DNA from: a virus
Reading direction: 5' to 3' (one strand)
IMG/VR virus record: IMGVR_UViG_3300025000_000291
Coordinates: 1-33,585 of that record
DNA length: 33,585 nucleotides
Shown here: one piece after another, positions 1 through 33,585 of the stretch
How positions within the stretch are numbered: the first letter of the stretch is position 1
Layout of the letters: each line of letters opens with the position of its first letter
Notes under the pieces: generated by a model
Database searches by the model: none
What the model was told of the DNA's origin: nothing
The model's input: the letters and a program-made list of their open reading frames with translations, nothing else
Made by a program: the position numbers and the translations under genes

Positions 1-1
1 C

Positions 2-472
2 CCAGTAGACAAAAATTTGAAAAGAATATCGGAAGGTACAGAATGTGTCACTGATAGAGAAGATATGCAAGAGCACGTAGATGTGCACCTACATAACTTT
101 AATACAGATCACACAATTCTAGTAGACCATAAAGGTAGAAAATTTCTAGGTCCCTGGTCAGATGAAGTAAAACTAGTAGAGTATAAAAATGTTAATGGGC
201 ACCCTGGCTGGATTTTTGGCAAAGCAGACTACTTTGCATTTCAGCATATTGACCACTTTCTGATGGTTAGAAAAGAAACACTTCTTAATATAACTAATTA
301 TTTACGAACATTTAAGTTAATAACAGACTTAAACTATAGTCGTCTAAGCGAAAATTTATATCATACTTATAGTAGAACAAACTGGGGAAGAGTTGATGAA
401 TGTGTATACATTCTAACACAAGATATCTACGATAATTCAAATCCTGTAAATAGATTTATCTGGAAATTTTAA
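2..472 (+). CDS. Putative PD-(D/E)XK-like phage nuclease, 5' partial
   Basis: The frame is open to the left edge, so the true start probably lies outside the window; a TTG at 17 is the only internal start near the edge and has no ribosome binding site. About 156 residues are visible. The middle contains a D/E-rich stretch followed by VEYK, then a GWIFGKADYFAF segment. This pattern (E-x-K, then GWI and AD) resembles small phage nuclease-like proteins of the PD-(D/E)XK type, but I cannot place every catalytic residue, so the role is tentative. It heads the replication module, where a nuclease would fit. It could equally be an unrelated conserved phage protein. Confidence 0.45.
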   Translation, partial: PVDKNLKRISEGTECVTDREDMQEHVDVHLHNFNTDHTILVDHKGRKFLGPWSDEVKLVEYKNVNGHPGWIFGKADYFAFQHIDHFLMVRKETLLNITNYLRTFKLITDLNYSRLSENLYHTYSRTNWGRVDECVYILTQDIYDNSNPVNRFIWKF

Positions 473-507
473 TTGTAGTATTATAAATTAGTCAATCAAA
501 AATTTAA

Positions 508-690
508 ATGAAACATGAATATTTAATAACGTTTGCGCACTTAACCATGTATAATGGTATAGTAAGCAGTGTTGCTGGTATCTTTGCTAAAAACATTAAA
601 GATGCTACACGAGTAGCGGAGAGCATCCGCCCTGCGGCAGGTTTAGATATACGACACGTCTTTATAAGTAATATTCAACGAGTAGGATGA
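508..690 (+). CDS. Hypothetical protein, 60 aa
   Basis: Small basic protein with no family I recognise. The sequence reads like a compact alpha/beta domain: a beta-like start (YLITFAHL), an Ala-rich middle (KNIKDATRVAESI) suggesting a helix, and a hydrophobic end. The ATG at 508 follows an A/T-only leader with no Shine-Dalgarno sequence. Its TGA overlaps the ATG of the RecU-like gene by four bases (ATGA), so the two are probably translationally coupled. No membrane segment or catalytic motif is visible. Confidence 0.6.
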   Translation: MKHEYLITFAHLTMYNGIVSSVAGIFAKNIKDATRVAESIRPAAGLDIRHVFISNIQRVG

Positions 691-1157
691 GTGCGAACGA
701 GCTAGAGAAGCTAGCTAATAAAGCTAACCTTAAATTTAGAAAAGCTTTTAAAGCTTTAATAATGAAAGTACCTGTACCTATATTATACACTGATAAAGGA
801 TTAGTAGCTCAGCAATCTACTGTAGACTACACAGGTTTAATCGATGGTGGACAGTATATTGCATTTGATGCAAAAGAATGTTCCAGCCTAACTAGCTTTC
901 CTTTGGTGAATATACATGAACACCAGTTACTATATTTGCAACTCGTTAAGAAATTAGGAGGTCTTGTATTTTTTCTAATCTGGCTAAAGAAAAAGAATAG
1001 TAAGATACATGTCGTTCCTATAAGCCTTGTCGAAAAATACTGGTATGGAGGAGGACGAAAGTCAATTCCTGCAGACGAGTTTAAAGATGAGTGGCTTACA
1101 GACATAGACTCCTATATAAATAAAGCAATCGAGATGAAAGATGACCTTACCAAATAG
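687..1157 (+). CDS. recU: RecU-like Holliday junction resolvase
   Basis: RecU resolvases cut four-way DNA junctions made during recombination or replication. The family signature is visible: STVDYTG at 44-50, then FDAKEC at 60-65 (the D/E-x-K pair of the nuclease core, D61 and K63), then TSFPLVNIHEHQ at 69-80, and GGRKSIP near the C-terminus. Known RecU proteins have E-x-K, so D-A-K is a conservative change. The length (156 aa) suits a compact phage version. A phage would use it to resolve branched DNA before packaging. The start overlaps the previous stop (ATGA), and the stop overlaps the next gene. RecU is best known from Bacillota and their phages, which is notable given the Bacteroidota-like sigma factor here. 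Confidence 0.85.
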   Translation: MSANELEKLANKANLKFRKAFKALIMKVPVPILYTDKGLVAQQSTVDYTGLIDGGQYIAFDAKECSSLTSFPLVNIHEHQLLYLQLVKKLGGLVFFLIWLKKKNSKIHVVPISLVEKYWYGGGRKSIPADEFKDEWLTDIDSYINKAIEMKDDLTK

Positions 1158-1416
1158 TGTAAATGTAGGAGATGTTGTCCAAATAGTAACGGACTATTCT
1201 CTTGAACGAATTGGACAAATACATGCAATTAAGTTTGATTTTATTAAATTGGTCCCTTATAACAATCAGGAACTACGAAAACTAATATCAGACGCAACCA
1301 GCACTAAATTAGAGTTGGACTATAATCCATCGATTATATGGCCTACAATAATTTTTACGAAGACTATAAAAGAAATAATCATATTAAAAAATGGCGAACA
1401 AGAAATTAACCCTTAA
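1141..1416 (+). CDS. Hypothetical protein, 91 aa
   Basis: Unrecognised small protein. The N-terminal part, NVGDVVQIVTDYSLERIGQI, resembles a small beta-barrel (SH3 or KOW-like) start, but this is only a pattern impression. The gene overlaps the end of the RecU-like gene by 17 bases and the start of the dUTPase gene by 26 bases, so it is embedded in a tight operon and probably expressed by coupling. The leader carries only a weak GAG, no real Shine-Dalgarno sequence. A C-terminal lysine/isoleucine-rich stretch follows a hydrophobic IIWPTIIF segment. Confidence 0.6.
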   Translation: MTLPNSVNVGDVVQIVTDYSLERIGQIHAIKFDFIKLVPYNNQELRKLISDATSTKLELDYNPSIIWPTIIFTKTIKEIIILKNGEQEINP

Positions 1417-1834
1417 GGTTAAAAAACTAGTCCCTAACGCAGTCGTACCTAGTAAGGCATATGACTTAGATGCAGGTCTAGACCTAACAATTATCAAAAA
1501 AGAAGTCATGTCTTCAAATACCATCAGAGCGTGCTCCACAGGCATCGCTTTAGAAATTCCTGAAGGATATTATGGACAAGTAAAAGAACGTGGTGGATTC
1601 TCATTAGAAAATACATTAACGTTAAAAGCAGGTGTTGTAGATGCAGCCTATAGAGGGGAAGTAAAAGTTATTTTTCAGAATACAGGGGACTACCCAGTTA
1701 CTATTCCAGCTGGCACCAAAGTGGCACAACTAGTTTTACATGCGGTCCCGATGGTAGATGTAGAGGTAGTTACTGAATTAACAGAGTCTGATAGAGGAAC
1801 TAAAGGTTTTGGAAGTTCAGATAAAAAAGTATAA
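1391..1834 (+). CDS. dut: dUTPase (dUTP diphosphatase)
   Basis: Hydrolyses dUTP to dUMP and pyrophosphate, keeping uracil out of phage DNA and supplying dUMP for thymidylate. The motifs of trimeric dUTPases are present in order: motif I DLDAGLDL near residue 26, motif II around ERGGFSLEN, motif III GVVDAAYRGEV with the catalytic Asp and Tyr-Arg-Gly-Glu, motif IV GTKVAQLVL, and the C-terminal motif V RGTKGFGSS. Length (147 aa) is normal and it looks intact. Motif II has GG where RSG is usual. The ATG at 1391 lies inside the preceding gene and has an A-rich leader without Shine-Dalgarno. It sits directly before ribonucleotide reductase, forming a dNTP supply pair. Confidence 0.93.
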   Translation: MANKKLTLKVKKLVPNAVVPSKAYDLDAGLDLTIIKKEVMSSNTIRACSTGIALEIPEGYYGQVKERGGFSLENTLTLKAGVVDAAYRGEVKVIFQNTGDYPVTIPAGTKVAQLVLHAVPMVDVEVVTELTESDRGTKGFGSSDKKV

Positions 1835-1855
1835 ATTCTAAAATGGTAAATATTA

Positions 1856-4459
1856 ATGACAAAATACGAAGATGTAAAGCACATTACAACTGAAGAATAC
1901 TTTAATGGAAATCAATTCTCAATTGATGCCTTTGGTAAAAAATATACCGTACTTCCTGGAGAAACTTATGTACAGGCATTAAAGCGTGTTTGTGACTTTG
2001 TAGCCTCCGTCGAGACAACTGCTGAACTTCGAACTTACTGGTCAGAAAGGTGGTTTGATGAAATTTATAATGACTGGTGGCACCCTGCAGGATCAATTAT
2101 GCAAGGTGCTGGCAGCGGTAAAAAAATAAGTTTGAGTAATTGTACTCACATTTCTATGGGTGGTAATCATCCAGAAGAAGAGTGGGATAGTTTAGAAGCT
2201 ATCTATAAGAACACAAAATACGCTGTAGCAAAAACCGCTGCGTATCGTCAGGGGCTTGGTGTAGATTTTTCTAGACTTCGTCCAAAAGGCATGAAAGTTT
2301 TAAACTCTTCGAATGAAAGTACAGGCGCAATTCACTGGATGAAGTCTGTAGATGGTGTAGGATACGAAGTTGGGCAGAAGGGAAGAATACCAGCAATGCT
2401 GTTCTCTCTAAATGTAAGTCATCCTGATATAGAAGAATTTATTACAGTTAAATCCAGTTTTGGAACAATTCAGAATGCAAATATTTCTGTACAGTGCACA
2501 AACAAATTTTACAAGGCCGTAGAAGAGGATAAAGACTGGAAATTATCTTTTGAAATCCCTGCAATTAAACGTGGGGATAAAGTATATGTTGATGTTCATT
2601 CTATCGACATGGACTGTGAATTTGAACTAGATAACAATAAGAATAGACATTGGTATAAGATTGCAACCCATGATAGACTTGCCGAGAAATTTGAAAAAGT
2701 CGTAAAGGCAAAAACTATTTTAGAAATGATAGCTAAAGGTATGTTTAATTATGCAGAACCAGGCATTCAAAATATCGACATCGCTCGCAAATATTCTAAT
2801 AGTGATTATGTATATGATGCAAAAGATATTTACGACAGTCGAATAATCGGTACGAATGCGTGCAGTGAACAGTATCTTTCGAGAGACTCGCTATGTGTAC
2901 TGGCTTCAATTAATGTTGGACGCTTTAGTACAGACCTACACGACTATGAACCGCAACTAAAAGTAATAGGTTCATCTGTTAACCGTTTCCTAGACAACGT
3001 TAATGAGTGCGAACTTGTATATCAAACCTATGCAACTCCTCACCAAAAACTAGCGATTGAAAAGTTGCGTAGAACTGGTGCGGGTTCAACTAATTGGGAA
3101 GCTTGGCTTATTCATCAGAATTTAGCGTACGGTTCTCCTGAAGGAAATGCAGTTTCACAAGAATTTAATAAAACATATAATTACTATCTATATAAAAACT
3201 CGATTGAACTTGGGAAAGAGAAAGGGTCGTTTGGTTTATTCGTTCGCGAAAAATTTGAACAATCTCCTTTTATAAAACATATGATGAAGCAAGGGTTAGA
3301 ATTTACGCACATGCGAAATGTAACTTGCTCATCGATTGCTCCTACAGGTACTTTAAGTTTGATGTTTAGAGACTTGGTAATGTCATACGGAGTTGAACCT
3401 GGATTTGGTTTATACTATTGGAAACGTACAAGAATTTCTGGTAAGTATGAGTATTATTTCAATGTACCTTATATAATTAGAATGTTATTTAAAGAGCATG
3501 GTAAACCATTACCTATGGAATCGGATACTATAAAAGATACATGGGATGGCAAGTACGGCAGACCTATTGCTGAATTTATTATGGAGAATCTTCTCCCTCT
3601 AGGTATTGAATATAAAGATGCAACGCATATAGACCCACTAGAAAAATTGGAATTCATGTCTTGTCTTATGAAAGACTGTGATAGTTCTATTTCTGTAACA
3701 TTTATGTTACCAGAGACATCAAAATGGGAAGACACCTATGAGTTTATTCTACAAGCATATAAAAAAGAAGTTAAATCTATTGCAGCTTTTCCTGATAGAA
3801 AAATGTATGGAATTGTTTCTTATATGCCTTTTAAACCACTTGCTGTAAAACTTTTAGATGAAGGTGTAGAAATACATCCACAAAATTTTAGCACTGAAGA
3901 GCAAAAAGAATTAAACATCTACGACGCTAAGATAACAAACACAGCCGACGCACCTAAACGCCCTAAACGACTTCCTGCTGATGTATATTCAATTATCGTA
4001 GCAGGTACTAAGTTTATAGTAGCTGTAGGTATGCTAAACAACACTCCATATGAAATCTTCTGTGGGGAAATGAATGGGTTGAATTTTAAATTCAAAGAAC
4101 GTAAAGGCTATTTAGAAAAAATAAAAAGAGGTCACTACAAACTTGAGATAGGGGAAGACATAGAAATAGAGAACTTCTCAGAACACTTTAAAGAAGTAGA
4201 ACGAACCGTATTTAGAGTTGTATCTATGAGTTTAAGACATGGCATTTCAATAAAGTTCATAGTAGATCAATTACAAAAATCTACAAACAATTTAGCTTCA
4301 CTAACAGCTGCAGCTGCAAGAGTACTTAAAAAGTATATAAAAGACGGAGAAACTGCATCAGGACAAGTTTGTCCTTCCTGTGGTTCTACTGCTCTTATTT
4401 ATGCAGAAGGTTGCGTTACCTGTGCAGTTGCTGAGTGCGGATGGAGTAAATGTAGTTAA
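1856..4459 (+). CDS. nrdJ: Class II (adenosylcobalamin-dependent) ribonucleotide reductase
   Basis: Reduces ribonucleotides to deoxyribonucleotides using a B12-derived thiyl radical, so it needs no oxygen and no separate radical-generating subunit. Visible landmarks: the first redox cysteine in LSNCTHIS (C96), the active-site NACSEQ (N334, C336, E338), SIAPTGTLSL followed by YGVEPGFGLYYWKR in the barrel, and a C-terminal cysteine-rich tail (CPSCG at 839-843, then CVTCA and CGWSKCS) that resembles the reducing or zinc-ribbon tail of this class. Full length at 867 aa, no frameshift. B12 would have to come from the host. The leader has no Shine-Dalgarno sequence; TATAAATT lies about 25 bases upstream of the ATG. 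Confidence 0.93.
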   Translation: MTKYEDVKHITTEEYFNGNQFSIDAFGKKYTVLPGETYVQALKRVCDFVASVETTAELRTYWSERWFDEIYNDWWHPAGSIMQGAGSGKKISLSNCTHISMGGNHPEEEWDSLEAIYKNTKYAVAKTAAYRQGLGVDFSRLRPKGMKVLNSSNESTGAIHWMKSVDGVGYEVGQKGRIPAMLFSLNVSHPDIEEFITVKSSFGTIQNANISVQCTNKFYKAVEEDKDWKLSFEIPAIKRGDKVYVDVHSIDMDCEFELDNNKNRHWYKIATHDRLAEKFEKVVKAKTILEMIAKGMFNYAEPGIQNIDIARKYSNSDYVYDAKDIYDSRIIGTNACSEQYLSRDSLCVLASINVGRFSTDLHDYEPQLKVIGSSVNRFLDNVNECELVYQTYATPHQKLAIEKLRRTGAGSTNWEAWLIHQNLAYGSPEGNAVSQEFNKTYNYYLYKNSIELGKEKGSFGLFVREKFEQSPFIKHMMKQGLEFTHMRNVTCSSIAPTGTLSLMFRDLVMSYGVEPGFGLYYWKRTRISGKYEYYFNVPYIIRMLFKEHGKPLPMESDTIKDTWDGKYGRPIAEFIMENLLPLGIEYKDATHIDPLEKLEFMSCLMKDCDSSISVTFMLPETSKWEDTYEFILQAYKKEVKSIAAFPDRKMYGIVSYMPFKPLAVKLLDEGVEIHPQNFSTEEQKELNIYDAKITNTADAPKRPKRLPADVYSIIVAGTKFIVAVGMLNNTPYEIFCGEMNGLNFKFKERKGYLEKIKRGHYKLEIGEDIEIENFSEHFKEVERTVFRVVSMSLRHGISIKFIVDQLQKSTNNLASLTAAAARVLKKYIKDGETASGQVCPSCGSTALIYAEGCVTCAVAECGWSKCS

Positions 4460-4467
4460 TCACTGTT

Positions 4468-4902
4468 GTGAACATCCTACCAGATTACGATATAAACACT
4501 GAAATCGCACAACGATTAATGGACATTTTAAACTTGAAAGTTGGTAAAGTTAGAAAACTCACTATTACTAACGTACGAAAAGAAACTATACAAAAATTAG
4601 AGAATGGAGAACCAAAATCAATAGATAAAATTATCTTTGAAACAGAAGATCCATTTACAAAAAAAGTATTTAATATCTCAGATGCTTGGGTAGAAACAAA
4701 TGATGGCCTGAAAATTAAAGGTCTTTGGCTAGCCCTTCAGAATGGTGGAGATGAAATACAAAAGAATAGTACATTAGCTAAACTAATGGAGTACTATCGC
4801 GCAGACACCCTACAGGATTTTGTCACTTCAACAGTTGATGCGTATCCTGATAATAAAAACTTCTTGGTATTAGCTGCATGTAAGCTGCCCGAGAATATGT
4901 AA
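4468..4902 (+). CDS. Hypothetical protein, 144 aa
   Basis: No family recognised. The sequence alternates charged and hydrophobic residues with a beta-rich centre (IDKIIFETEDPFTKKVFNISDAW) and a helical end, and ends with a LAACKLPENM stretch. It starts eight bases after the reductase stop with GTG and no Shine-Dalgarno sequence; an in-frame ATG lies further in but would remove a plausible helix. Position among replication genes suggests a DNA-related accessory role, but nothing in the sequence proves it. No membrane segment or metal-binding cluster is visible. Confidence 0.65.
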   Translation: MNILPDYDINTEIAQRLMDILNLKVGKVRKLTITNVRKETIQKLENGEPKSIDKIIFETEDPFTKKVFNISDAWVETNDGLKIKGLWLALQNGGDEIQKNSTLAKLMEYYRADTLQDFVTSTVDAYPDNKNFLVLAACKLPENM

Positions 4903-4924
4903 TAAACCAGAAAACAGAAAAATT

Positions 4925-5851
4925 ATGGAAAATAAAAAACCGCATCGCCAATCAGTTGATTTTAAAGAAATATGGAACATTCAAACAGACTTGAAAGTGG
5001 ATCAAGCAGTATGGGATGGAATCTTTCACAACTGGGCAAATCCTGCTAATTGTGCAGGTTACAAGAGAGTTACAGGCTGTGCAGTATGTGAACAACTACG
5101 AACTAATGGACATTATACTAACTCAAAAGGCATCGTACACGGTGTAGATGTTGCAATAGTTGGAGATGTGCATTCTAACTACGAAGGTTTGCATGCTGTA
5201 ATAAAAAATAATCCAAGCCTAACTGCATTAATATGCGTGGGAGATCTTGCACTTTGGGCTTCAGAAGATGAAGCAAGACATGACGTCAAAGCTTACGCAA
5301 AAACGTTAGATAACATTAAGAGTTTTATGGTAAATCCTAAACCTTTTGATATTCCTGTATATGTCGTAAAAGGTAATCACGATGACTACAAAAATATGTA
5401 CTCTTCTTGGTTTACTGATTTGAACATTCATTACGTGCAACAAGCAGAGGTTCTTACAATCAATGCGATAAAATTTGGATTTCTTGGTGGTGTGTATTCT
5501 TCAGTGCGTACGTTTAAAGATGCCTATACCTTCCAAGGACGCGAACATCGTTTCTATACAGTATCTGAGATAAAAGACTTGTCTACTAAAAAGTTTGATG
5601 TGTTAATTACACACCAGGCAGCTGAAAAGGTTTTACCTGACAATCTATTTATGAAAGATGAAGGTTCCAGGGAACTTCAAACGTTACTTGAGGTAACTAA
5701 GCCTGAATTTTATTTTCACGGACACCACCACAAAGAATACATGACCTTCTACAAAGATTCAGGAACCTTTGTATATGGACTAGGTAACTTTTCAAAAAAC
5801 CCTTTGACATACGTTGTTATGAATACTTTAACAAAAGAGGTAAAAATTTAA
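4925..5851 (+). CDS. Calcineurin-like metallophosphoesterase
   Basis: The five metal-binding motifs of this superfamily are in order: GDVH (D81, H83), VGDL (D107), GNHD (N151, H152), ITH (H230) and GHHH (H267). The enzyme therefore probably hydrolyses a phosphomonoester or diester with two metals; the substrate cannot be read from sequence. In phages such proteins have been tied to DNA end or RNA processing or nucleotide signalling. An unusual N-terminal extension of about 70 residues holds a small cysteine cluster (C43, C52, C55) that may bind metal. The ATG follows an A-rich leader without Shine-Dalgarno. The stop abuts the sigma factor start exactly. Confidence 0.88.
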   Translation: MENKKPHRQSVDFKEIWNIQTDLKVDQAVWDGIFHNWANPANCAGYKRVTGCAVCEQLRTNGHYTNSKGIVHGVDVAIVGDVHSNYEGLHAVIKNNPSLTALICVGDLALWASEDEARHDVKAYAKTLDNIKSFMVNPKPFDIPVYVVKGNHDDYKNMYSSWFTDLNIHYVQQAEVLTINAIKFGFLGGVYSSVRTFKDAYTFQGREHRFYTVSEIKDLSTKKFDVLITHQAAEKVLPDNLFMKDEGSRELQTLLEVTKPEFYFHGHHHKEYMTFYKDSGTFVYGLGNFSKNPLTYVVMNTLTKEVKI

Positions 5852-6649
5852 ATGTCACAAACAGATAGGTATCTTCGTATAATTCGAAAATACACACCTT
5901 TGACGAAAACAGAAGAACGTGAGCTTTTCAAGAAAGCCAAGGCTGGTGACCAAGCCGCATATGAAACCATAGTAAAGTCAAATCTTAGATTTGTCGTATC
6001 TGTGGCAAAGAACTATGTAGGTAAAGGTTTAGATATAGACGAGTTAATTCAAGAAGGTAATTATGGCCTCATAAAAGCTTATAATAAATTTGATCTTGAC
6101 CGTAACTGTAAGTTCATAACTTATGCAGTTTGGTGGATTCGTCAGTCCATTCTAACAGCTATACATGAAAATTCCAATATCGTTAGGCTACCTGTTAACA
6201 AGATAACGAACATAATGAAAACAGCCAAACTACGAAGTGAACTTGAACAAGAACTATCTAAAGCAATTTCACTCGACGAGTTAGCTGACTACATTGACAA
6301 TCCTGAAATAATAAATGACCTGCAGTATACGTCTAGCATGATCGATATAGATCAGCCACAGACCGATAATCTTAAGAGTCTCCATGAGGTTCTTACAGAC
6401 AACACGACGGAAGACGATGTAGACATTCTGAAAGACGAACTGTCTGATATTCTAAAAAACTTTCCACAACGTGAGAAAGATATATTGTATTTGTACTACG
6501 GTATAAACGAAATTCGCCCATATACTCTAAAAGAGATTGGGTACGATATGGGATTAACCAGAGAAAGAATACGTCAGATTAAAAAACAAGTCATTGAAAA
6601 ATTAAAAGAAAAAGGCCTCGCAGACCGTTTGCGAGACTATTTAAAATAA
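5852..6649 (+). CDS. Phage-encoded sigma-70 family factor, Bacteroidota-like
   Basis: Directs RNA polymerase to promoters, probably the late ones. At 265 aa it has region 1.2, region 2 (NLRFVVSVAKNYVGKGL, then DLDRNCKFITYAVWWIRQS), region 3 (NIVRLPVNKITNI, 109-121) and region 4 (FPQREKDILYLYYG; helix-turn-helix TLKEIGYDMGLTRERIRQI). Region 1.1 is absent. The 2.4 stretch YAVWWIRQSIL (91-101) is the form I know from Bacteroidota primary sigma factors; Escherichia coli has YATWWIRQAIT. A weak AGAGG lies 11 bases before the ATG, the best ribosome binding site in this arm. Such full-length factors suggest the phage redirects host polymerase. No anti-sigma gene is visible. Confidence 0.93.
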   Translation: MSQTDRYLRIIRKYTPLTKTEERELFKKAKAGDQAAYETIVKSNLRFVVSVAKNYVGKGLDIDELIQEGNYGLIKAYNKFDLDRNCKFITYAVWWIRQSILTAIHENSNIVRLPVNKITNIMKTAKLRSELEQELSKAISLDELADYIDNPEIINDLQYTSSMIDIDQPQTDNLKSLHEVLTDNTTEDDVDILKDELSDILKNFPQREKDILYLYYGINEIRPYTLKEIGYDMGLTRERIRQIKKQVIEKLKEKGLADRLRDYLK

Positions 6650-6663
6650 AATCAGTTTTATAC

Positions 6664-7821
6664 ATGATGCACTTCATAAATAAGCCAGGTGCCGAGTTTC
6701 AAAAAGCTCTAACCTGGCTTAATGAAGAACAGATATACGCAGTGGACACAGAGACAACAGGACTAGACCCTCACACCGATAAGGTACTCCTAATACAAAT
6801 AGGTAATGCCAGCGAGCAGTGGGTGTTTGATACTTATAGACTGCGTTCACAAATACAATTTGTTCTTTCCTACTTAACAAATGAAACAAAAGTAAAAGTA
6901 CTGCACAATGCCGCATTTGATTATAAAATGCTTCTAGGACATTACGGTATTCGACTAAATAATATTCGTTGTACTATGCTTGCCGAACAGTTATTAACTA
7001 AAGGTAAAGTAAATACTAACGTTGATGAAGATGGCAAACTTACCAAAACAAGAGTATCCGCAAGTCTTGCTGCTGTAGCAAAGAAATATAAAAATGTTGC
7101 TCTCGATAAAGAAGAACGTTCCACATTTGCGGAAATGCAGTGGGGAAACAAATTTACAAAGGAACAAATAGAATATGCAGGTTTAGATACCGCATATCTA
7201 ATTGACATATTAAAAGATCAGACAAAACTTCTACAAAGTAGAGGTATGGAAGATCTAGCTAAACTAGAATTTGCTGTAGTATCTGTGTTAGGTGATATGT
7301 CCTATAAGGGCATATTTCTCGACTCCTCGAAATGGCTACCACTCGAAAAAATTGCAATCGAAAAAAAGAATAAACTACTAGCAGAACTAAATACTCATTT
7401 TCAAGAGTTCATTGATGAGAATACAACTGAAGATCTATTTGGTCCAAAGGTATATCAGATTAACTATAACTCTCCCAAACAAACTTTACCTTTATTACGA
7501 AAAGCTACAGGGCTTGCCTTAAAAACTACAGATGGAAAATATCTAGAAGATTTTAAAAGTAAGTATCCAGTAATAGCTGCGCTCTTATTATATAAGCAAG
7601 CAGAGAAAAAGATAAGTACGTATGGAACTACATTCTTGGAAAATACTCATCCTACTACAAGGAGAATACATTCTAACTTTAAACAAATTTTTGCAGACAC
7701 AGGAAGATCTTCGTCAGAAACGCCCAACCTACAAAATTTGCCGCGGCAACAGGAGTACAGGACTCCATTCTGCGTAGAGGACCCAGATAATTACAGGATG
7801 ATCAGTGCTGATTTCTCGGGT
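6664..7821 (+). CDS. polA: DNA polymerase, family A, exon 1 (3'-5' exonuclease and part of polymerase domain)
   Basis: Replicative phage polymerase. This exon encodes residues 1-386 of a predicted 631-residue spliced protein. The N-terminal proofreading exonuclease has VDTETTGLDP (D28, E30), LHNAAFDYKML and YAGLDTAYLID. The polymerase domain begins with the SNFKQIFADTGRSSS segment and the exon stops inside motif A, at ISADFSG. Without splicing the frame runs five codons into the intron and stops. Splicing to 8748 restores DFSGQELRILAQ, a complete motif A, and keeps the frame (1158 bases, exactly 386 codons). No 5'-3' exonuclease domain is present, as in T7-type polymerases. No Shine-Dalgarno precedes the ATG. 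Confidence 0.93.
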
Positions 7822-8747
7822 AAAAGAAAATATGCATAATAGTTACACAAAACAACAAGTAAATGAAATATTAGATTTATTTAACAAAGGAAATACTCCA
7901 ACAGAAATAGCTGTACAAATGGGTACGTATAATACTACAATTCGTAGGATTCTACTATACAACAACAAAAAATTAAAAACAGTTTCTGAAGTGGCTACAA
8001 CTATTCCAGAAAACCCTTTTAAAAATATTGAGTTACCAGAGGTACAATACTGGTTGGGGTTACTCGCTACGGATGGCAACCTATCTACTAAAGGTTATAG
8101 ACTTAATTTGTCTTTACAAGAACAAGATAGATATATCTTAGAAGCACTTAAAACTTTTATGAAAAGTACTAACACCATATCAGAGTATACCAGTAGATTT
8201 AATACAAAAATTTATAGTTTTAATATAAAAAATAAAGAAGTACACAATTTTTTAAATTCTTTGGGCATTACGCCAGCTAAGTCAAAAACCCTTAAGTTAA
8301 ACATACCTTTAACATGGGATGCTATAAAAGGAATTATTGACGGAGACGGTTCGGTTAGAAAAACAGGTTTAATAGAGATTGCTACAGCTTCTGTAGACTT
8401 TGCTAAACAACTGATGTGTTTTTTTAAGGACAACAAAGTAAAGTGTACAATGTCTTCTTATAGGTGTAACAAACTCCACATAGTTCGTATTTCTAATTTT
8501 AAAGATTGTTATTATGTATATATGCAAATGTATAAGAATAATACAACATGTATGAAAAGAAAGTATGAACGTTTTGGCTCCCTAGCAAAGAAATTTGCTA
8601 GTGATAACGCCGCTAATTCGGGGAAACTTGTGGAACAATCCCGAGCTAGCAAGGAAGAAATTCCTGGGCAAGTGTAACGACTTTACACGGCGCACCTAAA
8701 AGTTTTATACTTATGGTGAAGAGAAAGTCTAGGTTAGCATATAACCG
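7822..8747 (+). ncRNA. Group I intron in the DNA polymerase gene
   Basis: Self-splicing intron of 926 bases. The upstream exon ends in GGGU and the intron ends in G, as group I rules require. Helices found by eye: internal guide GCUC at 8577-8580 pairing with GGGU; P2 8582-8589/8594-8601 with a GAAA loop; P3 8608-8612/8688-8692; P4 8617-8622/8640-8645; P5 8628-8631/8635-8638; P6a 8652-8656/8661-8665; P7 8679-8684/8724-8729; P8 8693-8696/8715-8718; P9 8732-8736/8742-8746. The core motifs CGGGGAA and ACAAUCCCG resemble the T4 td intron (IA2-like). The endonuclease gene fills the P1 loop and its 3' end also encodes P2 to P6. Confidence 0.93.
7832..8677 (+). CDS. Intron-encoded LAGLIDADG homing endonuclease
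   Basis: Cuts intron-less polymerase alleles so that the intron copies itself into them. Two LAGLIDADG helices are visible: YWLGLLATDG (about 73-82) and IKGIIDGDGSV (166-176), each ending in the metal-binding aspartate. Residues 1-45 look like a helix-turn-helix (QQVNEILDLFNKG, then TEIAVQMGTYNTTIRRIL), a common DNA-binding extension. I chose ATG 7832 rather than GTG 7805, because the latter lies in the polymerase exon. The last 30 or so codons double as group I core RNA, so the C-terminus is constrained by folding. It starts only ten bases after the 5' splice site. Confidence 0.92.
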   Translation: MHNSYTKQQVNEILDLFNKGNTPTEIAVQMGTYNTTIRRILLYNNKKLKTVSEVATTIPENPFKNIELPEVQYWLGLLATDGNLSTKGYRLNLSLQEQDRYILEALKTFMKSTNTISEYTSRFNTKIYSFNIKNKEVHNFLNSLGITPAKSKTLKLNIPLTWDAIKGIIDGDGSVRKTGLIEIATASVDFAKQLMCFFKDNKVKCTMSSYRCNKLHIVRISNFKDCYYVYMQMYKNNTTCMKRKYERFGSLAKKFASDNAANSGKLVEQSRASKEEIPGQV

Positions 8748-9485
8748 CAAGAATTAAGAATATTAGCACAACTAAGTCAAGAACCTGAGTTTATAAATGC
8801 AATTGCAACAGGCAAGGATTTGCACAGCTACTCCGCTTCTCTCCTTTTCGGATTACCTTATGAAAAATTCATGATGTATGATGTGAACGGAGTACAGCTG
8901 TTTGATGAAGCCCACGAACCTATAATCAATCCAGAGATGAAAAAGAAATACCGTAATCCGTGTAAATCTATAAGTTTTGGGATTTTATATGGTGCTGGTC
9001 CAGGTAAACTGGCTAGCCAACTAAAGATAAGTTTTGAAGAAGCAAAAGAACTGATGGATAAATATTTCAAAACATTCCCAAAAGTTAAAATGCTTATGGA
9101 TAAACTTGCAAGAGATGCACGTCAAAGTAAAATGGCAGTTTCGCCACTTGACGGACGTCAAATAGATTTATCTGCAATCGATTGGGAAGATAAAGGTTAT
9201 GTTGCTCACGCACTTAATCAAGCAAAGAATCTTCCATTCCAAGGTTGCGGAGCCAGTATAACAAAACTAGCACTTTATTATATTGACAAAAAATTAAAAG
9301 AAAATAATTATGATGCAGACATTGTCTGTGTAATCCATGATGAAATTTTGGTTGAATGTAATAAAGACCTCGCAGAGGAAATAAAAATGATAGTCGAAAC
9401 AGAAATGATTCGAGCATTTAATCACTACTGCCCAGATGTTAAAATGGCAGTTGTGGCAGAAATTGGAACTCATTGGATACACTAA
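8748..9485 (+). CDS. polA: DNA polymerase, family A, exon 2 (polymerase catalytic domain)
   Basis: Encodes the last 245 residues of the polymerase. It opens with QELRILAQLSQ, the second half of motif A (the catalytic Asp is in exon 1, the Glu and Arg here). Motif B reads RNPCKSISFGILYGAG, with Arg, Lys and Tyr-Gly in the expected spacing for binding incoming dNTP. Motif C is VIHDEILVE, with the catalytic Asp. The reading frame has no start codon of its own at the exon boundary and is continuous only after intron removal. The TAA overlaps the ATG of the next gene (TAATG), indicating coupled translation. Confidence 0.93.
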   Translation, partial: QELRILAQLSQEPEFINAIATGKDLHSYSASLLFGLPYEKFMMYDVNGVQLFDEAHEPIINPEMKKKYRNPCKSISFGILYGAGPGKLASQLKISFEEAKELMDKYFKTFPKVKMLMDKLARDARQSKMAVSPLDGRQIDLSAIDWEDKGYVAHALNQAKNLPFQGCGASITKLALYYIDKKLKENNYDADIVCVIHDEILVECNKDLAEEIKMIVETEMIRAFNHYCPDVKMAVVAEIGTHWIH

Positions 9486-9868
9486 TGGATATACACATAA
9501 CCAATATAGAGGTACAGCGGGACCTTGGACCTGTATATACTATGGGATCTCCTACTCCACAAACTTTTGCAAGAGGTTCTAAAAGAGTATCAATTAAAGG
9601 AGAACTACTCGGTTCCTATGAAAAGTTCAAAGAACTTTGTTTAGCGAATAGCAGTATACTTGCAATAGTTACAGATGACGGTACACTGCTTGGAGCGGAA
9701 GAAGCTAAGTTACTTACCTCCATGCTACAAGACATAAAAAAGCTGTTACCAGCGCAGCCTACATTAAGTGTGGTTGAAACTGGTAAACCTTTACTTAGCT
9801 ATATATTATCAGAGCTAACCGATATTACAAATGCCATTAAGCAACAAAATATTAGTAGCAATAGGTAA
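9485..9868 (+). CDS. Hypothetical protein, 127 aa (possible virion-like fold)
   Basis: The ATG at 9485 overlaps the polymerase stop in TAATG, the best-supported start. The N-terminal half (NIEVQRDLGPVYTMGSPTP, then FARGSKRVSIKGEL) has the look of a beta-rich domain found in some phage structural proteins, where a G-x-P-x-P-x-x-F-x-R-G-S-R/K run is followed by a strand. The C-terminal half is helical. This resemblance is weak and the gene sits in the replication module, so function stays open. It overlaps the dNMP kinase gene by 38 bases. Confidence 0.6.
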   Translation: MDIHITNIEVQRDLGPVYTMGSPTPQTFARGSKRVSIKGELLGSYEKFKELCLANSSILAIVTDDGTLLGAEEAKLLTSMLQDIKKLLPAQPTLSVVETGKPLLSYILSELTDITNAIKQQNISSNR

Positions 9869-10523
9869 CAAAGCCAGACATGGCAAAGATACCTTTGCAA
9901 ATTTATGGAAAGAGTTAGACCCCATAGATGTTTATATAACACATTGGGCTGACCCTTTGAAAGAAGAAGTTACAAACGTAGAAAGAAAACTACCCTTAGT
10001 GTATCGTACCAAAATTGACGGTAAACCTTATTATTCGTTGTTGCATACGAAAGTACCACACTATACTTATATTATAAAGACAAAGGAAGAAGTTCCATAT
10101 CTGCATAAAATATTTGAAGAACGTGGAATAGAAACTTATGCTGGAATGAATGATAAAGACTCTGAAATGTTACAGTTTTGGGGTACAGATTTTAGACGGG
10201 CGCAAGATACAAATTATTGGGTTAATATAATTTTAAAAGAAATTGAAGTTCGTCCAGAAAAGTATATTTTAATACCTGATACTAGATTTACAAATGAATA
10301 CAATGCAGTGAAAGATCGTGGCGGTGCTTACGTACAAATGCAAAGACTCAATGAGGATGGAAGTTTGTATTTAGACCCTATGCGGGACCCAAAGCATAAA
10401 TCTGAAATAGATTTGGATTGGGTAGTTGGAGACTTTGTTATTACAGCAGAAGGCGGAAACATGCAAATGCTTACTACACTTTCTCTAATGACAATAGATG
10501 GGATTAAAAAAGGCTACTTCTAG
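9831..10523 (+). CDS. Deoxynucleoside monophosphate kinase
   Basis: Phosphorylates dNMPs to dNDPs, feeding the dNTP pool from degraded host DNA. It has the P-loop GNKARHGKDT (12-21), then the segments LQFWGTDFRRAQDTNYWVN and IPDTRFTNEYNAVKDRGG that mark the T4 gene 1 type family (substrate lid and base-binding regions). Length (230 aa) is normal. ATG 9831 overlaps the previous gene; no Shine-Dalgarno sequence is evident. It is the last gene of the plus-strand module, followed four bases later by a strong terminator. Together with dUTPase and ribonucleotide reductase it makes a nearly complete nucleotide supply set. Confidence 0.9.
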   Translation: MPLSNKILVAIGNKARHGKDTFANLWKELDPIDVYITHWADPLKEEVTNVERKLPLVYRTKIDGKPYYSLLHTKVPHYTYIIKTKEEVPYLHKIFEERGIETYAGMNDKDSEMLQFWGTDFRRAQDTNYWVNIILKEIEVRPEKYILIPDTRFTNEYNAVKDRGGAYVQMQRLNEDGSLYLDPMRDPKHKSEIDLDWVVGDFVITAEGGNMQMLTTLSLMTIDGIKKGYF

Positions 10524-10524
10524 A

Positions 10525-10562
10525 AAATAAAAAGGGGCTGTATAGCCCCTTTCTTTTTTTTT
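10525..10562. terminator. Bidirectional rho-independent terminator
   Basis: The stem GGGGCT (10534-10539) and AGCCCC (10544-10549) closes a GTAT loop, with extra A-T pairs outside. A run of T follows on the plus strand, and a run of A precedes, giving a T run on the minus strand. It separates the converging replication and virion operons. Confidence 0.93.
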
Positions 10563-10574
10563 ACATTAAGTTTG

Positions 10575-11330
10575 TTACTTTATTAGACTCCAGTCCATTG
10601 CTGAAACGGAAGATGCTCTAAAAGATACATTTTCTACTAGTACTGTTTGTTGAGATGCAACGCTAAAAGTGTGTGCTTGAATATAACAGTTCTCTAAATA
10701 AAATCCACCGTAGGGTTGATTTTCCATATCATACAAAACAAATCCTAGACCTGTAGGTCTGTTGAAAAAGCTTGATGATAAGTTAATAAAGAAGTAGCTA
10801 GGTGTGGGCGGAGTATCTGTATCTTGTTTAAAGATAACAGATCCATCATTGTTAGTGACTCCTCCTAAAGTGGTACCATCTCCTATTGCTCCATCTGGAG
10901 CCAAATCAGCAGGGTAGTCCCTTGCTGCTAATTTATCAATAGGAGACCAAGCTCCACCAGAAGGATTGATAAGAGCTCCATCAACTGTAGTACCTTTTAA
11001 GTACATTGCATACATTAAAGATGGACCATCAAACAAGATTCTAGCAATACCGCCAGAAACAACCGTTCTTCCTGGAACGAAAAATGGTTTTCTCGATCCG
11101 ACTTCGAACAACTGTTGAATTTGTTTTTGTTGCGAAACTTGTACATTTTGAACTAATCCAATTGGTACTAAATTAGCTGCAGCGTTTGCACTGTACTCAG
11201 CTGGACCAGAAAACATTACTGTACTTTCAGAAGATAAAAAATCTGAACCAAAAGTATTATTATTATTCTGTACAGACTCAGTCATGAATTTAGACTTCCA
11301 ATCTGTAACATTTTTTACGTTATAAGCCAT
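10575..11330 (-). CDS. Tail tube protein
   Basis: Forms the inner tube of the contractile tail. The protein is 251 aa with a beta-rich, Ser/Thr/Gly-rich sequence. It directly follows the sheath gene, the usual position for a tube gene. The features LFEVGSRKPFFVPGRT and ARILFDGPSLMYAMY, and a C-terminal FYLENCYIQAHTFSVASQ stretch, resemble tube proteins of jumbo and marine myoviruses; the call rests on size, order and this resemblance. A strong AGGAGG lies 11 bases before the ATG (11342-11347), in line with high expression. It is the last gene of the minus-strand operon before the terminator. It carries none of the repeated K-x-A motifs of the head proteins except one KLA. Confidence 0.8.
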   Translation of the reverse strand: MAYNVKNVTDWKSKFMTESVQNNNNTFGSDFLSSESTVMFSGPAEYSANAAANLVPIGLVQNVQVSQQKQIQQLFEVGSRKPFFVPGRTVVSGGIARILFDGPSLMYAMYLKGTTVDGALINPSGGAWSPIDKLAARDYPADLAPDGAIGDGTTLGGVTNNDGSVIFKQDTDTPPTPSYFFINLSSSFFNRPTGLGFVLYDMENQPYGGFYLENCYIQAHTFSVASQQTVLVENVSFRASSVSAMDWSLIK

Positions 11331-11341
11331 AATTTTTATAT

Positions 11342-11347
11342 CCTCCT
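11342..11347 (-). promoter_or_regulatory. Strong Shine-Dalgarno site of tail tube gene
   Basis: AGGAGG, 11 bases before the ATG. It contrasts with the absence of such sites in the plus-strand left arm. Confidence 0.85.
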
Positions 11348-11348
11348 A

Positions 11349-12968
11349 TTAGAATATTAAAGTTACTTTGATATAATTAACAGGGTACAAAACTTTTATG
11401 CTAAGATCAACATTAATCGTATCAGGAGAAACATCATCTTGTTTAACATTAATAATTTTCATATCCTCTATATGCCCTTCACGTACTAAGAATCTAGCAG
11501 AGCCATTAAGAATGGTTTCGACAAGTTTCAAGAACGCTGGGGTAATGTTGTATCTACCGATATAAGGACTAAGTCCATTACGGACAAATTTAGCTGAGTA
11601 GTCAAGAGCTTTAGTAATGCTCAACTCACGTTTAGCAACTGATGTAACATCTGTTGACATTTGGTGTCTACAAGAGATTGCACCTGTTTTGTTTTTTTGA
11701 ACGTATATCCAGTTTCCACCAGACGCTATAGTGTTCAATTGAGTTTCACTAAAGATATCCTGTGATCCAAAAGTTTCTGCTAATCCTGTACCAGGTACGT
11801 TAGTAAGTGGTTGAGATACTGGCGTTCCAATAACCTGCCCAACAGCCTGAGCTGTGAAGTAATATCCAGGAACAGGCGCAAGAACACTAACAAGTCCGTC
11901 AGAACCTGCCCAACTTGAGTTTACTAGCGTCGCCCATAGAGTTTCAGTAATTAAAGTTCCAGCTTTATATTTAACACCATCAATAGTTTTATCAGAAACA
12001 AATTTAGCTACCAAGTTGTTTGTATCAAACGGCATATCAGTTGTTGCCAAGAAGCTTGCAGCAATCCAAGAAGGTTTAATAGTCGAGATATGTCTTGTTT
12101 CTACGACATAGCCCGCATCAGGATTTACTTGGAAAACTCGTTTTTCTTGGGTGGCAATAGCATTATCCCTAAGAGTGGACGCTAGCGTATCTTTAGCGGT
12201 TGAGTCTAAAGTTTTTGGGTCCGCTCCATACGTTACATAATTATTTACGAATGCAATACGTTCTTTTTTCTCTGCAGCAGCTGAATAGGTTGCGCAGTGA
12301 GTTTTCAAAGCAGATGCGGTCGCCTTGTGTGTCAATGGTGCGATTGCATAAACTTCTTCTAATCCAAGATAGTCATTAATAGATGTATCAAAACTATCGG
12401 CAACATTTAATTTTAATGCCTTGATAGCAGATGCTGAGTTTGACATTGCGATAGCAGCTCCGTAAGCAAGAGGATTCCAAGAAACAATTTCACCAAGAGT
12501 TTCTTTAATATCGTCTGTACTTACAATAGATTTAAAGCCTTTACTTATAACAGTATCTAAAGCTCGGTATCCTACTCGTACCTGATAGTTTCCTGTTACT
12601 GTAGTAGCACCACTAAGAATAGTAACTTGCGTTCCAGCTACGTTTGCTGCAACAGTATAATCTGTACCATAAAGTAAGTGTTTAACAAGCCCGATAGCAT
12701 TGCCACTTATTCCAAGTACATCCACAACAACCAATTCATCATCATTGCCTGTGCTTACATCATAATAATCTGGATTGTTACCGCTAAGGGTAAAAACCAA
12801 ATCATCTGTTCCTACTAAAGATGTTCCTATAACAGAACTATCAAGCGTTGGGTCAATCCACTTGTAACTGTGACCTACTACGCAAGCCTCTAAGTCAGGA
12901 GTAATAAGTACAGGTGAATTACTTTTTTGTTCTTGTCTTACTTCAACACCTGGTTTTACATATCCCAT
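11349..12968 (-). CDS. Contractile tail sheath protein
   Basis: Builds the contractile sheath that drives the tube through the envelope. At 539 aa it begins MGYVKPGVEVRQ, a typical sheath N-terminus, followed by a variable domain. It ends with a conserved C-terminal region (SPYIGRYNITPAFLKLVET, then DVSPDTINVDLSIKVLYPVNYIKVTLIF split over the last 40 residues). The C-terminal arm would mediate sheath subunit linkage. A GGAGG site sits nine bases before the ATG. The tube gene follows after 18 bases. This gene proves that the phage is a myovirus. No frameshift is visible. Confidence 0.94.
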   Translation of the reverse strand: MGYVKPGVEVRQEQKSNSPVLITPDLEACVVGHSYKWIDPTLDSSVIGTSLVGTDDLVFTLSGNNPDYYDVSTGNDDELVVVDVLGISGNAIGLVKHLLYGTDYTVAANVAGTQVTILSGATTVTGNYQVRVGYRALDTVISKGFKSIVSTDDIKETLGEIVSWNPLAYGAAIAMSNSASAIKALKLNVADSFDTSINDYLGLEEVYAIAPLTHKATASALKTHCATYSAAAEKKERIAFVNNYVTYGADPKTLDSTAKDTLASTLRDNAIATQEKRVFQVNPDAGYVVETRHISTIKPSWIAASFLATTDMPFDTNNLVAKFVSDKTIDGVKYKAGTLITETLWATLVNSSWAGSDGLVSVLAPVPGYYFTAQAVGQVIGTPVSQPLTNVPGTGLAETFGSQDIFSETQLNTIASGGNWIYVQKNKTGAISCRHQMSTDVTSVAKRELSITKALDYSAKFVRNGLSPYIGRYNITPAFLKLVETILNGSARFLVREGHIEDMKIINVKQDDVSPDTINVDLSIKVLYPVNYIKVTLIF

Positions 12969-12977
12969 TTTATAAAT

Positions 12978-12982
12978 CCTCC
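12978..12982 (-). promoter_or_regulatory. Strong Shine-Dalgarno site of sheath gene
   Basis: GGAGG, nine bases before the ATG. A TATATTAA element (a possible -10) lies just upstream, but I find no good -35 at 17 bases. Confidence 0.8.
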
Positions 12983-13008
12983 AATTAATATAAATTTTTA
13001 TTATTTGA

Positions 13009-13025
13009 GTCTAGATCTGCTAGAC
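13009..13025 (-). repeat. Perfect inverted repeat between neck and sheath genes
   Basis: The arms GTCTAG and CTAGAC flank a five-base spacer, starting at the stop codon of the upstream gene. On the minus strand the downstream sequence is TCAAATAATAAAAATTT, so there is no proper U run. It may be a weak terminator, an mRNA end-protecting hairpin or a protein-binding site. Confidence 0.55.
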
Positions 13026-13861
13026 TATTGTTCTTCGTTCTTTTTCTTTTTGAGCGCTCCGACAAGATCTCCTGCCATCCGCGCTTCCCAGCCACCTGGG
13101 ATCATGTTCGTTGCTCCGTCTTTAGCAGATTCCTGAATGGAGTCTTTATTTACACCACCAAATACAAATGGCATTGCCATCATTGGGAGAGTTGCAACTG
13201 ATAGGGCTAGTGCACGAGAACCTAATCGTTTGTGTGCAATAGCTTTGTTTCCCGCATTAAACCATTCTCGCGTTCCTGCTTCTCCTGTATTTACAGGTGC
13301 ATTCTTAATTAAGCGATCTCTCATAATACCTTGTCCTTTTAAATATGCCTTGTCATTTTTCCAAACAAGCTCTGGCTTTGGACCTTTTCCAAACCATGTT
13401 TTAACGGTAGGATCTACTGTTTTATACTGAGTGTTTCGCATCTCTTGCATTAACACTTTGCCTGTAGATTTGAAACCTTTTTTCATTTCGCCGATCATAT
13501 GAACTTTTTCGCCCATTTGACTTTGTAACCATCCGTTGTTATTTTTAACAAACTTGCCTCGATTTGCTAAAAACGTAGAGTCGTTCTTTAAAAAGTCTTT
13601 TCCACCTTTTAAGTATTCTGGATGTTTAAAAGCTTTCGTAAAGTCTCGCAAAGCATTTAAACCTGCTTCACCGCCTTTACCATACTCAGCTAAACCAGTC
13701 TCAGCGTATCTAAGAAGTTTGCCACTAGAACCAAAGTGTTTAGCAGCAAATCCGCCAACAGCTTTCATTGCTTTAAAGATAGTAGGAAGCATCTGTGCAT
13801 TCTTTTCCAACTCGTCGTAAAACCCATTCATTATTATTACATTCTTTTCTTGTTCAGTCAT
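13025..13861 (-). CDS. Unknown head/neck-region protein with GFYDELEKNA motif, 278 aa
   Basis: No family recognised. Rich in Lys and Gly with many short helices. Near the N-terminus it carries GFYDELEKNAQ (residues 12-22), one of the F-x-D-E-L-x-K-x-A motifs repeated in head proteins here. A hydrophobic stretch ALALSVATLPMMAMPFVFGG near residues 225-244 could be a membrane or buried helix. The C-terminus is KKKKNEEQ, highly charged. ATG 13861 overlaps the previous stop; a start at 13831 (MNGFYDEL) is possible and would put the motif at the very N-terminus. Position between neck and sheath genes suggests a virion protein, perhaps internal or ejected, but that is inference. Confidence 0.7.
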   Translation of the reverse strand: MTEQEKNVIIMNGFYDELEKNAQMLPTIFKAMKAVGGFAAKHFGSSGKLLRYAETGLAEYGKGGEAGLNALRDFTKAFKHPEYLKGGKDFLKNDSTFLANRGKFVKNNNGWLQSQMGEKVHMIGEMKKGFKSTGKVLMQEMRNTQYKTVDPTVKTWFGKGPKPELVWKNDKAYLKGQGIMRDRLIKNAPVNTGEAGTREWFNAGNKAIAHKRLGSRALALSVATLPMMAMPFVFGGVNKDSIQESAKDGATNMIPGGWEARMAGDLVGALKKKKNEEQ

Positions 13862-14727
13862 TATTCAATCTCTGTATAAAGTTCATCATCGTTGTTGATA
13901 ATCATCTTTGCGCTAAGAACGTAATAGCCCGAAATAGCAGCACCATTTGGAAGCTCGTATATCAAAGGATCTGCCGTTGTATTTAAAGCCACCCCTGTAT
14001 GAGATTCTAAAGTTATTGCGTCAGTATAGTCCAGTATAACTGTATCAGTAGGGGCAACTCTAAATTTAATAGCAGTCCCGTTGTTAACAACAGTGTAATC
14101 ATGATTTTCAAAAATTTCTGTCTCTCCGACATATGCATAGGAGTTATAATTCTTTTCATCCCGTATAATATGTATCTGTTGAAGAAACCCTAGGGATACT
14201 TGAACGCCTGACAATTCAATGTCGGAATTAGCACGAACAATCTGTTCTTGTGAAATAGATAAATTATTAATTTGTCTAATACCAGCACTTCTTAGTTCGT
14301 TTTTAAATCCTGTTAAGTTCTTAAAAAGTTTGTCTGCAAGTATTTCTGCTTGTACTCCACTTTTGCTAATAGCATTAAAGACTACATATCCTCTTAAAAG
14401 GTCTGTGTACGCTTTCACATTTGAAGGGTCACTAATAGTAGAATCATACGCAGCCAGATTACTAAATCCCTTACCATTGTAATTTACAATAGCATTGGTA
14501 GCATCTTGTCCTTTTACCAAGTATGTCCAGCTAAGATCGCCGCGTTGTAATACTATACTTGGTCTTAAAACAGCTACTCCTAAATCTATAGCGTGTCTAT
14601 CAGCAATAATTATTTTTGTTTTTTGTACATCGGCATCCCATGTAAATACAGGATCTATAGAAAATAAAGCCTGTACAAAATTCAAAAAAATATATTTTAC
14701 GTTTAAAATAACATTGTTGTTTATCAT
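13861..14727 (-). CDS. Probable neck or tail-completion protein
   Basis: 288 aa, beta-rich. The N-terminal segment (FVQALFSIDPVFTWDADVQ, then KTKIIIADRHAIDLGVAVLRPSIVLQRG) resembles proteins at the head-tail joint of myoviruses whose first domain handles the tail end and whose second domain is a beta-sandwich. I recognise the pattern but not a specific family. It sits between the capsid and sheath genes, as neck genes do. The start overlaps the previous gene's end by four bases, with a weak AGAGA site upstream. No membrane segment or K-x-A motif is evident, in contrast with its downstream neighbour. Confidence 0.6.
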   Translation of the reverse strand: MINNNVILNVKYIFLNFVQALFSIDPVFTWDADVQKTKIIIADRHAIDLGVAVLRPSIVLQRGDLSWTYLVKGQDATNAIVNYNGKGFSNLAAYDSTISDPSNVKAYTDLLRGYVVFNAISKSGVQAEILADKLFKNLTGFKNELRSAGIRQINNLSISQEQIVRANSDIELSGVQVSLGFLQQIHIIRDEKNYNSYAYVGETEIFENHDYTVVNNGTAIKFRVAPTDTVILDYTDAITLESHTGVALNTTADPLIYELPNGAAISGYYVLSAKMIINNDDELYTEIE

Positions 14728-14930
14728 AAATCGATCTCTCTATCTTGGAAAAAATCAGACACGTCTACACGTTCTTGTAGATCATTAGCACTGTCATTCT
14801 CCAAAGCAGAGTAATCCACCAGGACACCTCTGTCTGCAGCGTCGCTCAAAATAGTAGCCTTGGCGTCTTGTTTTAGGGACAAGCTGGTCTGATAGTCAAT
14901 CGTTAAATTATCAATTTGTGATAGTTTCAT
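14724..14930 (-). CDS. Small hypothetical protein with promoter at its start codon, 68 aa
   Basis: Acidic, helical protein (SLSLKQDAKATILSDAADRG, ending in VSDFFQDREIDL). No family recognised. The single Met at 14930 is the only sensible start. It has no Shine-Dalgarno sequence: the -10 element TATATT of a strong promoter ends five bases before the ATG, so the transcript would begin at or next to the start codon (leaderless). It is first in a transcription unit with neck, sheath and tube genes. It overlaps the next gene by four bases, so its translation may be coupled to the neck protein. Confidence 0.65.
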   Translation of the reverse strand: MKLSQIDNLTIDYQTSLSLKQDAKATILSDAADRGVLVDYSALENDSANDLQERVDVSDFFQDREIDL

Positions 14931-14935
14931 AGTTT

Positions 14936-14964
14936 AATATATGTATTTTCAATGGATTAGTCAA
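14936..14964 (-). promoter_or_regulatory. Sigma-70-type promoter, neck/sheath/tube unit
   Basis: TTGACT (14964-14959), 17-base spacer, TATATT (14941-14936), followed by AAACT and the ATG. It lies in the 62-base gap between two genes. It also fits the Bacteroidota frame TTG-N20-TAnnTT. The predicted start site falls on or beside the ATG. Confidence 0.8.
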
Positions 14965-14992
14965 ATTTTTCGTATGAAAATGCTGCTCTATT

Positions 14993-15793
14993 TTATAGAG
15001 GTTGCCCCTTGTATACAACAGTCTGTAGAGTTCCGTTTAGATCTCGAAGAGTTTGTAGGGTATCGCCCGCTAGAGATAAACGGAGAATTATGGACGTATA
15101 CGTTAACAAATAAAAAATAACCTCATTAAAATTCTTAGTATCCTCTGACAATCGGTAAAATGCCAGAGTATCTATATCATTTAACAAGAAGTGGATCCTA
15201 TCTTGTTGTAAAAGTTTATAGCGTGTTATAACAATCTCTGGAATTCCGATCTCTCTCCAAGTGGTTTCGTAATCCTCTATAATTTTAAGTATTAGCAATC
15301 TGGCTTTGGTTCTAAAATCAGCGCTATCTAAAAAATCTACATTTATGAAACTTCTTAATGCAGTTTCGTACGCAAATATCTGAACCTGTATCATATCTTT
15401 AAATAACTGCGTACGCCCTGAAGTTCCTAAATTAAAGTTTTTTAGGTCTGCCAGCTGAAGTTCCTTAATAATACCAAATATAGGGTGAGTGGTGTTATCA
15501 TATGCAATGTCATTATTAAGCTTACTTTTTCCCTTTTGATCATAATATGTTTTTACTACAAACGAAACTATACCCCCGAGTGCTGTTAAAATGCCCTCCC
15601 AGTTAACTGGACTTTGTTCCTTACTAGATTGTCTAGTCGTAGTCAAAGTGTCAGACACATAAGTGGTGAGGGGTAAGTTTTTTATTTGACGCTCAGAAGA
15701 ATTACGCACATAGCTAGATGTGGCCAATGTAGCTCCTATAACGAACATTATTCCAAAAATTATGTTTAAAACTATTGATGTCTTCTTTTCCAT
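14993..15793 (-). CDS. Membrane-associated hypothetical protein, 266 aa
   Basis: Two hydrophobic segments are visible near the N-terminus: IVLNIIFGIMFVIGATLAT (about 7-25) and ILTALGGIVSFVVKTYY. The rest is soluble and helical, with several aromatic and Leu-rich stretches (IEDYETTWREIGIPEIVI, then FYLLTYTSIILRLSLAGDTL). I recognise no family. It sits among neck genes of the late operon, so a membrane or inner-membrane-contact role during infection is conceivable. It starts 14 bases after the preceding gene with a weak GGTAGAT leader. A promoter follows its stop codon. Confidence 0.65.
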   Translation of the reverse strand: MEKKTSIVLNIIFGIMFVIGATLATSSYVRNSSERQIKNLPLTTYVSDTLTTTRQSSKEQSPVNWEGILTALGGIVSFVVKTYYDQKGKSKLNNDIAYDNTTHPIFGIIKELQLADLKNFNLGTSGRTQLFKDMIQVQIFAYETALRSFINVDFLDSADFRTKARLLILKIIEDYETTWREIGIPEIVITRYKLLQQDRIHFLLNDIDTLAFYRLSEDTKNFNEVIFYLLTYTSIILRLSLAGDTLQTLRDLNGTLQTVVYKGQPL

Positions 15794-15806
15794 TATCTAC
15801 CGTAGG

Positions 15807-16580
15807 TTAATCATTAATAGGAATAGAGTACACTTTGTCCTCATTGGCTACTTGAGCTAGTTGCACCTGCTGCTCAATGATATAACCAAGTTTTTTTAGG
15901 TACCTAATCTGTATAACTACCCAACGTTTTCCTTCATCATCCACTACAACATCTCTTGGGGAAAGTAGAGGATAGTTTAAAGTAAACAACATTGAGTCAC
16001 TTGGTTTCCACTCTCCAAACATTAGAATTTGATTATATTTTGGAGAAGCGTTAACCATGCCTTTGAAAACGATTGGAGTAAAATAACCATCTACCCAACC
16101 TGTACCGTAACAAACACTGCAGTTTGGATCAGTACATCTAAACAATGTAGCATCCCAACAACGTGTACAATGAGTGCCCCAAGTTCGTTTCTTTAATAGT
16201 ACAAAAGGTCTTGCAGTAAATCTAGTTAAAGCCAGAGTTTTTCTGCGTAGCACCTCTTTAATCACATAGTCTGATGGAGCACTTTTAACGTATGCAGGGT
16301 CTGCAGTTAATAGTGCGCCGCTTTGTATCTTTAATTTGTAGTACCACACACGATCATTAATGCGAGTAATTGTAGAATCCTGAAAATCTACGTCTGCAGA
16401 TTGTCCAGAAGCAATACAAACATAATCCTGTAAACTGTCGCTAATACCAGAACTTTCCGAACGATATACATCTATCATAGTACCATTGGGTACTTCTGAC
16501 TCCGCTGTAAACGTCCACTGTAGCAAGTTGTGAAAATAATTATTAACTATACTAAAGGTAGCTAACTCGATCATTACCAT
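15807..16580 (-). CDS. Structural protein with FN3-like domain and zinc-ribbon motif
   Basis: 257 aa. The N-terminal 100 residues look like a fibronectin type III-like beta domain (LLQWTFTAESEVPNGTMIDV, ending in WYYKLKI). The middle has a cysteine cluster: CTRCWD, then CTDPNCSVCYGTGW, a four- or five-Cys knuckle that likely binds zinc. The final part is beta-rich (SDSMLFTLNYPLLSPRDVVV). This C-x2-C plus C-x-GTG arrangement is known from head-tail connector proteins of large phages, which fits the position after the capsid gene. Overlaps the previous gene by seven bases; a weak TAGGT lies before the ATG. Exact role is uncertain. Confidence 0.68.
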   Translation of the reverse strand: MVMIELATFSIVNNYFHNLLQWTFTAESEVPNGTMIDVYRSESSGISDSLQDYVCIASGQSADVDFQDSTITRINDRVWYYKLKIQSGALLTADPAYVKSAPSDYVIKEVLRRKTLALTRFTARPFVLLKKRTWGTHCTRCWDATLFRCTDPNCSVCYGTGWVDGYFTPIVFKGMVNASPKYNQILMFGEWKPSDSMLFTLNYPLLSPRDVVVDDEGKRWVVIQIRYLKKLGYIIEQQVQLAQVANEDKVYSIPIND

Positions 16581-17065
16581 TTATACCTACTTGCTTGTGA
16601 ATACTCAGATGGGGCCTCTCCGTATGCTGCATCAGTGTTTCCTTTAGTATTCCAATTTCTAACTGAATTAAAATAGGAGGAAACTAGCACATTAAAGTAA
16701 TTAACATAACGTCCGTATTTATCGTGGTCTTGAACAGTGATTCCGCCTGAGTCTTGGTAGGTCAAAGTATTACGTGCAGAGATGATTCCTTTCTTAGTTA
16801 GGATTCGTAAAGTAGTTCCTAGAAAAAAAGTAGATAGGTCTGGAATGTCTGTGAATTCTACAAAATTTGGATCGAATACCAGCATGTTATTAAGTTCGTT
16901 CATAGTCATCAATAATGCTCTGTATAATTCTAAATCTGTACTTTCTTGCACTTCCTCCAATGTATTCAGTTCTACATTATCGCCAAGTTCCCCACGAAAT
17001 AGATCAACAACAGGCTGATCGCCTGCGGGGACTGCGGTCTGTAATAGTTTTTCTAGTATCGTCAT
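16574..17065 (-). CDS. Probable head-completion/neck protein, 163 aa
   Basis: Helical N-terminus (MTILEKLLQTAVP, then LEEVQESTDLELYRALLMTMNEL), beta-like middle, Tyr/Ser-rich tail. I recognise no family. It is the first gene after a terminator and promoter pair behind the capsid gene, so expression is set independently of the capsid. A good AAAGGAG site lies before the ATG. Position suggests a connector or completion protein, a role usually held by small helical proteins next to the capsid gene, but the sequence itself does not prove it. Confidence 0.65.
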   Translation of the reverse strand: MTILEKLLQTAVPAGDQPVVDLFRGELGDNVELNTLEEVQESTDLELYRALLMTMNELNNMLVFDPNFVEFTDIPDLSTFFLGTTLRILTKKGIISARNTLTYQDSGGITVQDHDKYGRYVNYFNVLVSSYFNSVRNWNTKGNTDAAYGEAPSEYSQASRYKW

Positions 17066-17097
17066 TTGGGTAACTCCTTTGCATAAAATATCATCTT

Positions 17098-17126
17098 AAT
17101 ATAAGGATTAGTTGAATAATAGTCAA
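17098..17126 (-). promoter_or_regulatory. Sigma-70-type promoter, neck gene unit
   Basis: TTGACT (17126-17121), 17-base spacer, TATATT (17103-17098), followed by AAG. It lies between the capsid terminator and the 163-aa gene. Here a leader with an AAAGGAG site follows, unlike the two ATG-adjacent promoters. Confidence 0.85.
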
Positions 17127-17131
17127 GAAAC

Positions 17132-17163
17132 AAAAAAGGCCAAGCGTGTGCCTGGCCTTTAAA
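17132..17163 (-). terminator. Rho-independent terminator after capsid gene
   Basis: On the minus strand, AAAGGCCA and TGGCCTTT (17135-17142 and 17153-17160 on the plus strand) pair around a ten-base loop, followed by a run of six Ts. It starts 20 bases after the capsid stop and would limit read-through into neck genes. Confidence 0.88.
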
Positions 17164-17182
17164 GTACTGTTAAGTATGTACC

Positions 17183-18097
17183 TTACGAAAGTGCTAATTT
17201 AGCAACGGATCTTGTGTTACCAATACCCATACCAATTGACTCGTAAGCTGCCCAAGTGATAATATTCTTTTTCTTGTCGATCCAGAATTTAGTATCATTG
17301 AGAATTAGGAACTGGCCGAAGAAATCTTGGCTTGTGAAAGCATAGATGTTATTGCCAAGTAAACTAACTTTGTTAGAAACAACTAACTTACGACCAAAGA
17401 GAGTCGAGTACGTGTAACCATTAATATGTTGTTCAGATCCAATAGCATCGCCTACTGTTGTAGCAGGATAAAGCATTAATCTGTTAAACATTGTACTGTT
17501 CATAAGGATAAGTTCACTACGTAACTCATCGCCGTCAAGAAGATCAAAAAGGTTTTTGAAATCTTTTCTTGCAACAGTTTCGTCGCTCTCGAATGATCCT
17601 GTGATAGATTTACTGTTAGGAGTAACAGCTTCCTCTAGTGCGATAGCTGCTTCTACTTGTCCTAGAAATGCAGTATCTTCAATTTTTTGGATATCTAATA
17701 CAGAGTTTCTTTCGATAACTTCTGTAAGAGGCATTTCATACGCTAAGAGCTCTTCTTCAGTTTTTTGGAATTCTTCTGAGGAAACCATAAAGAATGGAAT
17801 CTCGAATCTTTCACCCATTACGTAGTTCGTAGTTGGGTTACCACGGAAGTTTACTGTCATAGCCTTTGAATCTGGCTCGATATCTACGATTTTTACCAAA
17901 CCGTCATGATTTACTGAACGTTGTAGCTCAGGTCTAGTTACGTATTGAGGTTGAATGATCTTACGAGCAAACGAAACCTCACGCAATTTTTGGCGTACAA
18001 ATGCACTACCTTCTTGCGCAACTTTTTCCATACCTTCTGGAGAGCTAAGTTTTTGAACGAAAAGTTCGTTGATTGTTCTTACACTAACATTTTCCAT
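17183..18097 (-). CDS. Major capsid protein (HK97-like fold)
   Basis: 304 aa. The N-terminal region is a helical arm ending near residue 40 (VQKLSSPEGMEKVAQEGSAF), followed by beta-strands (EPDSKAMTVNFRGNP, then RFEIPFFMVSSEEF), a spine-helix region (LAYEMPLTEVIERNSVLDIQ) and a final A-domain stretch (NDTKFWIDKKKNIITWAAYE). This matches compact HK97-fold capsid proteins of large marine and lake myoviruses. It carries an MEKVAQ motif at 23-28, perhaps a maturation or targeting signal. The gene has the most perfect Shine-Dalgarno in the window (AAGGAGGT, nine bases before the ATG), and a terminator follows. Position after protease and decoration-like genes supports the call. Confidence 0.88.
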   Translation of the reverse strand: MENVSVRTINELFVQKLSSPEGMEKVAQEGSAFVRQKLREVSFARKIIQPQYVTRPELQRSVNHDGLVKIVDIEPDSKAMTVNFRGNPTTNYVMGERFEIPFFMVSSEEFQKTEEELLAYEMPLTEVIERNSVLDIQKIEDTAFLGQVEAAIALEEAVTPNSKSITGSFESDETVARKDFKNLFDLLDGDELRSELILMNSTMFNRLMLYPATTVGDAIGSEQHINGYTYSTLFGRKLVVSNKVSLLGNNIYAFTSQDFFGQFLILNDTKFWIDKKKNIITWAAYESIGMGIGNTRSVAKLALS

Positions 18098-18106
18098 TAT
18101 TTCTTA

Positions 18107-18114
18107 ACCTCCTT
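18107..18114 (-). promoter_or_regulatory. Perfect Shine-Dalgarno site of capsid gene
   Basis: AAGGAGGT, nine bases before the capsid ATG and overlapping the end of the preceding gene. Strongest site found here. Confidence 0.9.
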
Positions 18115-18538
18115 ATGCTAATACGAATTCAATCGCGTTAAATGATTTGCTTAAGTACTTCTCAGTATACTGAGCTTTTGTACAATAAGCTACAACTACG
18201 CCAGCACCAGCTGTCGAAGCGGATAATTTACCAGTAGCATCTACATAGAGCGGAGCTCCAACTGCAGGGGTACCAACGTATTGATCTGTTACGCCTTTTA
18301 ATTTTCCGTATATAACAGTAACCTTTCCAGTTGCTGCGATATCAGGAGAAAATCCAGCGGTTAGATCTCTGTTTGACTCTGACCAGATTGGGAATGCCAT
18401 GTTGCCAGCTGTAGGTTTTTTAACGCCTGCGCCGTCCATTTCAACAAAGGTTCCTGTTTGACCAGAGAGTAAGATCCAAGCACTAGCGTCTAGATCGAAT
18501 CTAGAGACTAGATTAAGTGAACTAAGAATTTGAAGCAT
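18113..18538 (-). CDS. Probable head decoration or stabilisation protein
   Basis: 141 aa, Gly/Ala/Thr-rich and beta-like, with the run VGTPAVGAPLYVDATGKLSA and a C-terminal YLSKSFNAIEFVLA. Such sequences are typical of small trimeric proteins that cap or cement the capsid lattice. It sits immediately before the capsid gene (15-base gap), the usual place. GGAGGA lies nine or so bases before the ATG, predicting high expression. No K-x-A motif of the head series is obvious. The decoration call is by resemblance and position, not a definite family match. Confidence 0.65.
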   Translation of the reverse strand: MLQILSSLNLVSRFDLDASAWILLSGQTGTFVEMDGAGVKKPTAGNMAFPIWSESNRDLTAGFSPDIAATGKVTVIYGKLKGVTDQYVGTPAVGAPLYVDATGKLSASTAGAGVVVAYCTKAQYTEKYLSKSFNAIEFVLA

Positions 18539-18560
18539 TTTGCTTATCCTCCGTTATTTT

Positions 18561-18893
18561 TTATAAATCTCCAAGAAGAAAAGATTTAAATCTATCTTCT
18601 GGAGTTAGTCTTTCAAAACTAGCCTGATTGCTCAATTTAAAAGAGCTTATGCTACTTGCTACTTTAGTAAGTTCCGAAGCCTTTTTAATTACTTCTAACT
18701 CATTTGTAGGTTTTACAGAATACTCTTCTATTTTTTCTTCTAACTGTTCTGCCGCCAACTGCCCATTATGGTACAGGTCAAACGCTAGCTTAACAGCTTC
18801 ACTTTTATGTGTCAACTGTTCTGATAGTTCTTGATTTTCTTGCTTTAACTGTAGAATAGCCGCATGTGCTAACTTTGTAAGTTCGTTATTCAT
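18561..18893 (-). CDS. Helical head-region protein, 110 aa
   Basis: Starts MNNELTKLAHAA, an N-terminal version of the shared E-L-x-K-x-A motif; three more K-x-A sites follow (AVKLAFD, IKKASEL, LTKVASS). A predicted coiled coil covers roughly residues 10-60 (heptads in LQLKQENQELSEQLTHKSEA). Its lysine/glutamate balance and coiled coil suggest a scaffold or capsid core protein, common next to the capsid gene. No Shine-Dalgarno sequence precedes the ATG, unlike its abundant neighbours; translation may depend on coupling. Confidence 0.62.
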   Translation of the reverse strand: MNNELTKLAHAAILQLKQENQELSEQLTHKSEAVKLAFDLYHNGQLAAEQLEEKIEEYSVKPTNELEVIKKASELTKVASSISSFKLSNQASFERLTPEDRFKSFLLGDL

Positions 18894-18906
18894 TGTTTGT
18901 TTAAAT

Positions 18907-19218
18907 TTATACTGCTAATTCTGCTTTGAAAGCTCTTGCCATTATAATACCAGCTTCGTGCAATTCAGCAACTTTTTCCATTTGTTCTTGTACGTTAATG
19001 TCATGATCAATTAAAAGACTTGCTAATTTAGTAACATCTTCTTTTTCATAATCAGTACCGTAAGTGTCTGCTAAAAGATCATCTGCTAAAGCAGCGTATT
19101 TTTCAAGAACTTCCATTCTTTCATCGACAGCTTCCGCAACTTGTACTTGTTCTTCTGCAACTTTTTCGGTTCCTGCTTGCGCATTGACCATATTTTCATA
19201 TACATCTAATAGACCCAT
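18907..19218 (-). CDS. Head-region protein with IMARAF motif, 103 aa
   Basis: Start chosen at 19218 because GGAGG lies 11 bases upstream; a TTG at 19236 would overlap that site. Acidic and helical (many E, A, K), with four K-x-A sites (TEKVAEE, LEKYAAL, VTKLASL, MEKVAEL). The C-terminus, HEAGIIMARAFKAELAV, matches the sequence AKGRIMARGFMSEL in the next upstream gene's product, so the two proteins share a module. Probably scaffold or capsid-internal, inferred from composition and position. No known family. Confidence 0.66.
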   Translation of the reverse strand: MGLLDVYENMVNAQAGTEKVAEEQVQVAEAVDERMEVLEKYAALADDLLADTYGTDYEKEDVTKLASLLIDHDINVQEQMEKVAELHEAGIIMARAFKAELAV

Positions 19219-19236
19219 TGTGATACTTACCTCCAA

Positions 19237-19755
19237 TTATTGATTGTATACTGTTTTATACAATTCTGTTAATATCCATACTCTTGAATCTTCTGCAACT
19301 TTTTCAGTTTCGTCTATCTGAGCAGTTTCAGGAATTACTTCTTCTCCAGAGAGTTCTACTGCGCTAGCTAATTTTTGCAATTCGCTCATAAAGCCTCTTG
19401 CCATAATTCTACCTTTTGCGTCCAGTTCTGCAGCTTCTTTTTCCATTTCCGCAAGTTTTTCTAGTTCAATCGCTTCAGCAGTTTTTTCAACTACTTCTTC
19501 AGCAACTACTTCAGCAACAGGTTCTGCAACTACTTCAGGAACTACTTCAGCAACAGGTTCTGCAACTACTTCAGGAACTACTTCAGGAACTACTTCAGCA
19601 ACAGGTTCTGCAACTACTTCAGGAACAGGTTCAGGAACTACTTCAGGAACTACTTCCACTGCTTTAGGTTCTTGTAAACCATCTGCAAAAATTTCTTCAG
19701 CTGTTTTTTGTCTTTCAAGATCTCTTAAGATCTGATCTATATTTAGTCCAGCCAT
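19237..19755 (-). CDS. Scaffold-like protein with Val/Pro/Glu/Ala repeats, 172 aa
   Basis: Residues about 30-90 are tandem repeats of V-V-P/A-E-V/P units (for example EVVPEPVPEVVAEPVAE), predicted to be extended or disordered. After the repeats a helical part has K-x-A sites (VEKTAEA, LEKLAEM, MEKEAAE, LQKLASA, TEKVAED) and a GRIMARGFMSELQKLA segment shared with the 103-aa neighbour. Strongly acidic composition suits a scaffold core. GGAGGA precedes the ATG. It lies between the protease and capsid genes, the classic scaffold position. It could instead be an internal protein packaged with DNA. Confidence 0.65.
   Translation of the reverse strand: MAGLNIDQILRDLERQKTAEEIFADGLQEPKAVEVVPEVVPEPVPEVVAEPVAEVVPEVVPEVVAEPVAEVVPEVVAEPVAEVVAEEVVEKTAEAIELEKLAEMEKEAAELDAKGRIMARGFMSELQKLASAVELSGEEVIPETAQIDETEKVAEDSRVWILTELYKTVYNQ
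19499..19659 (-). repeat. In-frame short tandem repeats (coding)
   Basis: Units of 12-15 bases built on GAAGTAGTT, with GCAGAACCTGTTGCTGAA variants, arranged in longer blocks (starts near 19511, 19548 and 19596 on the plus strand). They encode the V-P-E-A repeats. Such tracts may change length by slippage. Confidence 0.85.
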
Positions 19756-19769
19756 TATTTATCCTCCAA

Positions 19770-21416
19770 TTACGTTAAATTAATTATGTCTATATAAAGT
19801 TCATCTTTTTTACTTTCTGGTAAATTACTTACCAAGTTTGCTACTTTTTGTAACATCTTTTCAGCTTTTGTCGCTACTAATGAGCCAACTAGAGCTGTTA
19901 ATGCTGGATGTTTACGTATCATGTTCTTAGTACCTGTGATAGCTTCACCTCTTTGCGCATCGTTTTCATATTTACCAGACATGTAGTAAGCAATTGGAAA
20001 ACTTATTAAAGAATTTCGCATAAACTTATCCACACTGGCTGCTGTTTTATTGAACTCTTGCTGTTGCGCCCATAGAGAACCAACAGTTGCTCCACCAATT
20101 AATACAGGCAGTAGCCAAGGATTTTGTAACATAAAAGATCTGAAACCAGTATTACTTTTATTATTAAAAACTTTTGCGTACCCGTAGTAGAGAGTTCCTA
20201 AAATTCCCAGTGGAATTATAGGATTTTTTTCAGGACCTATTTTAGGGTCTGGGGTATACCCAAACAAGGCTCTGCTTACCAAACTTCTTTCCGCAGGGGG
20301 TTGTGGTTGTTGCCACTCTTCTGCTTGTTTTACAAGACCTCTAGATATTACTAATTCTTTTGTTAAACTTACATCGGTTAGAATTGGTAGTAAGAGTTCT
20401 GCTATTTTTATGTTAAAGTTTTTTAAATCAAAATCTTCTTTTAATTCAGTTTCATTTTTTGCAAATGAAGCGAGTTTTTGAAAATCTTCCGTAGTAGGAA
20501 AAATCTGCAAAGCCATCATTGTGGACAATGTTTCATTAAAAGGAAATTCAGACAGTTTGTAAAGAACATCATCATCAATCTTATTTTGAGCGTGTCTGAC
20601 CAAGTTTACAAGTTGCTTTGGGTCCTTGCTAAGAGTGACCTCTGATTCAACAGACTCGACTTGTTTTTTAATTTCAGCCACATTATCTAACTCTGCTAAC
20701 TTAATATAAGAGTTAGCATTATAAAAAGCAAGTTTTTCCGCATAATTTGTTTCTGTTCCACCTAGGTTGGAAAAAATCTTTAAAAACCCTGCGGTCTTCT
20801 CTGCAGGGATTAAAACTACACTAATATCAAAAAATTTAGGACTAAGATTCTTTGCATATACTCGTCTACCATCAGGGAGGATTTGGTTCATATGTTTTAG
20901 CAAATCGTCACAATACTCATTACGAGTTTTGGCGCGATTTCCACAAATAGAACATTCATCCCAAGGTACACGACACCCCATGGATACTGCTGGCAATGCG
21001 CCTTCACGAAGTTTTTCCAGAACATCTTTAGCACGAGCATCATCTAATTCAAGAATTAGTTCAACTCTATGCATTGAGTTATTGTAATGAGAAAATAAAA
21101 CCTTCCCCATTGATATGTTAGGATCTTTGTTTACGTGGTGTCTATACACATGACCGAGAGCTTCAAATGTTTTGTGATATTGTTTTAAACTTTCTTCTGG
21201 AAAATAGTCACCGTTGCGGTTAGGCCCAAAAAACTCGCCCGCAGACAATGCATTAACCAATGCATACGTCTTACCTACTGCCGCTTTTAAGGATTCCACA
21301 TATGCCAGTAAGTCCTCAGACATACCTGCACGTTTTTCCAATACCCCAGGATGAATTAGACTAAAGACTTCTGAGTTATTGTCACCGTAAAAAAAGTCTA
21401 TTTGCTTTTCAATCAT
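19770..21416 (-). CDS. Prohead-protease-like protein with C-terminal membrane extension
   Basis: 548 aa. Residues 50-215 match a phage head protein/protease family I know from large phages: FFGPNRNGDYFPEESL, VYRHHVNKDPNISMGKVL, SHYNNSMHRVEL, SMGCRVPWDECSICGNRAKT (with C-x2-C), and SPKFFDISVVLIPAEKTA. His, Ser and Asp in these blocks may form the active site, but I cannot assign them. The C-terminal 250 residues are a separate part with a hydrophobic stretch (WLLPVLIGGATVGSLWA) and many K-x-A sites (nine in the protein). The unusual length implies a fused core protein. No Shine-Dalgarno sequence is seen; coupling to the preceding gene is likely. Confidence 0.7.
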   Translation of the reverse strand: MIEKQIDFFYGDNNSEVFSLIHPGVLEKRAGMSEDLLAYVESLKAAVGKTYALVNALSAGEFFGPNRNGDYFPEESLKQYHKTFEALGHVYRHHVNKDPNISMGKVLFSHYNNSMHRVELILELDDARAKDVLEKLREGALPAVSMGCRVPWDECSICGNRAKTRNEYCDDLLKHMNQILPDGRRVYAKNLSPKFFDISVVLIPAEKTAGFLKIFSNLGGTETNYAEKLAFYNANSYIKLAELDNVAEIKKQVESVESEVTLSKDPKQLVNLVRHAQNKIDDDVLYKLSEFPFNETLSTMMALQIFPTTEDFQKLASFAKNETELKEDFDLKNFNIKIAELLLPILTDVSLTKELVISRGLVKQAEEWQQPQPPAERSLVSRALFGYTPDPKIGPEKNPIIPLGILGTLYYGYAKVFNNKSNTGFRSFMLQNPWLLPVLIGGATVGSLWAQQQEFNKTAASVDKFMRNSLISFPIAYYMSGKYENDAQRGEAITGTKNMIRKHPALTALVGSLVATKAEKMLQKVANLVSNLPESKKDELYIDIINLT

Positions 21417-21417
21417 G

Positions 21418-22098
21418 TTATGGGTACATACCTCTAACTATCTGTGATACTGCTTCTTGTCTTGCTTTCAATCCTAAATCGTCTGGAGCGGATTTACCTT
21501 CTTTTCCTTTCTTTTGAATATCTGCTAGTGTAGCAAATGTATCTGGAGGAGGTCCACCAAGTTGTTCACCTGATAAACGTCTTAAAGACTGTGTGATATA
21601 AGCACCAGCCGCAAGTGGATCTTCTGCCATGTGCGGGGCAAAATGATACAGAGACTCCCAATATCTAGCTACTTCTTTTGGATCTTCTTGTAGTAATTGT
21701 GGGTGAGCTTCCAACATTTTTTGATAATAATCTTGACTCTTGTAGTCTTTGTACTGACTTTTAAAAAATTTTATAATTGCATCTGCTGCAATGGAAACAC
21801 CAACAACACCCAGTCCTACCATAAGCGCATTGCGCAGCGCAGGAACTTTTGGCGGAGCTTTAACCTTTGCCAACTCTTTTTCCATTTCTAGCATACCTTT
21901 ATACTTATCAGGATCATTAGCACGCCAGTCAAACAGTTGTTGCTGAAAATCTACTCTAGGAGGAGGTGTAGGTCTTGTTACCCCGCCTAGCTCTTTTTGA
22001 ACATTTAAGTAATCTTGGAATTGTGGATCTTTGGTCTTAAACCAATCCATCAAAGTTTTCATATCAATAGGTTGTGGACTTTGTGCTTTTTTAATCAT
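21418..22098 (-). CDS. Head-region protein with one membrane-like segment, 226 aa
   Basis: Starts MIKKAQSPQPIDM, a short K-x-A leader. A Pro-rich section (TRPTPPPRVDF, then KVKAPPKVPAL) precedes the hydrophobic stretch NALMVGLGVVGVSIAADAII (about 90-110). A helical domain with YWESLYHFAPHMAEDPLAAGAYI follows; its spacing looks like a repeated helix fold but I know no family. It lies between the 327-aa protein and the protease, so it is presumably a head component. GGAG sits before the ATG. Could be an internal or ejection protein. Confidence 0.62.
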   Translation of the reverse strand: MIKKAQSPQPIDMKTLMDWFKTKDPQFQDYLNVQKELGGVTRPTPPPRVDFQQQLFDWRANDPDKYKGMLEMEKELAKVKAPPKVPALRNALMVGLGVVGVSIAADAIIKFFKSQYKDYKSQDYYQKMLEAHPQLLQEDPKEVARYWESLYHFAPHMAEDPLAAGAYITQSLRRLSGEQLGGPPPDTFATLADIQKKGKEGKSAPDDLGLKARQEAVSQIVRGMYP

Positions 22099-22110
22099 GT
22101 TTTACTCCAG

Positions 22111-23094
22111 TTATCTTAGCATACGAGCATTCATCATTTGTTGCCCTGCTGTAAATTTATTTAAGACCATACCTGCTTCAGTTTGTTTTGCAGCAATTTG
22201 TGCTCCTTTTGCTACCGCTGCTACCCCTAACCCTAAGGCTCCAAGTGCAACACCACCTGCAATTTTAAGGCCTTTGCCCGCTTTTTTGGTGATTCCTAAT
22301 TTATAATTAGTATTGATTGCCTCAAATGCTTTTTCATATTCATCAAAAGCTGCGGCAATTTTAGTAATGTATGCTATCCTAGAATCGTAGTTTAAGACTG
22401 CTTGGTATAACTCTGAATTTTTATTAATTGTGCCTTGTACACTTGCTTCTTTTTCAAAGTCATAAAGAGGCATTATCTTTTTTAAATCTGCTCTTAGGTT
22501 TAGTAGTAAATTGTCACAACAGGCAGGACTTGCCATTTTAGTAGTTTCTTCTACAGCACTAAGTGATGCAATACCACTTAGAATAGTTTGTTTTGTAATA
22601 TCATAAATCTTGTCATAATCAGACGCCAGTTTTACAGTTTCTTCCATAAAAGAATTAGATATAAACTCTAAGGTCCCATTAAGTCTATCAGCCTGTTCGA
22701 ACAATTCAGGAACATTTACTATCTCCTCCGCTACCTTTGTAGTTTCAGTAGGAATCCCTTTGTTGTAAAGACTAAAGGAAAATGAAACTCTTGGTGCTAG
22801 ATCTGCAAACTCGTCCTGTTCTACCACTGTAAGTTCTGCCGTTTTTGCTGTTAAATGCTCGTAAGCCTCTCCAGCATTTGCTAATGGAAAGTCCACATAC
22901 TTGTCCTCAGATTTATTAATAACTTTTAAATATGTTTCAATATTTGCAGTTTCTGCAACTCTACACATTTCCTGTTTATTAAGTCCATGCACTTGTGCAA
23001 TTTTTTCTAAAGAGTCTGTCAGCGAATGATTGCCTCTAATATACTCATCAGAGATTTCTTTACCAAATTGTATTAATTCTAGCGGATTTTTCAT
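22111..23094 (-). CDS. Head-region protein rich in K-x-A motifs, 327 aa
   Basis: Eight K-x-A sites are spread along it (for example SLEKIAQ, TTKVAEE, TVKLASD, TTKMASP, FEKEASV, ITKIAAA). A C-terminal glycine/alanine-rich hydrophobic stretch (GLKIAGGVALGALGLGVAAV) could insert in a membrane or form a helical bundle. The N-terminal NKQEMCRVAETANIETYLK block reminds me of conserved phage virion proteins but I cannot name a family. It follows terminase, where the portal gene is often found, yet it does not look like a portal. It has its own promoter with the -10 element five bases from the ATG. Confidence 0.65.
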   Translation of the reverse strand: MKNPLELIQFGKEISDEYIRGNHSLTDSLEKIAQVHGLNKQEMCRVAETANIETYLKVINKSEDKYVDFPLANAGEAYEHLTAKTAELTVVEQDEFADLAPRVSFSFSLYNKGIPTETTKVAEEIVNVPELFEQADRLNGTLEFISNSFMEETVKLASDYDKIYDITKQTILSGIASLSAVEETTKMASPACCDNLLLNLRADLKKIMPLYDFEKEASVQGTINKNSELYQAVLNYDSRIAYITKIAAAFDEYEKAFEAINTNYKLGITKKAGKGLKIAGGVALGALGLGVAAVAKGAQIAAKQTEAGMVLNKFTAGQQMMNARMLR

Positions 23095-23099
23095 ATCTT

Positions 23100-23128
23100 A
23101 ATATATCTCCAAAATCATTAAGAGTCAA
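23100..23128 (-). promoter_or_regulatory. Sigma-70-type promoter before the 327-aa head gene
   Basis: TTGACT (23128-23123), 17-base spacer, TATATT (23105-23100), then AAGAT and the ATG. The -35 overlaps the terminase stop region. The spacing matches the promoter at 14936-14964, including the five-base gap to ATG, so transcripts may be leaderless or nearly so. Confidence 0.78.
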
Positions 23129-24683
23129 GTAAACTGTCACCTTCTCTTAGGTCTATAGCAAGTAAAGCGTATAAAGTAGAGTGAAAGAAATCATCAGGAC
23201 CGATGTTTACAAACTTCATTGAGTTATCATCTTCATTATACTCTGCTTGGATATTTAGCATATCTTCTGCAAATGGCTTAGTGTATTCCCATTTAGGGAA
23301 TAAAAATTTCAATTTTTTTATAGCATTGAATAGTCGTAACATAACTTGCGTTCTGTTAAGAACATATGCTTGCATCTTGTCGTTCCAGCGTATTAATTCT
23401 TTCTGACTGGCATTGTGCTGAAATGCTATAACTTTATCGTATCCTATTCGAGAACGAATTTCGGCATTAGGCGCCTCTCCCATTCCATAATCGGCAGCCA
23501 GATGTGTACAGTTCCATTCCCGCATAAGTCTAGGAATTTCTCTATGTATAAAGGCATAGTCTGCCTCTTTGCCAACAAATTTTTTCATGTACACAACGTG
23601 GTATTTACCAAGTCGTCTCTGTACTACAGTTATAGTAGTATAGGAATTTTCTGAATTAATGGGGCCATAGTCCACGCCCATTACAGACGCATATGACAAA
23701 TCTAATGCAGTTGGAATAATTGATAATGGGGTATCGTTATCACAACACGCCTGAATTTCCATCTCGGTAATAGGAGAAACGCCATCATCGTACTCAAGTC
23801 CGAGTACTTCATTAAAAAAAGTAGAACGAGAGTAGCGTTCTCTTTTTCGTAATATATCGTTCTTCCATTCTACCCATGGAGCTTCTGCAAAGTGTAAAGC
23901 GCATATACGATAGCCTTCCATGTCAGGTTCTTCGGTTTGAGAAAAAGTTGAAACCCATTCTGCTTTTAACTCCTCCCCCTTCAAGGGAAGTTTTTTACCA
24001 CATGCTGAACATATTACTCCAAAGTTTCCAATATTATCTTCACCTAGAAGATTCCAATGTCTACAAGAATTACACTTTACCATGTATTCACACTGTGTAG
24101 AGGCATACCAGTATTTAGCAAGCGTCCCCTTAGAACGTTTAGGAGTGCCTGCATACATGTACTCTTTTATCAATGACCTTGAAGTGGACTCCTGTATAAC
24201 GGGAATTATATCATCTTTTAAATCTTGTACTTCATCAAAGAATATTTTATCTGATGAGATACCTCTTAATTTGTCTGCATTAAGTAGTGCATACTGTAAA
24301 TACAATCTGCTACCATTTAAAAATGCTTTTGTAAAAACGTTTTGTACTACACTAGAATTTACGTAGTAATCTTTAATTAATGGACTACCCTCGATAGCAG
24401 GTGCAACACGATCATTACTAAAAATCTTGGTCTGTTTAACTGTAGGCGAAACATACATTGCTTTAAAGAATTCATTCATCGCACAATCAGTGATCATTAT
24501 ATTCGCCATGGTTGTGGATTTTGCAACTTGTCTAGACGTTTTCATAACTGTTTCTCTTGCACCCGAGTTGTATACTTCATACATGTGGGGATAATCTGCT
24601 AGAGAAAAAGAGGATCCATTTAAATATAAGAACTTTTCCGCAAACTCGCTTCGAGTTGTAGAAATTACTTTTTTACTTTGCAT
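23118..24683 (-). CDS. terL: Terminase large subunit
   Basis: Motor and nuclease that packages DNA into the prohead. The N-terminal ATPase has a Walker A-like loop SRQVAKSTT (50-58) and Walker B KIFFDEVQDL (146-155, E151 catalytic). A zinc-ribbon insert C204/C207 and C225/C228 separates it from the nuclease, whose metal-binding Asp appears in GVDYGPI (D338) and whose final site is DDFFHSTLYALL near the C-terminus. Length (521 aa) is normal. No Shine-Dalgarno sequence precedes the ATG, which lies 11 bases inside the bS21 gene, so translation is probably coupled to bS21. No small subunit is recognised here; the 294-aa protein upstream is a possible candidate. Confidence 0.93.
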   Translation of the reverse strand: MQSKKVISTTRSEFAEKFLYLNGSSFSLADYPHMYEVYNSGARETVMKTSRQVAKSTTMANIMITDCAMNEFFKAMYVSPTVKQTKIFSNDRVAPAIEGSPLIKDYYVNSSVVQNVFTKAFLNGSRLYLQYALLNADKLRGISSDKIFFDEVQDLKDDIIPVIQESTSRSLIKEYMYAGTPKRSKGTLAKYWYASTQCEYMVKCNSCRHWNLLGEDNIGNFGVICSACGKKLPLKGEELKAEWVSTFSQTEEPDMEGYRICALHFAEAPWVEWKNDILRKRERYSRSTFFNEVLGLEYDDGVSPITEMEIQACCDNDTPLSIIPTALDLSYASVMGVDYGPINSENSYTTITVVQRRLGKYHVVYMKKFVGKEADYAFIHREIPRLMREWNCTHLAADYGMGEAPNAEIRSRIGYDKVIAFQHNASQKELIRWNDKMQAYVLNRTQVMLRLFNAIKKLKFLFPKWEYTKPFAEDMLNIQAEYNEDDNSMKFVNIGPDDFFHSTLYALLAIDLREGDSLLDS

Positions 24684-24855
24684 ATTTTTGTTTTTTTAGT
24701 TTCTTCTGTGCGGAAGGTTTAACATAGTACTGTCTTTGTTTGTACTCATCGAGTATCCCTGAGCGCTCTACCTTCTTTTTAAAACGGTGGATTGCAGACT
24801 CTACATCTTCTTTAGAGGTACCATTAACGACAACTACTATTCCTGTATCTTTCAT
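24673..24855 (-). CDS. rpsU: Phage-encoded ribosomal protein bS21
   Basis: Binds the platform of the small ribosomal subunit near the anti-Shine-Dalgarno end of 16S rRNA and affects translation initiation. Sequence signatures: VVVVNGTSKEDVESAIHRF, then RFKKKVERSGILDEYKQRQ and YYVKPSAQKKLKKQK, the normal order RFKR, K-x-G and Y-x-K-P-S of bS21. Length 60 aa, slightly short. Phage bS21 genes are reported from other large phages within late gene clusters. Its own leader has no Shine-Dalgarno sequence. It overlaps the terminase gene by 11 bases. The sequence is not the Bacteroidota version of bS21 (which has a T-G-T-x-R-Q-L-R segment and a longer tail). Confidence 0.93.
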   Translation of the reverse strand: MKDTGIVVVVNGTSKEDVESAIHRFKKKVERSGILDEYKQRQYYVKPSAQKKLKKQKYAK

Positions 24856-24873
24856 TTCATGTTTTGATTTTAT

Positions 24874-25767
24874 TTATATTTCTTTTTTAGCAATACCTGG
24901 CAAAAGATTATGATAACTTTTATGAGCTCTATAGCTAATTAAAGGTTCCTTATCTTGCACAGGTTCTTGTAGTACTGTATACAATTTTGTGTAGTAATCG
25001 TCTGCCTTAAAATCTTTTAAGAACTCAAAGTAATCTTTATACTTTGAAGCCTCAATAACTTTATAAACCAGGTTTCTCCAGTTTTTTCTAGGAATTCCCC
25101 ATTTAAGCGAGTACTCTGTTTTTCTATCTCTGTCTAAATCATGACAAAACTCTATTAATTCTTCTAAATCTCTTTTCAGTTCTGCCTTTATGGCCGTATG
25201 CATGTATGTACCGAATACATTTCCGTTACTAGAAATATTAACTCTTTCGATATCTTGTTCCCAACGTTCTACTAACTTTTCAAACTTGTTAACGTAAAGC
25301 TGTGCCGTATTAAATTCTATACCATACTCGAGTTTTGGATCTCTTACTAAATCAGAAGTACCAGGACTAGCTTCCCATGTATCTGTTAATAAATTATATA
25401 CACCAAAACTTGCATCTTCCCAGTTAGCCAATTTGCCGTTAAAGCTGTATAAGAAAAAATTTATAGGATGCCCTGTACCATGTACAAGCGTGCCATTTAC
25501 TTCATGCTGAACTTTGTATACCAGTGTTTCTGGACCATGTTTTGCGAGTTCTGGCGGATCTACTACAACTTGTATATCTACATCAGAAGTCATTTTGTAC
25601 TGAAAACCAGTTATAGTTCCTATAATAAAAATCTGAATCACATTATCAACATCTAAGAAAGAATATACTGTATCCAGGATTTGTTGTTTTACAGTCGAGT
25701 GCATCTGATTAACTTCATTCCAAATGTCTGGTGCTAGCATTTTTTGAACTGGATCTAGTATAGACAT
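24874..25767 (-). CDS. Putative nucleotidyltransferase-fold protein
   Basis: The N-terminal domain has FIIGTITGFQYKMTSDVDI (47-65), the G-x-x-x and S-D-x-D metal-binding pattern of the polymerase beta-type nucleotidyltransferase fold (D62 and D64). This family includes enzymes that add nucleotides to proteins, antibiotics or RNA ends. The rest (helical, 150-297) has no clear motif; a histidine-rich HKSYHNLLPGIAKKEI ends the protein. It stands between the glycosyltransferase-like protein and bS21. Its partner is unknown. The leader has AGGA eight or so bases before the ATG. Confidence 0.65.
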   Translation of the reverse strand: MSILDPVQKMLAPDIWNEVNQMHSTVKQQILDTVYSFLDVDNVIQIFIIGTITGFQYKMTSDVDIQVVVDPPELAKHGPETLVYKVQHEVNGTLVHGTGHPINFFLYSFNGKLANWEDASFGVYNLLTDTWEASPGTSDLVRDPKLEYGIEFNTAQLYVNKFEKLVERWEQDIERVNISSNGNVFGTYMHTAIKAELKRDLEELIEFCHDLDRDRKTEYSLKWGIPRKNWRNLVYKVIEASKYKDYFEFLKDFKADDYYTKLYTVLQEPVQDKEPLISYRAHKSYHNLLPGIAKKEI

Positions 25768-25770
25768 TGT

Positions 25771-27063
25771 TTAGTTCCTATCTGTTATAAGTTTATGAAG
25801 TCTATTAGTTACTAGCGCGCCAATACCTGCGCCTAACGCAAATTTTCCTGACGTCTTTAGATTCTTTGTAAATACTTTGGCTACCTCTGCATCGGTACGT
25901 ACTGTATTTTTCATTTTAAGGACATCTGATGTCTGCATACGAATGGGTTCAGAATTTACAGTTTGCTTTTCAACAGAGTTTAACCCATCTACTATTTTGT
26001 CGCCCGTAATCTTATGTACATCAATCGACTCAATACCACCAACAGCTTTACGATACCATTTCGGATTACTATCAAACTGACCTTGCGGGCCTAAAATTTC
26101 ATGTTGTTTTTTAAACGCAATAATTCTAGGTTTATACCCTTCGATTGCGGCTAGCTCTGCAACAGTCGATCCAGGAGCCATAAAGACGATATCCTTGCTT
26201 GTAAGAAGTTTTGGCATATCTGCACGCGGCACGCCCATATTAATCTTCATATTTGGATACCGTTTCTTAAAACTCTCTGCTTTATTAGAACCCAATCCTG
26301 CGGCTAATAGTTCTAATTCGTAATTACCTTTTCCATGTTTTTTATCCATACCTTCGACAATTGAATCAAATATAGGTTCTGGATTACTAAACAACCTACC
26401 CCACTGAACTCCTCCGCCTGGGTATATCAAAGCTTTTTTAACAGAGTTGGTAGGGGCTGCCGCCGTGGTATGAAACACTTTATCCGTTGGAATCGTAGTA
26501 ACATTAATGTTTGGGCGTTTTTTAACTACTGGGGCAGCAGCAACAAGGTCTCCACCAGGAACTACATTTCTTGTATACACAGGAACCTTATACGCGCGCA
26601 TGTCTTCAATCGGAAGTTTATTTTGCATATGAGGACCATAACCAAAGTCACTAAATACTCGATAAGATTGTTTACCAGTCAGCAAACGCTTAACTGCCAC
26701 CCCTACTGGACTTTTTGGTTTTGAAACATGAAACTCCGCAATAGGATTTCCAGCACTTGCCATACCGTGAAAGTCTACTTCTTTTTCCGTACCTAGAAAT
26801 CTTTTATGTGTGTACTCAGGAAAATGTGCAAGTTCTTTTACACTACTTCCAGTGTTAGCAAGCTCAGTAGCCCACGCTCTGCGCTGCACTTCTAAGCTTC
26901 CATTATTTTTAGCAGAACCTCCAACTACCTCAAAGTAATCTGGATCTATATTTTTTTGGTAAGTTTCTCTATTTAGTCCGATAGCTAAAGCAGATCCTCC
27001 GAGACCCGCCGCCACTAAACTAGCCTTATCTAACGTATCTAACTTTTTCTTTTTATTACTCAT
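25771..27063 (-). CDS. GT-B glycosyltransferase-like protein with membrane anchors
   Basis: 430 aa. Residues 208-330 match the C-terminal half of GT-B enzymes of the MurG/GT28 type: KKALIYPGGGVQWGR, ELLAAGLGSNKAE, then MPKLLTSKDIVFMAPGSTVAE with the donor-binding GSTVAEL. An N-terminal half including SDFGYGPHMQNKLP could be the acceptor domain. N- and C-terminal hydrophobic segments (ASLVAAGLGGSALAIG; KFALGAGIGALVTN) suggest membrane association. Sugar donor and acceptor are unknown. It overlaps the ATP-grasp gene by eight bases, so the two form a unit. A phage might use it to modify cell-wall material, virion protein or a lipid; none is shown by sequence. Confidence 0.6.
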   Translation of the reverse strand: MSNKKKKLDTLDKASLVAAGLGGSALAIGLNRETYQKNIDPDYFEVVGGSAKNNGSLEVQRRAWATELANTGSSVKELAHFPEYTHKRFLGTEKEVDFHGMASAGNPIAEFHVSKPKSPVGVAVKRLLTGKQSYRVFSDFGYGPHMQNKLPIEDMRAYKVPVYTRNVVPGGDLVAAAPVVKKRPNINVTTIPTDKVFHTTAAAPTNSVKKALIYPGGGVQWGRLFSNPEPIFDSIVEGMDKKHGKGNYELELLAAGLGSNKAESFKKRYPNMKINMGVPRADMPKLLTSKDIVFMAPGSTVAELAAIEGYKPRIIAFKKQHEILGPQGQFDSNPKWYRKAVGGIESIDVHKITGDKIVDGLNSVEKQTVNSEPIRMQTSDVLKMKNTVRTDAEVAKVFTKNLKTSGKFALGAGIGALVTNRLHKLITDRN

Positions 27064-28849
27064 TAGGCAGGTGTGTCCTCAATATTTTATGATAAGAGTC
27101 AACGAACTCTCTTTCCTTGTCTTTGATAAGTCCTAATTCTTTTGAACTAAAACCTTTTAATCTCTTTGTTGCTTTTTCCACGGCAACATGTTCGGGATCA
27201 CGTAAGTCTTTTATAAACATATGAGTTTGTTTTGGATCAGCTGCCAGTATATAAGCATCTGTAGGACCAAAATCCGTCAAGGTTCCTTTACTTAATTTTT
27301 TTAGTAAGCTCTTTTTACTTTTATTATAAAAATGTCCAATAAACGCACGAGACGCTTTAGGAGAAATAGCATCACTAACTGAGTATCCAAATCTTGCTGC
27401 AAACTCAGGACTAAAGTGAGTAACTCCCACGACGTGTGTTTTGCCTGCACTTCTTGCAGCACTCTCTTGTTCTTTCAGCTCTGCGATGGTACTAAGTCCA
27501 TCCATTCTTTTAGTTTTCTCGAAAGCTTCTACGGTGTGCTTATCAAATCCTTTTATTGCATTACTTCTCTCACGAATTTTAGTAGGGCTAAGTTTTAAGT
27601 AATAGTTCTTATCACCTATACCTAAATGCTTTTCTACTTGTTCACCTTTTACTAGTGCTTTAGGAATATTAACATATAAATTCTTAGCAGACTCCAAATA
27701 TCCTTTAAAAGCTCCTTGGTTTTTTCCAATACCTGGTGCAATTTTATAAGCAGCTAATGGAGCTACCGCAGCTACAGCTCCTACGACTCCTGTACCTATT
27801 AATGCATTTTCCTGTGTATTCGATAACTCTGCCTTTTTATCAAAATGTTTTTTTGTGTAGTACGCGCCAGCTGCGGCGGAAACGGCACCTGCACCCAGTA
27901 CGGCACGGCCTGCAATTATATGTTTCGGCAATTTACCTTTACCTGCAGAAATAAACGCATCCTGTGTTTGAGGAAAATCTAAAAATCCACTTGTACCTGT
28001 GTTACTTTCTAGTATGTTAGACTCAATCATTACGTGTTTATTTGTATCGGCATCAACAGCTATATCGAAACCATGTATTTTATTACTTCTTACATGTTCA
28101 GGTACTGCAGTAATAACTTGTTGTGCATAATTTTCAATACCTCTAAGTTCTTTTGTTTGAAATAATCCTGGAGCTAGTGTACTGAGCTTGCTTCCTTTTT
28201 TAAAAGTAGCAAAGGGAATAACTTTACCATTGTATACATGAACTCGGTATTCTGACTTGGGCTTTAGATTTTTCATCTCCTGTACGAATAGTTCATCAGG
28301 GTGGTATTTAGATACAGCCTCAAGCCTATGATTATGAATAACTGAGTCTTCAAAACGACCGTCAGAGTTTTTACGTTTTACTATCCACTTGTTTTGTCCA
28401 AACTCAGTGTCAAGTCTAGAACGAATTTCTCCTATGTCTGTGCTGCCCTGCGCAACATCTTTATAGTCCTTAGAACGTGGTATAAACCCTTTAAACATTT
28501 CAGTTTCTTTAAACTTATCGAAATTTTCGACAACATCAGGAGTTATAGAATTTTTAACAGCGTTGTGTCCATGATCTAGCTTTCCTGTATTTCGAAGATC
28601 AATAATAGTATGTTTACTGTTTTCAAATTTATGTAAATCCTGTAGATAGCTATTAGTAGGAAGTATTTTAACGCCTAAAAGCTTTTGTATAACCTTAGGA
28701 AAATTTTTTGAAACAGGATTACCGTGTGAATTTCTAGTAACAAGTACAGGTTCTGTTGTTTTTAACATGGTTTCTACGTGTGTACCAAATTGTGGACCTA
28801 CGTTACGTTTAAGCATAGTAGCTGCAACGGTTTTTACAAAATTTTTCAT
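27056..28849 (-). CDS. ATP-grasp domain protein with membrane segments
   Basis: 597 aa. Residues 150-290 have the ATP-grasp order: KWIVKRK (K158), FVQEM (E191), EYRVHVYNGKVI (R202), GFDIAVD (D262) and MIESNILESNTGTSG (E276, N278), the metal-binding end. ATP-grasp enzymes join a carboxylate to an amine or thiol via acyl phosphate. Two hydrophobic stretches (AVLGAGAVSAAAGAYY at 317-331; ALIGTGVVGAVAAVAPLAAY at 349-368) flank FDKKAEL, a K-x-A site. The last 220 residues are unknown. It is in the late operon with a glycosyltransferase-like neighbour, suggesting a modification pathway. Substrate cannot be inferred. Confidence 0.68.
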   Translation of the reverse strand: MKNFVKTVAATMLKRNVGPQFGTHVETMLKTTEPVLVTRNSHGNPVSKNFPKVIQKLLGVKILPTNSYLQDLHKFENSKHTIIDLRNTGKLDHGHNAVKNSITPDVVENFDKFKETEMFKGFIPRSKDYKDVAQGSTDIGEIRSRLDTEFGQNKWIVKRKNSDGRFEDSVIHNHRLEAVSKYHPDELFVQEMKNLKPKSEYRVHVYNGKVIPFATFKKGSKLSTLAPGLFQTKELRGIENYAQQVITAVPEHVRSNKIHGFDIAVDADTNKHVMIESNILESNTGTSGFLDFPQTQDAFISAGKGKLPKHIIAGRAVLGAGAVSAAAGAYYTKKHFDKKAELSNTQENALIGTGVVGAVAAVAPLAAYKIAPGIGKNQGAFKGYLESAKNLYVNIPKALVKGEQVEKHLGIGDKNYYLKLSPTKIRERSNAIKGFDKHTVEAFEKTKRMDGLSTIAELKEQESAARSAGKTHVVGVTHFSPEFAARFGYSVSDAISPKASRAFIGHFYNKSKKSLLKKLSKGTLTDFGPTDAYILAADPKQTHMFIKDLRDPEHVAVEKATKRLKGFSSKELGLIKDKEREFVDSYHKILRTHLPNE

Positions 28850-28850
28850 T

Positions 28851-29735
28851 TTAATTTTCTTCCGTTATTTCTGAGATGTGTCTACGTTTAGATTTTTTAG
28901 ACTTTACTAAAGTTCCTGTGCTGTCTATTACATTTTCTAGAAGGTCTTCTTCTTTTTTACCTGACAAAACAAACGTAATTTGTGAGAATAGGTCTCTCTT
29001 TTCCTCTGTATCTTTTTCAATTCTATCTAGACGATCAGATAACCTAATAACCAACTGCCCCCATTTCTGAGCTTCTTCGGGATGTGCTCTCATTTGCTCT
29101 TTAAAATTATAATAGGCATCTGTTCCCATATCACGGATCATCTGATCAAATGACTTATCAGGAGCAATGCCTAGTTTCCAAATTAAATAATCTTTGTCGC
29201 CGTCAAGAGCTAAATTGTAAAACTTTTTTAATCTAGGTTCTTTAACAACATTAACATATTCTTTTTTCTGAGACAGTGACCAATTTTCTACATTAAAGAA
29301 ATAATGTAAAAAGTCTTTTATATCCTCATGCGAGTAATGAATATTATACTTACCATTTATGATAAGTTCGATGTCTTCGTCATTAACCTTAGCTAAGGCT
29401 AAAGAGGTCATGATTTCGTACATGTTCTGGTCTTTTAATATTTCGAATGCACCCGCCAATCCTACTGTATTTTCAGATACCTGCAGTTTTAATTCTTTAG
29501 CAACAAGGGTTATAATGTTTAATTCTCTTAACCATTCTGGTTCAGGAATCGTGTTAACTCCTTTAAAATATTCAGGGGCCAACGTAGATATTTTAGAATA
29601 TACTTGTGCGACTGCTTCTCGTGGAAACATATCAGCCAGGGTAACACCTAACTGGTTTATTCTATCGTATATAACATCAATTGAGTACTTACAAGCTACT
29701 AGTGCCTCGATGTACTTAATAAAAGGGATTTCCAT
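28851..29735 (-). CDS. Hypothetical protein, 294 aa (possible packaging or late regulator)
   Basis: Helical, charged protein with no recognised family. Features: an acidic/aromatic middle (YYFNVENWSLS-like), a DRLDRIEKDTEEKRDLF coiled stretch, and a basic tail KSKKSKRRHISEITEEN that may bind nucleic acid. A small terminase subunit is one possibility by composition and by its location upstream of terminase in the same operon, but several genes lie between, and no helix-turn-helix is obvious. Adjacent genes overlap or abut, so it is operonic. The leader has only GAG. Confidence 0.55.
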   Translation of the reverse strand: MEIPFIKYIEALVACKYSIDVIYDRINQLGVTLADMFPREAVAQVYSKISTLAPEYFKGVNTIPEPEWLRELNIITLVAKELKLQVSENTVGLAGAFEILKDQNMYEIMTSLALAKVNDEDIELIINGKYNIHYSHEDIKDFLHYFFNVENWSLSQKKEYVNVVKEPRLKKFYNLALDGDKDYLIWKLGIAPDKSFDQMIRDMGTDAYYNFKEQMRAHPEEAQKWGQLVIRLSDRLDRIEKDTEEKRDLFSQITFVLSGKKEEDLLENVIDSTGTLVKSKKSKRRHISEITEEN

Positions 29736-29737
29736 AT

Positions 29738-29971
29738 TTATAGCTCGTCTTCGTAATAAGCGTGAATATAGTAAATAAGCGTAGATAGGTCATCACTCGG
29801 AGAGAGCTCCACAATTTTCTTGAGCTCATCGGAGTATAGTATAATAGTTCTTTCAGAACTGCCAACAACCATTTCAACAGTTGCACCAAATTCTTCTTCT
29901 AAGTAGTCTTGAATTTTATTTGCAAACTGTAAATGATCTGATGTTCCGTTGTGCTCTATTAAGATATACAT
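29738..29971 (-). CDS. Hypothetical protein, 77 aa
   Basis: Begins MYILIEHNGTSDHLQF and has an acidic, mixed alpha/beta profile with VEMVVGSSERTIILYSDELKKI in the middle. I recognise no family. It abuts its neighbours by two to three bases, so it is part of the late operon. A short TGGG leader precedes the start, weaker than for virion genes. A small beta-alpha fold is plausible. No membrane segment. Confidence 0.6.
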   Translation of the reverse strand: MYILIEHNGTSDHLQFANKIQDYLEEEFGATVEMVVGSSERTIILYSDELKKIVELSPSDDLSTLIYYIHAYYEDEL

Positions 29972-29972
29972 C

Positions 29973-30386
29973 TTAACCCACTATCTGTAGTTCACGATCA
30001 GGACGAGCAGGCTCTTTGCTGCCTAAATACATTGCTCCACCAACAACTGCTGCAGCACCTAGCGCCGCCTTTCCTTTGTTCTTTGCTAACCAAGAGTTCT
30101 CGCTCTTATACTTATCGCTTTGTTTACTAAGAAAGTCTGCAACTACTTGATTGTCCGTCTTGTTGCCGTTTGCTAGTGCTCTATGTGTTTCTGCAACCAA
30201 TTCTCTTATCTTAGAGGTTCCTGCCTGGCCTGCAACTATGTTTTTAGAGTAGTGCGCGGTCATTGCCTCGTGAAAAGCATTAGCAGCCTTACGACCTTCG
30301 TTGTATGAGTTAAAGGTAGCTTTCATTACACCAGCAATCTTACCGATTTCATCAAAAAAAGCATCTTCTACTTTAGGTTCAAACAT
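29973..30386 (-). CDS. Head-region protein with AFFDEIGKIA motif and C-terminal hydrophobic tail, 137 aa
   Basis: N-terminal DAFFDEIGKIAGVM (8-21) is the clearest copy of the F-x-D-E-L/I-x-K-x-A motif. A helical body follows (EGRKAANAFHEAMTAHYSKN), then a glycine/alanine-rich stretch KAALGAAAVVGGAMYLG near the C-terminus that could cross or insert in a membrane. GGAG lies 11 bases before the ATG. No known family. It resembles other small late proteins here with a motif near the start and a hydrophobic helix at the end, a design suited to a packaged, ejected protein. Confidence 0.6.
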   Translation of the reverse strand: MFEPKVEDAFFDEIGKIAGVMKATFNSYNEGRKAANAFHEAMTAHYSKNIVAGQAGTSKIRELVAETHRALANGNKTDNQVVADFLSKQSDKYKSENSWLAKNKGKAALGAAAVVGGAMYLGSKEPARPDRELQIVG

Positions 30387-30387
30387 T

Positions 30388-30789
30388 TTACTTTATCTCC
30401 GCTTTTCTTTTTTTATTTGTTTTTCTAACTTCTGTTACTACTTCAATAGATTCCATAAAAGTTTCTTCAGGTGCAACGTACGGTTCTGAGATTTGCACAG
30501 AAGCTGTTTGGTCTTCTAGAATTTCCAAGAAATGTTCATCCTCAACAACCTTGATTTCTTCCTCTGTCTTAACGAGTGCTTCTTCTTGTAGACTAACTAC
30601 TTCCTCAAGAATTCGTTCGTCTTCGGCAGTAATCAATGATTCCAGTAAAGAGGCTACCATAGATTCTTCGTGTTTCGTAACTTCTGAAGGATCATATGTA
30701 GCAATTAACTTATAGGCATGTAACTCTTTTTCTTTTTCTTTTTCTTCTCTCTTTTGTGCTAGTAAAACACGTCCTGCAAGTACATCCAT
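30388..30789 (-). CDS. Acidic coiled-coil protein, 133 aa
   Basis: Glu/Lys-rich, with a basic-acidic N-terminal stretch (KREEKEKEKELHAYK) and long Glu-rich section (ESLITAEDERILEEVVSLQE). A coiled coil is likely. The tail KTNKKRKAEIK is basic. Composition recalls scaffold or spacer proteins, but the location near lysis genes leaves this open. It overlaps the next gene's start. A GAAGGCGAG leader precedes the ATG. Confidence 0.58.
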   Translation of the reverse strand: MDVLAGRVLLAQKREEKEKEKELHAYKLIATYDPSEVTKHEESMVASLLESLITAEDERILEEVVSLQEEALVKTEEEIKVVEDEHFLEILEDQTASVQISEPYVAPEETFMESIEVVTEVRKTNKKRKAEIK

Positions 30790-30974
30790 TATTTACTCGC
30801 CTTCTTTTCGAGTTGTTCTAACTCTTCCTTAATTTTACGTTGTGCAATAGGAACTGCAGGATATTCTGCGGCCAGGTCTGAATGCCATTCATTAACGATT
30901 GCATTAGCTTCTTCTGTTTTTCCTTCTTTTCTAAGTGCAGCTACAATAGCTCTATTTTTAATACTTAAGTACAT
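30789..30974 (-). CDS. Small helical protein, 61 aa
   Basis: Predicted all-helical: MYLSIKNRAIVAALRKEGKT resembles a helix-turn-helix-sized unit, followed by EEANAIVNEWHSDL and a Lys/Glu-rich end (ELEQLEKKASK) with a K-x-A site. No family recognised. It has its own promoter about 35 bases upstream and AGAGGT before the ATG, which suggests a separate unit start with the acidic coiled-coil gene downstream. Could be a regulator, unproven. Confidence 0.55.
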   Translation of the reverse strand: MYLSIKNRAIVAALRKEGKTEEANAIVNEWHSDLAAEYPAVPIAQRKIKEELEQLEKKASK

Positions 30975-31008
30975 AATATTATTACCTCTTTGTTTTATTC
31001 AATGTATT

Positions 31009-31037
31009 AATATATCCAAATAACCTCTAAAAAGCAA
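31009..31037 (-). promoter_or_regulatory. Sigma-70-type promoter before the 61-aa gene
   Basis: TTGCTT (31037-31032), 17-base spacer, TATATT (31014-31009), then AATAC. The -35 matches the group consensus TTGACT at four of six positions. It overlaps the end of the DUF192 gene. Confidence 0.65.
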
Positions 31038-31323
31038 ATTCCTCATTAAGTTTACCCTTATTAGTTTCTATAACGTACCTGTAAGGCTCTGGGGAAAATA
31101 CAGGTGTTCGTTGATCTGCATTCATGCTTGTTTTGTGAATCAAAGTTTTATACTGATCATAAAATCCAATATCTATTGGATAGTTAACATTTTTATTCCA
31201 GTACATTCCAAATGAGTCGCTATCGTATTCAAATAGTGCGTACTCATCATCTGCTAACTTTGGGATAACAGACAGTCCCAACCGTTTTTCCTCTAAAGAC
31301 CTTGCTAGTAAAATACGTCTCAT
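31027..31323 (-). CDS. DUF192 family protein
   Basis: 98 aa. It shows the DUF192 pattern: RSLEEKRLGLSV near the start (a truncated E-R-x-x-G-L-M-x segment), then FGMYWNKNVNYPIDIGFYD (the W-M-K-N-x-x-x-P-L-D-I-x-F-x-D motif) and YVIETNKGKLNE. Function of the family is unresolved; a role in envelope or periplasmic processes is often supposed. No signal peptide is present here, so it may act in the cytoplasm or be packaged. It overlaps the 189-aa gene. Only a weak AGGA precedes the ATG. Confidence 0.78.
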   Translation of the reverse strand: MRRILLARSLEEKRLGLSVIPKLADDEYALFEYDSDSFGMYWNKNVNYPIDIGFYDQYKTLIHKTSMNADQRTPVFSPEPYRYVIETNKGKLNEEFAF

Positions 31324-31889
31324 GAAGTCCTAACCATTGGTACAGGTTTCATTTTTATTGCGGTAATTGGGTCGATTTCTGGCCAACGATGTGAGTTGAG
31401 TTTTTTAGATACGGCTACACTTCCTCCGACTACTGCAGCTGTTCCTAAAACCGTAGCTGCTAGAACTTTTGTTGCCGTCTTTAACTTCGCACCTGCTGTT
31501 TTAGAAAAAATTTGAGAACGACGAACAGCGTCCTTTAGACTTTTTGGTCGATTGCTTATAGTAACCTGTTCCTGTCCTAGCATATCGTCTAGTCGTTCGT
31601 CTGGTAAGTCTTTTGCCTCATTAGCAAAATCGATCATAGTGTCGTCTATTCTTTTTAGTGCATAACCAAATCCTAAAGGTCCTGCTGCGCCTGCGAGAGC
31701 TCCAACAAGTACTGGCTTGCGTAATTTGTGCATAACCAACCCCCCTACGGTTGCCATACCTAAGGTAGGCATAATAAATGAGGAATATGTTGACTTGGGT
31801 TCCTGTGCTTTTCTTTGTAGATAATTTCTGTAGACTGCTACGTCTTTGTTTGTTTCTAGCTCTTGTGGAAAGTGTGCGCCTGTAATCAT
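31320..31889 (-). CDS. Membrane protein of unknown function, 189 aa
   Basis: At least two hydrophobic stretches: VLVGALAGAAGPLGFGYAL (about 59-77) and TKVLAATVLGTAAVVGGSVAV (about 140-160), the second Gly/Ala-rich. A preceding short segment (SSFIMPTLGMATVGGLV) could be a third. No signal peptide. A K-x-A site (FSKTAGA) lies before the last stretch. It sits between the transglycosylase and DUF192. A spanin or holin partner role is conceivable from the neighbours, but nothing specific is visible. TTGGAG precedes the ATG. Confidence 0.6.
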   Translation of the reverse strand: MITGAHFPQELETNKDVAVYRNYLQRKAQEPKSTYSSFIMPTLGMATVGGLVMHKLRKPVLVGALAGAAGPLGFGYALKRIDDTMIDFANEAKDLPDERLDDMLGQEQVTISNRPKSLKDAVRRSQIFSKTAGAKLKTATKVLAATVLGTAAVVGGSVAVSKKLNSHRWPEIDPITAIKMKPVPMVRTS

Positions 31890-32446
31890 GATTTTACTCC
31901 AAATGTATGATTTGCTACAGATCCCATATACCCAACAAAAGATGGATGGTTACCTGCTTGCATGTTAGTTAAACCCCTGCCGCTACGAAGTTTTTTTAAA
32001 GCCCCTGCGCCGCCATAGTGCATACCTGCCATAATTTTTACTTCTCGTTGGTCGTAGCCATCACTGCCGTCTATCCTGAAACCTTGCTTATTAGCGATTT
32101 CGATATTTTGTGCAGTAAATTTCTGCATAGCCTGTTCTTGCATTTCAGGGTTCTGTAAGAATCCTCTTGGATTAAATCCAAGTCCTTTTAATGTATTAGG
32201 CATAAACTGATACCTACCCATGGCTCCCGACATTTTATTTACAGCCCCATAGTTAAAATTAGATTCCTGTTTAGCAATTCCTTTATAATAATTCTGCAAA
32301 CCTAAGTCTCCAGGACCAGTACCAGGATTTCTAGCGTTCATAAGTGTAAAGTTTGAAGGTGGTGCAGGAGTGGCAGGAGCCGACTTGCTAATTGCGTTCG
32401 CTGCATCGTGAATACTTTTCATTAACTCTTGTGCTATTTTAAACAT
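31886..32446 (-). CDS. Lytic transglycosylase (SLT-like)
   Basis: Cleaves peptidoglycan glycan strands at lysis or infection. The fold signature is IAKQESNFNYGAVN (catalytic E61) followed by AMGRYQFMPNTL (76-87), the G-x-Y/M-Q-x-x-P motif, and further TAQNIEIANKQGF and MAGMHYGGAGA. Length 186 aa. The N-terminal MFKIAQEL carries a K-x-A site seen in head proteins, so it might be virion-associated, not only a lysis enzyme. No signal peptide. Overlaps the holin-like gene by eight bases; an AGAGGA leader is present. Domain-only enzyme, complete. Confidence 0.85.
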   Translation of the reverse strand: MFKIAQELMKSIHDAANAISKSAPATPAPPSNFTLMNARNPGTGPGDLGLQNYYKGIAKQESNFNYGAVNKMSGAMGRYQFMPNTLKGLGFNPRGFLQNPEMQEQAMQKFTAQNIEIANKQGFRIDGSDGYDQREVKIMAGMHYGGAGALKKLRSGRGLTNMQAGNHPSFVGYMGSVANHTFGVKS

Positions 32447-32681
32447 TTGGTTCCTCTGGCTTTGTTTCTTCTGGCTCTGTAGTAGGATCTACTGCATATT
32501 TTTGTACGAACTTACCAGTAACTCCAATACCTAATGCCCAGATGAGTAAGTCACCTGCGCCGAGTCCAAATGCAAGAGTTAAATAAACTAACCCTGTACA
32601 TACAGTGACCACAATTATAAACATACTCAATCGCATAGATGACATGGATTTAGCACTGTCAAAAAAATCTTTAAACGGCAT
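32439..32681 (-). CDS. Holin-like membrane protein
   Basis: 80 aa with two predicted transmembrane helices: RLSMFIIVVTVCTGLVYLTL (about 17-36) and LLIWALGIGVTGKFVQKYA (about 45-63). The tail is acidic and Pro/Glu-rich (TEPEETKPEEPNV). This resembles a short class II holin that forms membrane lesions to release the lytic enzyme, and the transglycosylase gene follows directly. It is the first gene of the minus-strand operon with a strong AGGAGG leader and a TTGACT-type promoter. Function inferred from topology and neighbour. Confidence 0.72.
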   Translation of the reverse strand: MPFKDFFDSAKSMSSMRLSMFIIVVTVCTGLVYLTLAFGLGAGDLLIWALGIGVTGKFVQKYAVDPTTEPEETKPEEPNV

Positions 32682-32708
32682 AACGTAATCCTCCTAATTA
32701 GTAGTTAT

Positions 32709-32737
32709 AATTTAGGCTTTTATTTGGTTTAAGTCAA
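32709..32737 (-). promoter_or_regulatory. Sigma-70-type promoter of the leftward late operon
   Basis: TTGACT (32737-32732), 17-base spacer, TAAATT (32714-32709), then a 27-base leader with AGGAGG before the holin-like ATG. Located in the 102-base divergent gap. The plus strand has a weak TTTGGT/TATAAG pair in the same gap. Confidence 0.85.
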
Positions 32738-32783
32738 GTTTTTGGTATAAGAAGATTACATAAGTAAAGGAGTTAAATTTTTT

Positions 32784-32984
32784 ATGTTATTACTAAAAAT
32801 AAGATTAAAGATCGCACTAGACCTAAGCAATGGTCCAGATACAGAAGAATTTGAATTTCATAATCATGATGAAATACAGAAGTTTTTTAGCGATTTTTCT
32901 AAGTTAAGTATTACTCAAACACAGGTTAAAAAAGATGGAGTTCCAATTGGGACTATATTTGAAGGAGAGGCTGATAATGCATAA
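32784..32984 (+). CDS. Hypothetical protein, 66 aa
   Basis: First gene of the divergent rightward unit. It has an AAAGGAG site 12 bases before the ATG. The sequence starts LLLKIRLKIALDLSNGP, then an acidic EEFEFHNHDEIQKFF and GVPIGTIFEGE, suggesting a small beta-alpha domain. No family recognised. It overlaps the nucleotidase start by eight bases, so the two are coupled. Confidence 0.62.
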   Translation: MLLLKIRLKIALDLSNGPDTEEFEFHNHDEIQKFFSDFSKLSITQTQVKKDGVPIGTIFEGEADNA

Positions 32985-33585
32985 AACATTATTTTGTGAT
33001 ATGGATGGAGTTCTAGCAGATTTTAACAAAGCATACAGTAAAATATTTAACCAGTTAATTGGTGGTCCAATTATTACTAAAAAAGAAGAGGCACTTTCGT
33101 GGGATTGGGGAACCTGGTATCCAGGGGCAACTCCAAAGGTTATAAAAGAGGCCTGGAAGATCCTACGGGAAACCAAAGACTTCTGGCAAAGCCTTGATAT
33201 TTTAGACAGACAGGGGCTTTCTGATCTACGATTGCTCACATATTTTAACTATGATATATATTTTGTAACAAGTAGGTTGGACACTGTCGGAAAATCGGCC
33301 ATGAGACAAACACAGGAATGGCTAGAAGAGTGGGGATTCCATGGTCCGAACGTTATAGTCACTTGGCAAAAGAATGCCCTGGCGGCCCTAATGCGGGCGA
33401 ATGTCATCATTGACGATAAGCCAGAATTCTTCATGCCCAGCAATTTGGATCTTAATCTCGAGTGGGAGCACATTGCATTAATTGACTACCCCCACAATCG
33501 AGATATGTTTATGGCACCAAATGTAATTCGATACAACAGTCTACATGATGCCTTAGAACCATTGTTAAAGCAAAGTGCTGGCTAA
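32977..33585 (+). CDS. 5'(3')-deoxyribonucleotidase (HAD superfamily)
   Basis: Removes phosphate from deoxynucleoside monophosphates. The start is ATG 32977, with GAAGGAGAG upstream; a longer frame with ATG at 32935 has no leader. HAD motifs: DMDGVLADF (I), VTSR (II), WQKNALA (Lys of motif III) and IDDKPEF (IV). Length 202 aa is typical of the NT5C type. Its TAA is the last triplet of the window, so the gene is complete. It could salvage or balance nucleotides alongside dUTPase and dNMP kinase. Confidence 0.88.
   Translation: MHKTLFCDMDGVLADFNKAYSKIFNQLIGGPIITKKEEALSWDWGTWYPGATPKVIKEAWKILRETKDFWQSLDILDRQGLSDLRLLTYFNYDIYFVTSRLDTVGKSAMRQTQEWLEEWGFHGPNVIVTWQKNALAALMRANVIIDDKPEFFMPSNLDLNLEWEHIALIDYPHNRDMFMAPNVIRYNSLHDALEPLLKQSAG

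Follow-up and report, generated by a model that had tools for sequence, protein, structure and literature searches.

The window analysed here, 33,585 nucleotides of viral DNA, encodes a primary-type sigma-70 family factor of FCB descent, part of the gene core of a myovirus lineage, which with a probability of roughly 0.6 is made early and directs the host core RNA polymerase to a late class of promoters (L) in front of the virion genes. The sigma would be made along with the replication genes from early-class (E) promoters (GGTATAAGAA), bind the host RNA polymerase core and take it to L promoters (TTGACN, 17 bases, TATATT); these would drive transcription of the virion genes, which lie on the opposite strand. 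Late translation may be tuned too, through strong Shine-Dalgarno sites on the high-copy virion genes and through a ribosomal protein bS21 without Tyr54 encoded in the same block.

The sigma gene is an open reading frame of 265 amino acids at 5852-6649 on the plus strand, whose translation includes CKFITYAVWWIRQSILTAIHENSNIVRLPVNKI; its regions 2.3-3.0, read off the translation, are KFITYAVWWIRQSILTAIHENSNIVRLPVNKI (6100-6198, plus strand; approximate coordinates computed by hand). The protein matches Pfam Sigma70_r2 (3.3e-19) and Sigma70_r4 (6e-15), falls just below the cut-off of 22 bits for Sigma70_r1_2 (21.4 bits, 2.5e-4), and matches PHROG 351 (phrog_351, RNA polymerase sigma factor; 1.8e-61). 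Its alignment with solved SigA/RpoD chains covers regions 1.2 to 4.2 and begins at residue 6, within region 1.2, indicating that region 1.1 is missing. The gene noted by the sequence-only reading is thus real, carries both stretches that reading had quoted (YAVWWIRQSIL and IVRLPVNKI), and indeed lacks region 1.1.

The same reading had taken these stretches for the Bacteroidota form of the protein. A mixed sigma alignment was run against named bacterial genomes and gave at least 593 stretches, 586 of them relatives, which we ranked by similarity to the window sigma; the counts of cell sigmas given here refer to the best 80 of at least 586. Among these 80, YAVWW is present in all 50 labelled Bacteroidota loci, so that part of the claim stands, but the motif is shared by other FCB phyla: Ignavibacteriota (2 loci), Chlorobiota (2), Fidelibacterota (3) and Balneolota (1), as well as Gemmatimonadota (8, mostly with QAIL and RVPLN) and Latescibacterota (1, with WWVRQ). 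Seven of the eight Bacillota in the 80 have YATWWIRQAIT, and the remaining one has no motif match. YAVWW is therefore a mark of the whole FCB group (Bacteroidota, Ignavibacteria, Chlorobi and Fidelibacterota, with Gemmatimonadota as a variant). Two loci, labelled Bifidobacterium breve (L092) and Polynucleobacter (L106), are typical Bacteroidota RpoD genes and probably come from mislabelled bins.

The phage protein has the YAVWWIRQ(S/A)IL and R(L/V)PLN form of the FCB primary sigma without region 1.1, and resembles that factor in its region 2.4/3.0 sequence, in its probable extent from region 1.2 to 4.2 and in length (265 against a median of 287 amino acids for Bacteroidota RpoD among the best 80). 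The missing region 1.1 had been read as a loss of autoinhibition in the phage. This was not borne out, since the median number of residues ahead of the matched part is only 18 for the Bacteroidota RpoD proteins sampled here; because Bacteroidota housekeeping sigmas also lack region 1.1, its absence is ancestral and not a phage adaptation. The phage factor differs from the cellular one in being at most 45% identical to complete-length Bacteroidota matches among the best 80, in lacking the MRQLKI N-terminus, in forming its own clade and in being fixed beside a phage PolA.

Phylogeny, the check proposed with the sequence-only reading, was run on rows chosen by hand, 82 in a quick tree and 48 in a careful one. 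In both trees the window sigma falls among sigmas of phages and no others. In the 48-row tree the eight sigmas of the phage family form a clade at 100/100; FCB cell sigmas, the family and other phage sigmas together form a clade at 97/100, which puts the gene on the FCB side by tree as well as by motif; and the FCB cell sigmas split off at 97/94 with the phage clade excluded and beside them. No branching of the window sigma inside the cellular FCB sigmas was found in this tree. Since no sampled cell sigma falls within this fully supported phage clade, which stands outside them all, and the gene keeps a fixed place beside PolA, the sigma is, as far as trees and gene order can tell, an old gene of the phage line, of FCB-type descent.

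The opposite view, that the gene was captured lately from a Bacteroidota host and so names that host, draws on the FCB motif and on the best cell matches, mostly Bacteroidota, at 41-46% identity. Over the best 80 as a whole, most are Bacteroidota at 38-45%, with Ignavibacteria at 46%, with Fidelibacterota, Chlorobi, Gemmatimonadota and others interspersed, and with Bacillota last at 37-39%. Cell matches, however, reach 46% at the most in this sample, whereas the family sigmas are 47-54% identical to the window copy, the closest viral one (L011) being 54% identical. With the phage clade outside all sampled FCB cell sigmas and synteny with PolA fixed (15 of 15), we consider recent capture very improbable. 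When viral contigs were scanned with the sigma as a single protein, no close relatives were found; the sigma alignment used as query did find some. Some larger relatives have, besides, a divergent sigma-like protein (NTHV...QNIGHIPEPR) as a second one, which matches sigma region 3 weakly, at G005:48446-49168, G006:155114-155845, G728:59412-60137 and G730:11297-12016. The idea that these are second full sigmas was weakened by their divergence (a stem of 9.88 changes per column) and by the weakness of that match.

Terminase, capsid, sheath and replication proteins tie the window to five viral loci (L002, L009-L011 and L014), and a capsid profile search returned 69 viral loci, including the contigs of L011-L014. 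The family sample used below consists of the window and the full contigs of 24 relatives, 25 in all. Because they have tail sheath and capsid matches, these relatives are best described as myoviruses, and by their proteins they form one large myovirus family. In all 15 contigs that show PolA, the sigma reading frame lies directly ahead of it on the same strand. The nearest cultured relatives by capsid, at 32% identity, are Salmonella phage Arash and Vibrio phages D69, D181 and D148; Arash differs in encoding an RNA polymerase beta subunit and in having no Shine-Dalgarno split of the kind described below. In-frame TGA codons, mostly at tryptophan columns, occur in family genes on the contigs of L009, L010, L012 and L014 and likewise in G716, G719, G726, G729, G730, G731 and G738, and UGA seems to be read as tryptophan in about half of the 25 contigs. 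No UCA tRNA turned up in the contigs checked. The L012 contig (G005) has 26 tRNA genes, one of them with a CUA anticodon and hence a possible amber suppressor. The window itself has no in-frame TGA, with 106 TGG codons and 4 TGA stops.

The plus strand of the window holds the early arm, with genes for a RecU-like resolvase (687-1157; Pfam RecU, 1.1e-29), a dUTPase (1391-1834; Pfam, 6.5e-24), the ribonucleotide reductase large subunit (1856-4459; Pfam, 1.1e-66), a metallophosphoesterase directly upstream of the sigma gene (4925-5851; Pfam Metallophos, 1.4e-13), DNA polymerase A in two parts and, at the end of the arm, a deoxynucleoside monophosphate kinase (9831-10523; PHROG 139, 1.4e-24). The first part of the polymerase (6664-7839, exon read to 7821) contains the 3'-5' exonuclease and the start of the polymerase domain, and the second (8748-9485, with a putative exon start) includes the mechanical reading frame 8820-9485, which matches PHROG 17 (DNA polymerase; 3.3e-43). 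A 926-base insert at 7822-8747, around which the exons join in frame, splits the gene at polymerase motif A (DFSG | QELR). The insert contains a homing-type endonuclease reading frame with LAGLIDADG (7805-8677; LAGLIDADG_3, 4.7e-6) and a sequence reminiscent of a group I intron P7 core; against Rfam it gave no intron family at the gathering threshold, nor at E up to 5. In the L012 contig a comparable 3' end is seen at the matching position.

The minus strand carries the late genes: the terminase large subunit (TerL; 23118-24683; PHROG 675, 4.4e-67) and bS21 (24673-24855, 60 amino acids; PF01165, 5.5e-16), both without a Shine-Dalgarno site; the major head protein (17183-18097; PHROG 2522, 1.5e-10) with a strong one (AAGGAGGT); the tail sheath (11349-12968; PHROG 2839, 9.9e-11) with GGAGG; and a putative tail tube (10575-11330) with a strong AGGAGG, which matched no PHROG family and is named from its place beside the sheath only. 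The window also encodes a DUF192 protein (31027-31323), a protein with a weak R2K ATP-grasp match (27056-28849) and a 5'-nucleotidase-like gene (32935-33585).

Two classes of motif, which we infer to be promoters, follow this division. Three exact copies of TTGACT-N17-TATATT are present in the window where 0.01 would be expected, each of them ahead of late genes and on the minus strand: at 23100-23128 (before 22111-23094), at 17098-17126 (after the major capsid gene, from which it is separated by a terminator-like hairpin of 11 pairs at 17135-17160, minus strand) and at 14936-14964 (before 14724-14930). A further putative L promoter with one mismatch, TTGACT-N17-TAAATT, lies at the head of the late arm (32709-32737, minus strand), and 2 bases from it, on the plus strand and divergent, is a putative E promoter motif, TTTGGTATAAGAA (32740-32752). 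Since the two sites stand back to back, both arms of the genome would start from one spot.

The E word, GGTATAAGAA, came from a count of short words upstream of early-strand genes (GTATAAG 31 times, against 0 on the reverse strand), and the class has no visible -35 box. In 19 representatives of the family the early strand, assigned from gene content, has 103 E sites and 7 L sites, and the late strand 2 E sites and 48 L sites. When two giant mixed-strand contigs are set aside, the 17 left show E sites at 62:0 for replication versus virion strand, a split counted on the same data in which the class was discovered, and L sites (TTGACN-N17-TATATT) at 34:1 for virion versus replication strand. L sites total 68 against 11.8 in shuffles, and of those just upstream of late-strand starts 42 of 45 keep the 17-base spacing exactly. 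In fresh capsid loci unused in motif finding (28 of 47 kept, 19 near-copies dropped), the L class was found 24 times on the capsid strand and never on the opposite one; the E word had only 3 sites there, 0 on the capsid strand and 3 on the opposite. L sites also exceed shuffles in some other sigma-bearing phages (13 versus 2.2 in L017, 5 versus 0.8 in L020 and 3 versus 0.6 in L069), and in the more distantly related L017 the E class is present as well. A literature search, covering work other than preprints, found no paper on these E and L classes.

Because the two classes are split by strand, a role of the sigma as an early-to-late switch, as the sequence-only reading had proposed, is likely: the split and its recurrence for L in fresh loci fit that proposal, with the phage sigma as the putative L-class factor. 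Being close to the general sigma-70 consensus, TTGACN-N17-TATATT could also be read by a host sigma. On that account the host housekeeping sigma would read the L class, and the phage sigma would read the E class as a replication-gene (middle) factor that sustains its own operon. The E class, with no -35 box, is unlike known host promoters, and it was found 0 times in the upstream regions of five host pieces (39, 32, 26, 20 and 24 regions), as this account would have it. Unless the phage packages its sigma, however, E sites have to be read at a time when there is no phage sigma yet, and the L class is likewise absent, on the forward strand, from the same upstream regions, which come from candidate hosts. 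We regard this account as unlikely, though worth weighing. The second sigma-like protein of some family members could be the L-class factor instead. Under our preferred assignment, in which the phage sigma reads the L class, the E arm would be transcribed before the L arm.

The second hexamer of the L promoter at 23100-23128 ends 5 nucleotides before the start codon of 22111-23094, and across 12 representatives, this gene and its homologues have the hexamer end 4-9 bases before the start codon, a spacing that suggests a leaderless transcript. In this promoter and its homologues a GGAG-type core lies inside the promoter spacer.

The two arms also differ in translation signals. With gene starts taken from a simple caller that has no Shine-Dalgarno input, a Shine-Dalgarno core precedes 18 of 30 minus-strand genes in the window versus 1 of 11 plus-strand genes (the reading frames starting at 17, 7805, 8820 and 9473 not being counted as early genes), and that one is the sigma gene. 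In the family, after 6 of the 25 contigs were dropped as near-copies, six virion genes, grouped after the gene-by-gene table had been seen, have sites in 82 of 87 cases against 11.4 in shuffles, and early replication genes in 6 of 56 against 2.2. The remaining rows for the 19 representatives are 2/8 for sigma (the split sigma frames of G007 and G730 scored too low to enter this row), 43/112 for other late genes and 4/39 for terminase, bS21 and protease together; all late genes together give 129/238. Gene by gene, bS21 has sites in 0 of 13 cases and TerL in 1 of 32. In the fresh loci, 27 of 28 capsid genes have a core.

The split quite plausibly, and in our judgement somewhat probably, mirrors a host that marks only its highly expressed genes, with no special role for bS21. 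The sites mark genes for products required in the highest copy numbers, and the host pieces vary widely in their use, from Chlorobi (27/67 and 4/35) and Fidelibacterota (11/22, 6/17 and 2/10) to Ignavibacteria (5/68) and Flavobacteriia (2/49). Against this, the early genes, at 6/56, are below even partial users such as the Chlorobi genome, and a Salmonella phage with a homologous capsid has no split (43/58 and 23/29). Seven other sigma-bearing phages (L015, L016, L020, L027, L054, L069 and L071) have Shine-Dalgarno cores before 2-6% of their genes, roughly as many as in shuffles, and Bacteroidota host pieces are low in the same way.

The bS21 gene adjoins that of TerL on the strand of the structural genes; PF01165 was found in 12 of 27 capsid-family records searched, and the window protein had no match among cultured phages. 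Aligned with the F. johnsoniae ribosome (7jil), the window bS21 ends at the position of Tyr54 and has a lysine there; in L011 and G715 a tyrosine stands one position later, as the next-to-last residue. Sampled Bacteroidota bS21 have a tyrosine at this anti-Shine-Dalgarno clamp position, and those of Chlorobi, Ignavibacteria and Fidelibacterota, like the window protein, do not. The window protein scores best with Ignavibacteria (135) and Fidelibacterota (134), against 123 with Cytophagia.

According to the portion of McNutt et al. available to us, F. johnsoniae bS21 lacking codons 43-64 or carrying Y54A favours mRNAs with strong Shine-Dalgarno sites (PMC9976891). A Bacteroidia host that hides its anti-Shine-Dalgarno might thus have it freed late in infection by a phage bS21 without Tyr54, to the advantage of virion genes with Shine-Dalgarno sites. 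The near absence of sites from bS21 and TerL themselves is as expected if these are made before the change. However, Tyr54 is missing from bS21 in other FCB classes too, and the window copy scores best with Ignavibacteria; TAnnTTTG is not enriched in the family; and the Bacteroidia-like bS21 phages L020 and L054 keep the tyrosine and have no Shine-Dalgarno cores above shuffles. This mechanism is accordingly doubtful, and equally so the two-level reprogramming it would imply, in which the FCB sigma opens the L class and a Tyr54-less bS21 frees a hidden anti-Shine-Dalgarno, so that virion mRNAs are favoured over host and early ones. The broader idea that phage bS21 generally accompanies Shine-Dalgarno sites was rejected, given L020 and L054.

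These two resemble the Bacteroidetes phages of Chen et al. (2022), who, in the sections available, describe phage bS21 as expressed late and each of the 61 phage proteins as having an aromatic residue; nowhere do those sections use the word sigma (PMC9723584). As described there, these phages are like ours in having bS21 near terminase, capsid and protease genes. They differ in having an aromatic residue at position 54, which the window bS21 lacks, and in genomes of about 300 kb with bS21 on the strand opposite to the structural genes, whereas here it is on the same strand and the virion genes carry Shine-Dalgarno sites (PMC9723584).

The promoter form of Bacteroidota is TTTG/TAnnTTTG. TAnnTTTG was not enriched upstream of family genes, and the Flavobacteriia piece gave 12 versus 5 in the same count. 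On account of this, of the partial use of Shine-Dalgarno sites (as in Chlorobi and Fidelibacterota) and of the type of bS21, comparison of the sequences tentatively points to a host in the FCB group but in another class than Bacteroidia. The Bacteroidota host suggested by the sequence-only reading is therefore not supported if the class Bacteroidia is meant. CRISPR spacers, which that reading had also proposed to consult, gave no convincing match for 13586-33585 of the window against 245, 149 and 244 genomes. The DNA of this part, compared with the same sets of genomes (the first two listings overlap), gave only short chance-level matches apart from 19429-19656. This stretch of one late gene repeatedly gives 68-79% matches to the DNA of many genomes of Fidelibacterota and the Ignavibacteria class, and is probably compositional coding sequence. 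Of 245 genomes from the phylum to which the Fidelibacterota locus belongs, 0 matched the capsid profile, and the profile was likewise found in 0 of 395 and 0 of 395 genomes drawn from the phyla of the Ignavibacteria and Flavobacteriia loci; the last two listings are not independent, because the genome set puts both in one phylum and entries are shared.

Phage sigma factors that redirect the host polymerase are known from T4 (gp55) and SPO1 (gp28 and gp34). With these and with group 2 jumbo phages, as far as the available part of the source describes them (PMC7824862), the window sigma would share the function of opening the phage's own promoter class. It differs in being a near-complete primary-type FCB sigma rather than a minimal one; and of the two arms of its genome, one goes with a -35/-10 class whose spacing is fixed at 17 bases, the other with a -10-like class. 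Control by a phage sigma is thus of a known kind, and its coupling to translation signals here is unusual. That bS21 alters mRNA choice has already been proposed in print, in the parts of these papers available to us without a sequence signal in the mRNAs (PMC9723584, PMC9976891), and such an effect of a phage bS21 could be tested naturally here, where the Shine-Dalgarno split goes with a bS21 that lacks Tyr54. If our reading of the sigma is true, this lineage would make early and late promoter sequences readable for the phages of a bacterial group that is hard to culture, and the function of a phage sigma would become directly testable with one sigma and two templates.

Follow-up and report, generated by a model that had tools for sequence, protein, structure and literature searches.

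The maturational proteases of herpesviruses cut between Ala and Ser, i.e., with Ser at the P1′ position. The PRV protease ends in Ala225 in vivo (PMC4498786). The T4 protease gp21 cuts at L/I-X-E (PMC9026906), and the enzymes of T4, phiKZ, 201phi2-1 and SPN3US cleave after Glu (PMC5694885, PMC10052503); the gp245-type proteases of the latter three phages process many head substrates, with several sites per propeptide, and also cleave themselves (PMC10052503). The capsid targeting sequence (CTS) of T4, 10 residues in length, combines targeting and processing in a single N-terminal tag (PMC9026906).

The stretch of DNA analyzed here, a 33.6-kb virus record (hereinafter the window), carries early genes (dUTPase, RNR, sigma factor and DNA polymerase) on the plus strand and a head-tail block on the minus strand; its proteins were grouped as early, head core, tail/neck and other late, with five proteins of 110, 103, 172, 548 and 327 aa in the core set. 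We propose, with a probability of about 0.87, that the recurrent short motif K-x-A is read by a gp21-type protease, the 548-aa protein, and that it also ends N-terminal tags of cargo proteins, with the cleavage, the scissile bond and the targeting all predicted. The preliminary description of this DNA had offered two readings of the motif, either as a site for a maturation protease or as a tag resembling the T4 CTS; the pro-domain junctions, the crowded core sites, the logo from P7 to P1′ and the shared tags described below support both, as parts of one system. Maturation of the head by a gp21-type enzyme together with a CTS is of an already known kind, and the variant with Ala at P1 appears to be new, judging from the open-access literature, where no report of a K-x-A head-protease motif was found.

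A predicted gp21-like protease in the head gene block

The 548-aa protein (19770..21416, minus strand) is predicted to be a prohead (head maturation) protease. In PHROGs, it matches phrog_18299, head maturation protease, with an E-value of 1.6e-8. It misses the gathering score of Pfam S78 (15.4 bits vs 21), which is a profile cut-off and not a biochemical definition, and 4 of 38 relatives match this profile with an E-value of at most 0.01. Alignment to T4 gp21 pairs the His and Ser motifs of the two proteins, with a weak profile score (E 0.027, probability 1.8). The catalytic domain (approximately residues 33-203, with H93/H94 and S145) was modelled alone because the model of the full-length protein is poor (pLDDT 55). 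The model of residues 24-213, built from 38 sequences, has a mean pLDDT of 92, with the K-x-A stretch as its low-confidence start, and H93, H94 and S145 (H70, H71 and S122 of A3) are invariant in the 38 sequences. The closest solved structure is T4 gp21 (5jbl, Z 11.1, 128 residues, rmsd 3.0); herpesvirus proteases come next, with Z-scores of 7-10 (VZV 10.0, PRV 9.5, HSV-2 8.0), and the unrelated MCE barrel domains stay below 7. A Foldseek search with the isolated domain is ambiguous (E about 0.01, with MCE domains interleaved), and a search with the whole model ranks gp21 first. As modelled, then, the 548-aa protein has the gp21/assemblin fold with conserved catalytic Ser and His residues, and proteolysis of head proteins is its predicted function.

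The likeness to the T4 system extends beyond the fold and the aligned His and Ser motifs: in both cases, the protease gene lies beside the scaffold and capsid genes, and sites are dense in core proteins (gp22, gp67 and gp68 in T4), with one at the pro-region of the capsid protein (gp23 in T4). The systems differ in the predicted specificity, with Glu at P1 in T4 but Ala at P1 and Lys at P3 here, and in the size of the enzyme, which is 212 aa in T4 compared to 548 aa in the window, where a long, K-x-A-rich C-terminal extension, containing 8 of the 10 sites of the protein, is present.

Enrichment of K-x-A in the core proteins and in related phages

All peptides quoted in the preliminary description are present, namely GFYDELEKNA (residues 13-22 of the 278-aa protein), AFFDEIGKIA (9-18 of the 137-aa protein), NELTKLA (3-9 of the 110-aa protein), DSLEKIAQ (27-34 of the 327-aa protein) and MEKVAQ (23-28 of the capsid protein). 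Its K-x-A counts stand for the 103-aa protein (18907..19218) and the 110-aa protein (18561..18893), with four sites each, for the acidic, E/V/P-rich, scaffold-like 172-aa protein (19237..19755), with six where five or six had been given, and for the terminase (one), the tube (one) and the sheath (none), and were slightly low for the protease (10 rather than nine) and for the 327-aa head protein (22111..23094; 10 rather than eight); these four core genes are all on the minus strand.

The expectation by chance was obtained by shuffling each protein internally, with its composition kept. In the five core proteins, the gapped dipeptide K.A occurs 34 times, with 9.9 expected; the maximum among the shuffles is 21, so that none of 5000 reaches the observed count. 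Among gapped dipeptides with a mean count above 3, K.A ranks first, and no such dipeptide attains its z-score in any of 2000 shuffles. Outside the core, the same procedure finds no excess in the early proteins (24 vs 19.8), the tail/neck proteins (2 vs 6.6) or the other late proteins (24 vs 31.6). The preliminary description held that its inference would be refuted if, after correction for composition, head proteins were not enriched over tail and early proteins; the core is so enriched. The core proteins do look helical on inspection and are rich in K, A and E, and such scaffold proteins might yield K.A by chance. This explanation has next to no probability: the within-protein shuffles preserve composition, the spacing is 2 rather than the helical 3 or 4, K.A tops all pairs, the reverse pair A.K occurs in these proteins about as often as expected, and early, tail and terminase proteins have no excess. 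The shuffles, the A.K control and the held-out loci described below refute it.

The same blind scan was applied to T4 gp67, gp68, gp21 and gp22 as a positive control and places I.E second and L.E fourth among 1072 pairs; neither is prominent in the shell and tail proteins of T4. The two motifs do not cross over: K.A in the T4 core is at 12/7.1 (here and below, ratios such as 367/106 give K.A observed/expected, unless another pair is named), and the Glu-P1 pairs are not enriched in the window core (I.E 5/7.2, L.E 12/14.0, A.E 16/15.0), compared to K.A at 34/9.8 in this comparison. Being positive on T4, the scan could be applied to any phage for which the maturation site is unknown.

The search for the motif in related phages that the preliminary description called for finds the five core families enriched again, with the window held out. 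A first set of loci, partly retrieved with the motif-bearing pattern EGMEKVAQ, gives 24/5.3 for the 110-aa family, 74/25.9 for the 103-aa family, 16/8.5 for the 172-aa family, 101/42.8 for the protease and 96/27.3 for the 327-aa family. A second set, retrieved by patterns of the protease catalytic domain only, i.e., without use of the motif, and cleared of near-duplicates, gives the same outcome: 61/15.2, 208/54.3 and 74/26.1 for the 110-, 103- and 172-aa families, respectively, and 367/105.7 for the 327-aa family, the most K-x-A-rich of all; homologous proteins do not contribute independent sites to these counts. None of the control pairs A.K, R.A, K.S, K.G and E.A exceeds expectation in the core families, save for a weak excess of R.A in the 327-aa family (55/38.5), and K.A is low in the held-out sheath (2/7.1) and terminase (12/21.4) proteins. 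Across whole genomes, K.A is at chance in the four near-complete genomes (Salmonella phage Arash 256/265, Vibrio phage D69 277/254, G009 299/300 and G010 271/256), and the ORFs ranked highest by K.A in these genomes are mostly head-core genes, along with two families absent from the window. In the scaffold-like proteins, many K.A sites shift between relatives and the total stays high, as expected for destruction sites.

Farther away, gp19 of phage G fits the pattern, with K.A at 8/2.4 and the sites LEKVA↓S and LLKIA↓S (the arrow marks the predicted bond), and the capsid protein of this phage has no K-x-A site. In Mycobacterium phage Alice, which has a distantly related protease, K.A outranks all other pairs in gp90 (19/8.8), with flanks that do not fit the logo given below, and this case is not claimed.

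The site logo and the fixed junctions

The approximately 400 distinct K.A sites of the core proteins yield a protease-like logo, [ED][ED][LMFI]-E-K-[VTQLI]-A followed by S or E, that is, acidic residues at P7 and P6, L/M/F/I at P5, E at P4, K at P3, V/T/Q/L/I at P2, A at P1 and S or E at P1′. The Ala at P1 is there by construction, the sites having been selected as K.A; the other preferences (observed/expected) include 130/37 for L at P5, 133/37 for E at P4, and 95/25 for S and 97/37 for E at P1′; the preference at P2 is also strong, and L, K, P, I and R are depleted at P1′. The logo thus joins the long form F-x-D-E-L-x-K-x-A and the shorter K-x-A sites into one motif.

Three predicted sites occupy junctions. 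In the protease, K28-R29-A30 (21327..21335, minus strand) lies ahead of the catalytic domain, and K207-T208-A209 (20790..20798, minus strand) right behind it; both are predicted self-cleavage sites. K28 and A30 are invariant in 10 homologs of the close family, and a K-x-A shortly precedes the catalytic domain in all 42 diverse proteases whose N-terminus is complete. In the second set of loci, K.A in the protease is at 367/134 in the flanks and 29/44 in the catalytic domain. The third site is in the major capsid protein (304 aa, 17183..18097, minus strand; phrog_2522, major head protein, E 1.5e-10), which is 32% identical to that of Arash: the predicted propeptide site K25-V26-A27↓Q28 (18017..18025, minus strand) lies five residues before FVRQKLRE, and in all 40 capsid proteins that bear the anchor [FY][VIT]Rx[KR]LRE a K-x-A ends 5-7 residues ahead of it. 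The mature N-termini predicted in this way are GAAMSAFVRQKLRE for Arash and GAAMSTFVRQKLRE for D69. The low K.A count of the mature capsid protein (10/53) was rejected as a specific sign of avoidance, K.G and R.A being rare there too.

Given these patterns, K-x-A is very likely the site of the maturation protease. The motif might instead be an uncleaved binding motif that joins core proteins to each other or to the shell, with the protease recognizing something else, and the multiple copies in core proteins and the N-terminal placement in cargo would suit such multivalent docking. This seems very improbable, as it leaves unexplained the invariant site exactly between the pro-region and the catalytic domain, the constant position of the site ahead of the capsid core, the P1′ preference and the parallel with the T4 cleavage motif. 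For the protease site, the predicted cut most likely follows the Ala (A↓x): this bond is favored because the junctions and the P1′ preference fit and because the herpesvirus relatives of the fold release an enzyme ending in Ala.

With such a cut, the gp21-fold protease of the window apparently favors Ala at P1 like the herpesvirus enzymes, as opposed to Glu in the characterized enzymes of T4, phiKZ and SPN3US. The window group shares with herpesvirus assemblin the predicted fold and, with a cut after the Ala, would share Ala at P1 and, at many sites, Ser at P1′, but is distinguished by Lys at P3, acidic residues at P4, P6 and P7, and Glu at P1′ as common as Ser; the sequence identity between the window protease and assemblin is about 11%. 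The gp245-type proteases likewise favor Ser at P1′ (PMC10052503), but cleave after Glu (A-X-E in SPN3US), a class of pairs that shows no enrichment in the window core.

Under the proposed mechanism, the protease would be built into the prohead core along with the 327-, 172-, 103- and 110-aa proteins and would release itself by cuts at A30, at A209 and inside its own tail. It would then chop the K-x-A-rich core proteins to small peptides and trim the capsid protein of its 27-residue propeptide, allowing the head to expand and fill with DNA. Cargo with a K-x-A-ended tag (FYDELEKNA, FFDEIGKIA, MIKKA or MFKIA) would enter the core and then lose the tag, as with the T4 CTS.

N-terminal tags and candidate cargo

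Two window proteins start with an aromatic-acidic tag that ends in K-x-A, NGFYDELEKNA↓ in the 278-aa protein (13025-13861; FYDELEKNA at 13796..13822, minus strand) and DAFFDEIGKIA↓ in the 137-aa protein (29973-30386; FFDEIGKIA at 30333..30359, minus strand), and on the sequence evidence each is predicted to be a targeting sequence with a cleavage site. K.A is not raised over the whole length of either protein (2 vs 3.2 and 3 vs 2.4, respectively); the motif is a single N-terminal site, for which the support comes from relatives. A direct scan of viral contigs finds no relatives of the two proteins, and a homolog of the 278-aa protein, reached only via locus L002, carries FFDELEKNA↓; a protein of locus L014 opens with the similar GFSDSIEKKA↓. 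The 226-aa protein (21418..22098, minus strand) begins with the minimal form MIKKA↓, with MIKVA↓, MIKLA↓ and, in L002, IIKIA↓ in relatives; K.A over the whole protein is not enriched in this family (75/73). In non-core proteins of the relatives, a clear excess of K.A is confined to the first 25 residues (45/25.6, with the control A.K at 26/25.6).

An unsupervised all-against-all comparison of N-termini, restricted to protein pairs with no other similarity, reveals, high in its pair lists, tags that differ between lineages. Non-homologous proteins of G009 share TYWELxxKxA and LKKLGFEKxA, borne by a block of neighboring small genes adjoining the terminase; those of G011 share [TS]N[VP]YLEK[IL]A (e.g., TNVYLEKIA) and are encoded around its capsid gene; and those of G012 share [IL]FEK[LI]A. 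The regular expressions for these tags were written post hoc, after the pairs had been seen; in G009, they have 11 N-terminal matches, with 0.18 expected from internal windows. The number of pairs with similar N-termini is clearly above controls only in G011 (133 vs 63-92) and slightly so in G009 (138 vs 107-130), with no such excess in G010, G012, D69 or Arash.

It is quite likely that K-x-A has a second role and ends a targeting tag. The tags could alternatively be mere propeptides, with K-x-A a protease site and nothing else, and their lineage-specific nature, as well as the presence of only two long FxDE forms in the window, is compatible with this. We consider it rather unlikely: one tag on non-homologous proteins within a single genome (TYWEL, LKKLGFE or NVYLEKIA) needs a further reason, and the T4 precedent unites both functions (PMC9026906). 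Like the CTS on the T4 proteins IPI-III and Alt, the tags described here are short N-terminal sequences on unrelated proteins that end at a predicted protease site; they differ from it in sequence and in varying by lineage, and transport of the tagged proteins to the head is a prediction here.

Tentatively, and at somewhat less than even odds, a widespread group of large (approximately 140-210 kb) contractile-tailed phages might combine a herpesvirus-like Ala-P1/Ser-P1′ specificity on a gp21 fold with an open-ended set of interchangeable N-terminal tags that bring many unrelated proteins into heads for injection. If true, the injected proteins of each phage could be read from the genome by the K-x-A-ended tag alone. 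The main proposal itself supplies a cleavage and loading code legible straight from the sequence for a large, poorly annotated phage group, and points to likely injected proteins, which annotation usually misses.

Among the Arash proteins annotated as "structural", an N-terminal hydrophobic h.K.A pattern occurs in 10 of 55, compared to 11 of 193 others (p 0.006), where the A.K control also gives p 0.02. In the window, the 186-aa transglycosylase (31886-32446; SLT domain, E 1e-6) has MFKIA↓ at its N-terminus (32432..32446, minus strand), a possible targeting sequence by resemblance only. One tagged protein among the relatives is an SNF2-type helicase, and further candidates for loading in these phages include a possible LigT-like phosphoesterase and possible Gly-zipper membrane proteins.

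Further KxA-rich families and tagged proteins in related phages

Two KxA-rich protein families encoded outside the window, one of about 570-660 aa (L128:2579-4294, L140:17353-19347; L-numbers denote loci of related phages) and one of about 280-370 aa (L135:4692-5807, L137:14903-15994, L024:33873-34724), have KxA densities at the level of the core proteins (observed/expected counts of 15/4.0, 11/3.5, 11/2.7, 13/2.8 and 10/2.3). Neither has a PHROG family; both are likely additional protease substrates. A SNF2-type helicase (L155:3994-5394) starts with MDKALFIFEKLA (predicted cut after the final Ala) and is predicted to be packaged and injected. The protein L129:1622-2158, with a weak LigT-like phosphoesterase match (Pfam E 0.003, below the cut-off) and the N-terminus MSTRTYWELMTKRA, with the predicted cut likewise at its end, is a possible injected enzyme.

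Candidate packaged proteins of the window

The SLT transglycosylase (31886-32446; N-terminus MFKIA/, the slash marking the predicted cut) is possibly a head-packaged lysozyme. The 430-aa and 597-aa proteins (25771-28849) both contain embedded hydrophobic Gly/Ala-rich segments; the latter is ATP-grasp R2K-like (E 0.001). Relatives' proteins from similar neighbourhoods carry N-terminal KxA tags, two with DUF5662. An early-strand protein (687-1157; also L046:145-474) begins MSANELEKLA/N, and ELEK[KA]A/ is retained in its homologs from the related genomes G004 and, probably, G010; either the resemblance is coincidental or the product of this early-strand gene is packaged.

Intein-like insertions

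The proteases of L114:6468-9401, L115:6453-9344, L112:6167-8905 and L082:6447-9314 contain large intein-like insertions of the form CFLSGTTVV...HN|C, located at SMG|C, 2 residues past the catalytic Ser, or, in L082, at WDE|C. In the window, an intein/homing-endonuclease-like ORF (7805-8677) apparently interrupts the DNA polymerase gene (6664-7839 and 8820-9485).
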